Below are positions 1 through 64,000 of a stretch of DNA of 64,000 bases, piece by piece. Position 1 is the stretch's first letter. Each line of letters starts with the position of its first letter. Below the pieces are notes generated by a model, which was given only the letters and a program-made list of their open reading frames with translations, made no database searches and was not told the origin of the DNA. The stretch is from Actinokineospora sp. NBRC 105648 (GTDB lineage: Bacteria > Actinomycetota > Actinomycetes > Mycobacteriales > Pseudonocardiaceae). The position numbers were made by a program, and so were the translations under genes. The stretch is from NCBI RefSeq assembly GCF_030269645.1, contig NZ_BSTR01000006.1, forward strand, positions 151,541-215,540, given 5' to 3'.

Positions 1-1
1 G

Positions 2-580
2 ATGGTCGCCAACACCTGCTCGGCGAGCCTGGCCACGCTGCCGGTCGTGGCCGGTGAGCGCCCGGACGCCGTGGTCCTCTACATCGACGCGCACGGCGAC
101 TTCAACACCCCGGACACGACCGACTCCGGCTACCTCGGCGGCATGGTGCTCTCCGCCGCCTGCGGCCTGTGGGACAGCGGCCACGGCAGTGGCCTGCGGC
201 CCGCGCAGGCCGTCCTGGTCGGCACCCGCGACATCGACGACACCGAGCGCGAACTGCTTCGCGCCAACGGGGTCCGCGTCATCCCGCCCCAGGAGGCGAG
301 CGCGGCGAACGTGCTGGCCGCGGTCGGCGACGCGCCGGTGTGGGTGCACATCGACTGGGACGTGCTCGACCCGCGGTACCTGCCCGCCGACTACGTGGTC
401 CCCGACGGCATGTCGCCCGCGCAGATCCGGGCGATCCTCGAGGCGATCCCGCCCGCCCGGCTGGTCGGCCTCGAGGTCGCCGAGTTCAACGCCCCGGTCG
501 ACGAGCGCGGTACCGCCGAGGCGGTGGCGACGATCCTGGACATGCTGGCCCCCGTCTTCGAGACCGCCGCGAACACCTGA
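2..580 (+). CDS. dcsB: DcsB-like N-omega-hydroxy-arginine amidinohydrolase (5' truncated by window edge)
   Basis: This is an arginase-superfamily protein whose start lies left of the window. The metal motifs DAHGD (residues 29-33 of the visible part) and HIDWDVLDP (116-124) are present. Arginases have a metal-binding His 23 residues before the first Asp of DAHxD; here that position is Cys6 (in ANTCSAS). As I recall, Cys in place of this His is a hallmark of DcsB of the D-cycloserine pathway, which hydrolyses N-omega-hydroxy-L-arginine to hydroxyurea and ornithine. The next genes match the later cycloserine enzymes, which supports this over an ordinary arginase or agmatinase. The stop is 55 nt before dcsD, so co-transcription is likely. 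The upstream neighbour, expected to be the haem-dependent arginine hydroxylase DcsA, is outside the window. Confidence 0.85.
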   Translation: MVANTCSASLATLPVVAGERPDAVVLYIDAHGDFNTPDTTDSGYLGGMVLSAACGLWDSGHGSGLRPAQAVLVGTRDIDDTERELLRANGVRVIPPQEASAANVLAAVGDAPVWVHIDWDVLDPRYLPADYVVPDGMSPAQIRAILEAIPPARLVGLEVAEFNAPVDERGTAEAVATILDMLAPVFETAANT

Positions 581-635
581 TCCCCCCGGCCCGCACCGAG
601 ATCCCGGCCCGACCCACCCGCGAAGGACGACCACC

Positions 636-1637
636 GTGCCCCTGTACGACAGCATCCTCGACACCATCGGCCGCACCCCCATCGTCCGGCTGCACCGGCT
701 CGCGCCCGCGCACACCACCGTCTACGTCAAGGTGGAGTCGTTCAACCCCGGTGGCTCGGTCAAGGACCGCCTCGCGCTGGCCGTCATCCTCGACGCCGAG
801 CGCAAGGGTCTGCTCAAGCCGGGGGACACCATCGCGGAGTGCACCTCCGGCAACGTCGGCATCGCGCTGGCCATGGTGGCCGCGGCCCGCGGCTACAAGT
901 TCGTGGCGCTCATGGGCGACACCTACTCGGTCGAGCGGCGCAAGCTGATCCGCGCCTACGGCGGCAAGATCATCTTGTTCCCCGGGGCCGAGGGCAGCTC
1001 GGGCGGCAACCGCCGGGCCGACGAATTGGCCGCCAAGCACGGCTGGTTCCGGGCCAACCAGTTCGACAACCAGGCCAACCCGGCCTACCACCGGGAGACC
1101 ACCGCCGCGGAGATCCTCAGCGACTTCGCGGGCAAGCGGCTGGACTACTTCGTCACCGGCTTCGGCACCACCGGCACCCTGACCGGGGTCGGGCAGGTGC
1201 TCAAGCTCGCCCGACCCGAGGTGCGCGTGGTCGCCGTGGAGCCGGAGAACGCCGCCGTGCTCGGGGGCAAGGAGTGGAACGTGCACCGCATCCAGGGCTG
1301 GGCGCCCAACTTCGTGCCCAGCGTGCTGGACCAGACCGTGATCGACGAGCTGCGGACCATCGGCGAGGTGGAGGGCCGCGACACCGCCCGCCGCCTCGCC
1401 GAGCAGGAGGGGATCTTCGCGGGCGTCTCCGCGGGCGCCACCCTCGCCACCGCGCTGCAGGTGGCCGAGACCGCCCCCGAGGGCTCGGTGCTGCTGGCGA
1501 TGCTGCCCGACACCGGCGAGCGCTACCTGTCCACCTTCCTGATGGACGGCGTCGAGGAGGGCTCCGACGACGAGTGGCTGGCCTCCCTGGACACCGAAGA
1601 CACCGAAGACACCTTGGACACCGTCGGAGGGGAGTGA
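636..1637 (+). CDS. dcsD: O-ureido-L-serine synthase (cysteine synthase family)
   Basis: This is a fold-type II PLP enzyme of 333 aa. PLP-lysine 43 sits in NPGGSVKDRLA, the substrate loop is CTSGNVG, and the phosphate-binding loop is GFGTTGTLTG. In this context it should condense O-acetyl-L-serine with hydroxyurea to O-ureido-L-serine. The family also makes cysteine, and sequence alone does not exclude sulfide use. The start is GTG at 636 after the ribosome-binding site AAGGACGA. Starts further upstream would run through the end of dcsB. The C-terminus has an odd acidic repeat (DTEDTEDTLDT) beyond the normal family end. The stop is 5 nt before dcsE, so translation is probably coupled. Confidence 0.88.
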   Translation: MPLYDSILDTIGRTPIVRLHRLAPAHTTVYVKVESFNPGGSVKDRLALAVILDAERKGLLKPGDTIAECTSGNVGIALAMVAAARGYKFVALMGDTYSVERRKLIRAYGGKIILFPGAEGSSGGNRRADELAAKHGWFRANQFDNQANPAYHRETTAAEILSDFAGKRLDYFVTGFGTTGTLTGVGQVLKLARPEVRVVAVEPENAAVLGGKEWNVHRIQGWAPNFVPSVLDQTVIDELRTIGEVEGRDTARRLAEQEGIFAGVSAGATLATALQVAETAPEGSVLLAMLPDTGERYLSTFLMDGVEEGSDDEWLASLDTEDTEDTLDTVGGE

Positions 1638-1642
1638 GTCGG

Positions 1643-2758
1643 ATGGGGGAGTTCATCCCCAGGGCGACCCGGTTCGTCGACCTGCCCACCCCCTTCCCGA
1701 TGCACCGCGGCGGCGCGCTGCACGGGGCCCGGATCGCCTACGAGACCCACGGTGAGCCGAACGCGGCCCGGGACAACGTCGTCCTGCTGCTCACCGGGCT
1801 CTCCCCGAACGCGCACGTGGCCGCGCACCCGCTCGACCCCACCCCCGGCTGGTGGGAGGCGATGGTCGGCCGGGGCAAGCCGGTCGACACCGACCGGTGG
1901 CACGTGGTGTGCGTGAACTCGCTGGGCAGCTGCAAGGGCTCGACCGGGCCGCCGTCCACCGACCCGGCGACCGGCGAGCCCTACCGGTTGACCTTCCCCG
2001 ACCTGTCCGTCGAGGACATCGCCGACGCGGCCGCGTTCACGGTGCGGGCGCTGGGGTTCGAGCGGGTGGCCTGCGTCATCGGCACGTCCATGGGCGGGAT
2101 GAGCGCGCTGTCCCTGCTCACCCGCCACCCCGGGTTGGCGCGCAGCCACGTCAGCATCTCCAGCGCGGTGCACTCGCTGCCGTTCTCGATCGCCATCCGC
2201 TCCCTGCAGCGCGAGGCGATCCGGGCCGACCCGGGGTGGCGGGCGGGCGACTACGCGGACGAGGCGTACCCGCACCAGGGCATGCTGGCGGCGCGCAAGC
2301 TGGGCATGGTCACCTACCGCTCCGCGGGAGAGTGGGACGTGCGGTTCGGCCGGTCGCGGATGGCCGCGGAGCACCGCCCCGGCGGCGACCCGTTCGGCCC
2401 GGAGTTCGCGGTCGAGGGCTACCTCGAGCGCCAGGCCCAGCGCTTCGCGCGCCAGTTCGACCCCAACAGCTACCTCTACCTGAGCCGCTGCATGGACTGG
2501 TTCGACCTCGGCGAGTCCAGCGGGTGCGCCACCGCGGCGGCGCTGGCGCGGGTGGAGGTCGAGAAGGCACTGGTGGTCGGCGTGCAGACCGACATCCTGT
2601 TCCCGCTGCGCCAGCAGCGCCAGATCGCCGACGGCCTCGGCGCCGGGCGCGCCGACGTGCAGTTCCTCGCGCTGGAGTCGCCCGAGGGGCACGACGCGTT
2701 CCTGGTCGACACCGCCCGCTTCAGCCCACCGCTGGCGAAGTTCCTCTCGGAGCTGTGA
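1643..2758 (+). CDS. dcsE: L-serine O-acetyltransferase (homoserine acetyltransferase fold)
   Basis: This is a 371-aa alpha/beta-hydrolase-fold acetyltransferase of the MetX family. The nucleophile is Ser149 in GTSMGGM, the acid lies in VGVQTDILFP and the catalytic His in SPEGHDAFL. Residues 52 and 55 are Gly and Pro (TGLSP). As I recall from published work on DcsE, Gly52 and Pro55 separate serine-acetylating enzymes from homoserine-acetylating ones. That makes the serine reaction, feeding O-acetylserine to DcsD, more likely than methionine synthesis. The ATG at 1643 follows a purine-rich site (GGAGGGG) overlapping the end of dcsD. Confidence 0.88.
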   Translation: MGEFIPRATRFVDLPTPFPMHRGGALHGARIAYETHGEPNAARDNVVLLLTGLSPNAHVAAHPLDPTPGWWEAMVGRGKPVDTDRWHVVCVNSLGSCKGSTGPPSTDPATGEPYRLTFPDLSVEDIADAAAFTVRALGFERVACVIGTSMGGMSALSLLTRHPGLARSHVSISSAVHSLPFSIAIRSLQREAIRADPGWRAGDYADEAYPHQGMLAARKLGMVTYRSAGEWDVRFGRSRMAAEHRPGGDPFGPEFAVEGYLERQAQRFARQFDPNSYLYLSRCMDWFDLGESSGCATAAALARVEVEKALVVGVQTDILFPLRQQRQIADGLGAGRADVQFLALESPEGHDAFLVDTARFSPPLAKFLSEL

Positions 2759-2791
2759 CCCGGGCCCACCACCCACGAGTCGGGAGACGAG

Positions 2792-3538
2792 TTGAGCACA
2801 CCACAACCCAGGCTGGCGCTGGTCACCGGCGCCACCCGCGGCATCGGTCACGAGATCGCCCGCCAGCTCGCCGAGCAGGGCGTGCGGGTGCTGCTCAGCG
2901 GCCGCGACCGGGCCGCCGCCGAGGCCGCCGCGCAGGCGATGCGCGGCGAGGGCCTCGACGTCGAGGGTCTCGAACTCGACGTCACCAGCACCGCGGGCAT
3001 CGCCGCCGCGCTGGCGGTGGTCGAGCGCGAGCACGGGCGGCTCGACATCCTGGTCAACAACGCCGGCATCCGGGTCGAGCAGTACGGCAGGCAGCCCTCG
3101 GAGCAGCCGATGCGGCACTGGCGCGAGACCTTCGAGACCAACCTGTTCGGCCTGGTCGAGGTCACCACCGCGTTCCTGCCGCTGATCCGCCGGTCGGACG
3201 CGGGCCGCGTGGTCAACGTGTCCAGCCTGCTCGGCTCGCTGACCGCGCACAGCGACACCGGCTCCTACACCTACAGCGACGCGTTCAAGTCGCTGCCCGC
3301 CTACAGCGCCTCCAAGAGCGGGGTGAACTCCTGGACCGTGCACCTGGCCTACGAACTGCGCGACACCCCGGTCAAGGTGAACTCCGTCCACCCCGGCTAC
3401 ACCAAGACCGACCTCAACGACGGCGCGGGCGAGTTCGACGTCACCGCGGGGGCCAGGACCAGCGTGCGGATGGCGCTGCTCGACGACGCCGGGCCGAGCG
3501 GGACCTACCAGCACCTGGGGGAGGTGCTCCCGTGGTGA
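2792..3538 (+). CDS. Short-chain dehydrogenase/reductase inside the cycloserine operon
   Basis: This is a classical SDR of 248 aa. It has the cofactor motif TGATRGIG (12-19), NNAG, a serine in VSSLLGS and the catalytic YSASK. The C-terminus ends in LPW, typical of the carbonyl-reductase-like SDR subfamily; the SDR at 57820-58557 ends the same way. The start is TTG at 2792, 4 nt after GGGAGA. Its 3' end overlaps the next gene. No redox step of this kind is needed in the D-cycloserine pathway as I know it, so its role here is unknown. It could modify a cycloserine derivative or an unrelated carbonyl. Confidence 0.85.
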   Translation: MSTPQPRLALVTGATRGIGHEIARQLAEQGVRVLLSGRDRAAAEAAAQAMRGEGLDVEGLELDVTSTAGIAAALAVVEREHGRLDILVNNAGIRVEQYGRQPSEQPMRHWRETFETNLFGLVEVTTAFLPLIRRSDAGRVVNVSSLLGSLTAHSDTGSYTYSDAFKSLPAYSASKSGVNSWTVHLAYELRDTPVKVNSVHPGYTKTDLNDGAGEFDVTAGARTSVRMALLDDAGPSGTYQHLGEVLPW

Positions 3539-4434
3539 GCCCGGCCACCGCGCTGGTCACCGACGTGGCGAGCCTGCCGATCGACTTCGACATGCCGCTG
3601 CTGCTCGAGGCGTGCCGGGAGGCGGGCGTGCGCACCGAGGTGTGCCAGTGGGACGACCCGTCGGTCGAGTGGTCCGGCTTCGCGGCCGTGCTGCTGCGCT
3701 CGCCGTGGAGCTACGTGGACCGGCTGCCGGAGTTCCTGTCCTGGTGCGACCGGGTCGCCGCCGAGACCCGGTTGTTCAACCCGGTGTCGGTGGCGCACTG
3801 GAGCCTGGACAAGACCTACCTGGCCGACCTCGCCGCGCGCGGTGTCGCGGTCGTGCCGACCACCTTCCTCGGACCGGATGACGATCCGCGGGAGGTGCTC
3901 GCCCAGTTCCTCGCCGAGCACCCGGGGGCAGGCGAGATCGTGGTGAAGCCGACCGTCGGCGCGTACTCCAAGGACGTCCAACGCTTCGCGCGGCTGTCGG
4001 CCGACGAGGCCGCCCACTACGCGGCCCGCCTGCGGGACAAGGGTTCCGGGGTGATGCTCCAGCCGTACCTGGCCGCGGTGGACCGCGACGGCGAGACCGA
4101 CATGATCTTCTTCGACGGCGTCTACAGCCACGCCATCCGCAAGAGCCCGCTGCTCCTGCCGGACGGCACGGTGAACGTCCCCACCCAGGACGCCCGCAGC
4201 CCGCGCGCGGCGGACGCGGCCGAGCGCGCGCTCGGCACCGCCGCCCTGGACGCCGTCGCGGCGCACCTGGGCCTGGACGCGCCCCTGCTCTACGGCCGCG
4301 TCGACCTGGTCCGCGACGACGACGGCGCGCCGGTGGTGCTCGAGGTGGAGCTGTGCGAACCCTCGCTCAGCCTGCCCTTCACCGACCTCGGCGCGACCCG
4401 CTTCGCCCACGCGCTCGCCCGGCGGTTGGACTGA
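3532..4434 (+). CDS. dcsG: ATP-grasp O-ureido-serine cyclo-ligase
   Basis: This 300-aa ATP-grasp enzyme starts with the segment VVSPATALVTDVASLPIDFD, which resembles DcsG proteins. The ATP-grasp core is seen in EIVVKPTVGAYS (phosphate-binding loop), VMLQPYL and the C-terminal VVLEVELCEPS metal site. DcsG closes O-ureido-D-serine to D-cycloserine, releasing CO2 and NH3 with ATP use. GTG codons at 3532 and 3535 both fit. I chose 3532 because GGGGGAGG (3517-3524) ends 7 nt before it. The start overlaps the SDR stop, so the two are translationally coupled. Confidence 0.87.
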   Translation: MVSPATALVTDVASLPIDFDMPLLLEACREAGVRTEVCQWDDPSVEWSGFAAVLLRSPWSYVDRLPEFLSWCDRVAAETRLFNPVSVAHWSLDKTYLADLAARGVAVVPTTFLGPDDDPREVLAQFLAEHPGAGEIVVKPTVGAYSKDVQRFARLSADEAAHYAARLRDKGSGVMLQPYLAAVDRDGETDMIFFDGVYSHAIRKSPLLLPDGTVNVPTQDARSPRAADAAERALGTAALDAVAAHLGLDAPLLYGRVDLVRDDDGAPVVLEVELCEPSLSLPFTDLGATRFAHALARRLD

Positions 4435-4455
4435 TCTCCCAGCGCGGAACCGGGT

Positions 4456-4653
4456 GTGGACGTGTCGGAGCGCGATCCCGGCTCGGCGACGGGCGGCGCG
4501 CCCGGTCGGATACCGACCGAACAACCGTGGGTCCCACTCCGCCTGGAACGTGTCGTCGAGGTCGCCTACGAGCACACCGAGGGCGGCTACCCGAGCCGAT
4601 TCCGGCACGCCGCCCCGCTACGCCTGAACTCAGTCCTGCGCCGCGCTTGGTGA
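4456..4653 (+). pseudogene. Remnant of the C-terminal (OB-fold) part of an ATP-dependent DNA ligase
   Basis: This 65-codon open stretch reads QPWVPLRLERVVEVAYEHTE followed by RFRHAA. That pattern (VPxRxExVVEVAYxH...GxRFRH) is characteristic of the extreme C-terminus of LigD-type ATP-dependent ligases. The catalytic domain is absent, and the sequence after RFRH loses the expected RWRPD motif. I read it as a decayed fragment, not a working gene. It lies in the 359-nt gap between dcsG and the exporter gene. Confidence 0.5.
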
Positions 4654-4723
4654 GTGGGGGCAGCGCGGGCGAGAGCGCAGTAGCGCTCACCCCCTGAGCA
4701 CTAACCGGCGCTGACCGCTGTTT

Positions 4724-4752
4724 CCCCTTGTCAGGCAAGGGTTCTCTCGTTT
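4724..4752 (+). terminator. Hairpin plus T-rich tract after the dcs operon
   Basis: CCCTTG (4725-4730) pairs with CAAGGG (4736-4741) across a 5-nt loop, followed by TTCTCTCGTTT. This fits a modest intrinsic terminator between dcsG and the EamA gene. A second weaker inverted repeat, GAGCGC/GCGCTC, lies at 4673-4688. Confidence 0.45.
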
Positions 4753-4793
4753 AAGGGGTGTCGGCGACAGCGCGCGCGTTGCTACTGTCCGAC

Positions 4794-5696
4794 ATGGGAT
4801 CCAACAGCAGCGCTGTCATTGAGCGGCGAGTTTCAGCACGGTCGAGCGGGACGCTGCTCGCCGCGCTCGGTGTGGTGGCCTTCTCCTTCAGCTTCCCCGG
4901 CACGGTGTGGGCGCTCGACGGCTTCGGCCCTTGGAGCGCCACCGGTGTTCGCGGTGTCCTGGCCGCCGCCATCGCGGTCGTCGCCCTCCTGGCCACCCGC
5001 TCCGAGCTCCCCGACCGTGCCGACTGGCCCGCGCTCGCGGTGGTGGCGGGCGGCTGCGCCATCGGTTTCCCGCTGTTGACGACCCTGGCGCTGCAGACCT
5101 CGACCACGGCCCACTCCGCTGTCGTCATCGGCGCGCTCCCGATGGCCACGGCGGTGATCTCCGCGCTGCGCACCCGCGTGTACCCATCGAAGGTGTTCTG
5201 GGCCGCCGCGGGTGCCGGTGCGGCCACCGTGATCGCCTTCACCCTCGCCCAGAACGGTGGCACGCCCACCGTCGCCGACCTCTACCTGTTCGCGGCATTG
5301 CTGGTCTGCGCCGCGGGGTACGCCGAGGGCGGCAGGCTCTCCGCCCGCCTGCCGGGCTGGCGCGTCATCGCCTGGGGCGTCGTGCTGGCGGCCCCGGTGA
5401 ACGTGGCCGTGTCCGTGCTCGCCCTGGCCGAGGAACCGGTCGAGCTGACCGCCAAGGCGGTCGCGGGCATGGCCTACATCGCCGCCGTGTCCCAGTTCGG
5501 CGGGTTCGTGGTGTGGTACCGCGGCATGGGCCTGATCGGTGTCGCCAAGGCCAGCCAGCTGCAACTGGCCCAGCCCCTGCTGACCCTGCTGTGGGCCGTC
5601 CTGCTGCTCGGCGAGGAGCTCACGCCCGCGGTTCCGGTGACCGCCGCGATCGTCCTGGCCTGCATCGTCGTCACCCAGCGGTCCCGGGCGTCCTGA
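4794..5696 (+). CDS. EamA/DMT-family membrane exporter, possible DcsJ counterpart
   Basis: This is a 300-aa integral membrane protein with about ten hydrophobic segments and two EamA halves. Second-half motifs include WYRGMGLIGVAKASQLQ and LLGEELTPA. DMT-family proteins commonly export amino-acid-like metabolites, so export of cycloserine or a relative is a reasonable inference. The cycloserine cluster of Streptomyces lavendulae, as I recall, ends with a membrane protein gene, dcsJ. I start it at ATG 4794: TACTGT at 4783-4788 is a good -10 box only 5 nt upstream, suggesting a leaderless mRNA. GTG 4758 would add 12 residues. It has its own promoter, separated from dcsG by a terminator-like hairpin. 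Confidence 0.8.
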   Translation: MGSNSSAVIERRVSARSSGTLLAALGVVAFSFSFPGTVWALDGFGPWSATGVRGVLAAAIAVVALLATRSELPDRADWPALAVVAGGCAIGFPLLTTLALQTSTTAHSAVVIGALPMATAVISALRTRVYPSKVFWAAAGAGAATVIAFTLAQNGGTPTVADLYLFAALLVCAAGYAEGGRLSARLPGWRVIAWGVVLAAPVNVAVSVLALAEEPVELTAKAVAGMAYIAAVSQFGGFVVWYRGMGLIGVAKASQLQLAQPLLTLLWAVLLLGEELTPAVPVTAAIVLACIVVTQRSRAS

Positions 5697-5996
5697 CCGC
5701 GGGCCGCCGAATCGTCCACAGTGGAATTTCCGGACGTGGGCCCGCGGTCGTGGACTGCGCGTGGTCGGTGTTGTGGGGCATCGACCGCTTCCGCGCGGCG
5801 GGGGCCAGCCGTCGCCCTGGCGGCGGCGGCGATCGAGCCCCAGTGCCCCACGGCGGATTCGAGGGTGGCCGGGTTGGCCGGGTCGAGTGGGAGGTGGCGC
5901 ACCCGGGGACCCGGGACCGGATCGCGGCCGCGAACAGCACCGGCAGAGCCGAATCGGTCAGCGGCCGTCCGGCATCGCCTGGTGGACTCGGTGGAT
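5697..5996. other. Gene-free gap between convergent genes
   Basis: No convincing gene is seen on either strand. The only structured element is the 11-bp palindrome TCCACAGTGGA at 5715-5725. Short minus-strand open frames here lack a start signal or a family match. Confidence 0.5.
5715..5725. repeat. TCCANNNTGGA palindrome, copy 1
   Basis: TCCACAGTGGA lies 19 nt after the exporter stop codon. It is one of six similar palindromes in the window; see the finding on this family. Confidence 0.5.
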
Positions 5997-6905
5997 CTAC
6001 TCGCCTCGCTGGTCGGGCGTGGGGGGACTGGGCTTGCCTGGTCGGGTCTGGTCGACGGCGTGGCGCAGCGCGGTGACGAAGGCGGTGGTCGCGGGTGGGT
6101 CCGGCGGGTCGCCGTAGGTGGCCAGGTAGACGTGCCGCTGGAAGTCGCGCAGGAGGCTGGCCTCGATCCCGGGGGCGTGGTGGGTGCGCAGCGCCAGTCC
6201 CGGCATGGTGGTCACGCCCATGCCGGCGGCGACCAGCGCCTGCTGGACGATGATGTCGTCGCTGGTGTAGGTGATCGGTGGGACGAAGCCCGCCTTGTCG
6301 CAGGCGTCGAGGAACTCGCGGCGGCAGTTCTCGCAGCCCGCGATCCAGGCGGCGTCGCGGTTGCCCGCCAGTGTCTGGCCGGGTTCGAGGCTGAGCAGGT
6401 ACACCGGGTCGTCGAACAGGTGCGTGGCGCGGATGTCGTCCGGTGGCGGGTCGTCGTAGTGGAAGACGACCGCGACGTCGACCTGCCCGGCCCGCAGCAG
6501 GTCGAGCGCCACGCGCGGGTGGGCCTCGACCAGGTGCAGCTCGACGCCGGGGTGCGCACGGCGCAGGGTGCCCGCGGCGGGTGGCACCAGGGCGGCGAGT
6601 GCCGACTGGAAGCCCGCGACCCGGACCCGGCCGGTGCGCAGGCCCACCATCGCGGACAGTTCCGCGGCGGCGGTGTCGACCCGGCCGATGATCTCGGTGG
6701 CCCGGCGGGCCAGGTGCTCGCCCTCCGGGGTGAGCCGGATGCCCCGGCCGACCCGCTGGACGAGCCTGGCCCCGGTCTCGGCCTCCAGCCTGGCCAGGTG
6801 GTGGCTGACGGCGGGCTGGGAGTAGTTCAGGTGCTTGGCGGCCTTGGTGACCGAGCCGTGCGCGGCGATCGCCGCGATGACCCGCAACCGCAGGATGTCC
6901 AGCAT
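5997..6905 (-). CDS. LysR-family regulator next to a broken cysteine dioxygenase gene
   Basis: This is a 302-aa LysR protein with an N-terminal winged helix (MLDILRLRVIAAIAAHGSVT, then AAKHLNYSQPAVSHHLARLE) and a substrate-binding domain from about residue 90. The start ATG (6905-6903) is the one that aligns with the family. It diverges from the cysteine dioxygenase remnant at 7013-7232. LysR genes next to cysteine dioxygenase genes are common in actinomycetes, so it probably once controlled that gene. With the target broken it may be an orphan or may act on the flavin-type and VOC genes downstream. Confidence 0.88.
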   Translation of the reverse strand: MLDILRLRVIAAIAAHGSVTKAAKHLNYSQPAVSHHLARLEAETGARLVQRVGRGIRLTPEGEHLARRATEIIGRVDTAAAELSAMVGLRTGRVRVAGFQSALAALVPPAAGTLRRAHPGVELHLVEAHPRVALDLLRAGQVDVAVVFHYDDPPPDDIRATHLFDDPVYLLSLEPGQTLAGNRDAAWIAGCENCRREFLDACDKAGFVPPITYTSDDIIVQQALVAAGMGVTTMPGLALRTHHAPGIEASLLRDFQRHVYLATYGDPPDPPATTAFVTALRHAVDQTRPGKPSPPTPDQRGE

Positions 6906-6918
6906 GTATAAAGCATAC
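6905..6918. promoter_or_regulatory. Small inverted repeat at the lysR start
   Basis: GTAT-AAAGC-ATAC (6906-6918) abuts the lysR start codon. It is AT-rich against a GC-rich background and could be an autoregulatory LysR site. The arms are short and the assignment is weak. Confidence 0.3.
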
Positions 6919-7012
6919 GCATGGGTCAGCCCAAGTATTGTCATTGGACGAATGAGTCGACTCGCGAGAGGCTGTGCGGGACGCACCCGCTCGGCGCAGG
7001 AGGACGCGACCA

Positions 7013-7232
7013 TGCCCCGGTCACTGGTGACGCTCACCGATCTCGTCGCGGCCGTGCGCCAGGCGGTCGACGCGCGGACCGACTGGGCGGACACCGCGGG
7101 GCTGGTCGCCGACCAGCCCCGCGCGCACCTGCCCGGCCCGGGATCCTGACCCCCGACCAGCGCCTCGGCCTGCTCGACCGGGTCGCGGGCCACACCCGCG
7201 TCGGGTCCAGCGCCCGCCGCTACTACGACTGA
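7013..7232 (+). pseudogene. Cysteine dioxygenase with an internal deletion and frame change
   Basis: ATG 7013, after AGGAGG, begins MPRSLVTLTDLVAAVRQAVD and continues to HLPGPGS, then stops at 7149. In the next frame the sequence resumes with LTPDQRLG and jumps directly to TRVGSSARRYYD, ending at 7232. Actinobacterial cysteine dioxygenases have HLPxPxLLTPEQRxG near residue 45 and end in ...RxGSSxRRxYD. Only the two ends remain: the cupin core of roughly 100 residues with the iron-binding histidines is gone, and a frameshift separates the head. The protein cannot be functional. Confidence 0.65.
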
Positions 7233-7245
7233 AGGGCACGACACC

Positions 7246-7743
7246 GTGGACCAGCACGCCATCGACGAGGTGCTGAACCGCCCGCTCAGCCGGGAACTGC
7301 TGGCCCGCGACCTGGCCAGACTGGCGTTCATCGCGCTGGACGGCACCCCGAGGGCGATCCCGATCGGGATCGTCTGGAACGGCACGGAGATCGTCATGTG
7401 CACCGCGACGAACGCGCGGAAGCTCCCCGCGTTGCGCCGCGATCCCACGGTCGCGCTGACGATCGACACCGAGTCGCACCCGCCGAAGGTCCTGCTCCTG
7501 CGCGGCAACGCCGAGTTGGACGTCGTCGACGGCATCCCGGACGAGTACTTCCAGTGGAACGGCACCTACGAGATGACGCCCGAGCAGCGGGCCGAGTGGG
7601 AGGTGGGCGTGAAGTCGCTCTACGACGGCATGGTCCGGGTCGTGGTGAAGCCGACCTGGGCCAAGCTGATCGACTTCGAGACCACCCTGCCCACCGCCAT
7701 TGAGGAGCTCATGCGGCGGCAGCGGGAACGCGACCGCGCCTGA
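7246..7743 (+). CDS. Pyridoxamine 5'-phosphate oxidase-like flavin/F420 split-barrel protein
   Basis: This 165-aa protein of the split-barrel fold has LARLAFIALDGTPRAIPIGI, VMCTATNARKLPALRRDPTV and VLLLRGNAELDVVDG, the usual layout of small PPOX-class or F420-dependent proteins. Cofactor and substrate cannot be read from the sequence. The start is GTG 7246, 14 nt after the cysteine dioxygenase remnant. It precedes a VOC gene and may be co-transcribed with it. Confidence 0.75.
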   Translation: MDQHAIDEVLNRPLSRELLARDLARLAFIALDGTPRAIPIGIVWNGTEIVMCTATNARKLPALRRDPTVALTIDTESHPPKVLLLRGNAELDVVDGIPDEYFQWNGTYEMTPEQRAEWEVGVKSLYDGMVRVVVKPTWAKLIDFETTLPTAIEELMRRQRERDRA

Positions 7744-7795
7744 ACAATCGCCCGCGCCGCCGACCGGGCGGCGCTCGCCACTGAAGGAGATCACC

Positions 7796-8260
7796 ATGAC
7801 CGACATCGCCCCCGGGCGCGGGACGATCCGGCGGATGGACAACATCGCCGTCGTCGTCGACGACCTCGCCGCCGCCAAGGCGTTCTTCGCCGAGCTCGGA
7901 CTGGAGCTGGAGGGCGAGGCGACGGTCGAGGGCGACGCGGTGGACCGCCTCGTCGGGCTCGCGGGGGTCCGCTCGGCCATCGCGATGATGCGCACCCCGG
8001 ACGGCCACGGGCGGATCGAGCTGACCAAGTACCACTCGCCGTCGAGCCGGGACGGCGACCCGCGCGCCCCGACGAACACGCTGGGCGCACATCGCGTCAT
8101 GTTCGCCGTCGACGACATGGACGACATCCTCGACCGCCTGCGCCCGCACGGGGCCGAGCTCATCGGTGAGCTGGTGCGGTACGAGAACAGCTACCGGCTC
8201 TGCTACCTCCGCGGCCCCGCGGGCATCGTCATCGCGCTGGCCGAGCAGATCGGCGGTTGA
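7796..8260 (+). CDS. VOC-superfamily (glyoxalase-like) protein
   Basis: This 154-aa protein has two beta-alpha-beta-beta-beta units: IRRMDNIAVVVDDLAAAKAF at the N-terminus and AHRVMFAVDDMDDILDRLRP in the second half, closing with YLRGPAGIVIALAEQ. VOC proteins are metal-dependent lyases, dioxygenases or drug-binding resistance proteins; which applies here is not visible. ATG 7796 follows the strong site GAAGGAGAT. A bleomycin-type binding role is possible but unsupported. Confidence 0.78.
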   Translation: MTDIAPGRGTIRRMDNIAVVVDDLAAAKAFFAELGLELEGEATVEGDAVDRLVGLAGVRSAIAMMRTPDGHGRIELTKYHSPSSRDGDPRAPTNTLGAHRVMFAVDDMDDILDRLRPHGAELIGELVRYENSYRLCYLRGPAGIVIALAEQIGG

Positions 8261-8281
8261 CCACGACCGGACGCCCCTACC

Positions 8282-8294
8282 CTCCACAGTGGAG
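8282..8294. repeat. TCCANNNTGGA palindrome, copy 2
   Basis: CTCCACAGTGGAG lies in the 36-nt gap between the convergent VOC and membrane-protein genes, again just after a stop codon. Confidence 0.5.
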
Positions 8295-8296
8295 GT

Positions 8297-8677
8297 TCAG
8301 GCGCGTCTACCGTGAGCGGCGAACAGCACCGGCAGGGCCAACAGTGCCAGCGCCACCACCTCGACCACGACGCTGACCAGCGCCTGCGGCGCGGGTTGCC
8401 AACCGTGCTCGGTGAAACCGAACAGGCCGGTGGTGCGGGACAGGGCGAAACCGCCCAGGGCGCCCGCCATCAGCCCCGCGGCCGCGAACCGCAGGACCGG
8501 CGGGTCGGCGAGCAGCACGAGCAGCGCCAATGCGAAGGAAGCACCCGCCTGCCAACGGAACGACTCCCCGATGACCGGGATTACCCGGTAGCCGTTGACG
8601 TAGAGCTCCGCGTGCACGTATCCGCTCACCGCCAGGCATAGCGCGAGGGCGAACCGGGTGATGGTGGCGGCGCTCAC
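8297..8677 (-). CDS. Small membrane protein, last gene of the sigma-Rieske operon
   Basis: This 126-aa protein has about four hydrophobic segments (for example ALALCLAVSGYVHAELYVNG at the start, then FALALLVLLADPPV and VVVEVVALALLALPVLFAAH). I do not recognise a named family. The GTG start (8677-8675) overlaps the TGA of the metallophosphoesterase gene as GTGA, so translation is coupled. Its place in the operon suggests a membrane partner for the redox and phosphoesterase proteins. Confidence 0.75.
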   Translation of the reverse strand: MSAATITRFALALCLAVSGYVHAELYVNGYRVIPVIGESFRWQAGASFALALLVLLADPPVLRFAAAGLMAGALGGFALSRTTGLFGFTEHGWQPAPQALVSVVVEVVALALLALPVLFAAHGRRA

Positions 8678-9675
8678 GCGAGTCTCACATCCTTCACCGC
8701 GAGCAGTCCACTTCCCTTGCGGTAGGTCACTTCCCGGATGCCGAGCGCGTCCTTGAGCTTCCCGGCGGGCAGCGTCACCGGCGCGGGTGCGGTGCCCTGG
8801 CCGGGCGGCGGGAGCGGGTAGGCGGTGGTGGTGGCGCTGTGGAAGGTCACGTTCCCCTCGGTCTTGGTGAACAGCTGGTGCACGTGCCCGTTCAGGCAGG
8901 TCACCGAAGCGAAGCGGCGCAATAGGTTGAGCACCGCGGCGGCGTCGTCGGTGCCCCAGCCCCAGGCCGGGTACATCGCGAACAGCGGGATGTGGCTGAA
9001 CACCACGATCGGCGTGTCGCTGGACAGGCCCGCGACGTCGGTGCGGACGAACTCGATCTGGTCGGCGCCGAGGTGGCCGAGCTTCTCCAGGCTCAGGGTG
9101 TTCACCAGTGCGATGAAGTGCACGCCGCGCAGGTCGAAGCTGTACCACCCGTCGCCCCGGCTGCCCGCGCCGAACGCCTGCCGGTACTTCTGCCCGGTGT
9201 CGTCGACCGAGTCGTGCTCACCGGGGACGGTGAGCACCTTGCCGGTGCGCAGCTCGCCCATCATCTGCTTGACCTGGTCGAACTGGGCCGGGGTCGACAG
9301 GTGGGTGAGGTCACCGGTGTGCACCACGAAGTCGGGCCGCTGGGGCAGCGCGTTGATCTGCCTGATCGCGGCCGCGAAGGAGTCCTCGACCGCGGTGTTC
9401 GCCGCGCCCTTGAAGCCGAGGTGGCTGTCGCTGATCTGCGCGAACCGCAGGGCGTTCGGGTCCTCGGGTGGCACCGCGACCGCGTCCGGGGTCGCGACGT
9501 GGCTGATCACCTCACCGCCCACCACGGTGAGCACCACGGCGGAGCCGAACCACGCCGTGTGCCGCAGGAGCTGCCTGCGGGTCATGCCCTCGGGACCGAG
9601 GTCCTGCTCGTCGGCGCTGCTGTTCTCAGTGGCGCTGTCTTTCTCGGTCGCGCTGTTCTCCTCGGTGGCGCTCAC
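8674..9675 (-). CDS. Membrane-anchored calcineurin-like metallophosphoesterase
   Basis: This is a 333-aa protein. An acidic, low-complexity N-terminus is followed by MTRRQLLRHTAWFGSAVVLT, a Tat-like or membrane-anchor segment. The metallophosphoesterase motifs come in order: ISDSHLG, VVHTGDLTH, VPGEHD, FSHIPL and NGHVHQ. It probably acts outside the membrane on a phosphoester that cannot be named from sequence. The GTG start (9675-9673) overlaps the cupredoxin stop as GTGA. An upstream GTG at 9720 would lie inside the cupredoxin gene and is less likely. Confidence 0.85.
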   Translation of the reverse strand: MSATEENSATEKDSATENSSADEQDLGPEGMTRRQLLRHTAWFGSAVVLTVVGGEVISHVATPDAVAVPPEDPNALRFAQISDSHLGFKGAANTAVEDSFAAAIRQINALPQRPDFVVHTGDLTHLSTPAQFDQVKQMMGELRTGKVLTVPGEHDSVDDTGQKYRQAFGAGSRGDGWYSFDLRGVHFIALVNTLSLEKLGHLGADQIEFVRTDVAGLSSDTPIVVFSHIPLFAMYPAWGWGTDDAAAVLNLLRRFASVTCLNGHVHQLFTKTEGNVTFHSATTTAYPLPPPGQGTAPAPVTLPAGKLKDALGIREVTYRKGSGLLAVKDVRLA

Positions 9676-10079
9676 GCGGTCACCACCACGGTCGCGGTCA
9701 TGAACGGGTGGATGGTGCACAGGTACTCGTACTCGCCGGGGCTGGTGAAGGTGTAGCGGTAGGTGTCGCCGGTGTTCATGGTGGTGGACTTGAGCGGGCC
9801 ACCGGTACCGGAACTGGTGACCGTGTGCGGTTCCTGGTCGCTGTTGGTCCAGGTGATCGTGGCACCCACCTTGACCGACACGCGCGCCGGTGCGAACGCG
9901 AAGTCCTCAATGGACACCGCGTCGGTGGTGACCGGCGCGGTGTCCGCGGCGGCGGTGCCCATCGGCATGCCGGACATCGGCGGTCCCGCCGCGGGCGGGG
10001 CGGTCGTGCCACAGGCGGCGAGCAGGGCAAGGCCGGCGGTGGCTATCGGGATCCGCTGCGCAACAAGGGAAATCCTCAT
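9672..10079 (-). CDS. Cupredoxin (plastocyanin-like) lipoprotein
   Basis: This 135-aa protein has a lipoprotein signal peptide with lipobox LLAAC, a Gly/Pro/Met-rich linker and a plastocyanin-like domain. The copper ligands are visible: His in QEPHTV and Cys, His and Met in LCTIHPFM. It is likely a periplasmic or surface one-electron carrier. It sits between a Rieske protein and a metallophosphoesterase in a coupled operon, consistent with an extracytoplasmic redox role. Confidence 0.88.
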   Translation of the reverse strand: MRISLVAQRIPIATAGLALLAACGTTAPPAAGPPMSGMPMGTAAADTAPVTTDAVSIEDFAFAPARVSVKVGATITWTNSDQEPHTVTSSGTGGPLKSTTMNTGDTYRYTFTSPGEYEYLCTIHPFMTATVVVTA

Positions 10080-10109
10080 GCCAACAGATACGCGGGTGGG
10101 TTACGGTGA

Positions 10110-10781
10110 TCAGGTCTGGTCGGCGGGCACGAACACCTGGACCACCCCGCCGGACTCCCGCACGAGCACCCGCGGCAGCGGTGGCAGCGGGATCGGCAGC
10201 CGGTGGTGCAGCACCGAACCGTCCACAGCGAACGCGGCCCGGTGGCACGGGCAGTCGAGCCTGCGGGCGGGCGCGTCGAGGGTGAGCTTGCACCCCAGGT
10301 GTGTGCACGTCCCGGACACCGCCCGCACCTCGCCGCCGGTGCGCTCGACGAACCCGACCACGGTCCCGAGGTCGAACGGCCGCACCCCGCCCTCGGGCAG
10401 GTCCTTGGTCGCCACCACCGGTCGCCACTCACCCGCGTCCGGCACGACCGTCGCCCGCGCCACCGGATCGCCGGAACCGCCGCTCTGGTCGCCGAGCACC
10501 CGGTCGGCCGCCACCCCGAGCGCCGCGGCGGCCGCGGCCACCGAGGTCGCCCGGACGAACCGGCGCCTGCTGCCGCCCCCGGGCTCGACCCCGGCCCGCT
10601 CGGCGGCGACGCGCCCGCGCAGCCGCTCGACGAACTCCGGGTCCGCCGCGCCGCTGTCCGGCCCGGCGGCCCGCAGCTCGATCGCCGCCCGCAGCTCGGC
10701 CGCCTCACCCGGGGTCGCCCGGAAGGCGCGGGGCCTGCGCTGCCGCAGCAGGTCCTTGACGAACCGGGGCACCCCGCGCAT
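10110..10781 (-). CDS. Rieske [2Fe-2S] protein
   Basis: This 223-aa protein has a charged N-terminal region, a membrane or Tat-like segment (SRRRFVRATSVAAAAAALGV) and a Rieske domain with both ligand boxes, CTHLGC and CPCHRAAF. The cluster should face the outside. The ATG at 10781 overlaps the sigma-factor stop as TGATG; a GTG lies one codon earlier. The N-terminal part, with RAFRATPGEAAELRAAIELR, is longer than in simple Rieske electron carriers. It may contact the sigma factor, which lacks an obvious anti-sigma gene, but that is speculation. Confidence 0.85.
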   Translation of the reverse strand: MRGVPRFVKDLLRQRRPRAFRATPGEAAELRAAIELRAAGPDSGAADPEFVERLRGRVAAERAGVEPGGGSRRRFVRATSVAAAAAALGVAADRVLGDQSGGSGDPVARATVVPDAGEWRPVVATKDLPEGGVRPFDLGTVVGFVERTGGEVRAVSGTCTHLGCKLTLDAPARRLDCPCHRAAFAVDGSVLHHRLPIPLPPLPRVLVRESGGVVQVFVPADQT

Positions 10782-11389
10782 CACGTCTCCACCCTGTCCG
10801 CCACGGCGGCCGCGTGGCGCAGCGCCCGGTGTTGCAGCACCTTCGCGTTGCCCACCGTCACCCCGAGTTCGGCCGCGGCCTCCTTGAGCGAACGGCCCTC
10901 GAGGAACCGCAGCCGCAGCACCCGCCGGTAGCGCTCGGGGAGCTCGGCCAGGATCGCCTCCGCCCGGATCACCGGCGCGGTCGAGGGCTCGACGGGGACA
11001 CCGGTGACGAACTCGGCCGCCACCCGCTCGTCGTCGAGCGTGGTGACCTCGCGCCCGAGGGTGCGCCGCCAGTAGGTGGCGAGCACCGTGCGCGCGGTCG
11101 CGAGCAGGTAGGTGCGCACCTCGCCCACGCTGGCCGAGATCCGCATCGGCCGCAGCGCCGTGAGGAACACCTCCGCGGTCAGGTCCTCCGCGTCGGAGCG
11201 GTTCCCCACCTTGGCGAACATCAACCGATAGACCCGGTCGACGTTGTCGCGGTAGACCGCCTCCCAGTCCGGGTAGGCGTCAGCGGAGACCACGCGCAGA
11301 CGCGCGGGCACGTCCACAGGCTGCCCGGTCTCGGTCCGCTCGGTCTCGTTGTCCGGTTTGCGCCGAACCCGGAACCGTTCTCCCCCCAC
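10781..11389 (-). CDS. ECF-type RNA polymerase sigma factor heading the redox operon
   Basis: This is a 202-aa sigma-70 family protein. Region 2 contains VYRLMFAKVGNRSDAEDLTA, with the -10-contacting helix. Region 4 contains LPERYRRVLRLRFLEGRSLK and a helix-turn-helix (AAAELGVTVGNAKVLQHRAL). The GTG 11389 start follows GGGGGAGG. The next gene starts inside its stop codon. No anti-sigma gene is evident; the Rieske protein occupies the usual anti-sigma position, so a redox-sensing partnership is conceivable. Confidence 0.88.
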   Translation of the reverse strand: MGGERFRVRRKPDNETERTETGQPVDVPARLRVVSADAYPDWEAVYRDNVDRVYRLMFAKVGNRSDAEDLTAEVFLTALRPMRISASVGEVRTYLLATARTVLATYWRRTLGREVTTLDDERVAAEFVTGVPVEPSTAPVIRAEAILAELPERYRRVLRLRFLEGRSLKEAAAELGVTVGNAKVLQHRALRHAAAVADRVET

Positions 11390-11575
11390 GTGCCTCCCCC
11401 CATCGCGGACGACCTCCTCCAGTGATACGCACCCGGGTTACACGAGGGCGAGAAAAGATCGTCGAACGGTGGCCGTCCCTGGGTGCGGGTGCACTCCTTT
11501 GGCGCCCGGCACACCCCACCCGATGCGCTACCAGCGCGCACCGGTCGGCCGATCGCGGTGTCCGGCCCATCAACA

Positions 11576-12556
11576 CTATCCGCGCTGGACTGTCCTCTTA
11601 CTACTATCCACTAAGGACTTTCGAATGCCTCCCGCCACGGAGCCCGGCACCAAGCCGCTGGTCGCCATGGCGACGGCGAAGCGGCAGAAGGCGTCGACGA
11701 TCGGGCGGTGGTCGTCGTGGCGGCGCGCGACCACGGCCGTGCTGGCACCGGCCTCCGGGAAGTCCAGGAACCGCAGTGGCGCCCCCGGTGCGGGTGGGAA
11801 CCGGCGCGCGATCTCCGAGCACATCGCCACCACCTCCGGGTTGTGCACCACGGTCTGGGCGATCTCCGGCACCAACCACGCCTCGGTAATGCGACCGTCG
11901 GCCGCCATGCCGTTGCGGAACTCGTTGAGCAGGCAGTGATCCGTGACCTCCGGCGGTGTCCGCTCGGGACTGGTCGACAGGATCGGCAACGGCAGGACAT
12001 CGTTCAGCGTGACCGAGTCGGCGTCGGCGAGGTGGTGGTTGTCGTGGACCACCAGCACGCGCTGCTCCTGGTACAGCGCCGACCAGGCGTGCCGCTCCGG
12101 GTGCAGGGGCAGCCGGGTGAACGCGACGTCCACCTCGCCGTCCAGGAGCGCGGTGTAGGCCTGCGCCACCGGCAACTCGGCCCGGAACTCGAGCCGGAAG
12201 GCCGGGAACGCGTCCGCGAAGGCGATCAGGATGGGCTGGGTCACCACCCCCGCGCCACCGTAGATCAGCCCCACCCGCAGCGGACCGGTGGCGCCCTGCA
12301 CGGCTTCGCGGGCGGCGCGCAAGCCGTCGGCCACGACCGCGATCGCCGTCCTGGCCGGCTCCAGCAACGCGTATCCCGCCGGTGTGAGCGCGGCGCCGGT
12401 GGGCGTGCGGTCGAACAACGGGCCACCGACCGTCTTCTCCAGGGCACGGATCTGCTGACTGATCGCGGGCTGGCTGACGTGCAGCCGGGCCGCGGCCCGG
12501 GTGAACCCGCGTTCCTCGGCCACGGCCAGGAAACAGCGCAGGCGATGCAGTTCCAC
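11576..12556 (-). CDS. LysR-family regulator
   Basis: This is a 326-aa LysR protein. The N-terminal helix-turn-helix (MELHRLRCFLAVAEERGFTR, then AAARLHVSQPAISQQIRALE) is followed by a periplasmic-binding-type effector domain. GTG 12556 follows GGAGGGGG. A perfect T-N11-A palindrome lies 57-71 nt upstream (12613-12627), the normal place for a LysR autoregulatory site. No clear divergent target gene remains on the other side. Confidence 0.88.
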   Translation of the reverse strand: MELHRLRCFLAVAEERGFTRAAARLHVSQPAISQQIRALEKTVGGPLFDRTPTGAALTPAGYALLEPARTAIAVVADGLRAAREAVQGATGPLRVGLIYGGAGVVTQPILIAFADAFPAFRLEFRAELPVAQAYTALLDGEVDVAFTRLPLHPERHAWSALYQEQRVLVVHDNHHLADADSVTLNDVLPLPILSTSPERTPPEVTDHCLLNEFRNGMAADGRITEAWLVPEIAQTVVHNPEVVAMCSEIARRFPPAPGAPLRFLDFPEAGASTAVVARRHDDHRPIVDAFCRFAVAMATSGLVPGSVAGGIRKSLVDSSKRTVQRG

Positions 12557-12612
12557 CAGGATGACCCCCTCCAGGAGTGCCCGGACGCCGATACTAGCGG
12601 CCGTCGGCGCGA

Positions 12613-12627
12613 ATAAGCTGGGCTTAT
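12613..12627. promoter_or_regulatory. LysR operator (T-N11-A) upstream of the LysR gene
   Basis: ATAAGC-TGG-GCTTAT is a perfect inverted repeat with T and A 11 bases apart, matching the LysR recognition rule. It is AT-rich relative to its surroundings and 57 nt upstream of the LysR start. That fits autoregulation or control of a lost divergent gene. Confidence 0.6.
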
Positions 12628-12740
12628 CAGGTCATTGCGATTGCCTCTTGGACTGTGGGCCAGGTGATGGTCGACCCTTGCTGTGGCAACCCGCGCGTCG
12701 GCGCGAATGTATGGACATGAAACGGTAAAGTGGTGAGGAG

Positions 12741-12821
12741 ATGTCACTGGTCCGCAGATCTCTGAAGTACGCGGCACCCGCGGTCGCGGCCCTGGTGCTC
12801 GGCTTTGCCTTCGACACATAG
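12741..12821 (+). other. 26-codon signal-peptide-like open frame, probably a gene remnant
   Basis: MSLVRRSLKYAAPAVAALVL plus GFAFDT, then TAG. It looks like the first part of a secreted-protein signal sequence, but GAGGAG directly abuts the ATG, which is poor spacing, and no mature region follows. The rest of 12557-12878 contains only the LysR operator and the next gene's promoter region. Confidence 0.25.
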
Positions 12822-12852
12822 GAAAATCCCGACGTACACCCGTTTCTGGATA

Positions 12853-12867
12853 CTGTTGGTACAACAG
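12853..12867. promoter_or_regulatory. Palindrome between -10 box and start of the small membrane gene
   Basis: CTGTTG-GTA-CAACAG is a perfect inverted repeat directly after GATACT (12849-12854), a good -10 candidate, and just before the ribosome-binding site GGGAGG. The position suits a repressor operator. Confidence 0.4.
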
Positions 12868-12878
12868 CGGGAGGTGAC

Positions 12879-13172
12879 ATGCAGCGTTCGGTGCGTGCGT
12901 TGGCGGCGGTGGTGGGGGTTGCTTTGATCGGGGCGGCCTTGGTGGTGTGGTGGGCTGCTGAGAGTGCGCTGCCGCGGGCACCGGAGGTCCACTGGTCGTC
13001 GCGGGGTGGCATGTCGTGGTGTGCGGGGGCGACGGACTGCGCTCCGCCGGTGATCTCCGGCGGGACGGTTGCGGTGATCGTGGTCTTGGCTGTCCTGGGT
13101 GTGGCTTTGGTGGCCGCCGTCGTGGTGGACGTGGCGGTGCGGCGGAGGGCTGGGCCTGCCGCAGCTGGATGA
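12879..13172 (+). CDS. Small two-helix membrane protein
   Basis: This 97-aa protein has an N-terminal membrane segment (VRALAAVVGVALIGAALVVW), a short external loop with two Cys residues (SWCAGATDCAPP) and a second membrane segment (TVAVIVVLAVLGVALVAAVV) ending in positive charges. No family is recognised. ATG 12879 has the well-placed site GGGAGG. The paired Cys may form a disulfide outside the cell. Confidence 0.65.
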   Translation: MQRSVRALAAVVGVALIGAALVVWWAAESALPRAPEVHWSSRGGMSWCAGATDCAPPVISGGTVAVIVVLAVLGVALVAAVVVDVAVRRRAGPAAAG

Positions 13173-13335
13173 GCAGGCGCTCGGCACCGGATTCGTGGCT
13201 GAACCGCCGGAGACAACGCGTGGATCGACGGCCGGAAACGGTGTCGGCACCGCGCTCGGCATGAGTTGAGACTTCTATCCCGTTGTGCGGATCGGTATTT
13301 TATGGCCGGCTTGGGAGGTCGGTAGCGTCGGATTC

Positions 13336-14787
13336 ATGGAGTGGACCTTTCAGACAGCTGAAGCGTTGGCTGCCGCGTTGCGTGCCGGTGAAGTGACCTC
13401 GGTGGAACTGGCCGAGGAGGCGATCGCGCGTATCGAGCGCGACGACAAGGTGATCAATGCGATCTGCGTGCCGGACTTCGACCGTGCGCGGGACGCCGCG
13501 CGCGGTGCAGATCAGGCGCGCGCCCGCGGCGAGGTAGGGCCGCTGCTCGGTATCCCGGTGACGGTCAAGGAGTCCTACAACGTGGCAGGCCTGCCCACGA
13601 CCTGGGGCATGCCGCAGCACCAGGATTATGTGCCCGCCGAGGACGCGGTGCAGGTGTCGCGGCTCAAGGCCGCGGGCGCGGTGGTTCTGGGCAAGACCAA
13701 TGTTCCCTTTGGGCTGCAAGACATCCAGAGCTTCAACGAGATCCACGGCACCACCAACAACCCGTGGGACCACGACCGCACGTCGGGCGGATCCTCCGGC
13801 GGATCAGCCGCGGCCCTGGCGTCCGGATTCGGTGCGCTGTCCATCGGGTCCGACCTCGCCGGTTCGTTGCGCACCCCCGCGCACTTCTGCGGGATCTACG
13901 CGCACAAGCCGACGCTCGGACTGGCGGCGACCCGCGGCATGGTCGCGCCGGCCGGGCCTGCGTTGCCGGTCGACCTCGACCTCGCCGTCGTCGGTCCGAT
14001 GGCGCGCACTGCCCGCGACCTGGCGCTCCTGCTCGACGTCATGGGCGGGCCGGACCCGCTGACGCTCGGCAAGGCGCACGACTTGACGCTGCCGCCCGCG
14101 CGGCACGAGCGGCTCGGGGACTTCCGGGTCCTGGTCATCGACGAGCACCCGCTCATTCCGACCGGGTCCGCTGTGCGGGCGGGCGTGCGGCGGGTGGCCG
14201 ACGCGCTCGCCGACAGTGGCGCCCGCGTCGAACGGCACAGTCCCCTGCTGCCCGACCTGACCGAAGCCGCCACGCTCTACACGCAGTTGCTGTTTTCTGG
14301 CTCTGTCGCGCGTTTTCCCATCGACGCCTACGAACAACTGCGGACCCGCGCCGCCGGACTGAGCGCAGGCGACCAGAGTCTCGACGCGGCGCGGTTGCGT
14401 GCCATGGTGTTCACCCACCGCGACTGGATCGAGGCCGACAACCGCCGCGAACTCCACCGCCACGGCTGGCGGCGACTCTTCGCCGAGTTCGACGCCGTGG
14501 TGTGCCCGATCACGCCCACGCCCGCGTTCCCGCACGACCACAACCCCAATCCGCTGGAACGCCGGATCGACATCGACGGCGTCGAACACCCGTACTTCGA
14601 CCAGCTGGTCTGGGCCGGTGTGGCCACCATGCCCGGCCTGCCCGCCACCGCCATACCGGCGGGCCGGTCCCCCGAGGGCCTGCCGGTGGGGGTGCAGCTC
14701 ATCGGCCCGATGTTCGAAGACCGAACCCCGTTGCGGCTGGCCGAACTGCTCGAGCAGGAGATCGGTGGCTTCCAGGCACCGAGGTAG
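13336..14787 (+). CDS. Amidase (amidase signature family)
   Basis: This is a 483-aa amidase-signature hydrolase. The Ser-cisSer-Lys triad is visible: Lys78 in VTVKESYN, the cis-Ser in TSGGSSGGSAA (150-160) and nucleophile Ser177 in SDLAGSLR. The usual DTGGS is here DLAGS, still with the nucleophile. The substrate is unknown; the family includes aryl-acylamidases, Glu-tRNA amidotransferase subunits and nitrile-pathway amidases, and no gatBC partner is nearby. I start at ATG 13336 because TAGCGT (13323-13328) is a -10 box 7 nt upstream, suggesting a leaderless transcript. The frame stays open upstream to 13285. Confidence 0.87.
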   Translation: MEWTFQTAEALAAALRAGEVTSVELAEEAIARIERDDKVINAICVPDFDRARDAARGADQARARGEVGPLLGIPVTVKESYNVAGLPTTWGMPQHQDYVPAEDAVQVSRLKAAGAVVLGKTNVPFGLQDIQSFNEIHGTTNNPWDHDRTSGGSSGGSAAALASGFGALSIGSDLAGSLRTPAHFCGIYAHKPTLGLAATRGMVAPAGPALPVDLDLAVVGPMARTARDLALLLDVMGGPDPLTLGKAHDLTLPPARHERLGDFRVLVIDEHPLIPTGSAVRAGVRRVADALADSGARVERHSPLLPDLTEAATLYTQLLFSGSVARFPIDAYEQLRTRAAGLSAGDQSLDAARLRAMVFTHRDWIEADNRRELHRHGWRRLFAEFDAVVCPITPTPAFPHDHNPNPLERRIDIDGVEHPYFDQLVWAGVATMPGLPATAIPAGRSPEGLPVGVQLIGPMFEDRTPLRLAELLEQEIGGFQAPR

Positions 14788-14859
14788 GGCGCGCCACCAC
14801 GCGCCCGCCGACGACGAGGTGCGGCGGGCCGGCTGGACCAAGAAGGCCTGGCACCCCGC

Positions 14860-14904
14860 GTGGTCTGACCCGCTCGGACAAGGTCGTCGAGCGGGTCAGA
14901 CCAC
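14860..14904. terminator. 17-bp perfect hairpin between convergent genes
   Basis: Arms 14860-14876 and 14888-14904 are perfectly complementary (17 bp, starting GTGGTCTGACCCG) with an 11-nt loop. It lies between the amidase stop and the stop of the secreted protein, so it probably serves both directions. Confidence 0.75.
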
Positions 14905-14977
14905 CACGTACACCGAACCCCGCCGGCGGCGCCGAGCACCATCCCGGAGGCGGCGGTGTCCGGAGCCACTTCTCGTG

Positions 14978-16828
14978 TCAGGGGCGGATGTAGAAGGGCA
15001 TCTCCGGGGTCAGTTCCTTGTTGTCGTAGGCCTTGACCGTCACCTCCAGGTCGCCGCCCGCGATGCAATCGGTCGACTGGCCAACGCTGTCGCAGTAGCC
15101 GGGCGTGGTGCGGTAGTAGAGGTCGATCCAGGCGGCTTTGTCCTTGGTCACCTTGACCGCCTTCGGGTCGGCCGGTGCGCAGGAGTAGACGCCGCCGATA
15201 CCGCCGACGCAGTTCGTCTTGACCTTCTTGCCCGCGTACCAGATCTGGCCCTCGAGCAGGTCCACCGGCGACTGGCCCAGGGCCGCGCTCCCGGCCAGCC
15301 GGGTGAAGGTGAACTCCCGCTTGTCCGTGCGCAGCCGGACCGTCTGGGTCTCCACCGAGTAGGACGGACCCGCCTGGATGAACCCGTCCTGGTCGGCGCG
15401 CTCCCACTCGAACCGGGCGCCGTCCTTGACCAGGTCGGCGACCGTGGGGGGTTTGGGTTCGGTGACGGTGCCGACGATGGCCTCGTAGATCAGTTTCCCG
15501 ATGCCGTAGAGGGCGGCGCCCAGCGCGATGCCCGCGCCGCAGGGTGGGCAGGTGATGCCGACCGCGAGGGCACCGAGGGCGACGGTGGCGAGGATGATGC
15601 CCTCGATGTCGCCCTTGCGGGCGGCGTTGCCGAAGGCGACGATCGAGCCGAAGATCGGGATGATGTCGGCGACCACCTCGGCCACGTCCAGGTAGTCGAT
15701 CTTGCCGCTGACGATGTCGTCGTAGTTGGTGGCCAGCAGCACCATCCCCACGCCCCAGGACGCGAACCCACCCGCGTCCGGTTTGACCTTGCTCAGGGCC
15801 TTGACCGCCTTGAAGGTGGTCGCCTTGCCCATCCAGTTCTTGAACACCCGCTTGGCCGCTCCGGGGGTGGCGCTCTGCAGGACCTTCTTGTTGGTGTCCT
15901 TGAACTTCTTGAGCTCCTTGGCGAGCTGGTCGCCCTCGGCGAGGGACTCGGTGACGGACTTGACCTTGTCCTGGGTCTCCTTCCAGTCCGCGTCCGACAG
16001 CTTGCACGCGGGGTTCTTGGGGTTCTTGGCGCAGTCGTTCTTGACCTTCTTGAGGTTGTCCCGGGCACCGGCGACCGGGTCGCCGTTCGCCCTCGCCCGG
16101 AAGTCGCGGTAGCCGCCGAAGACGAAGTCCACGGTCACCTTCCCGGTGGCCCGCACCTTCACCCCGTCGGGCACCGGGTCACTGGCCGCATTGGTCTCGG
16201 CGAGGTTCCACGGGACGAGGATCCGCTCCTCGGCGTCGTTCTTGCCCGTGTAGCGGACCAACCGCAGGACCGTGTTCTTCTTCCCGAAGAAGTCGAGCAG
16301 CGATTCCCCCGCCTTGACCCCGCGGTGCCTGCGCAGCTCGGAGATCACCTTCTCCTCAGTGGCGAAGTCGGCGCCGTACTCCACCCGGTAGACGTTGCGG
16401 GGCACCCGGTAGACGACGCGGGCGACACCACCGGCCTCCATCCGCTTCTTCCCGTCCTTGTGCGTCACCACCTCGACACCCTCCGGCGCGGCGTCGCGGG
16501 CCGAGGCCGCCAGTTCCAGGCCGTCGCATTGCTTCTCCAAGCCACCGCAGGCTTTTCCTGTCGGACGGGTGAGCAGACCGCTCTTCACCCGGTCGACCTG
16601 CGAGGGCGCGATCCCGCGATAGCCGTACAAGCTGGTGGACGTGCCCTCGTAGTAGCTGGTCGGGGTACCCGCGCCGAACTCCGCCAGCTGCGCGGACGCG
16701 CTGGGGGCCGGGACCGTGGTCAACGCCAGGGCCAGCGACAACAGGACGAGGGCGACGATGGCGCGGCGCAGTGCGGTGGCGAAGGGGGTTCTGGCGTGGT
16801 GGTGGACAGCGGGCATGGCGGTATCCAT
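14978..16828 (-). CDS. Large secreted protein with a hydrophobic helical core; toxin-like, family unknown
   Basis: This is a 616-aa protein with a clear signal peptide (hydrophobic run from about residue 22, cleavage near PSASA, 48). The mature part has a mixed N-terminal domain, a Lys-rich stretch (around 265-355) and then a long hydrophobic helical segment (VADIIPIFGSIVAFGNAARK, ILATVALGALAVGITCPPCG, GIALGAALYGIGKLIYEAIV). A beta-rich C-terminal domain with paired Cys follows. That order, soluble domain, membrane-active helices and C-terminal domain, recalls secreted pore-forming or translocating toxins, but I cannot name a family and see no catalytic motif. ATG 16816 is an alternative start. 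It is monocistronic. Confidence 0.7.
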   Translation of the reverse strand: MDTAMPAVHHHARTPFATALRRAIVALVLLSLALALTTVPAPSASAQLAEFGAGTPTSYYEGTSTSLYGYRGIAPSQVDRVKSGLLTRPTGKACGGLEKQCDGLELAASARDAAPEGVEVVTHKDGKKRMEAGGVARVVYRVPRNVYRVEYGADFATEEKVISELRRHRGVKAGESLLDFFGKKNTVLRLVRYTGKNDAEERILVPWNLAETNAASDPVPDGVKVRATGKVTVDFVFGGYRDFRARANGDPVAGARDNLKKVKNDCAKNPKNPACKLSDADWKETQDKVKSVTESLAEGDQLAKELKKFKDTNKKVLQSATPGAAKRVFKNWMGKATTFKAVKALSKVKPDAGGFASWGVGMVLLATNYDDIVSGKIDYLDVAEVVADIIPIFGSIVAFGNAARKGDIEGIILATVALGALAVGITCPPCGAGIALGAALYGIGKLIYEAIVGTVTEPKPPTVADLVKDGARFEWERADQDGFIQAGPSYSVETQTVRLRTDKREFTFTRLAGSAALGQSPVDLLEGQIWYAGKKVKTNCVGGIGGVYSCAPADPKAVKVTKDKAAWIDLYYRTTPGYCDSVGQSTDCIAGGDLEVTVKAYDNKELTPEMPFYIRP

Positions 16829-17074
16829 TCTGGTGCGGGAGATTTCGGCGGATTCAGTGCGTGCCGAAACCTATCGACCACCCGGAAATGCGGTCAATTC
16901 CTCGAACGGGCCCAAGATCTTCACCAATGAGATTTGTCAGTGGTCCCCAGAGCCACGAACTACCGCCAGCCGGTATCGGGAGGGTGAACCGGTTGATCTC
17001 ACGGGCGGACTCGGGCCCGGAGACGTTTACCGCCGACACCGAACGATCCTGGGGCGTGCCGACCGGAAGTGAGT

Positions 17075-17335
17075 GGAACTCCGCACCTTGACGTCGACAG
17101 GCGAGCCGCTCGCGACAGTGGTGGGCGCGGTGATCGTGGCGATGAGGTCGGCCCTGGGCGGGCCGGGGGGCGGTGACCGTCGCGGTGAAGGTCACCGGGG
17201 CACCCACGACATCCGCGAACTGACCGGATCCCCCCGGGCTTGTCCAGGCGGCCTCTCGTCGGGAGTGGGGTGGTTCGGCGTCATCGAAGACCAGGATTCC
17301 CGTGCGCCCGTCGTCAGGCTTCTCGATCCATAGTG
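17075..17335 (-). pseudogene. Remnant of a secreted protein with bacterial Ig-like repeats
   Basis: On the minus strand one frame reads LWIEKPDDGRTGILVFDDAE and continues through GAPVTFTATVTAPRPAQG. After a frame change it continues as LIATITAPTTVASGSPVDVK. This is the typical start of Ig-like repeat domains of cell-surface proteins, broken by a frameshift and lacking both ends. The rest of the gap 16829-17363 shows nothing else supportable. Confidence 0.4.
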
Positions 17336-17337
17336 GA
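17327..17337. repeat. TCCANNNTGGA palindrome, copy 3
   Basis: TCCATAGTGGA, 26 nt after the stop of the NACHT gene. Same family as 5715 and 8283. Confidence 0.45.
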
Positions 17338-17363
17338 CTGATCCGGGTGAGTCGCGCCCGTTC

Positions 17364-20300
17364 TCACCGCGCGGACGGGAAGGGGTCGGGCCCGCGCTCG
17401 CCTTCGGCCGCGAGCCTTACGGCGTGGTGGCGCACAGCGGGGGTGAACCGCTCGGTGTCCGCGACCCAGGCAGCGAGCGTGCGGCCGGGTTCGGGCAGCC
17501 GCGCCGCCAGTTCGCCTGCCGCCCCGAGCGCCAACGGGCCGTCCGCGGCCTCCGCGATGGCGACGTAGAGCGCGCAGATCTCCCCAGGCCCCAGCGCTTC
17601 CGCCACGTGCGCCGCCGCTCGCAGTCGGCACGCGGCCGAGCGAGTGGGCGATACCGATGGGTCGGCGACCCGGCGAGCGGCCTGCGCCGGGTCGACCTTC
17701 CGCAGCGCCAGCACGACCTCCAGATACCGGTCGTCGTCGAGTACGCAGCTGTCGAGGACGCTGCCGAGTACTCGGGCGCCCGCCGCGCGGTCGACCTCCG
17801 CCACCGCGCGCCCCACCCGCGTCCGCAGGTCCGCCGAGAGGCCCCGGCGCAGCCCGATCCGGGTCAGCAGAGCGGTCCTCCGGGTCGCGGGCTCGACCCG
17901 GAGGACGAGGTCGAGCCGGACCTCGTCGGGCACGGTGTGGTCCCGGATCATCAGGTCCCTCGCGTATCCGGCGCGTTCGGCGTCGAGTCGGTCGAGCAGG
18001 GCCAGCGCGCGCAGCCGCAGGTGGATCGGTGGCTCCCGATACCGGGGGTTCACCTGGGCGTAGGCGAGTTCGACCGCCCACCGGGCGTCGACCCCGCACA
18101 GGTGCTCCGCGACGGTCAGGTGGATCCGGGGGTCGTTCTCGTGCCGGGTCAGGAACGTCCGGAGCGCCTGCCAGGCGCTCCGGGCGCCCGGCCAGGTCGC
18201 GTAGGCCAGGTGCACCAGCTCGTCCGGCGCGTCCGCCAGCTCCGCCGCAGGCACCCGGTACACACCCATCGCCGGGTCGCGCGCGAGTTCCCGCAGTAGG
18301 CGGGGACCGTCCGAAGTGTGTCTGTTGAGCAGGTCCGCGCTCTGCAGCCGTCTGACCGGAGGGGTCGCCGGGTCGGTGGCCAGGACGGCCATCAGCTCGA
18401 CACCGCCAGCCGGGTCCTGCGCGTGCACCTCGGTCACCGCCGCCCACCACCGCGCGCTGTCCCCCCGCTCCGCTCGTCGGGCGATGGTCCGGATCTCCGC
18501 CGCCGCGCCCGCGGGATCGATCATCCACAACTGGCGGATGGTGACCCGCCAGTCCTCGTTGCCCTGTGCCCGCCTGATCAGCGCCAGCAGGTGTTCGACG
18601 CAGCCGCGGTGCACGTCCTCGGGCAGATCCACGCCGCGCCGCACCAGTTCCACGAGGAACTCCACGTTCGCCGGGCCGCCGCGCCGCCACATCCGCCGCA
18701 GCGCGGGGTCGACCCGGGCACCGGAACGTGCCCAGCGCGCGGTGAGGAACATCCGCACTTCCAGGTGTGGCCACGGCAGCTCGGACCTCGGCGCCAACCA
18801 CCGGCGGCTCGCGGGGCTCGACCAGGTCGGCCCGACCGGGTAGCGCGCGGCGAGGTGGTCGGCGGCCAGGTACTCCTCGATGGTGTAGTGCAGGAACTGG
18901 AATCCGCCCCGCCGCTCGGTGACCAGCCCGCACGAGCGCAGCACCTCGGCCAGGATGGCGCGCCGCTCCGGCTTCGCCACCGCGTCCGGCCAGGTGATTC
19001 CCCGCCACCGTTCGGCCAGCTCCAGCATCGGCGCGGCGCGCACACGATCGTCGAGGCCCTGCCGTTGGAAGGCGATCTCCCGCACCAGCGGCAGGACCCG
19101 GTCGCACAGCCGCGCGACCACGTCGTCCACCCCGCGGCCCCGGCCCAGCCCGCGCGTGATCTTGTCGCGGTGCTCGGGGTGCGCGAGCTTGCCGGTGGCC
19201 CAGTCGATGAAGCGGCCGAACAGCTCGTCCTGCCCGCGCGGCAGCCTGGCCCGCGGGTCGTGGTCGAGCAGGATGCACAGCATGGTGGCGAACAGCGGGA
19301 TGCGGCCGAGTTCGTGGGTCCGGTGGTCGTCGAGGCCACGCACGAGCTGGGCGGCCATCGCTGCCGGGTCGGACCTGCCCAGCGCCCCGAACCAGGCCAC
19401 GGCCAGGCTCACCAGGTTCTCCGTGCTGAACGGCTCGATGGTGTAGGTCGGGCACCGGCTGCCCACCGGGCTGGTCAGCGCCTGTGCGAGGTCGATACCG
19501 AGTGGCCTGCTGGTGACCAGGAACCGGTAGCGCGAGTCCAGCCGGTGGTCGGCGATCGCGCGCAGCGCCCGGCCCCGGCCAGGGTCGAACACCTCGTCCA
19601 TCCCGTCCACCAGTACCAGCCACGGCACGCCGGGGATCGGCTCGTTCCGGAACAGCCGCACCAGCTCGGCGTGGTCGAGGCCGACGCTGATCTCGTTGGC
19701 GACCCCGTGCGCCAGCGCGTCGGGCAGGCCGTGCCCGCGGGCGAACGCCGCCGCGGGCACCGGCACCGGGACGAAGTCACCCGCCCCCTCGGCCAGCCAC
19801 CGCCGTGCCTGCTCGGCCGCCAGATACCGCACGAGGCTGGACTTCCCGGTGCCCGGGGCGCCCTCCACCTGCGCGCCGCCCGGGTGGTTCCGCAGGATGT
19901 CCTCTGCGGGCATACCGTGCACCACGGTGTGCAGGCGCGGATCCCGGTCCGGCGGCGGCTCCCACGTGGTGGCCGTGGTCTCGCGCCCGCTCACGTACAC
20001 AGTCGACAGCGAGGGTGCGTTGTCGACCAGGTGGCTGTAGGGGTGCCGGTGCCCCGCGCGCAGCACGGAGGTCAGATACCGGCGCACGGCGTCGCCGGGG
20101 TACCGGTGCGCGCCCGCGCGCAGGCGGGCGTCGTCGAGCAGACCAAGCCACGCCGGGTTGACCGCGGGGAGCAGCAGCGCGGGGAACCGCCCCACGACCT
20201 CGGTCACCGGGACCAGGCGCGGGCCCCGGTCGAGCAGGCCGCAGATCACCCCGGTGCGCTGGTCGAGCACCGGGGCGCCGATCGCCGAGGCCGGGACGTG

Positions 20301-20768
20301 CCCGCGCAGCCGGACGCCGTCCGCCGCCTCCGCGCCGCGGTCCAGGGTCAGCAGCTCGGCGCCGTCCGGCGTCGGTGCCCAGGCCTCCAGCGGGTCGCCC
20401 GGGACCGGTGGCGCCCCGATCCAGCCGTGGAACCCGTCCCCTGCGGGGAAGTGCAGCAGGGCCCAGCCCGCGAGCTCGAGGTAGACCGTGGCAACCACGT
20501 CCGAGCCGGCGACTCCGCGCACCGACACCTCGGTACCGGGTGTTCTCGAGCGCGCGGGGGCCAGCACGGTCCCTGGCGCGACGAGGAACCCAGCCGTCGG
20601 GCCCGCGGTGACCGTGACCCGCCGCAGCGCGTCGCGCAGGCGCAGACCCGCCTCGTCCGGCGTGCCCGGGCGGCCCGTGTACAGGTGGACGTGGTCCACT
20701 CGCCCCGCCATGACCGGGTTGCCGATGACGGTGCCGGAGATCTCGTTGACCGTGGCCGAGTCAGCCAT
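17364..20768 (-). CDS. STAND NTPase: degenerate trypsin-like domain, NACHT domain and helical-repeat C-terminus
   Basis: This is a 1134-aa protein. Residues 8-31 (EISGTVIGNPVMAGRVDHVH) resemble the short N-terminal motifs of actinobacterial NLR-like proteins, some of which are proposed amyloid signalling motifs. Residues about 50-200 look like a trypsin-like domain that has lost its catalytic residues: the usual CAH around residue 70 is APA, and GSPV is GAPV (IGAPVLDQRTGVICGLL). The NACHT ATPase follows, with Walker A GAPGTGKSS (303-311), Walker B LVLVDGMDE (384-392) and RFLVTSRPLG. The last 500 residues are helical repeats suited to ligand sensing. Such proteins act in conflict or anti-phage signalling; the role here is inferred. 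TTATCGT upstream may be a -10 for a leaderless start. Confidence 0.85.
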   Translation of the reverse strand: MADSATVNEISGTVIGNPVMAGRVDHVHLYTGRPGTPDEAGLRLRDALRRVTVTAGPTAGFLVAPGTVLAPARSRTPGTEVSVRGVAGSDVVATVYLELAGWALLHFPAGDGFHGWIGAPPVPGDPLEAWAPTPDGAELLTLDRGAEAADGVRLRGHVPASAIGAPVLDQRTGVICGLLDRGPRLVPVTEVVGRFPALLLPAVNPAWLGLLDDARLRAGAHRYPGDAVRRYLTSVLRAGHRHPYSHLVDNAPSLSTVYVSGRETTATTWEPPPDRDPRLHTVVHGMPAEDILRNHPGGAQVEGAPGTGKSSLVRYLAAEQARRWLAEGAGDFVPVPVPAAAFARGHGLPDALAHGVANEISVGLDHAELVRLFRNEPIPGVPWLVLVDGMDEVFDPGRGRALRAIADHRLDSRYRFLVTSRPLGIDLAQALTSPVGSRCPTYTIEPFSTENLVSLAVAWFGALGRSDPAAMAAQLVRGLDDHRTHELGRIPLFATMLCILLDHDPRARLPRGQDELFGRFIDWATGKLAHPEHRDKITRGLGRGRGVDDVVARLCDRVLPLVREIAFQRQGLDDRVRAAPMLELAERWRGITWPDAVAKPERRAILAEVLRSCGLVTERRGGFQFLHYTIEEYLAADHLAARYPVGPTWSSPASRRWLAPRSELPWPHLEVRMFLTARWARSGARVDPALRRMWRRGGPANVEFLVELVRRGVDLPEDVHRGCVEHLLALIRRAQGNEDWRVTIRQLWMIDPAGAAAEIRTIARRAERGDSARWWAAVTEVHAQDPAGGVELMAVLATDPATPPVRRLQSADLLNRHTSDGPRLLRELARDPAMGVYRVPAAELADAPDELVHLAYATWPGARSAWQALRTFLTRHENDPRIHLTVAEHLCGVDARWAVELAYAQVNPRYREPPIHLRLRALALLDRLDAERAGYARDLMIRDHTVPDEVRLDLVLRVEPATRRTALLTRIGLRRGLSADLRTRVGRAVAEVDRAAGARVLGSVLDSCVLDDDRYLEVVLALRKVDPAQAARRVADPSVSPTRSAACRLRAAAHVAEALGPGEICALYVAIAEAADGPLALGAAGELAARLPEPGRTLAAWVADTERFTPAVRHHAVRLAAEGERGPDPFPSAR

Positions 20769-20967
20769 GATGGTGCACGATAACCGGTCGTGCCCACCCG
20801 TCCGCGCCAGGATCGTCGGAGCGGGGTTCGAGGCTGTCGATACCCGCGAACGCCGTGTCGCGCAGGCGTTGGAGGGTGCGTCGTCGTGCGTTCACCCCAG
20901 GACGCTGTCGGCGAAGCGGACGGGGCTCTCGGTCCCCTCGTCCTCGTCGTCTCCCTACCGACGAGCA

Positions 20968-21008
20968 GGACACCGAGGTGGCGGCAGGCTGCCGCCACCT
21001 TGGTGTCC
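20968..21008 (-). terminator. 19-bp hairpin downstream of the DUF4394 gene
   Basis: Arms 20968-20986 and 20990-21008 pair along 19 positions, with one wobble and a 3-nt loop. It starts 84 nt after the stop of the minus-strand gene at 21092. The remainder of 20769-21091 holds no supportable gene. Confidence 0.65.
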
Positions 21009-21091
21009 GATGTAGACGCTTTCCGGCCGCGTCGGTGCCGTGGTCGGTGGCGGGCCTGTCCCGGCGTCCGGGGCGGGGCGTCGCCGGGGGT

Positions 21092-21958
21092 TCAGTTGGT
21101 GTCGAGGGCGATGGCGATGTCGGTGATGCCCAGCGGGAACTTCCCCACCGCGGTTGCCGCGCCGGTCAACAGGTTCACGTTGTACAGCGCGGTCTCGTTG
21201 CTGTTCCCGGAGGTCAGGGTCGCGAACGCGGTCGCCGAGACCGGCTTGCCGTTGACCAGGTCGCTGTAGATGTCGAGGCCCGCGTTCGGGCCCGCGTCGA
21301 TGCCGAGGGCGCCGGTTGGGGCCAGGGTGCCGTTGTTGGCGGGGGACTGGACGACCACCTGGTCGGTGGCCGTGTTGATGTCGAAGAGCGTCGTCGCGGT
21401 GTCCGGGTTCAGGTCGTTGTTCGTGTACGCGGCGGCCGTGACGCCCCGGGTCGGCCCGAGGGACGGCGGGGTCGTGAGGATGGCGTCCTCGGTGGTGCTG
21501 CCGTCGGTGAGGTTGTGCCGCAGGTTCTGGCCCTGGTCGCTGATCACCCGCAGCCGGTCGGCGGCCGGGTTGAAGTCGACGTCGAAGTTGTTGCCCCACA
21601 GCGGAACGCTCAGCTGCGAGACCTTCTTGACCACGACGTCGGGGGTCGTCGGGGGAGTGGTGATCGCGTAGACGCCGCCCGCGTTGCCGACGCCGTACAG
21701 CAGGCCGTTCTGGACGCGGAAGTCGATGCCGATCAGCGCCGTGTCGCCGTTGAGGCCGGTGACGACCCGGACCCAGTCGAGCACCTGCGGCCGGTCGGTG
21801 CTGAACACGACCATCAGCGTGCCGTCGGCCGTGATGCCGAACGCGCGCAGACCCGTGGTCTGGGCCGCGCTGCTGCCCGCGGCGCCCACCGAGACCGCGC
21901 CGACGACCGACAGGAGCGCGGCCGTGGCGGCGATCCTTCTCTTGAGCCTTACCTTCAT
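21092..21958 (-). CDS. Secreted DUF4394-type protein
   Basis: This 288-aa protein has a Sec signal peptide (MKVRLKRRIAATAALLSVVG, cleavage near SSAAQ). The mature part matches the DUF4394 pattern: LRAFGITADGTLMVVFSTDR, LIGIDFRVQNGLLYGVGNAG, VDFNPAADRLRVISDQGQNL and a C-terminal GITDIAIALD. The repeats suggest a beta-propeller-like fold; the function is unknown. Its promoter carries three 11-bp-spaced TGGAC repeats (22010-22036), which suggests control by the SARP protein encoded nearby. Confidence 0.82.
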   Translation of the reverse strand: MKVRLKRRIAATAALLSVVGAVSVGAAGSSAAQTTGLRAFGITADGTLMVVFSTDRPQVLDWVRVVTGLNGDTALIGIDFRVQNGLLYGVGNAGGVYAITTPPTTPDVVVKKVSQLSVPLWGNNFDVDFNPAADRLRVISDQGQNLRHNLTDGSTTEDAILTTPPSLGPTRGVTAAAYTNNDLNPDTATTLFDINTATDQVVVQSPANNGTLAPTGALGIDAGPNAGLDIYSDLVNGKPVSATAFATLTSGNSNETALYNVNLLTGAATAVGKFPLGITDIAIALDTN

Positions 21959-22009
21959 CCTTCGTCCCTCCCAGGGCTCCGTAAGCCATCCGACGCTATC
22001 CACGCGAAC

Positions 22010-22036
22010 TGGACAGCCATTGGACGTCGACTGGAC
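22010..22036 (-). promoter_or_regulatory. Three direct repeats at 11-bp spacing, SARP-type site
   Basis: TGGAC occurs at 22010, 22021 and 22032, exactly one helical turn apart. Read on the minus strand they are GTCCA repeats, followed about 9 nt later by GATAGC, a plausible -10 for the DUF4394 gene. This is the arrangement SARP activators use. The same GTCCA repeats recur at 25934-25966. Confidence 0.6.
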
Positions 22037-22110
22037 TCGCCACATCGGCGCCTTGCGGACCCCGCGCGCAGCCAGGACATTCGCAGTGACAAGGAAATGA
22101 GGGGGTAGTC

Positions 22111-22512
22111 ATGCGAAGAGCAGGGGCACTCACGGCCGGATTGCTCGCCGTCGTCCCGTTCATCACGGGTGCGGCAGCGGCGCGGGACGGGTGCTGGTCC
22201 ACCGCGCCGATCGAGCTGACCAACCAGGGGGTGTGGAAGTACACCAACCAGATCTCGTGGTGCGCGCGGGGATCGGGGATCACGTCGGTGGCGATGACCG
22301 TCACGCACCAGGTGCTCGACCAGGCTTGCCGGTGGGTGGGCCGGGTCGAGGAGTCGGACGCGCCCGCGAAGGACGGCACCGGCCGGACCGTCTACGACCA
22401 GAGCGAGTTCGAGTGCTCCGGCACGATCGGCACCGGCGGCGTGAACCCGTGGGTGGTGGTCACCGTCCAGCCGAACGGCACCTACACGGTGGACATGAGC
22501 GGCATCGGGTGA
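22111..22512 (+). CDS. Small secreted protein with four cysteines
   Basis: This 133-aa protein has a signal peptide (MRRAGALTAGLLAVVPFITG, then AAAA). The mature part of about 110 residues has four Cys in RDGCWS, SWCARG, QACRW and FECSG, likely two disulfides. No family recognised. The same intergenic region drives the DUF4394 gene in the other direction, so both may share SARP control. ATG 22111 follows GAGGGGG. Confidence 0.7.
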   Translation: MRRAGALTAGLLAVVPFITGAAAARDGCWSTAPIELTNQGVWKYTNQISWCARGSGITSVAMTVTHQVLDQACRWVGRVEESDAPAKDGTGRTVYDQSEFECSGTIGTGGVNPWVVVTVQPNGTYTVDMSGIG

Positions 22513-22515
22513 CAG

Positions 22516-25500
22516 TCACCTCGCCAGTCGCAGCCGGGCGAGCAGGGAGAGCGTTCGCGTCTCGCCCAGCCCGTGCCCGGTCTCCAGGTGCACGGCGAGC
22601 GCGCCCCGCGCGTGCTCGGTGGCGGCACCGGGTTCGCCGCGGCTGAACAGGGCGCCCGCCAACGTCGTCAGGGCCTGACCCTGCAGCGCCCGGTAGCCCG
22701 CCTGCTCGGCGAGCGCGAGAGCCTGCCGGGCGCGCCCCGGGTCCGCGGTGACCGCCGCCAAGCCGATCAGCGCGTCGACCTCCGGGTAGCGGTCGCCGGT
22801 CTCGCGGATCAGGTCGAGGGCCTGGCCGTACCGGCGGACCGCTTCCGGCCGGTCGCCGAAGCGGGCGAGCACTGCCGCCAGGGCGGCCAGCGCCTCCGCC
22901 TCGGTCCGCGGGTCGCCCGCCTCCCGGGCGAGCGCGAGGCCCGTGCCCGCGCACTCGAGGGCCACGGCCCGGTGGCCGCGGTCGCCGTGTGCCAGGGCCA
23001 GCCTGCTGCGGGTCTCGGCTTCGCCGCCCCGGTTCCCCGCCTCGCACTGCAGGTCCAGGGACCGGCAGAGCAGCTCCACCGCCTCGGCGGTCCGACCGCG
23101 GGCGCGCTGCGCCTGCCCGAGGTTGGCGAGGTTGATCGCCTCGCCGTACCGGGACCCGATCCGGCGGTACCGGTGCAACGCCTGGGTGTAGTGGGTGGTG
23201 GCCTCGGCGAGCCTGCCCATCTCCCAGTGGACGAGCCCGAGGTTGCCGAAGGCGACGGCCTCGCCCGCGGGCTGGCCGATCCGCCTGCTCAGGGCCAGTC
23301 CGCGACCGAACCGGGACGCGGCGTCGGCGAGCCGCCCGGACTGCCAGTAGACGCACCCCAGGTTGCCGAGCACCGCGGCCTGCGCCTCGACCCAGCCCGC
23401 CTGCCGCGCGAGCAGCAACGCGGCCGTGTACTGCCGGACCGCCTGCCGGTACTGCCCCTGGCGGAAGTGCAGGTCGGCGAGGCTGAGCCGGGCGGCGGCC
23501 CGCGCGCGGGGCGAACCGTCGGCGTCGGCGGCGCTCCGGCCCGCTTCGGCGACCGCGAGCCACTCGACGCGGCGCATGCACATCCAGAAGTAGCCGCGCA
23601 ACGCGTCGGCGAGCCGCCACGCCATGGAGCGCGGGCCGTGGTCCGCCGCGAACCGCACGGCGGCGACGAGGTTGGCGCGTTCGCCGTCCAGCCACGCCGT
23701 CGCCTCGCCCAGGCCGGGGAAGGCGGGCGGGACGCCGGACACCGGCAGTCGCAGCATGTGCGGGTAGAGGAGGCGGGCGGCGCCGTCCACCGCCGCCAGG
23801 TACCAGTCGTAAAGCCTGCCCAGTGCCCGCTCGCGGTCCGCGGCGGGCTCCAGCCGTCCGGCTTGCTCGGCGGCGTAGCGGCGAAGCAGGTCGTGGAAGC
23901 GGTACCGGCCCGGCGTGTGGTGCTCGACCAGGTGCGCCGCGGCGAGCCGGTCCAGCGGCGCGAGCACCCGCGTGGGCTCGGTACCGGCCAGCGCGGCCAC
24001 GGCCTCGGCGCCTACATCCGCACCGGGGACCAGGCTCAGCAACCGGAACAGCCGCTGGGCGTCGGCGGGCAGGGCGGCGTGGGACAGGTCGAACGCGGTC
24101 CGCACCGCCGTCTGCTCGTCACCGGGCACCGCGAGGGCGGCGAGGAGGTTGCCCTCGCGCAGTTCCGCGACGTAGTCCTCGATGCCGTCGCCGGGCCGAT
24201 CGGCGAGGTTGGCCGCGGCGATCCGCAGCGCGAGCGGGAGGTGGACGCACAGCTTGGCGAACTCGAGGACCGCCCCCGGCTCGGCGCGGACGCGCCCGCG
24301 GCCCAGGACGCCCGCGAGCAGTTCGACGGCGTCGTCGGGGCTGAGCACGTCGAGCGTGAGCTGGCGTGCCCCGTGCACGGCGACCAGGCCGGTGAAGCGG
24401 TCGCGCCCGGTCACCACGACCAGGCACTCGGGTCCGGCGGGCAGCAGCGGCCGGACCTGGTCCGGGCCGACGGCGTTGTCCAGCAGGACCAGGATCCGCC
24501 GGTCGGCCGTCAGCGTCCGGTACAGGGCCGCCGCCGTTTCCTCGTCAGCGGGTACGCGGTCGGGCGAGATCCCCAGCGCCACCAGGAACTGCGCGAGGAT
24601 CTCCACCGGTGTGGCCGGGGCGCCCGACGAGTGGCCGCGCAGGTTCGCGTACAGCTGCCCGTCCGGGAAGCGGGACCGGACGCGGTGGGCCCAGTGCACG
24701 GCCAGCGCCGTCTTGCCGACGCCCGCCGTGCCGGAGACCGCGACGATGCCGCCGGTCACCGTACTGTCCAAACTGGACAGTACGGCCGTCCGGCCGGTGA
24801 ACCCGCGCGGTTCGGCGGGTAGCTGCTTCGGGACCCGGTGCGCCTGCCGGGGCTCGGCGGCCACCGCGGCGACGGGTTCGCGCAGCACGGCCGCGTGCGC
24901 GGCCAGTAGTTCCGGTCCCGGGTCGATCCCGAGTTCGTCGACGAGCCGCGTTCGCACTCTGCCGTAGAGCCGCAACGCCTCGCCCCGTTGCCCGAGGGCT
25001 TGGTGGGCGCGGATCAGGAGTGCCTGCGCGGCCTCGTCGAGGGGCTGTTCCGCGGCGGCTTCGGCGATGCCGGACAGGACTTCCGCCGCGTCGCCCGCGT
25101 CGATCATCGCCCCGGCGTACCGGGAGAACACCTCCCGGCGCTCGGCGACCAGCGAAACGACCTTGGGGTGGCTGGTGAGCGGCGGCAAGTCGGCCATCGG
25201 CCTACCGCGCCACAGCCTCAGCGCGGCACCGAACGAGGCCACGGCGCGGGCGGCGTCGGCGGCGCGGTGCGCGTCGTTCGCCTCGGCGATGAGCTCGCGG
25301 AACCGCCACAGGTCGACCTCGACGGCGTCCCGCCGCACGGCGTAACCCCCACCGAAGTGCGGCAGGACCCCGCTGCCCGCCCGCGGCGCGCGCCCGGGTT
25401 CCAGCAGCCGCCGCAGGTGCTTGACGTGCGTCTGGACGATGTTCACCGCGCTCGGCGGCGGCCGGTCGCCCCACAGCGCGTCCACGAGGTCGCGCCGGGC

Positions 25501-25635
25501 CACGGCGTCGCCGCCCGCGAGCGCGAGCAGCCCGAGGACCGCGCGCCTGCCGGGCGGGCCGAGATCGAGTTCGGCGTCGTCGTGCCACGCCCGAAGCGAA
25601 CCCAGCACCTGGATGCGTACCGACCTCGTTGTCAC
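22516..25635 (-). CDS. SARP-type transcriptional activator with NB-ARC and TPR domains (AfsR/DnrI-like)
   Basis: This is a 1039-aa regulator. Residues 1-95 are an OmpR-like winged helix (VRIQVLGSLRAWHDDAELDL start; VNIVQTHVKHLRRLLEPG), about 100-250 the bacterial transcriptional activation domain, and 295-600 an NB-ARC ATPase with Walker A GTAGVGKT (302-309) and ILVLLDNAVG. From about 680 onward there are TPR repeats. Proteins of this layout bind 11-bp direct repeats next to -10 boxes and activate nearby genes. I start at GTG 25635 because GGGGGA lies 7 nt upstream. Direct repeats flank it at 25808-25839 and 25934-25966. Its targets are probably the neighbouring secreted-protein genes, since no biosynthetic enzymes adjoin it. 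Confidence 0.9.
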   Translation of the reverse strand: MTTRSVRIQVLGSLRAWHDDAELDLGPPGRRAVLGLLALAGGDAVARRDLVDALWGDRPPPSAVNIVQTHVKHLRRLLEPGRAPRAGSGVLPHFGGGYAVRRDAVEVDLWRFRELIAEANDAHRAADAARAVASFGAALRLWRGRPMADLPPLTSHPKVVSLVAERREVFSRYAGAMIDAGDAAEVLSGIAEAAAEQPLDEAAQALLIRAHQALGQRGEALRLYGRVRTRLVDELGIDPGPELLAAHAAVLREPVAAVAAEPRQAHRVPKQLPAEPRGFTGRTAVLSSLDSTVTGGIVAVSGTAGVGKTALAVHWAHRVRSRFPDGQLYANLRGHSSGAPATPVEILAQFLVALGISPDRVPADEETAAALYRTLTADRRILVLLDNAVGPDQVRPLLPAGPECLVVVTGRDRFTGLVAVHGARQLTLDVLSPDDAVELLAGVLGRGRVRAEPGAVLEFAKLCVHLPLALRIAAANLADRPGDGIEDYVAELREGNLLAALAVPGDEQTAVRTAFDLSHAALPADAQRLFRLLSLVPGADVGAEAVAALAGTEPTRVLAPLDRLAAAHLVEHHTPGRYRFHDLLRRYAAEQAGRLEPAADRERALGRLYDWYLAAVDGAARLLYPHMLRLPVSGVPPAFPGLGEATAWLDGERANLVAAVRFAADHGPRSMAWRLADALRGYFWMCMRRVEWLAVAEAGRSAADADGSPRARAAARLSLADLHFRQGQYRQAVRQYTAALLLARQAGWVEAQAAVLGNLGCVYWQSGRLADAASRFGRGLALSRRIGQPAGEAVAFGNLGLVHWEMGRLAEATTHYTQALHRYRRIGSRYGEAINLANLGQAQRARGRTAEAVELLCRSLDLQCEAGNRGGEAETRSRLALAHGDRGHRAVALECAGTGLALAREAGDPRTEAEALAALAAVLARFGDRPEAVRRYGQALDLIRETGDRYPEVDALIGLAAVTADPGRARQALALAEQAGYRALQGQALTTLAGALFSRGEPGAATEHARGALAVHLETGHGLGETRTLSLLARLRLAR
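24761..24783. repeat. TCCANNNTGGA palindrome, copy 4, extended to 10-bp arms
   Basis: GTACTGTCCA-AAC-TGGACAGTAC is a perfect inverted repeat inside the SARP coding sequence, just upstream of the Walker A codons. It may be a DNA site or chance of codon choice. Confidence 0.45.
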
Positions 25636-25807
25636 CGCGGGTCCCCCGCCATCGGCTGCCGACCACCAAAAAAGTAGTGGGGCCGGCCGCCGACGCACAA
25701 GGAAGTCGCACCGCTCGGGCTAGGGGCGCCGGGCAGGTCGACCAGTGCGACCAGACATTCGCGCCGTTCGAGGCAGGCAAGGGGCGCCGGTAGCACCAGG
25801 ATCGCTC

Positions 25808-25839
25808 GATCACCACGCTGATCACCACCTGATCACCGC
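25808..25839. promoter_or_regulatory. Three GATCACC direct repeats upstream of the SARP gene
   Basis: GATCACCAC at 25808 and 25820 and GATCACCGC at 25831 are spaced 12 and 11 bp apart. They lie 173 nt upstream of the SARP start and may be an activator site for it. Confidence 0.45.
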
Positions 25840-25933
25840 CCCGGTGCCCGCCGGGCCGCCCCCGGACCCGTCGTCCCACTGCCGCGCGCTTTCGTCAAAC
25901 CCTTCGCGGGTAACGTATTCCCGCAGGCAGCAG

Positions 25934-25966
25934 GTCGCTGTCCAGTCGCGGTCCAGTCGCCATCCA
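25934..25966 (+). promoter_or_regulatory. Three tandem 11-bp repeats, SARP-type site
   Basis: GTCGCTGTCCA, GTCGCGGTCCA and GTCGCCATCCA follow one another without gaps. The shared GTCCA core and 11-bp period match the site at 22010-22036. They lie 110 nt upstream of the secreted-protein gene at 26076. The rest of 25636-26075 has no gene. Confidence 0.6.
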
Positions 25967-26075
25967 GTGCTTCCTGATGAGGTGTGTGGCGACGGCGCAA
26001 GTCGTTGAACGCCCGTATCCAGAAAGGCGCGGCCCAGCGGGTCCGCCACACCCCCCGGATATGAAAGAGGCAGAC

Positions 26076-26711
26076 ATGGGCAACCGTGCATGGAAAGCGT
26101 GCACCCGAGCAGCGCTGGCGATCGCCGTCAGCGTCGTGACCGTGGCCACGAGCGGAGCCGTGGCCTCCGCGGGTCCGGTCGGCGCCGTCGGCACGCCGGG
26201 CTCGTTCACGATCGCTCCGAACCTCGGCCAGTTCACCCTCATCTCCCCGACCGTCCAGCTCTCCGGGGTCCCCGGCGTCAACGGTGATGTCGCCGCGTAC
26301 CACGGTTTCAGCACCCTGCAGAACCTCAAGATCCAGTCGCAGGGCTTCGACCTGGAGGGGCGCATCCAGGGCAGGCTGCGCAGCTACGACTTCAAGAGCC
26401 TGTGGCAGGTCTACAACCTCCCGTCGTCCTCCGGCTGGAGCCTGTGGGTGCTCAACTTCAAGCGGGACACCAGCCAGAGCGTGCTGAAGGAGACCTTCCG
26501 CAGTGAGCAGCTGATCGACGTCAACATCGACATCAAGTTCAAGGTCTCGGCCGCCAACCTCCGGGGCGTGTCGACCCTGCGGGTCGGTTTCGAGACGCTG
26601 CGGCTGACCTTCGACGGGACGACCAAGGACTTCACGGTCGTCAACGGGGCGTCCGGCGGTGCCCGGGACCAGAACAACAACGAGGTCCCGGTGGACTTCG
26701 AGCCCGTCTGA
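26076..26711 (+). CDS. Secreted protein of unknown family
   Basis: This 211-aa protein has a signal peptide (KACTRAALAIAVSVVTVATS, cleavage near AVASA). The mature part is beta-rich, with FTIAPNLGQFTLISPTVQLS, FDLEGRIQGRLRSYDFKSLW and a C-terminal DQNNNEVPVDFEPV. No family recognised. ATG 26076 follows AAAGAGG; ATG 26061 is an alternative five codons earlier. The tandem repeats upstream suggest SARP control. Confidence 0.68.
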   Translation: MGNRAWKACTRAALAIAVSVVTVATSGAVASAGPVGAVGTPGSFTIAPNLGQFTLISPTVQLSGVPGVNGDVAAYHGFSTLQNLKIQSQGFDLEGRIQGRLRSYDFKSLWQVYNLPSSSGWSLWVLNFKRDTSQSVLKETFRSEQLIDVNIDIKFKVSAANLRGVSTLRVGFETLRLTFDGTTKDFTVVNGASGGARDQNNNEVPVDFEPV

Positions 26712-26832
26712 CCGAGGACTCCCGGTCATCGGGCCAACCGCTGAGGCGTTGACGATGGAAGCGAGTGGCGCCGGGCGGACACCGCGCCGGCCGGCGCCAC
26801 CTTCCCGCAGTGATACCGGACAAGGGGCCAGC

Positions 26833-27366
26833 GTGCTTTCCAGCAGAGAGACTCGTGCGTTGATCACCAGGCGTCCGCCGGGTGTTCCGAGCGACCGCGG
26901 ACCGTCGGGAGCGGCACGGCGGGGTCTGGCACGACTCGCCGCGGCCGCCGCGACAACGGTGGCGCTCCTGCTCGGTGGCTCCGGCACCGCGCTGGCGGCC
27001 ACCGCGCACTTCGTGCCGGAGGCCACCGAAGTGAGCTGGGACGGCGCCGTCGCCACCGTCTCGTTCCAAGAGGTGGACGTGGCGGTCGGCGGCGACGCGA
27101 CCACGATCTCGGTCAAGGTGACCGTCGACGTGCGGGTCGTCTGCACGCGGGACCAGTCGACGCTCAACATCCGCAAGTCCACGACCGCCTTGGAGGTGAC
27201 GGAATATCCGATCGGTGACGTCGGCACCGTCACGGGTACCGCCAAGTTGCCGCTCGAGTTGACCGGACTGCAGGTCCCCGGCTACACGTGCGCGACCAAG
27301 CACTTGTCGATCACCGCGGTCCTGGAGGACTTCTGGACCGGCGCGATCCTGGTCCACAAGACCTGA
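26833..27366 (+). CDS. Secreted or exported protein of unknown family
   Basis: This 177-aa protein has a charged N-terminus of about 30 residues followed by a signal-like segment (LARLAAAAATTVALLLGGSG, cleavage near TALAA). The mature part is beta-rich (TAHFVPEATEVSWDGAVATV, VSVKV-type strands) with two Cys (VVCTRDQ and GYTCATK). No family recognised. GTG 26833 is the start in frame with the signal peptide. It may share a transcript with the preceding secreted-protein gene, 121 nt upstream. Confidence 0.6.
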   Translation: MLSSRETRALITRRPPGVPSDRGPSGAARRGLARLAAAAATTVALLLGGSGTALAATAHFVPEATEVSWDGAVATVSFQEVDVAVGGDATTISVKVTVDVRVVCTRDQSTLNIRKSTTALEVTEYPIGDVGTVTGTAKLPLELTGLQVPGYTCATKHLSITAVLEDFWTGAILVHKT

Positions 27367-27450
27367 CCAGCAGGCACCTGCTCGCAGACGGTCCTGGCAC
27401 GGGCATCGGTGCCACGACGACGACCCGCACCGGTGCCCGCGCACGCACGA

Positions 27451-27490
27451 AACCCGCGCCAGAGCGCAAAATCCCGCTCTGGCGCGGGTT
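27451..27490. terminator. 16-bp perfect hairpin between convergent genes
   Basis: Arms 27451-27466 (AACCCGCGCCAGAGCG) and 27475-27490 pair perfectly across an 8-nt loop. Because the arms begin with AA and end with TT, it can act in both directions, for the secreted-protein gene and the opposing gene ending at 27638. Confidence 0.8.
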
Positions 27491-27637
27491 CCATGGTCCA
27501 GCGACCAGGAGCGCAGTTGCCCTTGGCGGCGCCGCGCACGCCCCAAGATGGCGGCGGTCCGGCCGGAGCTCTCCGCTTGTCGAGGACGCCGGTCCGGCAT
27601 GGCGAACGTGCTGGGTCCGGCCTAGTACCGGTGCCGG

Positions 27638-28450
27638 TCAGTCGCTGGCGTGGGCGGTGTTGTCGAGCCAGTGCTGGGCGAGGTCGGTGTCGCCCTGGAC
27701 GGTGATGTCGGTGATGTCGGTGGCATCGCCGGCGGTGAGAGGGCGTCGTCGGGTCAGGGTCAGCAGCAGTGATTGCGCCGGGCCAGTCACCGTAACGTCA
27801 GCCGGCTGGGTCGCCGGCTGCCACGTCGCCCCGTCCGGCTGCCGTTCGACGAACCACGCGCCCGCGTCGTCCGCGGTGTCGGTTGCCTGCCACTGCAGGG
27901 TCTGCCCGGTGCCGCGGATGGCGTCGGCGGACTCCGACCGCTGCATCGCCCAGGTGGGGGAGGTCAGCATCGTGAAGTGGTTGGTGATGAGCGCGGCCGC
28001 GACGGCGGGCTCGATGTCGGCCGGGCGGTTGGCCGCGGTGGCGGCGTCGACGCCGTGGACGACTGCCTCGTTGACCATGGTGGTCAGCCAGAACCGCGCC
28101 CCGGTCCGCCCGTCGCCGGAGGCGTTGAACACCGGTGCGTCGAGCGCGTCGTCGGAGCAGGCGTTCGCGACCCGCTGCGCGGACTCCGAGAGCCACGCCT
28201 GCCACTCGCCGGGACCGGCGGGCGGTGCGGCCAGCTCCGCGGGCAGCTGGGTGGGGTCGCTGATGCGCCGCTCGATGATCTCCGCGACCCAGTTCTGGGT
28301 CTGGCCCACGTGCGCGACCAGGTCGGTGGTGGTCCACTTCGGCGCGGTGGGCACGGCGGCGTCGGGCCCGGCCGCGACGGCCGACTCCGCCAACCGCCGG
28401 GTGTGGTCGACGATCGCCCGCCGGGCTTGGTCCGCGGTCAGTTCGGTCAT
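27638..28450 (-). CDS. DinB-fold, mycothiol-dependent maleylpyruvate isomerase-type protein
   Basis: This 270-aa protein has an N-terminal four-helix DinB/MDMPI domain. The metal-binding pattern is visible as His in LVAHVGQTQNW and as Glu and His in NEAVVHGVDAA. A C-terminal domain of the type seen in actinobacterial MDMPI-like proteins follows (GTGQTLQWQATD; TGPAQSLLLTLTRRRPL). These proteins typically use mycothiol as cofactor, which fits an actinomycete. Substrate unknown. ATG 28450 follows AAGGAC. Confidence 0.8.
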   Translation of the reverse strand: MTELTADQARRAIVDHTRRLAESAVAAGPDAAVPTAPKWTTTDLVAHVGQTQNWVAEIIERRISDPTQLPAELAAPPAGPGEWQAWLSESAQRVANACSDDALDAPVFNASGDGRTGARFWLTTMVNEAVVHGVDAATAANRPADIEPAVAAALITNHFTMLTSPTWAMQRSESADAIRGTGQTLQWQATDTADDAGAWFVERQPDGATWQPATQPADVTVTGPAQSLLLTLTRRRPLTAGDATDITDITVQGDTDLAQHWLDNTAHASD

Positions 28451-28574
28451 GGGATTGTCCTTCGTGTCTGGATAGCCGGGACGTTCACTGAGCCCCGCCC
28501 CCTGCGGGCGCCCTCGACTACGCGTCGAACGACGGTAGCCCGGATCGACACACCCGCCACCACCAGGTGGCCCC

Positions 28575-28642
28575 GCGGGCGTGAACCCCCCGGATGACCT
28601 CGTGGCTGAGACGCCCACGAGACCGTTCGGGTTCACGCCCGC
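28575..28642. repeat. Nested inverted repeat (cruciform-like)
   Basis: An outer pair of perfect 14-nt arms (28575-28588, GCGGGCGTGAACCC, and 28629-28642) encloses an inner 7-bp stem (28599-28605 with 28615-28621). It lies downstream of the epoxide hydrolase gene stop, read on the minus strand, so termination is the simplest role. Confidence 0.55.
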
Positions 28643-28719
28643 CTGGTCAACCCCGACCCACCCACACCCCTGTGTGCCTGGATCGCCACGGGCACGACGC
28701 TGTCGTGCCCGTGGCCGGC

Positions 28720-29697
28720 CTACGCGTCCTGACTGGACCGGGTCGAGACCGGGTTCGCCGAACCCTGCCGCTCCAGCCACCCCAGGATCATCTGGGTTGT
28801 CTCCTCCGGCTTCTCTTGCTGGATCCAGTGACCACAGTCCAGGCTGGCCACTTCCACGTTGGGCACGAACTCCGCCAACCGCTCGGACCTCGCGATCACG
28901 TCCCGCTCGCCGTAGATCATGAGTGCGGGCCGCTGGATGATCGGGTCCACGTCCGCCAGCAGCCGCCAGTTGCGGTCGAGGTTCCGGTACCAGTTGACAC
29001 CGCCGGTGAAACCCGATGATTCGAAGGCGGAGACGAAGACGCCCAGTTCGCTGTCGCTCATGATGGGCTCGCCGGGTGGTGTTCCCGCCCTGGCGAGGTT
29101 GATCAGCGCCATGCCCGGCTGGGGCTCCGCGGGGGGCAGGTCCTTCCGGTAGATGTTCCGGAGGAACTGGAACGTGTTGTCGTCGAACACGGCGTCCGCG
29201 ACGCCCGGCTGCCGATTGAAGTGGACGAAGTAGAAGTCGCCGCCGAGCACGTCCTCCATGACCTCGATCCACGGCTTCTCGCCGCGCTCCTGGTAGGGCA
29301 GGCTCAGGTTGATCACCTTGTTCACCCGGTCGGGGTGCAACAGGGTCAGTCCCCAGACGACGAACGCGCCCCAGTCGTGGCCGACGAAGGTGGCGTCCTC
29401 GTACCCGTAGTGGTCGAGGAGCGCGACGAGGTCACCCGAGAGGTGTTCGATGTCGTAGTCCGCCACCTCGGTCGGACGGGACGAGTTGCCGTAGCCCCGC
29501 TGGTTCGGGGCGATGACGTGGTAGCCCGCCGCGGCGAGGGCGGGCACCTGGTGGCGCCAGGAAAAGGCGAGTTCGGGCCAGCCGTGGCAGAGCACGATGG
29601 GATTTCCCGCGTTGTGTCGGCCCGCCTCGAAGACCTCGAGCTCCACACCGTTCACCGGGATGAGGGTGGGCTCGGGAAAATCGGTTGGATCGACCAT
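28720..29697 (-). CDS. Soluble epoxide hydrolase (alpha/beta hydrolase)
   Basis: This is a 325-aa enzyme. The oxyanion motif is HGWP (38-41), nucleophile Asp108 lies in VGHDWGAF, and the catalytic His lies in CGHWIQQE near the C-terminus with an acidic residue in GERDV. An Asp nucleophile with HGxP and cap-domain Tyr (NWYRN) indicates an epoxide hydrolase over an esterase. ATG 29697 follows GGAAGGAAA. It is divergent from a WYL regulator whose operator-like palindrome lies between the two genes. Confidence 0.85.
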   Translation of the reverse strand: MVDPTDFPEPTLIPVNGVELEVFEAGRHNAGNPIVLCHGWPELAFSWRHQVPALAAAGYHVIAPNQRGYGNSSRPTEVADYDIEHLSGDLVALLDHYGYEDATFVGHDWGAFVVWGLTLLHPDRVNKVINLSLPYQERGEKPWIEVMEDVLGGDFYFVHFNRQPGVADAVFDDNTFQFLRNIYRKDLPPAEPQPGMALINLARAGTPPGEPIMSDSELGVFVSAFESSGFTGGVNWYRNLDRNWRLLADVDPIIQRPALMIYGERDVIARSERLAEFVPNVEVASLDCGHWIQQEKPEETTQMILGWLERQGSANPVSTRSSQDA

Positions 29698-29821
29698 CGT
29701 ATTTCCTTCCAATCCGGGTGACCGGGCGCCGAGGATCACGTCGGCGCACCCCCGACGGGCCGGGGCCACTCGGTCGCGACCAGTGGTCCCGCCGGTGGGG
29801 CATGTCGCCAGCTTGCCGCCC

Positions 29822-29846
29822 AAACCGGTCACCTCATGACCGGTTT
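29822..29846. promoter_or_regulatory. Operator-like palindrome between epoxide hydrolase and WYL genes
   Basis: AAACCGGTCA-CCTCA-TGACCGGTTT has perfect 10-bp arms. It lies 20 nt before the WYL start and 125 nt before the epoxide hydrolase start, a good position for an autoregulated repressor that also controls the hydrolase. Confidence 0.65.
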
Positions 29847-29866
29847 TGTGTGCCAGTGTTGTCGGC

Positions 29867-30826
29867 GTGCGAACCGACAGGCTGGTGGCCATCCTCCTCT
29901 TGCTGCAACGGCGCGAGCACGCGACAGCGGCGGAGGTCGCCCGCGAGTTGGAGGTCTCCGAGCGCACTGCCCGCCGCGACCTCGACGCCCTGGCCATGGC
30001 CGGGGTGCCGGTGTACGCCACGCAGGGCCGAGGCGGCGGCTGGCGCCTCGTGGGCGGCGCCCGCACCGACCTGTCCGGGTTGACCGCGGGCGAGGCCCGC
30101 GCCCTGTTCCTGGTCGCGGGGCCGGCCTCGGCCGCGACGCCCGCCGTGCGAGCGGCGCTGCGCAAGCTCGTCCACGCCCTGCCGGAGCCCTTCCGGGCGC
30201 AGGCCGAGGCAGCGGCGTCGTCGTTGGTCGTGGACCCGCGACACTGGGGGACCAGCCGGGTCGAGCGCCGACCACCTCGCTTCCTCGACGAACTCCAGGA
30301 CGCGGTGATCCGCGGCGTCCAGGTGCGGCTCGGCTACCTCGACCGCGACGGCGCCGAGACCGAGAGAACCGTCCACCCGCTGGGCATCGTGGCCAAGGGT
30401 CCGTCGTGGTACCTCGTCGCCAACACCGAGGCAGGCAGGCGGACCTTCCGGATCGACCGCGTGTCGTCCACCGACCCGACCGCCGACCCCGTGCACCGAC
30501 CCGAGGACTTCGACCTCGCCGAGAGCTGGCGCGAGATCGCCGCCGAGGTCGACCGCAAGCGGATGCCCCTCGAGATCCAGGCGGTGTGCGTGCCCCACGG
30601 GATAGGCGTGCTCCGGATGGCGTTCGACGATCGGCTCGACGTCGGGGGTGCCACGACCGATGGTCGCATCGAGGTCGTGATCCGCGGCCACAGCGAGTAC
30701 CTGCTCGCCGGTGAGCTCGCCGGGCTGGTCGAGTGGGTTGAGGTGACCGGACCCCCGGGTGTGCGAGACCACCTGGCCGCGATCGGCACCGCTATCGTCG
30801 AGCGGTACGCGCGGACCGAGCCCTAG
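29867..30826 (+). CDS. WYL-domain transcriptional regulator (YafY type)
   Basis: This 319-aa protein has an N-terminal winged helix (VRTDRLVAILLLLQRREHAT; AAEVARELEVSERTARRDLD), a middle segment and a WYL domain with VHPLGIVAKGPSWYLVANTE and RTFRIDRVSS. A C-terminal WCX-like region follows. GTG 29867 is chosen because it begins the family's usual RxDRL motif and no ribosome-binding site precedes earlier starts; the message may be leaderless. Its stop codon TAG is part of the CTAG target duplication of the inserted IS remnant. It probably controls the divergent epoxide hydrolase gene. Confidence 0.85.
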   Translation: MRTDRLVAILLLLQRREHATAAEVARELEVSERTARRDLDALAMAGVPVYATQGRGGGWRLVGGARTDLSGLTAGEARALFLVAGPASAATPAVRAALRKLVHALPEPFRAQAEAAASSLVVDPRHWGTSRVERRPPRFLDELQDAVIRGVQVRLGYLDRDGAETERTVHPLGIVAKGPSWYLVANTEAGRRTFRIDRVSSTDPTADPVHRPEDFDLAESWREIAAEVDRKRMPLEIQAVCVPHGIGVLRMAFDDRLDVGGATTDGRIEVVIRGHSEYLLAGELAGLVEWVEVTGPPGVRDHLAAIGTAIVERYARTEP

Positions 30827-31120
30827 GGCCTGTATCGAAGTCGGTCAGAGCCACCCGTTGATCGCGGCGATGTGCACAGTGGCCTCGTAGGGCACGGCGA
30901 GCTTGTCGTAGCGGGTGGCCACCCCACGATGGCGTTTGAGCCGGTTGACGCCGCACACCACGGTATGGCGCTGCTTGCAGTCCTCGGGGTCGAAGGCCGG
31001 TGGACGACCGCCCTTGGGCCCCTTGGCCTTGCGATGCGCGACCTCGCTCATTCTCGACCACCGACACACCGGACAACGCCCAAGCAGATCACGCCATCAC
31101 GGCTGACTTCGACACAGGCC
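30827..31120. mobile_element. Internally deleted IS5-like insertion sequence with terminal repeats and CTAG duplication
   Basis: The left end GGCCTGTATCGAAGTC and the right end (reverse complement GGCCTGTGTCGAAGTC) match at 15 of 16 positions. CTAG flanks both sides (30823-30826 and 31121-31124), consistent with target-site duplication. The 294-bp interior keeps only the transposase C-terminus, so the element cannot move on its own but might be mobilised by a related transposase. Confidence 0.75.
30845..31069 (-). pseudogene. IS5-family transposase, C-terminal fragment
   Basis: The minus-strand frame contains [20 protein letters not shown] and [20 protein letters not shown], then [14 protein letters not shown] and a stop. 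This is the C-terminal end of DDE transposases of the IS5 superfamily, with the final acidic-residue region rearranged. The N-terminal and central domains are missing. Confidence 0.75.
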
Positions 31121-31155
31121 CTAGTACCGAGCCCGAGGTTCTCCACCCGGACTGC

Positions 31156-32364
31156 CTACCCGGCATCCCGCCCGTCTCGGGGGGCCGGGACCCGGTGGCT
31201 CCGCTTGCGTTCCGCCGCCGCGGCGGCGATGCCGATGGTCAGCGTGATCGCGCCGCTGCCCACGATCGCCACCGCGGGTGACGCGGCGGTCATGACCAGG
31301 GCGGAGGTGGCCGCGACGATGCTGTAGCCGATGCCGGTGGTGGCGTACATGATCGCGTAGCCCGCGGTGTGCGCCGAGGGCGGCAGTGCCTCGCGCAGGG
31401 ACAGGTTCCGGGTGACCAGCACGGCGGACTGGAACACGCCGCCCACGGCGAGGGCCACCCCGATGCCGATCACCCCGGGGACGGCCGCCACCAGGGTGAG
31501 CGCGGTGGTGGTGACCAGCAGGCTCAGGAACGCCTGGACCCGGCGGCTGCCCGGCCAGTCGCGCCTGCCGTACAGGTAGCCGCCGAGGACGCCGCTCACC
31601 CAGAAGGCCGCGAGCAGCGGCGCCACCGCCCGCACCGAGATGCCCCTCGACTCGACCAGGGCGGGCAGCACCAGTTCGATGACCGCCACCATCGCCATGG
31701 ACGCGGCGGCGGTCAGGTAGCTGGGCCACGCGGACGCGAGGATCCGCGCGGTGGAACCGCCGCCGCGTGCGGGGGCCGGGTCGAAGCGGCCCTCGGGCAG
31801 GAAGAACACGATCAGCAGGACCGCGACCGCGTTCAAGCCCGCGGCCAGCGCCATCGGCACGCCGGGGCCCGCGCCCAGCGCCACGAAGGCGACGAGCACC
31901 GGCGCGGCCGCCCACACCAGGCCGTTGAGCGAGACCTCGGCGCTGAGCACCTTCGAGACGTCGTGCTCCGGCACCAGCCGGGTGAGCGTCGCGCGCATGC
32001 CGCCCGGCGAGGCGGACGGCCCGAACCCGGAGAGGAACGTCAGCGCGAACAGCACCGGCAGCGGCAGCGAGTGGCCGAAGGCGAGGACCGCGTAGGCGAG
32101 CGCGCCGGTCCCCAGGCCCACAGCGAGGTGCAGCCGCGCGCGGTCCGGGTCGAACCAGACCCCCAGCAGCGGCGCACCGACCACTTCGGACAGCACCCAC
32201 ACCGCGGCGAGCGTCGCACCGAGCGCGTACCCGCCCGGCAGTTCCCTGGCCAGGAAGACGAACGCCAGTGGTGCCATCGCGATCGGCAGCTTGTTCGCCA
32301 GCGCCGCCGCCGTCCAGACCAGCACCGGCCTGGTGGCGATGCTGCGGTAGCCGACCGTGGTCAT
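31156..32364 (-). CDS. MFS transporter, last gene of the PGM1-type ligase operon
   Basis: This is a 402-aa membrane protein with about twelve hydrophobic segments, a GVWFDPDRARLHLA loop after the second segment and a long central loop (FFLPEGRFDPAPARGGGST). It is an MFS exporter by fold; the likely cargo is the product or an intermediate of this cluster. ATG 32364 lies 17 nt after the PGM1-type ligase stop, so the two are co-transcribed. Three MFS genes occur in the cluster, which suggests export of more than one compound or redundancy. Confidence 0.83.
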   Translation of the reverse strand: MTTVGYRSIATRPVLVWTAAALANKLPIAMAPLAFVFLARELPGGYALGATLAAVWVLSEVVGAPLLGVWFDPDRARLHLAVGLGTGALAYAVLAFGHSLPLPVLFALTFLSGFGPSASPGGMRATLTRLVPEHDVSKVLSAEVSLNGLVWAAAPVLVAFVALGAGPGVPMALAAGLNAVAVLLIVFFLPEGRFDPAPARGGGSTARILASAWPSYLTAAASMAMVAVIELVLPALVESRGISVRAVAPLLAAFWVSGVLGGYLYGRRDWPGSRRVQAFLSLLVTTTALTLVAAVPGVIGIGVALAVGGVFQSAVLVTRNLSLREALPPSAHTAGYAIMYATTGIGYSIVAATSALVMTAASPAVAIVGSGAITLTIGIAAAAAERKRSHRVPAPRDGRDAG

Positions 32365-32381
32365 CAGTGCGGGATCCTTCG

Positions 32382-33695
32382 CTAGTCCGGGAACGCTTCC
32401 ACCAGGGCGCGTTCGATGGCCTCGGCCGCCGCGTGGTCCGCGCCGACGACGCACGCCTCACCGCCCGTGCCGTCCGGCCGGGTGCCGCACACCGGGACGA
32501 GCACGCCGGTCCGCGTGCCCGGGTCGTAGGCGAGCCCCCGGTCGCGCAGCTCGCGGAGCGCGTCGGGAAACGCCGGGAAAGCGCACTCGCGGCGCTCGAT
32601 GAGGCAGCGGTCGGCGAACCAGTCGCCGCCGACCACCCGCTCACCGATCCGGAACAGGTGGGTGGAACCGCCGTGGCGGGCGTTGAACTCGTTGAACAGC
32701 ACCCGGCCGTCCGCGGTCAGCATCGCGTCGATGTTCGACAGCCCGCGGTACCCCATGGCGCGCATGGCCTCCGCGAGCGCCCGCAGGTCGGCCAGGAAAC
32801 CGGGGAACGCCGCCGCCCCGGCCACCGCCGGGGGCACCGGGATGACCACCCCGTCCAGCACCGGCTTCAACCTGACCTGGCCGTGCCCCAGGATCTCCAC
32901 GCCGTCGTCGGTGATCGCCGTCTCGCCCCACAGCGACACCGAGTCCGGCAGGTACTCCTCGATCACGACCCGGCGCCGCAGTCCGTCGGTGTACCAGGAC
33001 CAGCGCTCGCCCACCCGCGCCTCCAGCGCCGTGCGGTCGGCGCACACCGTCGAGTGCAGCGCGCCCAGCGCCTCGACGTCCGCGGTCGGGGTGATGATCT
33101 CGTTGCCGAGACCCGCGACGTGCACGTCCTGCTTGACGATCGCCGAGCGGCCGCGGGAGAGCAGGTGCCACAGGAAGGCGGTCGCGTCCTCCGGCGAGTC
33201 GGTGACCACACCGGCGGGCAGCGGCAGACCGATACCCGAGGCCACCGCGCGGAACACGACCTTGCTGTTGAGCAGCTCGTTGCCGCCCTGCTCGGCGAAG
33301 GCGAAGCCGTCCGCGGTCAGGTCCAGGCGCCGGATCAGCTGGTTGACGTAGTCGTCGAGGTAGAACGCCTCGACCCGGTCGACGCCGCGCGCGGCGACCG
33401 CGTGGCGCACGACCTCGAGGAACGACTCGTCGGCCAGGCGGTCGCGGGTGAGCACGTCCGGCAGCTTGCCCGCGGGCGGCACCAGGACCTCGATGTCCTC
33501 GGGGCGGAACCCCAGGTGCTCGGTGGCGTAGGCGAGGAAACCGGGTGCTGGCTCGAACGGGAGCACCACCACCTCGCCGGGCTGGGCGCTCCAGACCATC
33601 CGTTGCCCCTGGCTGCCCACGTGCCTGCGGCCGCCGTCGGACATGTTCGCCAGTTCCGGCTCGTTCGACCAGTTGCCGATGAGCAGCCTCGGCAT
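32382..33695 (-). CDS. PGM1-type ATP-grasp peptide ligase
   Basis: This 437-aa protein has a pre-ATP-grasp domain (MPRLLIGNWSNEPELANMSD; GSQGQRMVWSAQPGEVVVLP; VLVPPAGKLPDVLTRDRL), the ATP-grasp core (EQGGNELLNSK, SAIVKQDVHVAGLGNEI, VVIEEYLPDSVSLW, FNEFNARHGGSTH) and the PGM1-type C-terminus (LAYDPGTRTGVLVPV). As I recall, PGM1 of pheganomycin joins a non-proteinogenic amino acid to a ribosomal peptide N-terminus. Here it may form an amide bond independently of the NRPS modules. ATG 33695 follows AAAGGAG. It shares an operon with the DSD1-like PLP enzyme and an MFS gene. Confidence 0.87.
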   Translation of the reverse strand: MPRLLIGNWSNEPELANMSDGGRRHVGSQGQRMVWSAQPGEVVVLPFEPAPGFLAYATEHLGFRPEDIEVLVPPAGKLPDVLTRDRLADESFLEVVRHAVAARGVDRVEAFYLDDYVNQLIRRLDLTADGFAFAEQGGNELLNSKVVFRAVASGIGLPLPAGVVTDSPEDATAFLWHLLSRGRSAIVKQDVHVAGLGNEIITPTADVEALGALHSTVCADRTALEARVGERWSWYTDGLRRRVVIEEYLPDSVSLWGETAITDDGVEILGHGQVRLKPVLDGVVIPVPPAVAGAAAFPGFLADLRALAEAMRAMGYRGLSNIDAMLTADGRVLFNEFNARHGGSTHLFRIGERVVGGDWFADRCLIERRECAFPAFPDALRELRDRGLAYDPGTRTGVLVPVCGTRPDGTGGEACVVGADHAAAEAIERALVEAFPD

Positions 33696-33739
33696 GAATG
33701 GCTCCTTTCGCGTGGGGCGTCCCATTGGAGTCTCTCGAA

Positions 33740-35017
33740 TCAGAAGAAGGTGCGCACGAAATCGACAACGGTTTCACCGCGTAGGACCGGGATCAGCTGC
33801 CACTTGTCGAACGCGGTGCACGGGTAGGCGAGACCGAGGCCGACCCAGTCACCGACCCGCGGGTCGGCGTCCGGGCCGAGTCGGATGAAGGCGTGCTGGT
33901 CGTTGATCTCCTTCAGCACGCAGTCCCGCAATGCCAGCACCTCCCCGCCGTCGCGACGGATGAGCTGCGGTTCGGGCATCCAGGCGTCGAACGACAGGTC
34001 GCGCTTACCCGCGGTGAGCAGCGCCAGTCCGGGTTCCGGTCGGGACGTCACCCTGGCCCACGCCCGCAGGGCGGGGCGGAACCCGCCGGGCTCGGTGCGG
34101 GAGAACGGCGACATCCACCGGTAGAAGCCGTCGTCGTGCGCGACGTAGCAGCCGCTGCGCAGGATCGGCAGCACCGCCAGGCCGTCGGCCCACGGTCGGG
34201 TCAACCCGGCCGCCACCTGGTCGAAGAAGCAACTGCCGCCCGCGCTCACGATGACGGACTCGGCTTCGAACATCCCGTCCTCGTGCAGCCGGGTGGTGAG
34301 CAGGCGCAGCCGCTCGACGAACTCGTCGACCACGGCCAGGCTGTGCGGCGACGGGTCGTTCACCAGCACCCCCTCGTACCCCGCCACGCCGACCAGGCGC
34401 AACAGCGGGCTCGCCGCGATCTCCTTGGCGGTCGCGAGCGCGTCGTCCAGCGTCCGCGCGCCCGCCCGGCCACCGGTCCGCCCGATCTCTACCAGCACGT
34501 CCACCGGGCGCGTGGGCGGGCGGGCCGCCAGCGCCCCGGTCATCCGCCGGACCACCTCGGGGGAGTCGGCGAAGCAGCTGAACTCGAACCGCTCGTCCCG
34601 GTCCAGCTCGTCGGCCACCCAGTGCAGCGCGGGGGCGTCGACGAGCTCGTTGGCGAAGAGCACCCGGGAGACGCCGAAGCGGCGGTAGACGCGCAGCTGC
34701 GCGGCGTTCGCCGCGGTGAGCCCCCACGCCCCCGCCGCGAGCTGCCGGGCCCACAGCTGCGGCGCCATCGTCGTCTTGGCGTGCGGGGCGAGCAGAACGT
34801 CCCGCTCGGCGCACCACGCCGCCATGGTCTGGATGTTGTGCTCCAGCGCCCCCTCGTCGAGTGTGAGCACCGGGCCGAGGAAACCGTCGTCGAAGAGGTT
34901 GAGCCCCCTGGCGGCCACCTCGTCGACCGTGCCGCCCTCCGCGCCGACCGGCAGGCCCTTGAAGCGCCAGTCGACCACCTCGTGCCCGAGCGCGTCCACC
35001 GCGTCCCGATCAATCAC
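33740..35017 (-). CDS. DSD1-like PLP enzyme (D-serine dehydratase / D-threonine aldolase family)
   Basis: This 425-aa protein has an alanine-racemase-type barrel. The PLP lysine is in LLAPHAKTTMAPQLW, phosphate contacts lie in VSAGGSCFFD, and the C-terminal domain has metal-site residues His in NDQHAFIRL and Cys in AYPCTAFDKW. Family members dehydrate or cleave 3-hydroxy-D-amino acids in a metal-dependent way. In this cluster it could make or break a beta-hydroxy amino acid. I start at GTG 35017, 6 nt after GAGGGGAGG; the frame stays open 80 codons further but crosses the operator region. Confidence 0.82.
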   Translation of the reverse strand: MIDRDAVDALGHEVVDWRFKGLPVGAEGGTVDEVAARGLNLFDDGFLGPVLTLDEGALEHNIQTMAAWCAERDVLLAPHAKTTMAPQLWARQLAAGAWGLTAANAAQLRVYRRFGVSRVLFANELVDAPALHWVADELDRDERFEFSCFADSPEVVRRMTGALAARPPTRPVDVLVEIGRTGGRAGARTLDDALATAKEIAASPLLRLVGVAGYEGVLVNDPSPHSLAVVDEFVERLRLLTTRLHEDGMFEAESVIVSAGGSCFFDQVAAGLTRPWADGLAVLPILRSGCYVAHDDGFYRWMSPFSRTEPGGFRPALRAWARVTSRPEPGLALLTAGKRDLSFDAWMPEPQLIRRDGGEVLALRDCVLKEINDQHAFIRLGPDADPRVGDWVGLGLAYPCTAFDKWQLIPVLRGETVVDFVRTFF

Positions 35018-35052
35018 CCGCAGCCTCCCCTCGATCGTCTTCCCGACAAAGG

Positions 35053-35090
35053 TTGCCAGACTTGGCACATGATGGCAATGTTGTTGGCAA
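35053..35090. promoter_or_regulatory. TTGCCA/TGGCAA operator array A (PLP enzyme / TauD promoters)
   Basis: TTGCCA (35053-35058) is followed by TGGCA (35063-35067), TGGCAA (35073-35078) and TGGCAA (35085-35090). The first two form an inverted repeat with 4-bp spacing; the last three repeat every 10-12 bp. It lies between the divergent PLP-enzyme and TauD units. Confidence 0.65.
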
Positions 35091-35120
35091 ATCCCTGTCA
35101 ACCGAGAAAGGTGTGGATCT

Positions 35121-36029
35121 ATGACGGACACCATCGCCACCGCCGTCGACATCGGGATCACCCCGTTGACCGGATACACCGGGGCCGAGGTCACGGGCGT
35201 GGACGCGACCGCCCCGCAGAGCGCGGAGACCATCGCCGCGCTGCGCGCCGCGCTGCTCAAGTACAAGGTGATCTTCCTGCGGGACCAGCGCCTGGACTAC
35301 GCCAGCCAGGTCGCCTTCGCCCAGCGGTTCGGCGAGCTGACCCTGGGCCACCCGCTCTACGGCGGCCCCGAGGGCAAGCCGCTGCTGCGCGAGATGGACT
35401 CCAAGGGCGAGGGCACCCGGGCCAACCACTGGCACACCGACCTGACCTACCTGGAGCGCCCGCCCGCCTTCGCGTTCCTGCACAACGTGGTCTGCCCGCC
35501 GGTCGGCGGCGACACGATCTGGGCCAACACCGCCGTCGGGTACGCGAACCTGCCCGCGGAGCTGCGCGACCTCGCCGACCGCCTGCGGATCGTGCACTCC
35601 AACGACGCCGACTTCACCGACGACACCTACGACGGCGACTCGCGCACCAACTACCTGATGCACCAGTTCGAGGCCGAGCACCCGGCGGTGCGCGTGCACG
35701 AGGAGACCGGTGAGCGCTCGCTGCTGCTGGGCGGCTTCGCCCGGCGCGTGCACGGGTTCAGCCCGCAGGCGGGCCGCGACCTCATCCGCGTCCTGCACGA
35801 GTACGCGACCAAGCCGGAGTTCACCGCGCGCTGGAAGTGGCGCGCCGACGACCTGGTCATCTGGGACAACCAGGCGACCCTGCACTACGCGGTCTACGAC
35901 TACCACGGCCAGCACCGCCGCGGTGAGCGTGTCACCGTCGGCGGGCCGGTGCCCGTCGGCGTCGACGGTCGTCCCGGTGTCGTGCTGCGCGGCGACACCT
36001 CGGCGTTCGCCGCCGGTCTCACCCGCTGA
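35121..36029 (+). CDS. TauD/TfdA-family Fe(II)/2-oxoglutarate dioxygenase
   Basis: This 302-aa enzyme has the facial triad His105-x-Asp107 (NHWHTDLTY) and distal His255 (QATLHYAVYD), with a 2-oxoglutarate-binding Arg near 270 (HRRGERVTV). It probably hydroxylates an amino acid or a carrier-bound intermediate. TauD-type amino-acid hydroxylases occur in several NRPS-PKS clusters. ATG 35121 follows GAGAAAGG. It starts the plus-strand unit that continues with the membrane hydroxylase and the class V PLP enzyme. Confidence 0.88.
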   Translation: MTDTIATAVDIGITPLTGYTGAEVTGVDATAPQSAETIAALRAALLKYKVIFLRDQRLDYASQVAFAQRFGELTLGHPLYGGPEGKPLLREMDSKGEGTRANHWHTDLTYLERPPAFAFLHNVVCPPVGGDTIWANTAVGYANLPAELRDLADRLRIVHSNDADFTDDTYDGDSRTNYLMHQFEAEHPAVRVHEETGERSLLLGGFARRVHGFSPQAGRDLIRVLHEYATKPEFTARWKWRADDLVIWDNQATLHYAVYDYHGQHRRGERVTVGGPVPVGVDGRPGVVLRGDTSAFAAGLTR

Positions 36030-36119
36030 CGACTCGCCCGCTGACGACTCCGCCGCCCGCACCGGGTGGTCCAGCCGACGGCCGGCGCGGGCGGTGTCAC
36101 GATCCCTTGGGGGAAGCCC

Positions 36120-37214
36120 GTGAGCCTCTTGTCGCAAGACCAGCACGACCTCGACTTCAGCAAGCTCGCACCGCACATCCGCAAGCAGGTGCGGGCGCTG
36201 TGCGAACCGGACGACTACCACGGTGCGCTCGGCCTGCTCTTCGACTACGCGGTGGTCGCGGTGTCGATCTACCTCTGCGTCGGCGTGTCCTACTGGTTCT
36301 ACCCGGTCTCGCTGCTGCTGATCGGGTCGACCCAGCGCGCCATGGTCAACATCCTGCACGAGTCGTCGCACAAGGTGCTGGCGCGCAACGGGAAGCTCAA
36401 CGTCGCGCTCGGCACGGTGTTCTCCGGGCACCTCGTCTTCCACATGTACAACCCGTACCGCAGCTCGCACATCGGCTTCCACCACCGGTACCTGGGCGAC
36501 CCGGACAAGGACCCCGACTACGGTTTCCACCGGGAGTGCGGCATCTACGACCCGGACTCCTCCAACCGGTCGTTCTTCCTGCGCAACATCCTGTTCGCGG
36601 TGCTGGGCCTGCGCACCCTCGAGTACGTCCGGTACGTGGTGCAGGACCGGCTGCTGTTCCGCCAGGACCAGGTCGCCGTGTCGATGCCGATCAGCCTGCG
36701 CGCCGAGCGGTGGGTGCTGGGCGGGCTCTGGGCGGTGATCATCGGGGTGTGCGCCGCCTTCGGCTTCCTGCCGGAGCTGCTGCTCTTCTGGTTCGTGCCG
36801 ATGTTCACCACCGCGGTCACCATCGGGTGGCTCTCCGAGCTCGCCGAGCACTACCCGCTACCGGAGAGCGAGGGCAAGCAGATCCTGATGACGCGCAACC
36901 GGCACGGGTGGGCGGTCGAGCGGTTCCTGCTCGGGCGGCACAACGACAACTACCACCTGGTGCACCACCTCAACACCGGCGTGCCGTTCTGGAACATGAA
37001 GAAGGCGCACCGGGTGCTGCTCGGGGACCCGGCCTACGCCCGCTGGGACAGCCTGTGGGCGGGGATCCTCACCCGCTCGCCCGGGCGGCGCGACCGGGAG
37101 ACCCTCATCAGCTACGCGGGCAAGTACCGGGACTGGCGGCGCGCGGGCGGCGACCCGCGGGCGCTGGACCGCAGCTTCGCCGAGTCCGCGGCGGCAGGCC
37201 GGGAGGCCGCCTGA
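36120..37214 (+). CDS. Membrane di-iron fatty-acid-desaturase-like hydroxylase
   Basis: This 364-aa membrane protein has the three histidine boxes HESSH (80-84), HIGFHH (117-122) and HLVHH (279-283) and four to five hydrophobic segments. The family includes desaturases, beta-carotene hydroxylase-like enzymes and amino-acid hydroxylases. In a cluster without acyl-chain synthesis, hydroxylation of an amino acid or small scaffold is more likely than lipid desaturation; that is inference. GTG 36120 lies after GGGGGAAG. The stop overlaps the next ATG (TGATG). Confidence 0.82.
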   Translation: MSLLSQDQHDLDFSKLAPHIRKQVRALCEPDDYHGALGLLFDYAVVAVSIYLCVGVSYWFYPVSLLLIGSTQRAMVNILHESSHKVLARNGKLNVALGTVFSGHLVFHMYNPYRSSHIGFHHRYLGDPDKDPDYGFHRECGIYDPDSSNRSFFLRNILFAVLGLRTLEYVRYVVQDRLLFRQDQVAVSMPISLRAERWVLGGLWAVIIGVCAAFGFLPELLLFWFVPMFTTAVTIGWLSELAEHYPLPESEGKQILMTRNRHGWAVERFLLGRHNDNYHLVHHLNTGVPFWNMKKAHRVLLGDPAYARWDSLWAGILTRSPGRRDRETLISYAGKYRDWRRAGGDPRALDRSFAESAAAGREAA

Positions 37215-38329
37215 TGATCCACCTCAACACCGCGGGCGCCGGTATCCCGGCGCCCGCGGTGCCCGTCGTCATGGCCCGCCACCTCGCCGAGGAGGCCGAG
37301 CTCGGCCCGTACGAAGCCGAGGCCGCGCACGCGCACGACCTGGAACACCGGGTCTACGAGGTGCTCGCGCGGCTGGTCGGCGCGCCGGTGGACGAGATCG
37401 CGCTGTTCGCCAGCGCCACCGACGCGTGGTGCCGGGTGGTGTGCAACCTGCCCCTGCCAAGGGGAAGCCGGATCTGGGTCACCCCGTACGAGTACGCGGG
37501 CAACCTCATCGCCTTGCAACGGGTGGCGCTGCGCCACGGCTGCGTGATCGAGGTGGTGCCGACCGACTCGGCGGGCGAGCTCGACCTGGAATGGATGCGC
37601 GCCAACCTCGACGACCGGGTGAGCCTGGTGTCGTTGGTGCACATGCCTTCCGGCGCGGGCGCGGTGCTACCGGTCGCCGAGGTCGGCGCCCTGCTCGCGG
37701 ACTCGGCCGCGGTCTACGTCGTCGACGCCTGCCAGACCGTCGGGCAGCTCCCGGTGGACGTCCGGGAGATCGGCTGCCACCTGCTCACCGCGGCGGGGCG
37801 GAAGTTCCTGCGCGGACCGCGGGGGAGCGGGTTCGCGTTCATCTCGCGCGCGCTGTGGGATCGGGTCGAGCTGCCGTTCCACGACTTGCACGTGGCCGAG
37901 GTCGAGTCGCTGACCGCCCACCGCCTCACCACTGACCGGGCGATCAGGTTCGAGACGGCTGAGCGCAACGGCGCGGTGGTGCTGGGACTGCTGGCCGCGG
38001 CCGAACACGCCGCGACCCGACCGGACGGCGCGGCACCGGAGGTGTTCGAGGCGCTGTCGCGGGTGGTGGCGGAAATCCCGGGGACCCGGCTGCTGGCCCC
38101 GAGCGGAACGCGGGCGGGCATCGTCTCGTTCGTGCACGAACACGTTTCCGCGCAACACATCCGGCACGAACTCGCGGCCGACGGCGTGACGGGGTGGGTG
38201 GCGATCGGATCGCACACACCGCTCCACCTCGCCGAGTTCCCGCGGTTCGTGCGGCTGTCCGTGCACCACTACAACGACATCGACCAGATCGAGGCGACCG
38301 GGCGATCGCTGCGCCGCACCCTCCGGTGA
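37214..38329 (+). CDS. Class V PLP-dependent enzyme (cysteine desulfurase / EgtE-like fold)
   Basis: This is a 371-aa fold-type I PLP enzyme. The PLP lysine is in LLTAAGRKFLRGPRGSGF, the PLP-ring aspartate in VYVVDACQTVGQLPVDV, and the start MIHLNTAGAGIPAPAV is typical of the family. Class V members act as desulfurases, C-S lyases, epimerases or aminotransferases. There is no obvious sulfur-transfer partner, so epimerase, lyase or transaminase activity on a cluster amino acid is possible. ATG 37214 overlaps the hydroxylase stop. Confidence 0.82.
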   Translation: MIHLNTAGAGIPAPAVPVVMARHLAEEAELGPYEAEAAHAHDLEHRVYEVLARLVGAPVDEIALFASATDAWCRVVCNLPLPRGSRIWVTPYEYAGNLIALQRVALRHGCVIEVVPTDSAGELDLEWMRANLDDRVSLVSLVHMPSGAGAVLPVAEVGALLADSAAVYVVDACQTVGQLPVDVREIGCHLLTAAGRKFLRGPRGSGFAFISRALWDRVELPFHDLHVAEVESLTAHRLTTDRAIRFETAERNGAVVLGLLAAAEHAATRPDGAAPEVFEALSRVVAEIPGTRLLAPSGTRAGIVSFVHEHVSAQHIRHELAADGVTGWVAIGSHTPLHLAEFPRFVRLSVHHYNDIDQIEATGRSLRRTLR

Positions 38330-38353
38330 CGGTCTTGGCCGCGATGCTAACCA

Positions 38354-38364
38354 TCCACATTGGA
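38354..38364. repeat. TCCANNNTGGA palindrome, copy 5
   Basis: TCCACATTGGA, 25 nt after the class V PLP gene stop, in the gap between convergent genes. Confidence 0.45.
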
Positions 38365-38419
38365 CACATCGACGCCGTGCTCCGGTGCACCGCTCGGCCA
38401 CGCGGTCCGGGTGACTGAG

Positions 38420-39655
38420 CTAGCGAAGTGCCGGGCGCGCCCGCGAGGTCCAGGCCAGGGCCACGGTGACAGCGAAGACCAAGACTGCCAGCACCAGCCA
38501 GTAGGTGTGGTGCAGTCCGTCGTGGTACATCGTGAGGAACACGCTTCCCCCCGCGAGCGAGCCCAGTGCCTCGCCGACGGTCCAGCACACCTGCCGCAGG
38601 TTGAACGCCTCGAACTTGGACTGCACGGCCAAACCCGCGAAGGCGGTGCTCTGCATCGGCGTGAAGACCATCTCGGCGAGCGCGAAGAGCGCCACCGCCA
38701 CCGCCGTGCCCCACAGCACCGGCACGTCCAAGCCCAGCGTGACCAGCGCCAGGGTGAAGATGACCGTGCCGTGGACCAGCACGGTGAACGGGGTCGCGCC
38801 GCCGCGCATCAGCCTGGTCACCAGGACCGTGACCGGACCCTGGAACACCGCGATGGCCAGGGCCGGGCCCGCGATCAGCGCGCCGCGCAAGAACTTGGAC
38901 TCCGCGAAGTCCCGCGCGACCAGCAGCGCGATCGCCGAGTAGAAGTGCCCGTAGACGAACGCGCCGGTCGCGCCGATGAGCACCAGGCGGCGGGTGGGCG
39001 GGTCGACGACCGCCCAGCGCAGGACCTCGCGGCTGATCGGCCACCGCGAGACCGCGGGCGCCGGGCGCAGATCGGCTGGGACACCGAAGAACAGCGCGAC
39101 CCCCGCCAGCACGTAGCAGGCGGCCACGGTGGCGAGCAGCAGCCGGGCGTCGACCAGGATGAGGAAGCCGCCGATGAACGGGCCGACCGCGGCCGCGACG
39201 TTCACCGCGATCTGCAGCATCGAGTACATCCGGTTGCGGCCGATGTCGCTGCGCAGCTCCTCGGCGACGAGCACCCGCGACATCAGGAAGTGCACGCTCA
39301 CGCCCAGCCCGGCGACCACCAGCAGCCCGCACCGGGCGATCGGCGAGCTCACGTGCGGCAGCAGGCCGAACGCGACGCCGCTCAACACCATGCTGCCCGC
39401 CATGCCGCGCAGGTAGGTGAGCCTTGTCAGCCAGCGGTTGAGCAGCATCGCCGACAGGCCCGCGGACGCCGAGTAGCTGAACAGCCCGATGCCGACGAAC
39501 GCGGCGCTCGACCCGCTCGCCAGCAGGACACCCAGCACGGGCAGCACCGAGTAGAGCCCGAGGCATCCCAAGCCCTGGTCGACCGCGAGCGACCAGCGGA
39601 GCCTGCCACCGAGGACCTCGGTCGTGGGTGTGCCGACCGCGTTGGTGGTCACCAC
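38420..39655 (-). CDS. MFS transporter, divergent from the GNAT gene
   Basis: This is a 411-aa membrane protein with about twelve hydrophobic segments and a typical LNRWLTRLTYLRGMAGSM loop between segments 2 and 3. The fold is that of MFS drug exporters. GTG 39655 (second GTG at 39652) follows AGGAGG. The TTGCCA/TGGCAA operator array B lies immediately upstream, shared with the acetyltransferase gene, so export and acetylation may be co-induced. Confidence 0.83.
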   Translation of the reverse strand: MVTTNAVGTPTTEVLGGRLRWSLAVDQGLGCLGLYSVLPVLGVLLASGSSAAFVGIGLFSYSASAGLSAMLLNRWLTRLTYLRGMAGSMVLSGVAFGLLPHVSSPIARCGLLVVAGLGVSVHFLMSRVLVAEELRSDIGRNRMYSMLQIAVNVAAAVGPFIGGFLILVDARLLLATVAACYVLAGVALFFGVPADLRPAPAVSRWPISREVLRWAVVDPPTRRLVLIGATGAFVYGHFYSAIALLVARDFAESKFLRGALIAGPALAIAVFQGPVTVLVTRLMRGGATPFTVLVHGTVIFTLALVTLGLDVPVLWGTAVAVALFALAEMVFTPMQSTAFAGLAVQSKFEAFNLRQVCWTVGEALGSLAGGSVFLTMYHDGLHHTYWLVLAVLVFAVTVALAWTSRARPALR

Positions 39656-39696
39656 GCACCAGCCTCCTGCCTTGTTCCCGACACCTCTCGGTCAGG

Positions 39697-39723
39697 TTGC
39701 CATACTGTGGCAATACCAGGCAA
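39697..39723. promoter_or_regulatory. TTGCCA/TGGCAA operator array B (MFS / GNAT promoters)
   Basis: TTGCCA (39697-39702)-TACTG-TGGCAA (39708-39713), followed one turn later by AGGCAA (39718-39723). TAAAGT at 39741-39746 is a -10 candidate for a leaderless GNAT mRNA. The array therefore overlaps the -35 region. Confidence 0.65.
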
Positions 39724-39754
39724 CTGTCCTGACACTTTGGTAAAGTGCCTGGTC

Positions 39755-40630
39755 ATGGAGTCTGTGCAGGTAAGGCCCATGCGCGAGGAAGACCTCCCCG
39801 GCGCGGAGTCCGCGTCCGCGGTGACGTTCCTCGACGGCGACCGGCGCACCCGACGGGTGAGCGACCCGGAGCCGGAGCCGCGCTCGGCGGAAGCCTCGAA
39901 GCTGTGGATCGAGCGCATGCGGTTCCTGCTCACCACCGACCCCGGGGGCTGCTGGATCGCCGCGGCCGGGGACGAGGTCGTGGGGTTCGCGATCTCGCAG
40001 AACCGGGAGCGGTTCTGGTACCTGGCGACCTACGGGGTCCTGCCCGACCGCCAGGGGACGGGCATCGGCAAGCGGCTGATCGACGCCACCCTGGCGCACG
40101 CGGGCGACCGCCCGGGGATGTTCTCCTCGACCGTGCACCCGGGCGCCACCCGGCGCTACCGGGTGGCCGGGTTCACCCTCTACCCGCAGATGCGCATGGT
40201 CGGCACGGTCGACCGCGCCACGCTGCCGTCGGGCACCGGACTCGTCGAGGGCGCCTCGGGAGACCTGGACTGGATGGACGCGCTGGACCGAGATCTGCGC
40301 GGGGCGGGCCATGGGCCAGACCACGGCTACCTGCTGGAGAACGCGCGACTGGTCGTGTCCCGGCAGTCGGACCGGCCGGGGTACGTCTACATCGACGGCG
40401 GCCGGGCGGTGCTGCTCGCCGCAGCGCACGTCGAGACCGCGCAGGCCCTGCTGTGGGAGGCGTTGGCCAGTTCGCGGGGGAACACGCTGGTCAACTGCAT
40501 CACCACCGCCAACCACTGGGCCGTGGACGTCGGTCTGGCCGCCCGGCTCGACATCGGCCAGGAGGGCTACCTCGCCGTGCGCGGGATGGCGGACCCGGCT
40601 CCCTACCTGGCCAGCGGGCACTTCCTCTGA
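39755..40630 (+). CDS. GNAT-family N-acetyltransferase
   Basis: This 291-aa protein has an N-terminal GNAT domain: VRPMREEDLPGAESA, WYLATYGVLPDRQGTGIGKR (acetyl-CoA pyrophosphate loop QGTGIG) and FTLYPQMRM. A second, degenerate GNAT-like half follows. It may acetylate the cluster product for self-protection or act in biosynthesis; neither can be decided from sequence. ATG 39755 lies 8 nt after a -10-like TAAAGT, suggesting leaderless translation. Confidence 0.82.
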   Translation: MESVQVRPMREEDLPGAESASAVTFLDGDRRTRRVSDPEPEPRSAEASKLWIERMRFLLTTDPGGCWIAAAGDEVVGFAISQNRERFWYLATYGVLPDRQGTGIGKRLIDATLAHAGDRPGMFSSTVHPGATRRYRVAGFTLYPQMRMVGTVDRATLPSGTGLVEGASGDLDWMDALDRDLRGAGHGPDHGYLLENARLVVSRQSDRPGYVYIDGGRAVLLAAAHVETAQALLWEALASSRGNTLVNCITTANHWAVDVGLAARLDIGQEGYLAVRGMADPAPYLASGHFL

Positions 40631-40938
40631 CCGGCACACGCGTTGCCTGCCTCGGCAAGCCAGGGCAACCTCTGGTCCGCTCCGGCGAGGCGCCCGCGCG
40701 TGGCCGAACGCGGCCTAAGCCCGGTCGGGGCCGCGCTCGGTTCCACCGCTGCCCCGTTGCGTGAATCCGCTGCGGTACAAGGGTTCCCGTTCTTCGTCAA
40801 GCCCGTCGCGACCACGTGGTCGAGTGCGGGGTCACCACTGGCTTCGACCACCCGTGGCACGACAACCTGTGGCACCGACAAGGCAAACGGGTGCCCGTGC
40901 CAGCTGGTACCGACCCTCCGGCCAGCGCGCGCGGGCGG
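40631..40938. other. Gap between convergent genes with a short TTGCC/GGCAA hairpin
   Basis: TTGCC (40643-40647) and GGCAA (40654-40658) form a small inverted repeat 13 nt after the GNAT stop. It may be a weak terminator or a relic operator half-site pair. No convincing gene is seen in the rest of the gap. Confidence 0.4.
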
Positions 40939-42129
40939 TCAGCGCAGCACGGACTCGTCGCTGAACCACCGGGCGAGTTCGCGGATGCGGTCCGCCGTCT
41001 GCTCCGGGCCCGACCCGGACACCACGGCGAAGCCGGCGCAGGCGCTGGAGGCCGTGGCGCGGTCGGCGAGCACGGCACCCGGCTCGGCGAGGACGACCGC
41101 GTGCTCGACCCCGGGGCGCGCGAGCAGCGCGGCCACGTCCGGGCAGGACACCAGCTCCCCGGGAGGTGTGTCCAGGAACAGGTCGCCGTACCAGCGGTCC
41201 GACACCACCGGAGCGGCCGCGCCGGGCAGGCCCAGCACGGCCCGTGCCCACTCGTCGTGCAGGTCGACGCCGTGTTGGCGGCGGATCATCTCGTCCCACG
41301 ACCCGCCGCCGATCCGGCCGCCGCACTCGCCGAACACCAGCCGGTCGCCGTCCTCGAACAGTTCGAGGTGGAACACCCCGTCGCGGTGGTCGAGGGCGGT
41401 CATCGCCCGGTCCGCGAACTTGAGGCAGGCGTGCTGCAGCTCCGGGTAGGCCCGCGGGTGCTGCACGACGGTGCCGACGAGGCCGCCATCCCTGATGGCG
41501 AGCACGTTCTGCAGGTAGCGGCCCACGGACAGGAAGCGGACCTCACCGCCGCGCACCACGCCGTCCAGGTGCAGCTCCGACCCGTCCACCCACGCCTCCG
41601 CCAGCCACGGTCCCGGCAGCGCGCCCAACTCGTCCGCCAGCGCGCGGCGCTGCTGAGGGCTCTGCCAGTGCCGCACCCCACGGGTGGAGGAATCGGCCAG
41701 CGGCTTGATCACCCCGCGCGGGTAGCCCACGTCCCCCACCTCGCTCGCCCGGGTCAGCACCCGGCAGTCCGCCACCGGCAGGCCCGCCTCGCGGACGCGC
41801 CGCTTCTGCAGGTCCTTGTCCCGCAGCAGAAGCGCCTGCTCCGGCGTCTGCGGGCACCGGCTCCCGCCGAGCACCGCCGCGGTGACCATCGTGAACTCGA
41901 ACTGGCTGCACACCACGTCGAAGGCCGTGGGCGGGGTACCCGCCCGGTGCAGACCCGCGAGGGTCGACTCGGCGTCGGCGGCGTCCTCCACGACGACGGT
42001 GTGCGCGTCGTCGAGCAGCCCGGCCCGCGCCAGGTCATCGGCCGCGGCGAGCGCGCAGGTGACCTCGGCCCCGTGCGCGCGCAGCGCCGCCACCGCCTCC
42101 GGCCGCCAGCCGACCAGCAGCACCTTCAT
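40939..42129 (-). CDS. ATP-grasp carboxylate-amine ligase (cluster ligase 2)
   Basis: This is a 396-aa ATP-grasp protein: N-terminal Rossmann-like domain (MKVLLVGWRPEAVAALRAHG), VVCSQFEFTM, the ATP-grasp core with LLLRDKDLQKRRVREAGLPV, GVIKPLADSSTRGV and WLAEAWVDGSELHLDGVV, and the metal-binding FGECGGRIGGGS. It resembles dipeptide-forming ATP-grasp ligases of the BacD/DabC type. It probably joins two amino acids or an amino acid to the NRPS product. ATG 42129 follows AGGGGAA. It is the last gene of the NRPS-P450 unit. Confidence 0.85.
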   Translation of the reverse strand: MKVLLVGWRPEAVAALRAHGAEVTCALAAADDLARAGLLDDAHTVVVEDAADAESTLAGLHRAGTPPTAFDVVCSQFEFTMVTAAVLGGSRCPQTPEQALLLRDKDLQKRRVREAGLPVADCRVLTRASEVGDVGYPRGVIKPLADSSTRGVRHWQSPQQRRALADELGALPGPWLAEAWVDGSELHLDGVVRGGEVRFLSVGRYLQNVLAIRDGGLVGTVVQHPRAYPELQHACLKFADRAMTALDHRDGVFHLELFEDGDRLVFGECGGRIGGGSWDEMIRRQHGVDLHDEWARAVLGLPGAAAPVVSDRWYGDLFLDTPPGELVSCPDVAALLARPGVEHAVVLAEPGAVLADRATASSACAGFAVVSGSGPEQTADRIRELARWFSDESVLR

Positions 42130-42154
42130 CCTGTTCCCCTGATCTGTTCGGTGG

Positions 42155-43336
42155 TCACACCGGTCGCACCGGCAAGGTCTCCGGTCCCGCCACGGCCAGC
42201 GAGCGCACCCGCTCGCCGCGCCCGGCCCGCTCCAGCCGCCACGGCGCGTCGAGCAGCTCGGTCAGCAGCGCCCGCCCCTGCGCCCTGGCCAGGATCGACC
42301 CCAGGCAGAAGTGCGGGCCACCGCCGAGGGCGACGTGCCGGTTCGGGCCGCGGCCGACGTCGAAGCGGTGCGGGTCGGCGAACACCGCCGGGTCCCGGTT
42401 GGCCGAGGGCAGCCAGACGACGACGCGCTCACCGGCCCCGATGGGCGTACCCGCCACCTCGACCGGCCGGGTCGTGGTGCGCATGCTGTGCACCGCGCTG
42501 GACGTCCAGCGCAGCACCTCCTCCACCGCGCCCGCGAGCAGCGAGCGGTCGGCGCGCAGCCGGTCCCACTCCTGCGGGTGGTCGAGGAACGCCTCGATCC
42601 CGCCCGCCAGGGCCAGCCTGCCGTTCTCCGTGGCACCGATGAGGTTCTCGCAGTTGAGCAGGATCTCCTCCTCGGCGAGCAGGTCCCCGTCCACCTCGGC
42701 GCCGACGAGCGCGCTCACCACGTCGTCGCGCGGCTCGGCGACCCGCAGGTCGATGAGGTCGGCGAAGTAGCGCATCAGCTCTTGGTGCCCGGCCAGCGAG
42801 ATCCCGGCGGCGAACGCCTCGTCGGTCCAGCGGACCAGGGCGGCGTGGTCGGCCGCGGGCACGCCGACGATGTGCCCGATCGTGGCCATCGACAGCGGCC
42901 CCACCAGGTCGTGCACCACGTCGAAGGTGCCCCGGTCGACGGCCTCGGCCAGCACCCGGCGGGCGGCGGCGCGCAAGAAGTCCTCGAGGTCGCGCACCGA
43001 GCGGGTGCTGAACCAGTCGGCGACCGCCGCGCGCAGGTCGTGGTGGCGCGGGTCGTCGGTCAGCGCCAGGGTCAGCCCCGCCCCGGGGTCCGCGCCCAGG
43101 GCGGTCGGGCGCAGCAGCACGCCGTGCGCCGAGCTGAACACCGCCGGGTCCCGGTAGGCGTCGCGCACGTCGGCGTACCGGGTCAGCGACCAGAACGACG
43201 GCAGCGCGCCGTCCTCGTGCCGGTGCACCGGCGCCTGGTCGCGCATCCAGGACCAGACCGCGTGCGGGTCGCCCTCGGCGTGCAGGTCGGGGTCGAGCAG
43301 CCGGTCGGGGTCGACCACGAGTCCGGGTGCGCTCAT
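42155..43336 (-). CDS. Cytochrome P450
   Basis: This is a 393-aa bacterial P450. The haem ligand Cys344 lies in LGGGPHFCLGS, the I-helix oxygen-binding motif is LIGATENGRLA, and EVLRW and the PERF-like region are present. It likely oxidises a carrier-bound residue or the released product. Its start ATG overlaps the NRPS stop as ATGA, so it is made with the NRPS and may act on the residue held by that enzyme. In the I-helix, Asn replaces the more usual Thr/Ser after Glu. Confidence 0.9.
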   Translation of the reverse strand: MSAPGLVVDPDRLLDPDLHAEGDPHAVWSWMRDQAPVHRHEDGALPSFWSLTRYADVRDAYRDPAVFSSAHGVLLRPTALGADPGAGLTLALTDDPRHHDLRAAVADWFSTRSVRDLEDFLRAAARRVLAEAVDRGTFDVVHDLVGPLSMATIGHIVGVPAADHAALVRWTDEAFAAGISLAGHQELMRYFADLIDLRVAEPRDDVVSALVGAEVDGDLLAEEEILLNCENLIGATENGRLALAGGIEAFLDHPQEWDRLRADRSLLAGAVEEVLRWTSSAVHSMRTTTRPVEVAGTPIGAGERVVVWLPSANRDPAVFADPHRFDVGRGPNRHVALGGGPHFCLGSILARAQGRALLTELLDAPWRLERAGRGERVRSLAVAGPETLPVRPV

Positions 43337-46300
43337 CGGGCTGCCTCCTCGGTGCGGTGCGTGGTCGCGTGCTCGGTCAGCTGGGGGGTCAGGTGGGTCG
43401 TCGGTTGGTTGGTCAGCCGGGCCTTCATGGCCTCGGCCAGGGCGGCGGCGGTCCGGTCGGGGACCGCGTCGCGGCGGTGGTACACGGTCAGCCGAGTCCC
43501 GCCGCCGGGCAGCGGCCACAGCTCGGCGTGCAGTTCCAGCGGCAGGTCCAGGTACGGCTGTCGGACGAACCGGGTGGCCACCCCGCGCAGCGGCAGGTCG
43601 GCGGGCGGGTTGTCCTGCACGGCGAACAAGGTCTGGAACAGCGGGGGCCTGCCGCCGCCCGTGGTCGCCGCGACGGCCAGCGCCTCAGTGAACGGGACGT
43701 CCTGGGTTGCCAACGCCGCGGCCAGGGCCTGGTCGGCCGCCTCGGCGTCGCCCGCCAGGGCGGGGCCGCGCAGCCGCACGCACACGGTGGTGATGTGGCA
43801 GCCGACCGCGGCGGCGAGCCCGGCGGTGCCGCGTTGCGCGACCGGGACGCCCACGGCGACGTCGTCGACCCCGGTGACCTCGGCCAACGCGGCGCCGTAG
43901 GCGGCCAGCAGCGGTGCGACCCGGTCGGTCCCGACCCCGGGCAGGTCCACCTCGACCAAGCCGGGCGCACGGCCTGCGTGCGCCGCGGGGCGCTCGGGCC
44001 AGCGCAGGTCCGGCACGCCGGCCAACTCGGCGCGCAGCCGACCGGCGGCGGCCGGGTCTGCGGCGGCCAACGCGTCTGCCCGGTCCGCGTGCGCGCGGGC
44101 GAGGGTCGGCGGCGGGTCGCCGAGGGGTTCGCCGTTGTAGGCCGCGGCCAAGTCGTGGGCCAGCACCGATTCCGACGCGCCGTCGAAGGCCACGTGGTGC
44201 ACCGCGATCCCCAGTACGGCGCCGGAACCGGGCCGGACCTCGGCAAGCACGACCCGCCACACGTCGGCCGCGGTCGGGTCCAGCTTCTCCGCCAGCACCC
44301 CGCGCACCGCGGCCAGCGCGGCGTCGGGCGAGGCGCACTCGGCCAGCAGCTCCAGCGGGGGCGGCTCCACCTCCGACGGGCGGGCGCACGGACCGGGATC
44401 GGGCAGGTAGGCCGCGCTGAGCGCCTCGTGCCGCTGGTGCACGGCGGCGATGGCGGCGTCCAGCGCGTCCAGGTCGACCTCGCCGTCGAGCACCCAGGTG
44501 AGCAAGCAGTGGCCGGTGCGGTCGGCCGGCTCCACCAGGTGGTGGGTCAGGTGCGCCAGCTGGGTCGGCGTGAGCGGGACGTCACCGACCGGCGGCGGGG
44601 TCGGCACTGTAGCGGTGGCGGTGGCCAGCCAGTCCGCGAGTTCGGTCGCCGTGCTGTGCCGGTGGAACCGCGACAGCGGGATCGGCACACCGGTCGCCGC
44701 GCCCAGCCGGGCGCAGACGCGGCCCGCGTCGAGGGAGCCGCCACCGAGGTCGCCGAACCGCGCGGTCGGGGAGACCCGGCCCCGGCCCAGCACCTCGCCG
44801 ATCTTGTCGACGACCAAGCGCAACGTCGCGTCCTCGGGTGCCTCGGCCGGTTCGTCGTCCGCATCGGGTCGTAGCAGCGCGAGCAGCGCGCGCTCGTCCA
44901 GCTTTCCCTGTGGTGTCAACGGAAAGGCGGCGACGGTCACCACCTCGGCCGGGCGGTGGTGGGGCAGCAGCGCGTCGCGCAGCACCTCCTCTGCGCGGGC
45001 TGGGGGGCTACTGCCGGCGTCGTCGACGCAGAACGCGACCAAGTCGCGCACAGCACCGCGGTCGTCGTGCCGGGCTACGACTCGGCACCCGCGCACACCG
45101 AGCAAGGCCTGGACGCGCTGCTCCACCTCCGCGGGTTCCACCCGGTGGCCGCGCACCTTGACCTGGCGGTCCGCCCGGCCCCGGTAGGTCAGCACGCCGT
45201 CGGCGCGCCGCGCGCCGAGGTCTCCGGTGCGGTAGACGCGGGTCGGGACGCCGTCGAGGGTGACCTCGGTGAAGCCGCCCTGGTCGCGGCCGCCGAGGTA
45301 GCCCAGGGCCAGTCCGGTCCCGGAGAGGCAGATCTCGCCGACCTCGCCGGGGCCGCACGGCCGGTCGCGGTCGAGCACGTGCACGTTCGTGCCCGGTACC
45401 GGTGTGCCGAGGGGGATGCCGTCGGGGTCGTCGCAGTCGGCGAGCGCGATGGGGTGGGTGGTGGCGAAGACGGTGTTCTCCACCGGCCCGTAACCGTTGA
45501 GCAGCGGGATAGTGGGGTGGGCGCGCAGGAACCGGCGCACGTGGTCGGGGGAGAGGCGCTCGCCACCGGTGATCACCTGGCGCAGACCGGCGAACGCGCC
45601 AGGGTCCTCGTCCACGGCCAGGTTGAACACGCTGCTGGTGAGCCACACCGTCGTCACCCCGTGCCGGGCGACGCAGTCGCGCAAACCGCTGGGGGACAAG
45701 TACTTCTCGGCCACGACGACGGCAGTGCCGCCGGTGAGCAGCGGCGCCCACAGCTCCAGGGCGAACGCGTCCCACGGGGTCGGGGCGGCCAGCGGCACGA
45801 CCGCATCCGGCCCGAACTGGCCGAAGGAGCCCGGTTCGACGAGTCGGGCGATCGCGCGGTGCGGGGTCTCGACCCCCTTGGGCCTGCCGGTGGTGCCGGA
45901 GGTGAAGAACACGCAGCAGGCGTCGGACCCGCCGCGCGGCACCGGGGTGAAGTCCGCGGCGACCGGCTCGGTGGGTGTTCGCCAGACGGGCACCCCGAGG
46001 TCGAGGTGGACCTCGGGCGCGGTCACGACCAGGCGCGCGTCGAGGTCCGCGGTCATCTCCGCGACGCGCTCGGCGGGCCAGGTCGGGTCCAGCAGCGCGT
46101 ACGCCGCCCCGGTCTTGAGCACGGCGAGCAGCGCGACCACGGCGTCCGCGCGGCGCGGCAGCAGGATGGCGACCCGCTCGCCCGGCCGGACCCCGGCGGC
46201 CTGGAGCCGGGCCGCCCAGCCGTCGGCGACGCGGTCGAGCTTGGCGTAGTCGAGCACGCGGTCGCCGTCGACGACCGCGGCTCGGTGTGGGGTCGAGCGT

Positions 46301-46356
46301 GCGTGCGCGGCCACGACCTGGTGCAGGCCGAGGGCCGGTGGGGGTGCGTGCGTCAC
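43333..46356 (-). CDS. NRPS, domain order A-PCP-C
   Basis: This is a 1007-aa protein. The adenylation domain spans about 20-500 (FFTSGTTGRPKGVETPHRAI, NGYGPVENTVFATTH, YRTGDLGARR, GRADRQVKVRGHRVE and the closing lysine in TPQGKLDERAL). The carrier domain is near 520-590 with serine in LGGGSLDAG, where Gly replaces the usual His or Asp. The condensation domain spans 600-960 with HHVAFDG. My reading of the pocket residues is D-A-L-S-I-G-G-V-F-K, suggesting a neutral residue, with low confidence. There is no thioesterase. An A-PCP-C start unit passes its amino acid to a downstream carrier, most simply the A-PCP protein at 49487. GTG 46356 follows CTGGGAGG. Confidence 0.9.
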   Translation of the reverse strand: MTHAPPPALGLHQVVAAHARSTPHRAAVVDGDRVLDYAKLDRVADGWAARLQAAGVRPGERVAILLPRRADAVVALLAVLKTGAAYALLDPTWPAERVAEMTADLDARLVVTAPEVHLDLGVPVWRTPTEPVAADFTPVPRGGSDACCVFFTSGTTGRPKGVETPHRAIARLVEPGSFGQFGPDAVVPLAAPTPWDAFALELWAPLLTGGTAVVVAEKYLSPSGLRDCVARHGVTTVWLTSSVFNLAVDEDPGAFAGLRQVITGGERLSPDHVRRFLRAHPTIPLLNGYGPVENTVFATTHPIALADCDDPDGIPLGTPVPGTNVHVLDRDRPCGPGEVGEICLSGTGLALGYLGGRDQGGFTEVTLDGVPTRVYRTGDLGARRADGVLTYRGRADRQVKVRGHRVEPAEVEQRVQALLGVRGCRVVARHDDRGAVRDLVAFCVDDAGSSPPARAEEVLRDALLPHHRPAEVVTVAAFPLTPQGKLDERALLALLRPDADDEPAEAPEDATLRLVVDKIGEVLGRGRVSPTARFGDLGGGSLDAGRVCARLGAATGVPIPLSRFHRHSTATELADWLATATATVPTPPPVGDVPLTPTQLAHLTHHLVEPADRTGHCLLTWVLDGEVDLDALDAAIAAVHQRHEALSAAYLPDPGPCARPSEVEPPPLELLAECASPDAALAAVRGVLAEKLDPTAADVWRVVLAEVRPGSGAVLGIAVHHVAFDGASESVLAHDLAAAYNGEPLGDPPPTLARAHADRADALAAADPAAAGRLRAELAGVPDLRWPERPAAHAGRAPGLVEVDLPGVGTDRVAPLLAAYGAALAEVTGVDDVAVGVPVAQRGTAGLAAAVGCHITTVCVRLRGPALAGDAEAADQALAAALATQDVPFTEALAVAATTGGGRPPLFQTLFAVQDNPPADLPLRGVATRFVRQPYLDLPLELHAELWPLPGGGTRLTVYHRRDAVPDRTAAALAEAMKARLTNQPTTHLTPQLTEHATTHRTEEAAR

Positions 46357-46383
46357 GGTGCCTCCCAGGGTGTCGACCGCGCC

Positions 46384-46431
46384 GTGCCAGCCATTGGCAA
46401 AAGCTTGCCATCATGTAGGCAACAATGGCAA
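46384..46431. promoter_or_regulatory. TTGCCA/TGGCAA operator array C (NRPS / PKS promoters)
   Basis: GTGCCA (46384)-5 nt-TGGCAA (46395-46400), then TTGCCA (46405-46410), AGGCAA (46417-46422) and TGGCAA (46426-46431). Two imperfect inverted repeats lie in tandem in the gap between the divergent NRPS and PKS units, one apparently facing each promoter. Confidence 0.68.
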
Positions 46432-46475
46432 CCTCGGTGCGGTACGCGTGGCGCTCGCACCGGCTAGGGGGATCG

Positions 46476-49394
46476 ATGGAACGCGATCAGGGACTCGACG
46501 TCGCCGTCACCGGGCTGTCCGCGCGCCTACCCGGCGTGCACGGCCTGGACCAGTGGTGGGCGGCGATCACCGAGGGCCGCAGGCTGTTCACCCGGCTCGA
46601 CCGGGACCGGCTGCGGGCGAGCGGCCTGTCCGACGACCTGGCCGAGGACCCCGGCTGGGTGCCGGTGCACGGCGTGCTCGAGGACGCCGACCGGTTCGAC
46701 AGCGCCCTGTTCGGCATCTGCGACCGCGACGCCGAACTGATGGACCCGCAGCACCGGCTCATGCTGGAGGTCGCCTGGTCGGCACTGGAGGACGCCTGCG
46801 TCCGCCCGCACGCCGACCGCGGCGCGGGCACCGCCGTCTACGCCTCCGACAGCGGCAGCGGCTACCTGCGCGCCATGCTGACCGGCGGCCCGCTCGACCC
46901 GCAGACGCTCGACCAGGCCCTGCACGGCACCGAGCCCGACTTCATCGCCAGCCTGGTCTCCTACAAGCTCGGCCTCACCGGCCCGGCCATCGGGGTGCGC
47001 ACCGCCTGCTCGTCCTCCCTGGTCGCCCTGCACCTGGCGGTGCAGGCGCTGCAGAACCACGAGTGCGACCGAGCCGTCGTCGTGGCGGCGGGCATCGATC
47101 ACCCGCAGGCGGGCCACCTGCACGTGCCCGGCGCGATCCAGTCCGAGTCCGGCGACTGCCTGCCCTTCGACGAGCGCGCCGACGGCGTGGTCGCCGGGTC
47201 GGGCGCCGTCGCGGTGGTGCTCAGCCGCCTCGGCGACGCCTTGGCGGACGGACCGGTCCCGTACGGGACCGTGCTCGGCACCGCGATCAACAACGACGGC
47301 GCGGCAAAGGTCGGCTACTACGCGCCCTCGGTGTCCGGCCAGGAGGCGGTCATCCGGGCCGCGCTGGCCGCCGCCGACGTCGACGCCGCCGACCTGGGCT
47401 ACCTGGAGGCGCACGCCACCGGCACCCGGGTCGGCGACCCCATCGAGTGGGCGGCGGCCTCGGCCGCCCTGGCGGGCGCCGGGCCGGGCAGCATCGCCGT
47501 CGGCGCGCTGAAGTCCGCGGTCGGCCACCTCGACTCGGCCTCCGGTCTGGCGGGCCTGGTCAAGGCCCTGCTGGTGCTGCGCGCGGGCGTGGTGCCGCCG
47601 GTAGCCGGGTTCGGCCGGCTCAACCCGCTGCTGGAGGTCGACGGGTCGCCGTTGCGGGTGCCCACCGCCGCGGAGCCGTGGACCGGGCCGCTCCCGCGCC
47701 GCGCCGGGGTCAGCTCGTTCGGCGTGGGCGGGACCAACGCACATGCCGTGGTCGAGCAGGCCCCCGCTGAGGGTCCGCGGGCGCCGCGGCCGGACCGGCT
47801 CCGGCTGCTTGCCCTGTCCGCAAACGACCGCGACGCCGTGGAGCGCATGGCGCGGCGGCTGGCCGACCGGCTCGAAGGCGAGGACGCGCCGCCGCTCGCC
47901 GACGCGGCGCACACCCTGGCCACCGCCCGCGCCGAGCTGCCGCACCGGCTCGCCGTGGTGGTCGACAGCACCGCCGACGCCGTGGCCAGGCTGCGCGCGG
48001 GCGACGGCGTCGTGGTCGGCGAGCGCCCGGGTACCGGGCCGTCGCCGCTGGTGTTCCTGTTCCCCGGCCAGGGCTCGCAGCGACCGGGGATGGCCCGCCC
48101 GCTCACCGCGGCGCTGCCCGGCTTCGCCGAGGCCCTCGACGACTGCCTCGCCCACGTCCCCGAACCGCTGGTCAGCCGGCTGCGCGCGGCCCTGCACGAC
48201 CCGGGCTTCCCCGCCGACGAGCTGGCGGCCACCGACCTCGCGCAGCCCGCGCTGTTCGTCGTCGAGCACGCCGCCGCCACCGCGCTCACCGGCGCTGGCC
48301 TGGTCCCCGCCGCGTACGCGGGCCACAGCGTCGGCGAGATCACCGCCGCCTGCCTGGCGGGCGTGCTCGACCTGCCCACCGCCATCCGCTTGGTCATCGC
48401 CCGGGGCGCGGCGATGAGCACCTGCCCGGACGGTGCCATGGTGGCCATCGCCTGCGACGAGCACACCGCGCTGGACCTCGCGGCAGCGGCGGGTGCGGAC
48501 GTCGAACTGGCCGCGGTCAACGGCGCCGACAGTTGCGTGCTCGCGGGTCGACCGGACCAGGTGGACGCGGTCGCGGAGGCCGCGGCGGACCACTTCCGGG
48601 TGACCCGGCTCCGGACGTCCCGCGCGTTCCACTCCACCCTGATCGAACCGGCGCTGCCCGCGCTCACCGCCGCGCTGGCGGAAGCCACCACCCGGCCGCC
48701 GACGACCCCGTACGCGGCGAACGCCACCGGCGGGCTCGTCGAGCCGGGCACGCCGGTGCCCGTGCGGGCGTTCGTCGACGCCGCCCGGCGACCGGTGCGC
48801 TTCGCCGACAACCTGGCCGCGCTCGGCCGCCGGTTCCCGGGCGCGGTCGCCGTCGAGGTCGGCCCGGGGCGCGCGCTGTCCGCGGCCGCCGAGGCCGCCG
48901 ACCTGCGGGCCGTCCCGCTGTGCGCGGGCGGGCACGCCGAACGGGACGTGCGGACCGCGTTCGGGGCGCTGTGGACCCTCGGCCAGCCGGTCGACCTCCC
49001 GGCCCACGCCGGCGACGGCGACCTCGCCCGGCTGCCGACCTACCCGTTCCACGGACCGCGCAGGCTCGCCCCCGAGCTGGCCAGGACCGTCCCCACCGCC
49101 CCCAGCACGGCCACCGTGCCCGCCGCCGACCCGGAGCCGGAGCGGCCCGAGGACGTGCCAGAGGTGCTGGCCAGGCTGTGGGCGCGGGTGCTCGGCCGCC
49201 CCGACGTGCGGCCCGACTCCGACTTCTTCGCCCTCGGCGGCGACTCGCTGCTGATCACCCAGCTGGCCCGCGCCCTGCACCAGGAGGTGGGCGTCCGGGT
49301 GCCGCTGCGCCAGATGCTCGTCGGGCGCACCCTGCGCCGCCAGACCGAGATCGTCACCGACCTGCTCGGCGCCGAGCGGGTGGGCACCGCGTGA
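46476..49394 (+). CDS. Type I PKS module KS-AT-ACP
   Basis: This is a 972-aa protein. Ketosynthase: Cys178 in RTACSSSLVAL, His in EAHATGT and KSAVGHLDSASG. Acyltransferase about 530-810: GHSVGE active serine and SRAFHS, an F in the xAFH position that favours malonyl-CoA. Carrier domain near 910-960 with LGGDSLLI. There is no ketoreductase, dehydratase or enoylreductase, so one C2 unit is added and the beta-keto group kept unless a separate enzyme (the SDR or aminotransferases) acts. ATG 46476 follows TAGGGGG. It begins a seven-gene plus-strand unit. Confidence 0.9.
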   Translation: MERDQGLDVAVTGLSARLPGVHGLDQWWAAITEGRRLFTRLDRDRLRASGLSDDLAEDPGWVPVHGVLEDADRFDSALFGICDRDAELMDPQHRLMLEVAWSALEDACVRPHADRGAGTAVYASDSGSGYLRAMLTGGPLDPQTLDQALHGTEPDFIASLVSYKLGLTGPAIGVRTACSSSLVALHLAVQALQNHECDRAVVVAAGIDHPQAGHLHVPGAIQSESGDCLPFDERADGVVAGSGAVAVVLSRLGDALADGPVPYGTVLGTAINNDGAAKVGYYAPSVSGQEAVIRAALAAADVDAADLGYLEAHATGTRVGDPIEWAAASAALAGAGPGSIAVGALKSAVGHLDSASGLAGLVKALLVLRAGVVPPVAGFGRLNPLLEVDGSPLRVPTAAEPWTGPLPRRAGVSSFGVGGTNAHAVVEQAPAEGPRAPRPDRLRLLALSANDRDAVERMARRLADRLEGEDAPPLADAAHTLATARAELPHRLAVVVDSTADAVARLRAGDGVVVGERPGTGPSPLVFLFPGQGSQRPGMARPLTAALPGFAEALDDCLAHVPEPLVSRLRAALHDPGFPADELAATDLAQPALFVVEHAAATALTGAGLVPAAYAGHSVGEITAACLAGVLDLPTAIRLVIARGAAMSTCPDGAMVAIACDEHTALDLAAAAGADVELAAVNGADSCVLAGRPDQVDAVAEAAADHFRVTRLRTSRAFHSTLIEPALPALTAALAEATTRPPTTPYAANATGGLVEPGTPVPVRAFVDAARRPVRFADNLAALGRRFPGAVAVEVGPGRALSAAAEAADLRAVPLCAGGHAERDVRTAFGALWTLGQPVDLPAHAGDGDLARLPTYPFHGPRRLAPELARTVPTAPSTATVPAADPEPERPEDVPEVLARLWARVLGRPDVRPDSDFFALGGDSLLITQLARALHQEVGVRVPLRQMLVGRTLRRQTEIVTDLLGAERVGTA

Positions 49395-49486
49395 GGGCCG
49401 AGCACCCGGGCCCGACCCCAGGACCGACCGCAGAGCCGACCGAGCCCGACACCCGATCGACCCCGACACCGATCGAAGGAGCGCCG

Positions 49487-51514
49487 ATGTTCACACCGGA
49501 GGGCACCCCAGCACACGGCACCCCAGCACACGGCAGCACAGCACACGGCAGCACAGCAGATGCCAACGCCGCGGACGGCAGCGCAGCGGGCGGGACCACG
49601 GCCCGGGCCGACGCGGTCGCCGACGTCCTGCACCTGGGCCGCGGCGAACCGCTGCCGGACCACCCGCGCACGCCGGTGCACGAACTGGTCGCCGCGTTCG
49701 CCCACAGCACCCCGGACGCGGTCGCGGTGCGGTCGGACGGGGTCGCGCTGACCTACGCCCAGCTCGACGCGTGGGCCGACCGGGTCGCGGCCGCCCTGCT
49801 CGTGTCTGGACCGTGCCGCGGCGAACGGGTCGCCGTGCTCGTGCCGCCGTCCGTGGCAATGGTGGCCGCGGTGCTCGGTGTGCTGCGCGCGGGCGCGGCC
49901 TACGTGCCGCTCGAGGCAGCGCAGCCGGACGCCAAGCTGGCCGCCGTCCTGCGCGCCGCCGGGGTCACCCGAGCCGTGGTCACCGAGACCACCGCCGATC
50001 GACTGTCCAATGTGGACCTGGTGCGCGCCGACACGGCCGCGCATCGGCCGCGGGTCGAGCGCCCGGCCGTCAACGGCGCCGACACCGCCTACGTGATCCA
50101 CACTTCTGGCAGCTCCGGCGAGCCCAAGGGGGTGCCCGTCGACCACGCCCGGCTCGCGGACTCGACCGCGGCCCGGCGAGCGGTCTACCCCGGCGCCCCG
50201 GTGTTCCTGCTGGTGTCCCCGCTGGCGTTCGACTCCTCAGTCGCGGGCCTGTGGGGCACGCTCACCGCGGGCGGCACGCTGGTCGTCGCCACCGCCGACC
50301 AGGTGCGCGACCCGCGCGCGCTGGGTGGGCTCATCGCCGAGCACGGCGTGACCCACCTGCTGTGCATCCCCTCGCTGCACGCGGTCCTGCTGTCCGCGGG
50401 CGCCGACCTGTCCTCGCTGCGGACCGTCATCCTGGCGGGGGAGCCGCTGCCGGAACGCTTGCTGGCCCGCCACTTCGCCGAGCACCCGGGGGTGGCGGTG
50501 GTCAACGAGTACGGCCCGACCGAGGCGACCGTCTGGGCCAGCTACCGCCGCTACACCGCCCCCGGTCCGGTCACCATCGGCGGACCGGTGCCCGGCGCGC
50601 GGCTCTACGTGCTCGGCGAGCACGGCGACCCCGTCCCGCGCGGCGTCCCCGGCGAGCTGCACATCGGCGGCCGCGGGGTGACCGACGGCTACCTCGGCGC
50701 GCCCGAGGCGACCGCCGCCGCCTTCGGCCCCGACCCGTTCGCCGACGAGCCCGGCGCCCGCGTCTACCGCACCGGCGACCGGGTCCGCTGGACCACCGGG
50801 GGCGAGCTCGAGTTCCTGGGCAGGCTCGACCACCAGGTCAAGGTGCGGGGCCACCGGATCGAGCTGGGCGAGGTGGAGACCGCGCTGCGCGCCGCCCCCG
50901 GCGTCGACGACGCCGCCGTGGTCACCGACGGCGCGGGCACGACCCTGGTCGCCTTCGCCGCCGCCGGGCCCGGGGCGACCGAGGACGGCATCCGCGCCCA
51001 CCTGGCGGAATCGCTCGCGCCCGCCGCCCGGCCGGGCCGCATCCACCTGCTCGACCGGCTGCCGGTCACCTACCGGGGCAAGGTCGACCGCGATCGGCTG
51101 CGCGCCGAGGCCGACACGGTGGTCGAACCGACCGGGCCCGCGCAGGGCACCGCCCCCGCCGGACCGGACGGCCCGGTGGCCGCCGTGTCGGCCGCCTGGG
51201 CGCAGGTCCTGCACCGGGACCAGGTGCCGCCGGACACCAACTTCTTCGACCTCGGCGGGCACTCGCTCACCCTGTTCCACCTGCAGAACGCGCTGGAGGA
51301 GCACACCGGGACGCGGCCGTCGGTCGTCGCGCTCTACCGGCACACCACCGTGACCGAGCAGGCCCGCCTGCTCGCCGCGGACCCCACGCCGACCGCGGAC
51401 CGCACCGAGAGCAGGCAGCTCGCTGCGCGCCGGGCCCGGGCCGTGCGCGCCCAGCGCTCGCGGCAGCAGCGCGCCGCGCGCACCGGGGCGACCAGGGAGG
51501 AGAACGCGTCGTGA
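49487..51514 (+). CDS. NRPS, A-PCP di-domain
   Basis: This 675-aa protein has a low-complexity N-terminus with TPAHG/STAHG repeats (residues 6-25), then an adenylation domain (about 65-560: VIHTSGSSGEPKGVPVDHAR, VNEYGPTEATVWASY, YRTGDRVRW, GRLDHQVKVRGHRIELGEVE, TYRGKVDRDRL). A carrier domain follows with LGGHSLTLF and a basic C-terminal tail. My reading of the pocket residues is D-S-A-S-I-A-E-V-W-K, which matches no code I know. It has no condensation domain, so it depends on the C domain of the 43333 protein or on the ketosynthase. ATG 49487 follows GAAGGAG; GTG 49391 would add 32 residues and overlap the PKS stop. Confidence 0.88.
   Translation: MFTPEGTPAHGTPAHGSTAHGSTADANAADGSAAGGTTARADAVADVLHLGRGEPLPDHPRTPVHELVAAFAHSTPDAVAVRSDGVALTYAQLDAWADRVAAALLVSGPCRGERVAVLVPPSVAMVAAVLGVLRAGAAYVPLEAAQPDAKLAAVLRAAGVTRAVVTETTADRLSNVDLVRADTAAHRPRVERPAVNGADTAYVIHTSGSSGEPKGVPVDHARLADSTAARRAVYPGAPVFLLVSPLAFDSSVAGLWGTLTAGGTLVVATADQVRDPRALGGLIAEHGVTHLLCIPSLHAVLLSAGADLSSLRTVILAGEPLPERLLARHFAEHPGVAVVNEYGPTEATVWASYRRYTAPGPVTIGGPVPGARLYVLGEHGDPVPRGVPGELHIGGRGVTDGYLGAPEATAAAFGPDPFADEPGARVYRTGDRVRWTTGGELEFLGRLDHQVKVRGHRIELGEVETALRAAPGVDDAAVVTDGAGTTLVAFAAAGPGATEDGIRAHLAESLAPAARPGRIHLLDRLPVTYRGKVDRDRLRAEADTVVEPTGPAQGTAPAGPDGPVAAVSAAWAQVLHRDQVPPDTNFFDLGGHSLTLFHLQNALEEHTGTRPSVVALYRHTTVTEQARLLAADPTPTADRTESRQLAARRARAVRAQRSRQQRAARTGATREENAS
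49502..49561 (+). repeat. Four 15-bp tandem repeats in the NRPS linker
   Basis: Units GGCACCCCAGCACAC (twice) and GGCAGCACAGCACAC-like (twice) encode the pentapeptides GTPAH and GSTAH. The region is likely to vary in copy number between strains. Confidence 0.7.
50005..50017. repeat. TCCANNNTGGA palindrome, copy 6
   Basis: GTCCAATGTGGAC lies inside the A-PCP coding sequence. Same family as the five other copies. Confidence 0.4.
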
Positions 51515-52257
51515 CCGCCGACCCGCAGACCTGGCTGCACCGCCCGCAGCCGCGACCCGAGGCCGCCACCCGGCTGGCCTGCTTCGCGCACGCGGGCGGC
51601 TCGGCGGCCTTCTTCCAGGACTGGCCGGACGCGCTGCCGGAGGTCGAGGTCGTCGCCGTGCGCTACCCCGGCCGGGCCGAGCGGATCGCCGAGGAGCCGC
51701 CGACCGACCTGGTGCTGCTGGGCCGCGACAGCGCCGACGCCCTCGCCGCGCTCGACGACCGGCCCCTAGTGCTGCTCGGCCACAGCATGGGCGCGGTGGT
51801 GGCGCTGGAGGCCGCGCGCCGGTTGGCCGAGCTGGGCCGCGGGCCCGCGCGGCTGATCGCCTCCGGCTCCCGGACCGGCCCGCTGCCCGACCTGTCCGCC
51901 GAGCCGGAGCCGGACGCGGCGGCGCTGGCCGCCCGGCTCGTCGCCCTCGGCGGCACCGACCCGGAGCTGGCCGCCGACCCGTACTTCCTCGAGCTGGTGC
52001 TGCCCTACGTCGAGGCCGACGGCGCCATGTTCCGGGCCCACCCGAACCCGCCGCTGCCCCGGCTGCGCTGCCCGGTCACCACCATCGTCGGCGACGCGGA
52101 CGACGACGCCGACCGGCGCCCGTGGCCCGAGCTGACCACCGGCGAGCTGACCGAGCACGTCGTCGTGGGCGACCACTTCTACCTCGTCGAGCACCCGCCG
52201 CTGGACCTGGTCCGGGCGGCCCTCGACGCCGCCCGGCCCGACCGCCGGTCCGCCTGA
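51511..52257 (+). CDS. Type II thioesterase
   Basis: This is a 248-aa alpha/beta hydrolase of the stand-alone thioesterase type: LACFAHAGGSAAFFQDW, VRYPGRAERI, nucleophile Ser in LLGHSMGAVVA and the catalytic His in VVGDHFYLVEHP. Type II thioesterases clear misloaded carriers. None of the synthases here carries its own thioesterase, so this protein could also release the product. GTG 51511 overlaps the A-PCP stop (GTGA) after GGGAGGAG. Confidence 0.9.
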   Translation: MTADPQTWLHRPQPRPEAATRLACFAHAGGSAAFFQDWPDALPEVEVVAVRYPGRAERIAEEPPTDLVLLGRDSADALAALDDRPLVLLGHSMGAVVALEAARRLAELGRGPARLIASGSRTGPLPDLSAEPEPDAAALAARLVALGGTDPELAADPYFLELVLPYVEADGAMFRAHPNPPLPRLRCPVTTIVGDADDDADRRPWPELTTGELTEHVVVGDHFYLVEHPPLDLVRAALDAARPDRRSA

Positions 52258-52286
52258 ACCCGATCCGCCGACCACCTGGGACACCC

Positions 52287-53270
52287 ATGACGACGCAGAC
52301 CAGAACCGCGCACCCGCCGCTGGACCCCGAGCTGGCGGGACCGCTGCGGGAGATCCTCGCCGGGATGCCGGTGCCGCTCACCCCGGAGCTGGTCGCCGAC
52401 CGGCGCGCCCGCACCGCGGCGGGCAGCCTCGACGACGAGTCGATCCGCTGCGGCGGCGCCTTCGACGTCCGCACCGAGTCGGTGCCGGGCCGCGCGGGGG
52501 TCTCGGTGCTCATCTGCACCCCCACCGACCGGCCCGGCCCGCACCCGGTGGTGTTCAACACCCACGGCGGCGGCATGGTCGCGGGCGACAACCGCGGCGC
52601 CGAGCTGGTCGACGAGCTGGGCCGCGCGCGGGAGCTGTGCCTGGCGGTGGTGGCCGTGGCGTACCGGCTGGCCCCGGAGCACCCGGACCCGATCCCGCTG
52701 CTGGACTGCTACACCGCACTGAGGTGGACCGTCGACAACGCCGAGGCCCTCGGCGTGGACCCCGACCGGGTCGTCGTCAGCGGCAACAGCGCGGGCGGGG
52801 CCCTGGCCGCCGGGCTGGCGCTGCTGGCCCGCGCCCGTGGCGGGCCGCGGCTGCTGGGGCAGATGCTGCAGTGCCCGATGCTCGACGACACCTGCGGCAC
52901 CGCGTCGATGGCGCAGCTGGAGCACGCCGGGCTGTGGGACGGGGCGTCGAACCGCGCGGGCTGGACCGCCCTGCTCGGCGACCGGCGGGGTACCGCGGAG
53001 GTCGCCGAGGCCTCCGCGCCGTGGCGGGCCACCGACCTGTCCGGGCTGCCGCCCGCGTTCATCGACGTCGGCTCGGTGGAGGCGCTGCGCGACGAGGCGG
53101 TCGGCTACGCGAGCCGGATCTGGGCCGCGGGTGGTGCGGCCGAGCTGCACGTGTGGTCCGGCGCGTTCCACAGCTTCGACGAGTGGGTCCCGGACGCGGT
53201 GGTGTCCGAGACCGCCCGCCGCGCCCGGGCCGACTGGCTGCGCAGGCTGCTGGCGGGGTCGGCCGCGTGA
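52287..53270 (+). CDS. HSL-family alpha/beta hydrolase
   Basis: This is a 327-aa esterase or amidase of the hormone-sensitive-lipase family: oxyanion HGGGM, nucleophile Ser in VSGNSAGGALA, an Asp in FIDVGSVEALRDE and His in GAFHSFDEW. It may hydrolyse an ester, amide or thioester made in the cluster, or help release the chain. ATG 52287 is 30 nt after the thioesterase stop; the stop overlaps the next GTG. Confidence 0.86.
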   Translation: MTTQTRTAHPPLDPELAGPLREILAGMPVPLTPELVADRRARTAAGSLDDESIRCGGAFDVRTESVPGRAGVSVLICTPTDRPGPHPVVFNTHGGGMVAGDNRGAELVDELGRARELCLAVVAVAYRLAPEHPDPIPLLDCYTALRWTVDNAEALGVDPDRVVVSGNSAGGALAAGLALLARARGGPRLLGQMLQCPMLDDTCGTASMAQLEHAGLWDGASNRAGWTALLGDRRGTAEVAEASAPWRATDLSGLPPAFIDVGSVEALRDEAVGYASRIWAAGGAAELHVWSGAFHSFDEWVPDAVVSETARRARADWLRRLLAGSAA

Positions 53271-54487
53271 GGCCCGCCGTGCTGCTCGTCGGCGGTGCGA
53301 GCCCGATCGCGTCCAGCCGCGACATCGTCGGCGACGCGCTGCGCCAGGCCCGCGACCGGGGCGTGCGCACGCACGTCCTGGGCCGCCCCGACCAGCTCGC
53401 CGCGACCGCGGAGATCACCGCGCTGGCCGACGCCGTCTCCGCGGCCGACCCGGAGGACCCCGCCGACTGCGCGCGCTGGGCCCGCGCCGAGGCGGCCAGG
53501 GGCACGCGCTTCGACCTGGTCCTGGGCCTGCGCGACCCGGTCCTGGCCGCCACGGCGGCGTGCGCGGAGGTGTTCGGGGTACCGGGGAACCCGCCCGAGG
53601 CCATCGCGCGCACCCGGGACAAGGACGTGTGCCGGGCGGCGTTGGCCGCCGCGGGCTTCCCGCAGCCCGCCGTGCGGCTCTGCCGGGATGAGGCCGCCGC
53701 GGCCGAGTTCCTCGCCGCGTCCCGCGGGCCGTGGGTGGTCAAGCCGAGGGCGGGGATGGGCAGCGTCGGTGTGCGCGGCGTCGCAGGCCCCGATGACCTG
53801 CCCGCGGCCGTCGCCGGACTGCCCGACCGGGAGCCGTTCCTGGTCGAGGAGTTCGTCAGCGGTCCGGAGTTCAGCGCCGAGGGGGTCTTCCTCGGGGGCG
53901 CCCCGCGGGTGCTGGCCGTGACGGCGAAGGACAAGCTCCCGCCGCCCTGGTTCGTCGAGAGCGGGCACGTCCTGCCCGCCGAACTGCCCGAACATCGCCG
54001 CGCGGAGGCCGAAAAAGCCGTGTGCGGCGCGCTCACCGCCCTGGGGCTGCGTTCCGGGGTCTTCCACGTGGAGTTCTGGCTTCGCGCGGGCGAAGTGGTG
54101 CTCGGCGAGGTCCACGCCCGACCCGGCGGCGACTGGCTGCACCGGCTGCTCACCGCCGCGGTGCCCGGCCTGGAGCTGTTCGGCCTGCTCTACGACGACC
54201 TGCTGGGCGTCGGGCCGCCCGCCGACCTGCGGCCCACCCGGGCGGGCGCGGTCCGGTTCCTGGTGGCCGAGCCGGGCGAGCTGCTCGACGTGGCCGGCTG
54301 GGACCGGGTCCGCCTGCACCCGGCGGTGCTGCACGCGGACCTCTCGGTCCACCCGGGGGACGTGGTCGCCCCGGTGCGCGACTCCGGCGGCCGCGCGGGC
54401 GTGGTCGTGGTGGGCGCGGCGGACCCGGCCGCGGCGGCCGCGCTCGCCGACGACCTCGCGGACGGGGTGCGGTTCACCGTCAGATGA
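53267..54487 (+). CDS. ATP-grasp ligase (cluster ligase 3)
   Basis: This is a 406-aa ATP-grasp protein: N-terminal VRPAVLLVGGASPIASSRDI, AIARTRDKDVCRAALAAAGF, ATP-binding WVVKPRAGMGSVGVRG, FLVEEFVSGPEFSAEGVF, and the metal site VFHVEFWLRAGEVVLGEVHA. The C-terminal part (LRPTRAGAVRFLVAEPGELL) matches the ATP-grasp subfamily of dipeptide ligases and related carboxylate-amine ligases. It is the third stand-alone ATP-grasp ligase in the cluster. GTG 53267 overlaps the esterase stop (GTGA). Confidence 0.87.
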   Translation: MRPAVLLVGGASPIASSRDIVGDALRQARDRGVRTHVLGRPDQLAATAEITALADAVSAADPEDPADCARWARAEAARGTRFDLVLGLRDPVLAATAACAEVFGVPGNPPEAIARTRDKDVCRAALAAAGFPQPAVRLCRDEAAAAEFLAASRGPWVVKPRAGMGSVGVRGVAGPDDLPAAVAGLPDREPFLVEEFVSGPEFSAEGVFLGGAPRVLAVTAKDKLPPPWFVESGHVLPAELPEHRRAEAEKAVCGALTALGLRSGVFHVEFWLRAGEVVLGEVHARPGGDWLHRLLTAAVPGLELFGLLYDDLLGVGPPADLRPTRAGAVRFLVAEPGELLDVAGWDRVRLHPAVLHADLSVHPGDVVAPVRDSGGRAGVVVVGAADPAAAAALADDLADGVRFTVR

Positions 54488-54594
54488 CGGGTTTGCCAGC
54501 TGTGCCCGCGGTTGTCACAGCCGCCATACTCGATCTGCCGCCAGTCGAACCGACACCGACGACCGGGGCGCGCGTCCCCGCGGGAGGTACCGCA

Positions 54595-55686
54595 GTGAAC
54601 CCGTCCCACCGCCGAGCGCTCGCCGACGCGATGGCCTGGGTGGCCGCCGCGCACGAGGCGACCGGTCGTCGAGGCGTCTCCGCCGGGTACGAGCTGGTGG
54701 GCGGCTGGCAGCCCACCTACCCCGAGACCAGTGGCTACCTGATCCCCACGATGCTGCGGGCCGCCGACGCCCTCGGCGACCCGGACCCGGCCGAGCGGGC
54801 CGGGGAGATCGGCGAGTGGCTGCTGGGCCTGCAGCGCCCCGACGGCGCGTTCCCCGGCGGCACCGGTACCGACGGCGACCCGGTGGTGTTCGACACCGGC
54901 CAGATCGTCCTGGGCCTGCTGGCCCGCTGGGAGCGCGACGGCGACCGGTCCGCGCTCGACGCCGCCGCCCGCGCCGTCGACTGGTTGTGCGCCCGGCAAC
55001 TGCCCTCCGGGGCGTGGCTGTCGCACCTGGGCTGGGCGAACACCTACGCCACCCGGGTCACCTGGGCGGTCGCCGCGGTGTGGCGGCAGACCGGGGACCC
55101 CGCCCACCTGGCCTGCGCGCACCGCTCGCTGGACTGGGTCCTCGACCAGGTCGAACCGGACGGCTGGATCCCGCGCACCGGGTTCGACGACAGCCGCGTG
55201 CCGTGGACGCACACCACCGCCTACGCGCTGCGCGGTCTGCACCGCACCGCCGACGCGCTCGGCGACGACGAGCGCGCCGCGCGCGCCAGGGCGCCCGCCG
55301 ACCGCGCCGCCCTCGGGCTCGCCGACCTGGTCTCCCCGCTGCACCCCCTGCTGCCGGGGCAGATCGGCGGCGGTTTCACCCCGGCCGCCGACTACGCCTG
55401 CCTGACCGGTGACGCCCAACTGGTCACGGTCTGGCTCGACACCGCCAAGCGCCACCGCGGCGACGAGCTGCGCGCCCGCGCCGCCGCGGTCGTCGACCGG
55501 CTGGTCGAGCTGCAGGTCCGCCAGCCGCTCGAACCGGCCGCCGTCGGCGCGCTACCGGGGTCGTGGCCGCTGTCCGGCGGGTTCGAGCCCGCCGCGTTCC
55601 CCAACTGGGCCACCAAGTTCCTGGCCGACGCGGTGCTCAACCTCGCCGAGGCGACCGGCGGCGCCGGTCTCGCGCCCGCGGCGTGA
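54595..55686 (+). CDS. Alpha/alpha-toroid enzyme of the prenyltransferase/squalene-cyclase-like or sugar-epimerase-like fold
   Basis: This 363-aa protein is built of helical repeats: WLLGLQRPDGAFPGGTGTDG, FDTGQIVLGLLARW, WLCARQLPSGAWLSHLGWAN, WVLDQVEPDGWIPRTGF and FAPNW-like ends. The QRPDGAF / PSGAW repeats recall (alpha/alpha)6 toroids. The substrate is not evident. I start at GTG 54595, 7 nt after GGGAGG; ATG 54484 would overlap the ligase stop (ATGA) and add 37 low-complexity residues but has no ribosome-binding site. The stop overlaps the next GTG. Confidence 0.72.
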   Translation: MNPSHRRALADAMAWVAAAHEATGRRGVSAGYELVGGWQPTYPETSGYLIPTMLRAADALGDPDPAERAGEIGEWLLGLQRPDGAFPGGTGTDGDPVVFDTGQIVLGLLARWERDGDRSALDAAARAVDWLCARQLPSGAWLSHLGWANTYATRVTWAVAAVWRQTGDPAHLACAHRSLDWVLDQVEPDGWIPRTGFDDSRVPWTHTTAYALRGLHRTADALGDDERAARARAPADRAALGLADLVSPLHPLLPGQIGGGFTPAADYACLTGDAQLVTVWLDTAKRHRGDELRARAAAVVDRLVELQVRQPLEPAAVGALPGSWPLSGGFEPAAFPNWATKFLADAVLNLAEATGGAGLAPAA

Positions 55687-56903
55687 GCGGGCGGGGCGCC
55701 GCGCGCCGCACCAGACCCGCCACCGCCGCGCTGGCGCTCGTGACGGGCATCGGCCCGTTCGCGACCGACACCTACCTCGCCGCGCTGCCGGACCTGCGGC
55801 AGTCACTGCAGTCCAGCGCCACCACCGCGCAGCTGACCCTCACCGCGTTCATCGCGGGCATGGCCGTCGGGCAACTGGTGCTGGGCGCGGTCAGCGACGC
55901 CACCGGCAGGCGCAAGCTGCTGCTGATCGGCGCGCTCCTGTTCACCGCGCTCACCGCGGTCTGCGCCATCGCGCCCAACGGGGCGGTCCTGGTCGCGGCC
56001 CGGTTGGTCGCGGGCATCGCCGCGGGCGGGGGAGTGGTCATCGGGCGGGCGGTGGTGACCGACGCCCACGAGGGCACCGCCGCGGCCGCGATGTTCGGCA
56101 CCCTGGCCTCGATCAGCTTCCTCGGGCCGATCGTCGCGCCCGTGCTCGGCGGCGCCATCCTCGGCGTCGGCACCTGGCGCACGGTGTTCGCCGTGCTCAC
56201 CGCGCTGGGCGCGGTCATGGTCGTCGCGGTGCTGGTGGGCATCCCGGAGACGCTGCCGCCCGAGCGCAGGCACCCGCCAGGGCTGCGCCAGTACGGGGCG
56301 CGGATGGCCGATCTCGCGCGCGACTGGGGCTTCATGCGCCACGTCGCCGTCTACTGCCTGTCCGCGGCCGGGTTCTTCACCTACATCGGCGGGTCGGCCT
56401 TCGTGCTGCGCTCGGCGTTCGACGTGGGGCCGGGGCTGTACTCGGTCGTCTTCGCCTCCAACGCCGCGGCCATGGCGCTCACCGGCGTGCTGTTCCGGGT
56501 CCTGGTCGGCCGGGTCGGCGCCGAGCCGCTGCGCGCCGTCGGGGTCACCAGCGGCGCGCTGGCCTCGGTGGGGCTGCTCGCCACGGCGCTGTTCGCCCCG
56601 GGCGCGCCGGTGGCCGTGCCGTGGGTGCTGCTGTGCGTCGTGGTGGGCGGCACCGGGCTCACCGTTCCCGCCACCACCGTCCTCGCCCAGCAGGCGGGCA
56701 GGCGCGCGGCGGGGACCGCGGCGTCCCTGCAGGGCGGCTGCGGGTTCCTCGTCGGCGCGGCGATGACGCCGCTGACCGGTGTCCTCGGGAGCGGTTCGCT
56801 GCTACCGATGGCCGCCGCGATGGCGATCTTCTACGCCGCCGCCCTGGTGCTGCTGCGCGTGGTGAGCAGGCACAGCGAGCGCACAGGGGCCCCCACCCCC
56901 TGA
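55683..56903 (+). CDS. Bcr/CflA-type MFS drug exporter
   Basis: This is a 406-aa twelve-segment MFS protein with the family signature GIGPFATDTYLAALPDLRQS near the N-terminus and LVLGAVSDATGRRKLLLIGA in the loop after segment 2. Bcr/CflA proteins export drugs such as bicyclomycin and chloramphenicol. It is likely the main exporter for the product of the PKS-NRPS unit. GTG 55683 overlaps the toroid-enzyme stop. A 14-bp hairpin follows. Confidence 0.87.
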   Translation: MSGRGAARRTRPATAALALVTGIGPFATDTYLAALPDLRQSLQSSATTAQLTLTAFIAGMAVGQLVLGAVSDATGRRKLLLIGALLFTALTAVCAIAPNGAVLVAARLVAGIAAGGGVVIGRAVVTDAHEGTAAAAMFGTLASISFLGPIVAPVLGGAILGVGTWRTVFAVLTALGAVMVVAVLVGIPETLPPERRHPPGLRQYGARMADLARDWGFMRHVAVYCLSAAGFFTYIGGSAFVLRSAFDVGPGLYSVVFASNAAAMALTGVLFRVLVGRVGAEPLRAVGVTSGALASVGLLATALFAPGAPVAVPWVLLCVVVGGTGLTVPATTVLAQQAGRRAAGTAASLQGGCGFLVGAAMTPLTGVLGSGSLLPMAAAMAIFYAAALVLLRVVSRHSERTGAPTP

Positions 56904-56933
56904 TGGGGCTCGGCAGAGTCCCATCAGGGGGTG
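56894..56933. terminator. 14-bp perfect hairpin between convergent genes
   Basis: Arms 56894-56907 (CACCCCCTGATGGG) and 56920-56933 pair perfectly across a 12-nt loop. The hairpin overlaps the last codons of the MFS gene and ends 5 nt before the GT8 stop, so it can serve both units. Confidence 0.75.
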
Positions 56934-56937
56934 TCCG

Positions 56938-57798
56938 TCAGGCCGCCGAGGACCGCGGGTACTCCGCGTCCTGGTACTCCCGGTAGAGCGCGCGCAGTGA
57001 GTTGGGCGGGAACTCGTCGTGCCACGGCTTGACCCCGCCGATGAAGTGCACCAGCCCGTCGGGCTCGGTCAGGTAGTCGAGGCGGCCGTTGCCGAACCGG
57101 CCGTGCACCGAGTGCTCGACGAGCTTGTTCCACTTCTCCGGGAACGGGACCCAGTCGCCGGAGAACAGGATGTTGAGCACGTCCTGGTCGTGGGTGCGGA
57201 ACTGGTCGCCGTAGCGCCGGTACAGCTCGACCGCCCGGGCGGTCACGCCGTCCGCGCGCCAGCGGTCCACATCGATCAGCAGCACGCCGGAGTTGAAGTA
57301 CCCGGGCGCCTCGGCGCCGTGGTCGCTGTAGACCGCGGTCTCGCCGAGCCGCCACGACCGCTCGCCGCCGACCTCGTTGAGCGAGGCGCCGAGGGTGCGC
57401 CCGCCCAGGTCGACGTCGAGCAGCTCGGTGAGGTCGCCGAGCACCAGGGTGTCCACGTCGAGGTAGACCGCGCGGTGCACGTCGGCGGGCAGCACGTCGC
57501 CGACGTAGAGCCTGCCCAGCGCGGACGAGGTCCAGTGCTTGATCATCTCCTGCGGCAGCCGCACCATGTCGGTCAGCCGGTGCACCAGCACGTCGCCGTG
57601 CGCGCCCACCCGCTCCGCCACCTCGGTCCGCCCCGCCGCGCTCAGGCCGCCGTCGATGATGTGGAACCGCGGCCGCGCCGCCGGGTCGCGCAGCCCGGCG
57701 CGGATCGACCTGGCCGCCACGGCGGCGGGCCGGACGTAGTTGTCGTCGATGGCGAAGACGATCTCCGCGTGCGCGCCGTGCTGCTGGGGGTTGGGCAT
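56938..57798 (-). CDS. Glycosyltransferase family 8
   Basis: This is a 286-aa GT-A fold enzyme. The start AEIVFAIDDNYVRPAAVAAR, the metal-binding DxD in AVYLDVDTLVLGDL, FNSGVLLIDVDRW, HDQDVLNILF and WNKL / HFIGGVKPW near the end are all GT8 landmarks. It would add a sugar from a nucleotide donor. No sugar-nucleotide genes are in the window, so a common housekeeping donor is likely. ATG 57798 follows GGGAGGAC. It is the last gene of the aminotransferase-SDR-GT8 unit. Confidence 0.86.
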   Translation of the reverse strand: MPNPQQHGAHAEIVFAIDDNYVRPAAVAARSIRAGLRDPAARPRFHIIDGGLSAAGRTEVAERVGAHGDVLVHRLTDMVRLPQEMIKHWTSSALGRLYVGDVLPADVHRAVYLDVDTLVLGDLTELLDVDLGGRTLGASLNEVGGERSWRLGETAVYSDHGAEAPGYFNSGVLLIDVDRWRADGVTARAVELYRRYGDQFRTHDQDVLNILFSGDWVPFPEKWNKLVEHSVHGRFGNGRLDYLTEPDGLVHFIGGVKPWHDEFPPNSLRALYREYQDAEYPRSSAA

Positions 57799-57819
57799 CG
57801 TGGTCCTCCCGCATCGGTG

Positions 57820-58557
57820 TCACCAGGGCAGGGGGCCCCGGTCGTCGAAGAACCCGCCGCTCGGGCCGTCGTCGGGCAGGGTCGCCAGCCGGGTGATGAC
57901 CCGGGCGCCCTCTGCCGCGGTCCGGGTGCCGGTGAACCCGTTCAGGTCGGTGGCGGTGAACCCCGGCGCCACCGCGTTGACCTTGATCCGGGCCAGCTCC
58001 GGGTCCCGCTCGAAGGCCTCGGCGTACTGGGCGGTGAGCATGTTCAGCGCGGCCTTGGAACTGGCGTAGGCCAGCCGCCGGGTCGGGTCGCCGGGGATCG
58101 GCTCCGGCCGCCGGGTCAGCTCGACCGACGCGGTCGTGCTGGACACGTTGACCACCCGCGGGGCCCGGGAGCGGCGCAGCAGCGGCAGCATCGCCCGGGT
58201 CACGGTGACCACGCCGAAGACGTTGGTCTCGTAGAGCGGGCGCAGGTCCTCGGCGGTGGTGTCCAGCGACAGCGGGCCGAGGAAGATCCCGGCGTTGTTG
58301 ACCAGCACGTCGAGCACGCCGTGGCGGTCGTCGATGTGCTCGGCCGCGGCCCGCACGGACCCGGCGTCGGTCACGTCGAGGGTGACCGGCTCGGCCCGCA
58401 CGCCCCGCGCGGCCAACTCGGCCGCCGCCCGGGCACCCCGGTCCGGGTCGCGGCTGCCCAGCAGCACGGTCAGGCCCAGCTCGGCGAGCTGGCGCACGGC
58501 CTGGAGGCCGATGCCCTTGTTGGCCCCGGTCACCAGGGCCGTGGTGGCGGTGCGCAC
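57820..58557 (-). CDS. Short-chain dehydrogenase/reductase
   Basis: This is a 245-aa classical SDR: TGANKGIG (10-17), VLVNNAGIF, VVNVSSTTAS and catalytic YASSK. The C-terminus FFDDRGPLPW places it in the carbonyl-reductase-like subfamily, as for the SDR at 2792. It may reduce the beta-keto group left by the PKS. I start at GTG 58557, 5 nt after GGGAGGG; ATG 58572, overlapping the aminotransferase stop, would add five residues. Confidence 0.87.
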   Translation of the reverse strand: MRTATTALVTGANKGIGLQAVRQLAELGLTVLLGSRDPDRGARAAAELAARGVRAEPVTLDVTDAGSVRAAAEHIDDRHGVLDVLVNNAGIFLGPLSLDTTAEDLRPLYETNVFGVVTVTRAMLPLLRRSRAPRVVNVSSTTASVELTRRPEPIPGDPTRRLAYASSKAALNMLTAQYAEAFERDPELARIKVNAVAPGFTATDLNGFTGTRTAAEGARVITRLATLPDDGPSGGFFDDRGPLPW

Positions 58558-58571
58558 GGCGGTCCCTCCCA

Positions 58572-59888
58572 TCAGGCCAGCTCGGCGCGGATCAGGGACA
58601 GGGTGGCGTCGGTGATCTCGGTGGCCGCCTCGTCGTCGACGGTGAGCGGGGGCACGACCATGACCGCGTCCCCCTGCTGCCGCAGCAGCACCCCGGCGCG
58701 CCTGCCCCTGGCCAGGACCGCCGCCGCGTGCTCGGCCGACGGCGTCTGCACCACCAGGATCAGGCCGAGGCCGCGGACGTCGAGGACGCCGTCGAGGTCG
58801 GACAGCGCGGCGAGCCGCCGGAGCATCCGGCCGCCCAGCTCGTCCGCGCGCTCCACCAGCCGGTCCTTCTCCAGCACGTCGAGGCAGGCCAGGGCGGCGG
58901 TGACGCCGAGCGCGTGGCCGGAGGTGGTGTGGCCGTAGCGCAGGCCGCCGACGACGGGGTCGTTGCGGAACTCGTCGTGCACCCGGGCCCGCGCGCTCAC
59001 CGCGCCGATCGGCACGTAGCCGCCGCCGAGCCCCTTGCCGGAGACGAGGATGTCCGGTGCGACGTCCTCGCGCACGCAGGCGAACATGCGCCCGGACCGG
59101 CCGTAGGCGGTGAACACCTCGTCCAGCACGAGCAGCGCCCCCGACGCGTCGCACAGCTCGCGGACCCCGCGCAGGAACCCCTCGGGCAGCACGACACCGC
59201 CGCCGACGTTGAGGAACGGCTCCACGACGACCGCCAGCGGCGGGCCGTCGGGGTGGTCGTTGACGGCCCGGTCGAAGGCGGCGAGCAGCGGGGCCAGCGC
59301 CGCTGGCCGTCGCACGTCCTCGGTCGCGCACGGCAGGTCCACCATGGTGACGGGCAGCGGCGGCGACAGCGGGTTCTGGTTGCGCGGCAACGCCGAGAGG
59401 CTCCGGGACACCATCGTCGCACCCTGGTAGCCGCGGGCCAGCGACACCACCCGCGTGCGGTTCTCCCCCCGGTAGGACGACCAGCAGGCGGCCATGATCA
59501 TCGCCGCCTCGACGCCCTCGGACCCGCTGTTGACGAACAGCGTCTTGGCCATGCCCGCGGGCAGGTGGCCCGCCAGCCGCTCGGCCAGCAGGCCCGCTCG
59601 GTCGTGGGTGGCCGTGGCGAGGTCGAAGTGGTGCAGCCGGTCGAGCTGCGCGGTGAGCGCGGCGACGACCTCCGGGTGGCGGTAGCCGCAGGTGGAGTTC
59701 AGCGACCCGGCGTCGAGGTACTCGCGGCCGTCGACGTCCCACACCCGGTGCCCCTCGCCGCGGACCACCATCAGCTCGGTCCGGTCGGCGTCGATCGGTG
59801 ACCAGGTGTGCCAGACGTGCGCCCGGTCGCGGGCCCTGGCCGCGCTCGCCCGAGCGGTGCTGGTCAGCGGATCGGCGGTGTCCCTCAC
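58572..59888 (-). CDS. Class III PLP-dependent aminotransferase
   Basis: This is a 438-aa fold-type I aminotransferase: GTP-like FVNSGSEGVEAAMIMA, PLP-ring LLVLDEVFTAYGRSG, PLP lysine in ILVSGKGLGGGYVPIG and YGHTTSGHALGV. Class III enzymes often transaminate amino groups distal to the carboxylate or beta-keto compounds. It could aminate the ketone made by the PKS module or build an omega-amino or beta-amino acid. GTG 59888 follows GGGAGC. The TTGCCA/TGGCAA array D lies upstream. Confidence 0.88.
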   Translation of the reverse strand: MRDTADPLTSTARASAARARDRAHVWHTWSPIDADRTELMVVRGEGHRVWDVDGREYLDAGSLNSTCGYRHPEVVAALTAQLDRLHHFDLATATHDRAGLLAERLAGHLPAGMAKTLFVNSGSEGVEAAMIMAACWSSYRGENRTRVVSLARGYQGATMVSRSLSALPRNQNPLSPPLPVTMVDLPCATEDVRRPAALAPLLAAFDRAVNDHPDGPPLAVVVEPFLNVGGGVVLPEGFLRGVRELCDASGALLVLDEVFTAYGRSGRMFACVREDVAPDILVSGKGLGGGYVPIGAVSARARVHDEFRNDPVVGGLRYGHTTSGHALGVTAALACLDVLEKDRLVERADELGGRMLRRLAALSDLDGVLDVRGLGLILVVQTPSAEHAAAVLARGRRAGVLLRQQGDAVMVVPPLTVDDEAATEITDATLSLIRAELA

Positions 59889-59973
59889 GCGTGCTCCCGG
59901 TGCTCGCCGGACCTGGGGGCCACCGGCCCAGCCGGTCCGAGTGCGGTCGTTGTGCCAGCGATCTGCCTCCACC

Positions 59974-60065
59974 TTGCCACACTGGCAGCGCCTATGCCAG
60001 CGATGATGCCCTCATCTCGGCCGAGGGCTGCCCAATTTTGGCAACATGAGATGCATGAATTGCCA
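59974..60065. promoter_or_regulatory. TTGCCA/TGGCAA operator array D (upstream of the aminotransferase unit)
   Basis: TTGCCA (59974-59979) with TGGCAG (59983-59988), then TGCCAG (59995), CTGCCC-5 nt-TGGCAA (60028-60044) and TTGCCA (60060-60065). These half-sites fill the 234-nt gap before the aminotransferase gene. No gene is seen in the gap. Confidence 0.6.
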
Positions 60066-60122
60066 AGAGGAAGGGCTGGATCTCGCCGGAGGACTCAAGG
60101 CGAAGCCGGCCGCCGTGGTCGG

Positions 60123-62123
60123 TCACACGCGGCGCAGGGTGCGCAGCAGGTATTCCTCGCGGTTGAGCGGGTTGTCGTCGGTCCGCGCGCGGCGGGGCGC
60201 CTCGCCGGTCACCGGCCGGTGGTGGTCGAACACGGCTTCCAGCAGGCCCTCGCCCCTGGTGAGCGAGGGGAGCGACACCCGCAGCTCGTGCACCCGGGCC
60301 GCGGGCAGCACCCCGGTCACCACGGTGGCCGAACCCGCGGGCTCGGTCGCGTCCGGGATCCCGCCGAGGCGCGTCAGGACCGGGAGGACGGCGTCGACCG
60401 CGTCCGGCGGGAGCTCCAACCGGAACCGGTCCACCGGCTCGTGCACGGTCGTCCCGGCCTCGCGCAGCGCCGCCATCAGCACCAGCGGCGCCAGGTCGCG
60501 GAAGTCGCCCGCCGTGCTGGACATGCTCTTGTCGAACGTCCCGTGCGAATGGCTCTGCCTGGCCCAGTAGCCCGAGTGCGTCATGGTCACCGCGCAGTCG
60601 CGCACCCGCCACCCGCACAGACCCTCGGCGAGCGTGGCGCGCACCGACTCCTCGACCGCCCGGAAGAACGCCGCGGGCATCGATCCCAGCTCCACCCCGA
60701 GGCCGAACACCACCCCGGACCCGGTCGGCGCGGGGTCGACCCGCAGCCCCACCGTGGCCAGGAACGGGTTCGGCGGCACCCCGATCAGCTCGACGGCCGA
60801 CCCGCTGCCGGTGGGCCGCTCCAGGCAGATCGTGGTCGTGGGGGCGAAGGTCACCGCCACCCCGTGCTCCTCGGCCAGGGTGGCCTCGATGACCTCCTTC
60901 TGCACCTCGCCGTAGAGGGAGAGCGCGATCTCCTCGCGCACCCCGTCGTGCCGCAGGTTGATCAGCGGGTCCTGCTCGGCCAGCAGGCTCAGCGCGGCGT
61001 GCGCGGCGCCCCGGTCGGCCGGGTCCACCGGCGACACGACGGTCTCCAGCGTCGGCGGGGGGAACTCCCCGTCCGCCGACGCGCCCGGCGCCGGGTCGCC
61101 GACCGGGTCGCCGACGCGCACGTTCGCCAGCCCGCGAACGGTGCCGATCTGACCCGCCACCAGGGCGTCCGAGCGGGTGGCCACGCCACGGTCGAACACC
61201 GTGAGGGCGGTGACCCGGTCCTCGACCCGCGCCCCGGCCCTGGTCCGCAGCCGCACCCGGTCCCGCACGCGCAGGGTCCCGTCGAACATCCGCACGTGCG
61301 CGATCCGCTCACCCGCCGGCCCGCGCTCGATCTTGAACACCGTGCCGGACGCCGGGTTGCCGGGTTCGCCGCCCGCCACCGGCAGCAGCCCGGCGATCCC
61401 GTCGAGCAGCGCGTCCACCCCGGCGCCGGTGATCGCCGAGCCGAAGTACACCGGGTGCGCCGCGCCGCTCGCGGTCTGCTCGGCCAGTGCGCGCAGCAGC
61501 AGGTCCGGGTCGGCGGTGCCGCCGCCGCGCACGGCGGCGGCGAGCAGCCGGTCGTCCGCGCGGGTCAGCAGGTCGGTGGCCGGTTCGGCGAAGACCGGGT
61601 CGTCCAGCCGGTACGGGGTGAACGCCGCCGCCGGGGTGCCGGGCCCGCTCGCGGCGCCCATCGGCACCGCGTCGGCGCCGAGCTTCTCGGCGATGCCGCG
61701 CAGCACCCGGTCGGGGTCGGCGCCGCGGCGGTCGAGCTTGTTGACGAACAGCAGCGTGGGGATGCCGAGCCTGCGCAGGGCGCGGGCGAGCACCCTGGTC
61801 TGCCCCTGCACGCCCTCGACCGCCGAGATCACCAGCACCGCGCCGTCGAGGACGCCGAGCACCCGCTCCACCTCGGCGATGAAGTCGGAGTGCCCGGGGG
61901 TGTCGATGAGGTTGACCGTGCGCCCGCCCGCGCTGAAGGAGGCCACGGCGGACCGGATGGTGATGCCCCGGCGGCGTTCCAGCTCCATCGTGTCGGTCTG
62001 GGTGCTGCCCTCGTCCACGCTGCCCACCTCGTCGATGACACCGGTGCGGTGCAGCAGCCGTTCGGTCAGGCTGGTCTTGCCCGCGTCCACGTGGGCGAGG
62101 ATGCCGAGGTTGAGGACCGTCAT
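60123..62123 (-). CDS. Ribosomal protection GTPase, Tet(M)/Otr(A) type
   Basis: This is a 666-aa EF-G-like GTPase. G1 is AHVDAGKT (10-17), G2 RRGITI, G3 DTPGHSDF and G4 NKLD, followed by the EF-G domains II-V and a C-terminal extension of Tet(M)-type length. It lacks the EF-G-specific insertion and matches ribosomal protection proteins that dislodge tetracyclines from the 30S A-site. In an antibiotic cluster this strongly suggests self-resistance to a ribosome-binding product. ATG 62123 follows GGAGG, spaced 9 nt. It is transcribed alone, from a promoter region carrying TTGCCA half-sites. Confidence 0.9.
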   Translation of the reverse strand: MTVLNLGILAHVDAGKTSLTERLLHRTGVIDEVGSVDEGSTQTDTMELERRRGITIRSAVASFSAGGRTVNLIDTPGHSDFIAEVERVLGVLDGAVLVISAVEGVQGQTRVLARALRRLGIPTLLFVNKLDRRGADPDRVLRGIAEKLGADAVPMGAASGPGTPAAAFTPYRLDDPVFAEPATDLLTRADDRLLAAAVRGGGTADPDLLLRALAEQTASGAAHPVYFGSAITGAGVDALLDGIAGLLPVAGGEPGNPASGTVFKIERGPAGERIAHVRMFDGTLRVRDRVRLRTRAGARVEDRVTALTVFDRGVATRSDALVAGQIGTVRGLANVRVGDPVGDPAPGASADGEFPPPTLETVVSPVDPADRGAAHAALSLLAEQDPLINLRHDGVREEIALSLYGEVQKEVIEATLAEEHGVAVTFAPTTTICLERPTGSGSAVELIGVPPNPFLATVGLRVDPAPTGSGVVFGLGVELGSMPAAFFRAVEESVRATLAEGLCGWRVRDCAVTMTHSGYWARQSHSHGTFDKSMSSTAGDFRDLAPLVLMAALREAGTTVHEPVDRFRLELPPDAVDAVLPVLTRLGGIPDATEPAGSATVVTGVLPAARVHELRVSLPSLTRGEGLLEAVFDHHRPVTGEAPRRARTDDNPLNREEYLLRTLRRV

Positions 62124-62203
62124 TCCGGGGCGCCTCCGGGGGTCGACTGCCGGCGACGTTACCCGAGTGTGCCCGGCCGGGCAGCCCAATTGTGCCCGGC
62201 ATC

Positions 62204-62230
62204 CGGCAAGGTGGTGTGCCGATGTTGCCA
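62204..62230. promoter_or_regulatory. TTGCCA/GGCAA half-sites upstream of the ribosomal protection gene (array E)
   Basis: CGGCAA (62204-62209) and TTGCCA (62225-62230) lie 81-107 nt upstream of the GTPase start. A CCCAATTGTGCCC segment at 62185-62197 resembles part of array D. This is the weakest of the arrays. Confidence 0.45.
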
Positions 62231-62271
62231 ACGCCGGGTGGTCGCCCGGGCAGGCCGCCCGGGGCCGCCGG

Positions 62272-63585
62272 TCAGCCCGCGCCGGTGTTCTGACCGGTCA
62301 GCTGCGGTCCCGGTTCGACGGCGGGATCCGCGGCCGCGGGCAGGCCGTAGACCTTCGCCAGCGTCTTGGCCAGGCCGCGCCACACCTCGGCGGCCAGCTC
62401 GACGTTGCGCGCCTGCTGGGCCTGCCCGGCGAGGTCGTGCATCAGCGCCGTACCCGCCTCGACGCGGCCGTCGAGCAGCATGAGGCTGCCGCGCAGCGCC
62501 TGGAACCGGATCCGGTCGCGGAAGGACAGCAGGAGGTCGTCCGCGGCCACGGCCGCGCACAGCGCCGCCGCCTCCTCCAGCCGGTCCTCGGCGAAGGCCA
62601 GCTGCGCCAGCAGGACGCGCAACTGCTGCTGGTGCAGCTCCGAACCGACGCGGGTGACCACGGGTTCGACCTCGGCGATGACCGCGCGGACCCGGTCGGT
62701 CCGCGGTTGCGCCGTCTGCAGGTGCAGCGAGGCTGCGGCCAGCCGCAGGCGCACCCACAGCGTCAGGTCGCGGTGGCTGTCGAGCTCCTCCAGCGCGCGG
62801 TCCAGCGCCCGCTGCGCGTTGGCGTGGTCGCCCTGGCGGATGTGCACCGTGGCCGACGCCCACAGGGCCTCGACCAGCCGCTTGCCGCGGGCGTCCTCGG
62901 TCAGCGCGCACAGCTCGTCGGCGTGCGCGCGGGCCTCGCCGAGCACGCCCGCCTCCGCCTCCGCGGAGATGAGCGCGTGCAGGGCGGCAGCCCGGTCGTC
63001 CACCGGCAGCTCCGCGGCCAGCTCGTGCGCCTCTTGGGCGAGCCTGCGCGCGGCGCCGGTGTCGCCGAGCAGGCGCAGGCAGCGGGACCGGCGGGTGCGT
63101 CCCCTGGCCCGCAGCTCCTGGGACGCCAGCTCGTCGCTGAGGGACACCAGCTCGGCCAGGAGGGTGTTCTCCTCGTCGTAGCGGCTCTGCTGGCTGCGGA
63201 TGCCCGCCAGCAGCCACAGCGCCTGCCAGCGCAGGGCGCTGTCCTGGCTCTCCTCGGCCGCCAGCGCCTCTTGCAGCACCTCGGCCACGCCGTCGTCGGC
63301 GACCGGCTGCGCGCCGCCCGCGCCGGTGCCCATCGCCGAGGTCACCGCGGCGAGGACCTGGGCCAGCGAGAGGGCTCGCGGCCGGTCGTCGCCCTCGAAC
63401 GCCGAGAGCGGCACGCCGAGCCGGGCGGACAGGTGCACGAGCACCCGCTCGGTGGGCTGGCGCGCCCCGGACTCCAAGCGCGAGAGGTAGCCGGTGGACA
63501 GACCCCCTTCGGCCAACGCCGCCTGGGACAGCCCGCGCTCCAGGCGGAGAGCTCGCAGCCGTGGGCCGAATGTCGGGTTGTCCAT
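62272..63585 (-). CDS. XRE-family regulator with TPR-like C-terminus
   Basis: This 437-aa protein has an N-terminal Cro/C1-type helix-turn-helix (FGPRLRALRLERGLSQAALA; EGGLSTGYLSRLESGARQPT, residues 7-62) and about 350 residues of helical repeats. The layout is that of ligand- or peptide-sensing cluster regulators of actinomycetes. It is the only DNA-binding protein in the cluster and the best candidate to recognise the TTGCCA/TGGCAA sites, one of which lies in its own promoter. ATG 63585 follows AAGGAGG with ideal spacing. Confidence 0.87.
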   Translation of the reverse strand: MDNPTFGPRLRALRLERGLSQAALAEGGLSTGYLSRLESGARQPTERVLVHLSARLGVPLSAFEGDDRPRALSLAQVLAAVTSAMGTGAGGAQPVADDGVAEVLQEALAAEESQDSALRWQALWLLAGIRSQQSRYDEENTLLAELVSLSDELASQELRARGRTRRSRCLRLLGDTGAARRLAQEAHELAAELPVDDRAAALHALISAEAEAGVLGEARAHADELCALTEDARGKRLVEALWASATVHIRQGDHANAQRALDRALEELDSHRDLTLWVRLRLAAASLHLQTAQPRTDRVRAVIAEVEPVVTRVGSELHQQQLRVLLAQLAFAEDRLEEAAALCAAVAADDLLLSFRDRIRFQALRGSLMLLDGRVEAGTALMHDLAGQAQQARNVELAAEVWRGLAKTLAKVYGLPAAADPAVEPGPQLTGQNTGAG

Positions 63586-63702
63586 GGATCCTCCTTCGCG
63601 CTTTCCCCCTTGCCTGCTCTGCCGCTCGAACCGGTTCGCGCCGCACGGCGATCGCGCGGTGCCCGCGGTTGCCGACCCCATCATCGCGTGAGCGAAGCCT
63701 GT

Positions 63703-63719
63703 TGGCAACGAGTTGTCAA
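63703..63719. promoter_or_regulatory. TGGCAA / TTGTCAA sites in the XRE promoter (array F)
   Basis: TGGCAA (63703-63708) and TTGTCAA (63713-63719) lie 117 nt upstream of the XRE start. On the minus strand the second reads TTGACA, a consensus -35 hexamer, so binding here could block the promoter (autoregulation). The rest of 63586-63892 has no gene. Confidence 0.5.
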
Positions 63720-63855
63720 CAACAGTACTGCACCTTGCTCGGGCGGTGTCGCGGATGGACTCCAGCGTGTCCCCATCGCCCGCTCCCGCCGTGGGTGGGC
63801 GGGGCTGCCCGCGAGCGGTGCCGCGGTCGCCGCTCCCCGATCGGTTCGGGCAGGC

Positions 63856-63891
63856 GCCGACCGTGTTGCCTGCCGAGGCAACACGGTCGGC
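63856..63891 (-). terminator. 15-bp perfect hairpin with TTGCC/GGCAA core
   Basis: Arms 63856-63870 (GCCGACCGTGTTGCC) and 63877-63891 pair perfectly across a 6-nt loop, directly after the stop of the right-edge gene. Confidence 0.7.
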
Positions 63892-63892
63892 C

Positions 63893-64000
63893 TCACGGCT
63901 TGCGGTAGACGGAGACGTGGTCCCGGCTGTCCGCGCCGAACGCGCGGCGGTCCCAACCGGCGTACCGCGCGGCCAACCGCAGCCCCTCGAGCTCGGCCAT
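63893..64000 (-). CDS. C-terminal end of a protein continuing past the window (possibly a SAM methyltransferase)
   Basis: The minus strand encodes LRLAARYAGWDRRAFGADSR followed by DHVSVYRKP and TGA. Endings of the type RxFGxDSxxHVSVYR are common in class I SAM-dependent methyltransferases, but 35 residues cannot prove this. The start lies beyond the right edge; the in-window ATG at 64000 is probably internal. Confidence 0.45.
   Translation of the reverse strand: MAELEGLRLAARYAGWDRRAFGADSRDHVSVYRKP

What the first reader, a model, noticed from the sequence alone, without database searches (positions are those of the whole stretch)
31156..63585. Hybrid PKS-NRPS-ATP-grasp cluster with no product I can recognise
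About 22 genes in divergent units combine A-PCP-C, KS-AT-ACP and A-PCP proteins with three ATP-grasp ligases, TauD, membrane di-iron and P450 oxygenases, three PLP enzymes, an SDR, a GT8, a GNAT, three MFS exporters and a ribosomal protection protein. I know of no characterised cluster with this set. A short peptide-polyketide carrying oxidised non-proteinogenic amino acids and possibly a sugar is a reasonable guess.
Basis: inference. Interest (0 to 1): 0.8.

Follow-up and report, generated by a model that had tools for sequence, protein, structure and literature searches.

The report
Orphan peptide-polyketide antibiotic gene cluster
This is an intact-looking cluster of 23 bacterial genes that probably builds an unknown, amino-acid-decorated peptide-polyketide; its five-protein core recurs in six other clusters for which I found no description, and their resistance-type genes hint at a drug that acts on the ribosome.

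Summary

No product could be assigned, but this is not a one-off. Five proteins (P450, A-PCP-C, KS-AT-ACP, A-PCP, thioesterase) occur together in 7 of 7 clusters compared: the window, four genomes of its family and two Streptomyces linear plasmids. Their KS domains form one clade (100/100); catalytic and most A-pocket residues are conserved. Around the core, parts are swapped: ATP-grasp ligases, a GntB-like hydroxylase plus class-V PLP enzyme (4 of 7), sugar genes. Each cluster has at least one aminoglycoside-type kinase, N-acetyltransferase or ribosomal-protection-like gene.

Best reading: two amino acids and one malonyl unit form a core; ATP-grasp ligases add residues, one probably from hydroxylated arginine; a sugar is likely; the target may be the ribosome. 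The core chemistry is well supported; residues, assembly order and target are inferred.

Against the ribosome reading: such protection genes are common in this family (132 of 386 genomes).

No curated cluster database was available. Novelty: a new orphan family of a known kind.

The parts
31156..32364 (-). MFS exporter 1
   Evidence: MFS_1 68.8 bits; 79% id in G229, 64% in G161
32382..33695 (-). PGM1-type ATP-grasp peptide ligase
   Evidence: PreAtp-grasp 91.8 and PGM1_C 54.2 bits; PGM1 3wvq E 1.5e-75; 72% id in G229
33740..35017 (-). PLP enzyme of the D-threonine aldolase / D-serine dehydratase fold
   Evidence: 3gwq E 7.4e-70; 83% id in G229
35121..36029 (+). TauD-type Fe(II)/2-oxoglutarate oxygenase
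   Evidence: TauD 194.6 bits; AtsK E 1.8e-70; HxD present; in 5 of 7 clusters
36120..37214 (+). Membrane di-iron hydroxylase, GntB-like (likely hydroxylates a free amino acid such as arginine)
   Evidence: NF041365 GntB 324.8 bits, below cut-off 380; His boxes; in 4 of 7 clusters
37214..38329 (+). Class-V PLP enzyme paired with the GntB-like hydroxylase
   Evidence: Aminotran_5 135.3 bits; GRKF motif in 4 of 4 copies, K read as PLP lysine
38420..39655 (-). MFS exporter 2
   Evidence: homologues in G161, G128
39779..40630 (+). GNAT acetyltransferase, candidate self-resistance
   Evidence: Acetyltransf_1 48 bits; 76% id inside the G161 cluster
40939..42129 (-). ATP-grasp amino-acid ligase (LAL1)
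   Evidence: LAL_C2 29.1 bits, just below 29.4; 63% id in G128
42155..43336 (-). Cytochrome P450, core protein
   Evidence: p450 58.7 bits; haem Cys in 7 of 7
43333..46356 (-). NRPS A-PCP-C, core protein; pocket D-A-L-W-I-G-G-V-F, read from recall as valine-like
   Evidence: HHxxxDG and PCP Ser in 7 of 7
46476..49394 (+). PKS KS-AT-ACP, core protein; malonyl-type AT, no KR
   Evidence: Cys-His-His, GHS and AFH motifs, ACP Ser in 7 of 7; clade 100/100
49676..51514 (+). NRPS A-PCP, core protein; pocket D-S-A-L-I-A-E-V-W, substrate unknown
51511..52257 (+). Thioesterase, core protein
   Evidence: Thioesterase 120.7 bits; GHSxG in 7 of 7
52287..53270 (+). alpha/beta hydrolase
   Evidence: Abhydrolase_3 158.9 bits; HGGG and GNSAG in 6 of 6; in 6 of 7 clusters
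53279..54487 (+). ATP-grasp amino-acid ligase (LAL2)
   Evidence: LAL_C2 73.2 bits; L-amino acid ligase BL00235 E 4.3e-20; in 4 of 7 clusters
54595..55686 (+). (alpha/alpha)6 barrel, carbohydrate epimerase/hydrolase-like; squalene-cyclase Pfam match only marginal
   Evidence: Model pLDDT 95.2; best Foldseek hits glucuronyl hydrolase, cellobiose 2-epimerase; 65% id in G229
55683..56903 (+). MFS exporter 3 (Bcr/CflA type)
   Evidence: TIGR00710 227.3 bits over 200.9; not grouped with any gene of the six relatives
56938..57798 (-). GT8 glycosyltransferase
   Evidence: Glyco_transf_8 146 bits; not grouped with any gene of the six relatives
57820..58557 (-). SDR oxidoreductase
   Evidence: adh_short 148.4 bits; 61% id in G343
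58572..59888 (-). Class-III aminotransferase
   Evidence: Aminotran_3 255 bits; 58% id in G343
60123..62123 (-). Otr(A)/Tet-like ribosomal protection GTPase, candidate self-resistance
   Evidence: 706.7 bits vs Otr(A) cut-off 900, 670 vs 775; separate from two EF-G-like paralogues of the genome; in 3 of 7 clusters
62272..63585 (-). HTH regulator with TPR-like part
   Evidence: HTH_3 42.1 bits; in 6 of 7 clusters

Best explanation
An intact-looking orphan biosynthetic cluster. Shown by sequence: a five-protein engine (P450; A-PCP-C; KS-AT-ACP; A-PCP; thioesterase) conserved in seven clusters, with catalytic residues in place. Inferred: the A-PCP-C protein loads amino acid 1 (valine-like pocket, perhaps oxidised on the carrier by the P450), the A-PCP protein loads amino acid 2, the KS-AT-ACP adds one malonyl unit, the C domain joins the pieces and the thioesterase releases them. 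The order aa1-aa2-ketide or aa1-ketide-aa2 is open. Class-III aminotransferase and SDR may convert the beta-keto group. PGM1-type and two LAL-type ATP-grasp ligases then add amino acids, one probably made from arginine by the GntB-like hydroxylase, the class-V PLP enzyme, TauD and the D-threonine-aldolase-like enzyme. GT8 may add a sugar. MFS pumps export the product. The producer protects itself with the Otr(A)-like GTPase and the GNAT, so the product is probably a polar ribosome inhibitor.
For: Gene content. Core in 7 of 7 clusters; KS clade 100/100; catalytic and pocket residues. GntB-like plus class-V PLP pair in 4 of 7 clusters; with a proline dehydrogenase in NBC_01006 and on a Pseudosulfitobacter plasmid beside AzlC/AzlD-type genes, suggesting a free amino-acid pathway. 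PGM1 structure match. Sugar genes: GT8, sugar-barrel fold; in relatives GH4, polysaccharide deacetylase, GT2 and a PIG-L match just under its cut-off. Resistance-type genes in 7 of 7 clusters: APH-type kinase group in 4, GNAT in 2, ribosomal-protection-like in 3 (APH confirmed by Pfam for one G128 copy, and by annotation in the two plasmids; the G343 copy by similarity only).
Against: Ribosomal-protection genes occur in 132 of 386 genomes of the family, so presence alone means little; in G343 the gene lies about 10 kb from the P450 gene with others between. The kinase and GNAT families are broad. GntB and Otr(A) cut-offs are not met. The A2 code is also present in NBC_00158, G128 and G343, where groups no GntB-like gene, so A2 need not use the arginine-derived residue. 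GT8 and MFS3 have no homologue grouped in the relatives. The thioesterase gene follows A-PCP in six clusters but KS-AT-ACP in NBC_01006, so the module order is unresolved.
Confidence: 0.55

Rival explanations
1. The product is a peptide-ketide enzyme inhibitor, for example a statine-like or keto pseudopeptide against proteases. The ribosomal-protection and GNAT genes are incidental or unrelated resistances.
For: PGM1-type ligases occur in pseudopeptide pathways such as ketomemicin (recalled; a ketomemicin paper was seen only in a search listing). Ribosomal-protection genes are common in the family (132 of 386). S9-type peptidase genes lie in or near relatives.
Against: All seven clusters hold at least one resistance-type gene of kinds used against translation drugs; the GNAT is 76% identical between two genera and inside both clusters.
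Confidence: 0.25
2. Two neighbouring clusters were merged: a PGM1/GntB peptide pathway (31-40 kb) and a separate NRPS-PKS pathway (42-63 kb).
For: G+C steps from 0.70-0.74 at about 31-42 kb to 0.74-0.78 beyond. PGM1, MFS1 and the D-threonine-aldolase-like gene are not grouped in four of the six relatives. A PGM1-MFS1 pair also occurs at loci without the core.
Against: G229 keeps both parts on one contig; G161 interleaves them in another order; NBC_01006 has GntB and the PLP enzyme beside A-PCP-C.
Confidence: 0.12

Closest known systems
Clusters on plasmids of Streptomyces sp. NBC_00158 (NZ_CP108163.1) and NBC_01006 (NZ_CP108701.1)
   Same: All five core proteins, at 50-63% identity where printed (P450 of NBC_01006 grouped only), HTH regulator, four annotated ATP-grasp proteins each, MFS pumps
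   Different: No PGM1-type, GT8, SDR/class-III aminotransferase or ribosomal-protection gene grouped there; both have APH-family kinases. Their products are unknown to me.
Pheganomycin PGM1 peptide ligase (3wvq)
   Same: PreAtp-grasp and PGM1_C domains, E 1.5e-75
   Different: There the ligase extends a ribosomal peptide (recalled); here it sits in an NRPS-PKS cluster and no precursor gene was recognised.
Guanitoxin pathway hydroxylase GntB (L-arginine gamma-hydroxylase)
   Same: Same membrane di-iron subfamily, 324.8 bits, His boxes
   Different: Below the curated cut-off; only this step is recognised, and here it is paired with a class-V PLP enzyme (passages of PMC10367076 seen).
Otr(A)/TetM-type ribosomal protection proteins
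   Same: Full-length similarity, TetM structure E 2.4e-108; G1 and G3 motifs
   Different: Below both curated cut-offs; substrate unknown.
Amipurimycin/miharamycin clusters
   Same: Polyketide enzymes plus ATP-grasp ligases that add amino acids (recalled; papers seen in a listing only)
   Different: AmcF and AmcH models far below cut-off here (100.4 vs 325, 107.6 vs 370); no nucleoside gene recognised.

Membership tests
Hybrid NRPS-PKS cluster | A, PCP, C, KS, AT and ACP domains with catalytic residues | tested here: met
   motifs present in the window and aligned in the six relatives; A3 of G128 lay outside my short gene call, though a 1020-aa open frame covers the gene
Hybrid NRPS-PKS cluster | Release thioesterase | tested here: met
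   PF00975 120.7 bits, GHSxG in 7 of 7; that it releases the chain is inference
PGM1-type ATP-grasp peptide ligases | PreAtp-grasp and PGM1_C domains over cut-off | tested here: met
   91.8 vs 27.5 and 54.2 vs 22.5 bits
Pheganomycin-type RiPP pathway | Precursor peptide gene beside the ligase | tested here: inconclusive
   The gene call lists none between 31156 and 35017, but very short genes can be missed
GntB arginine gamma-hydroxylase equivalog | NCBIfam NF041365 cut-off 380 bits | tested here: not met
   324.8 bits
GntB arginine gamma-hydroxylase equivalog | Histidine boxes of the membrane di-iron fold | tested here: met
   HxxxHH and HLVHH boxes in 4 of 4 copies
GntB arginine gamma-hydroxylase equivalog | Activity on free L-arginine | not testable with these tools
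   Needs an enzyme assay
Tetracycline ribosomal protection proteins / Otr(A) | Curated cut-offs (775 and 900 bits) | tested here: not met
   670 and 706.7 bits; 669.7
Tetracycline ribosomal protection proteins / Otr(A) | Branches with ribosomal protection proteins, apart from EF-G | tested here: inconclusive
   Separated from two own EF-G-like paralogues (100/100) in a 7-row tree without a named Tet protein
Amipurimycin/miharamycin-type clusters | AmcF and AmcH equivalogs | tested here: not met
   100.4 vs 325 and 107.6 vs 370 bits

The most novel reading that the evidence does not exclude
The seven clusters define an undescribed class of glycosylated aminoacyl-ketide antibiotics: one fixed two-amino-acid plus one-malonate core, extended by interchangeable ATP-grasp ligases with residues such as a cyclised hydroxyarginine, and aimed at the small ribosomal subunit, with kinase, acetyltransferase and ribosomal-protection genes as alternative self-resistances.
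Probability: 0.25. Interest if true: 0.8.

Novelty: new variant of a known kind. Interest (0 to 1): 0.55.

Why it matters
If right, one conserved five-protein core marks a family of unexplored antibiotics whose variable parts can be read from the genes, and the cluster's own resistance-type genes give a testable target. The GntB-like hydroxylase paired with a class-V PLP enzyme is also a possible new route to cyclic or oxidised arginine-type amino acids, found outside this cluster as well.

Tried and rejected
A squalene-cyclase reading of 54595-55686 was dropped: the Pfam match is marginal (26.7 vs 26.1 bits), and the model's best matches are glucuronyl hydrolase and cellobiose 2-epimerase, although squalene-hopene cyclases also match lower down that list.

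Guanitoxin-type pathway: only the GntB step is recognised. Amipurimycin-type pathway: models far below cut-off. Negamycin, edeine, detoxin, bactobolin, muraymycin and others were considered from memory only; none was tested by sequence.

Using the barrel gene 54595 as a family marker misled at first: two of its three relatives in the family (G141, G066) show no core set in the 60 kb taken around them, and the 14 named loci, mostly MAGs, are 28-40% identical and hold no core set.

A remnant condensation domain before the NBC_01006 A-PCP would have fixed the module order, but the match is weak (E 0.004), so the order is left open. Taking the Otr(A)-like gene as proof of a ribosomal target was rejected after the control (132 of 386 genomes). 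For the in-cluster copies, 40 kb times copies over genome size is 0.005-0.008 per genome; clusters related by descent are not independent.

My gene caller shortened G128's P450 and A-PCP-C (292 and 837 aa); the A-PCP-C lies in a 1020-aa open frame, while the search tool counted one TGA in its C-domain match, which I did not resolve. The left end of the NBC_00158 cluster was read only as annotation. Only part of the relatives' genes were run against Pfam.

Literature: ten searches, of which eight by enzyme or gene-set words, one by structure codes (none found) and one by compound names; listings read. Passages of PMC10367076 and PMC11888242 seen; no full paper read.
Full report
What is there. 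The window lies in an 8.43-Mb, 149-contig genome (C6:151541-215540) with 0.70-0.78 G+C across this region. A self-trained codon-usage caller gives 23 genes between 31156 and 63585. To the right follow a methyltransferase gene and a second HTH gene and further genes I did not annotate; the left flank holds a short relic with inverted ends and a WYL regulator.

It belongs to a family. The whole KS-AT-ACP query failed twice on the server. Relatives were therefore found with the PGM1-type ligase, the condensation-domain part of A-PCP-C, the barrel gene, and the KS-AT-ACP protein against plasmids. The C-domain query matched 8 of 386 genomes of the family, the own genome included. Five of these eight (own, G161, G128, G343, G229) hold the core; in the other three (G060, G007, G384) I saw a related A-PCP-C but not the rest of the core in the 40-60 kb taken. 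That search scored at most four candidates per genome, so absences are not proof. Two Streptomyces linear plasmids were added.

What is constant. Clustering the proteins of the seven clusters puts P450, A-PCP-C, KS-AT-ACP, A-PCP and thioesterase in 7 of 7; the HTH regulator and the alpha/beta hydrolase in 6 of 7; TauD in 5 of 7. Homologues of the window's 23 genes number 16 in G161, 15 in G229 (two contigs), 11 in G128, 9 in G343, 9 in NBC_01006 and 8 in NBC_00158. Only GT8 and MFS3 have none. G229 keeps the block MFS1-PGM1-D-threonine-aldolase-like / TauD-GntB-PLP in the same order at 72-87% identity, while G161 holds those genes in another order, its 16 shared genes being 47-78% identical. 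The seven KS domains form one clade (100/100) apart from eight other KS domains of the own genome (of 68 KS-model matches there) and three other KS domains.

Is the engine intact? Aligned residues show KS Cys-His-His, AT GHS and AFH motifs (malonyl-type by recalled rules), ACP and PCP serines, HHxxxDG of the C domain and the haem cysteine in 7 of 7. The A1 pocket is D-A-L-W-(I/M/A)-G-G-(V/I)-F and the A2 pocket D-S-A-L-(I/V)-A-E-V-W. The pocket positions were placed by motif, not by a structural alignment to a reference domain. A1 resembles valine codes as I recall them; A2 matches none that I recall. All seven P450s read GATEN or GGTEN in the I helix where I would expect a threonine in the last place (expectation recalled).

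What varies. ATP-grasp ligases differ in number and kind; none was recognised among the G343 genes examined. The GntB-like hydroxylase and the class-V PLP enzyme travel together in the window, G229, G161 and NBC_01006. In NBC_01006 and on a Pseudosulfitobacter plasmid a proline dehydrogenase gene lies between them, and on the latter they sit beside AzlC/AzlD-type genes and an Lrp-type regulator. That suggests the pair makes a free non-proteinogenic amino acid. The reading as arginine chemistry rests on the GntB model (324.8 bits, cut-off 380) and is inference. SDR and class-III aminotransferase are shared only with G343, where a BadF-type ATPase, GH4, GT2 and a PIG-L match (26.9 bits, cut-off 28.2) lie nearby; G128 has a polysaccharide deacetylase and an FAD-dependent sugar-lactone/alditol-oxidase-like gene. 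The barrel protein 54595 folds with high confidence (pLDDT 95.2) and is nearest to sugar hydrolases and epimerases. Together with GT8 this makes a sugar likely.

Resistance-type genes. A group of APH-type kinases occurs in G128, G343, NBC_00158 and NBC_01006; GNAT in the window and G161; ribosomal-protection-like GTPases in the window, G229 and G343. So 7 of 7 clusters have at least one. The window's GTPase is the only strong match of its kind in its genome and separates from two EF-G-like paralogues. The control weakens this: 132 of 386 genomes have such a gene at E 1e-110 or better, though the C-domain search found the core in only five. G161 and G128 have such a gene elsewhere in the genome. 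The in-cluster position is unlikely by chance (0.005-0.008 per genome for 40 kb), but the clusters share descent.

Mechanism, with status. Shown by sequence: presence, integrity and conservation of the engine; presence of ligases, oxygenases, PLP enzymes, pumps and resistance-type genes. Inferred: substrates, order of modules, site of the sugar, use of the arginine-derived residue, target. The order aa1-aa2-ketide is the natural reading of A-PCP-C followed by A-PCP, and NBC_01006 places A-PCP, KS-AT-ACP and thioesterase in that order; but in the window and the other five relatives the thioesterase gene follows A-PCP, which also allows aa1-ketide-aa2.

Comparison with what is known. It works like other hybrid NRPS-PKS pathways whose products are finished by ATP-grasp ligases. 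It is not filed under pheganomycin, guanitoxin, tetracycline-resistance or amipurimycin families, since defining cut-offs were not met or could not be tested (see membership test). No curated cluster database was available, and the eight text searches by enzyme or gene-set words cover open-licence papers only and were read as listings. So 'undescribed' means: not found by these searches.

Verdict. Observation confirmed, interpretation partly supported and extended. An orphan cluster by itself is common; a seven-member family with a fixed core and swapped decorations and resistances is more useful. Interest 0.55.

Noticed in passing
30826-31120: About 295-bp relic with inverted ends (ggcctgt/acaggcc) between the WYL regulator gene and MFS1; looks like an insertion-sequence remnant, type not tested.
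   Followed up: partly
54595-55686 and L013-L026: The barrel protein has 28-40% identical relatives in very different bacteria and archaea, mostly MAGs (Lokiarchaeota, Bacteroidales, Gammaproteobacteria and others), in L014, L020 and L021 within a few kb of an adenylating enzyme. Role unknown.
   Followed up: partly
L027:5948-12340: In G229 the HTH, barrel and ribosomal-protection genes lie beside a second hybrid protein: A-PCP-KS-AT-ACP, luciferase-like monooxygenase, C.
   Followed up: no
L065:16164-17213: The G161 cluster contains a 349-aa class-II tRNA-synthetase-like protein (D/K/N type), near a RimK-like ligase and an asparagine synthetase.
   Followed up: no
L084:15007-18236: Pseudosulfitobacter plasmid trio: GntB-like hydroxylase, proline dehydrogenase, class-V PLP enzyme beside AzlC/AzlD genes; may be a free-standing amino-acid pathway.
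   Followed up: no
L086:8001-8909: Eleftheria terrae plasmid has a GntB-like gene (38% identical) between NRPS genes.
   Followed up: no
L113-L114 (G060), L115-L116 (G007): Two further clusters combine an A-PCP-C relative with another adenylating enzyme and two class-V PLP enzymes; apparently a different pathway.
   Followed up: no
L067 (G183), L068 (G346), L070 (G161 second place): PGM1-type ligase and an MFS gene like MFS1 are neighbours at loci without the core (44-59% identity to the window's pair), so the pair is a wider unit.
   Followed up: no
42155-43336 and six homologues: All seven core P450s have an unusual I-helix sequence ending in E-N where a threonine is expected.
   Followed up: partly
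31000-42000 versus 42000-64000: G+C steps up from 0.70-0.74 to 0.74-0.78, near the border between the variable module and the conserved engine.
   Followed up: partly
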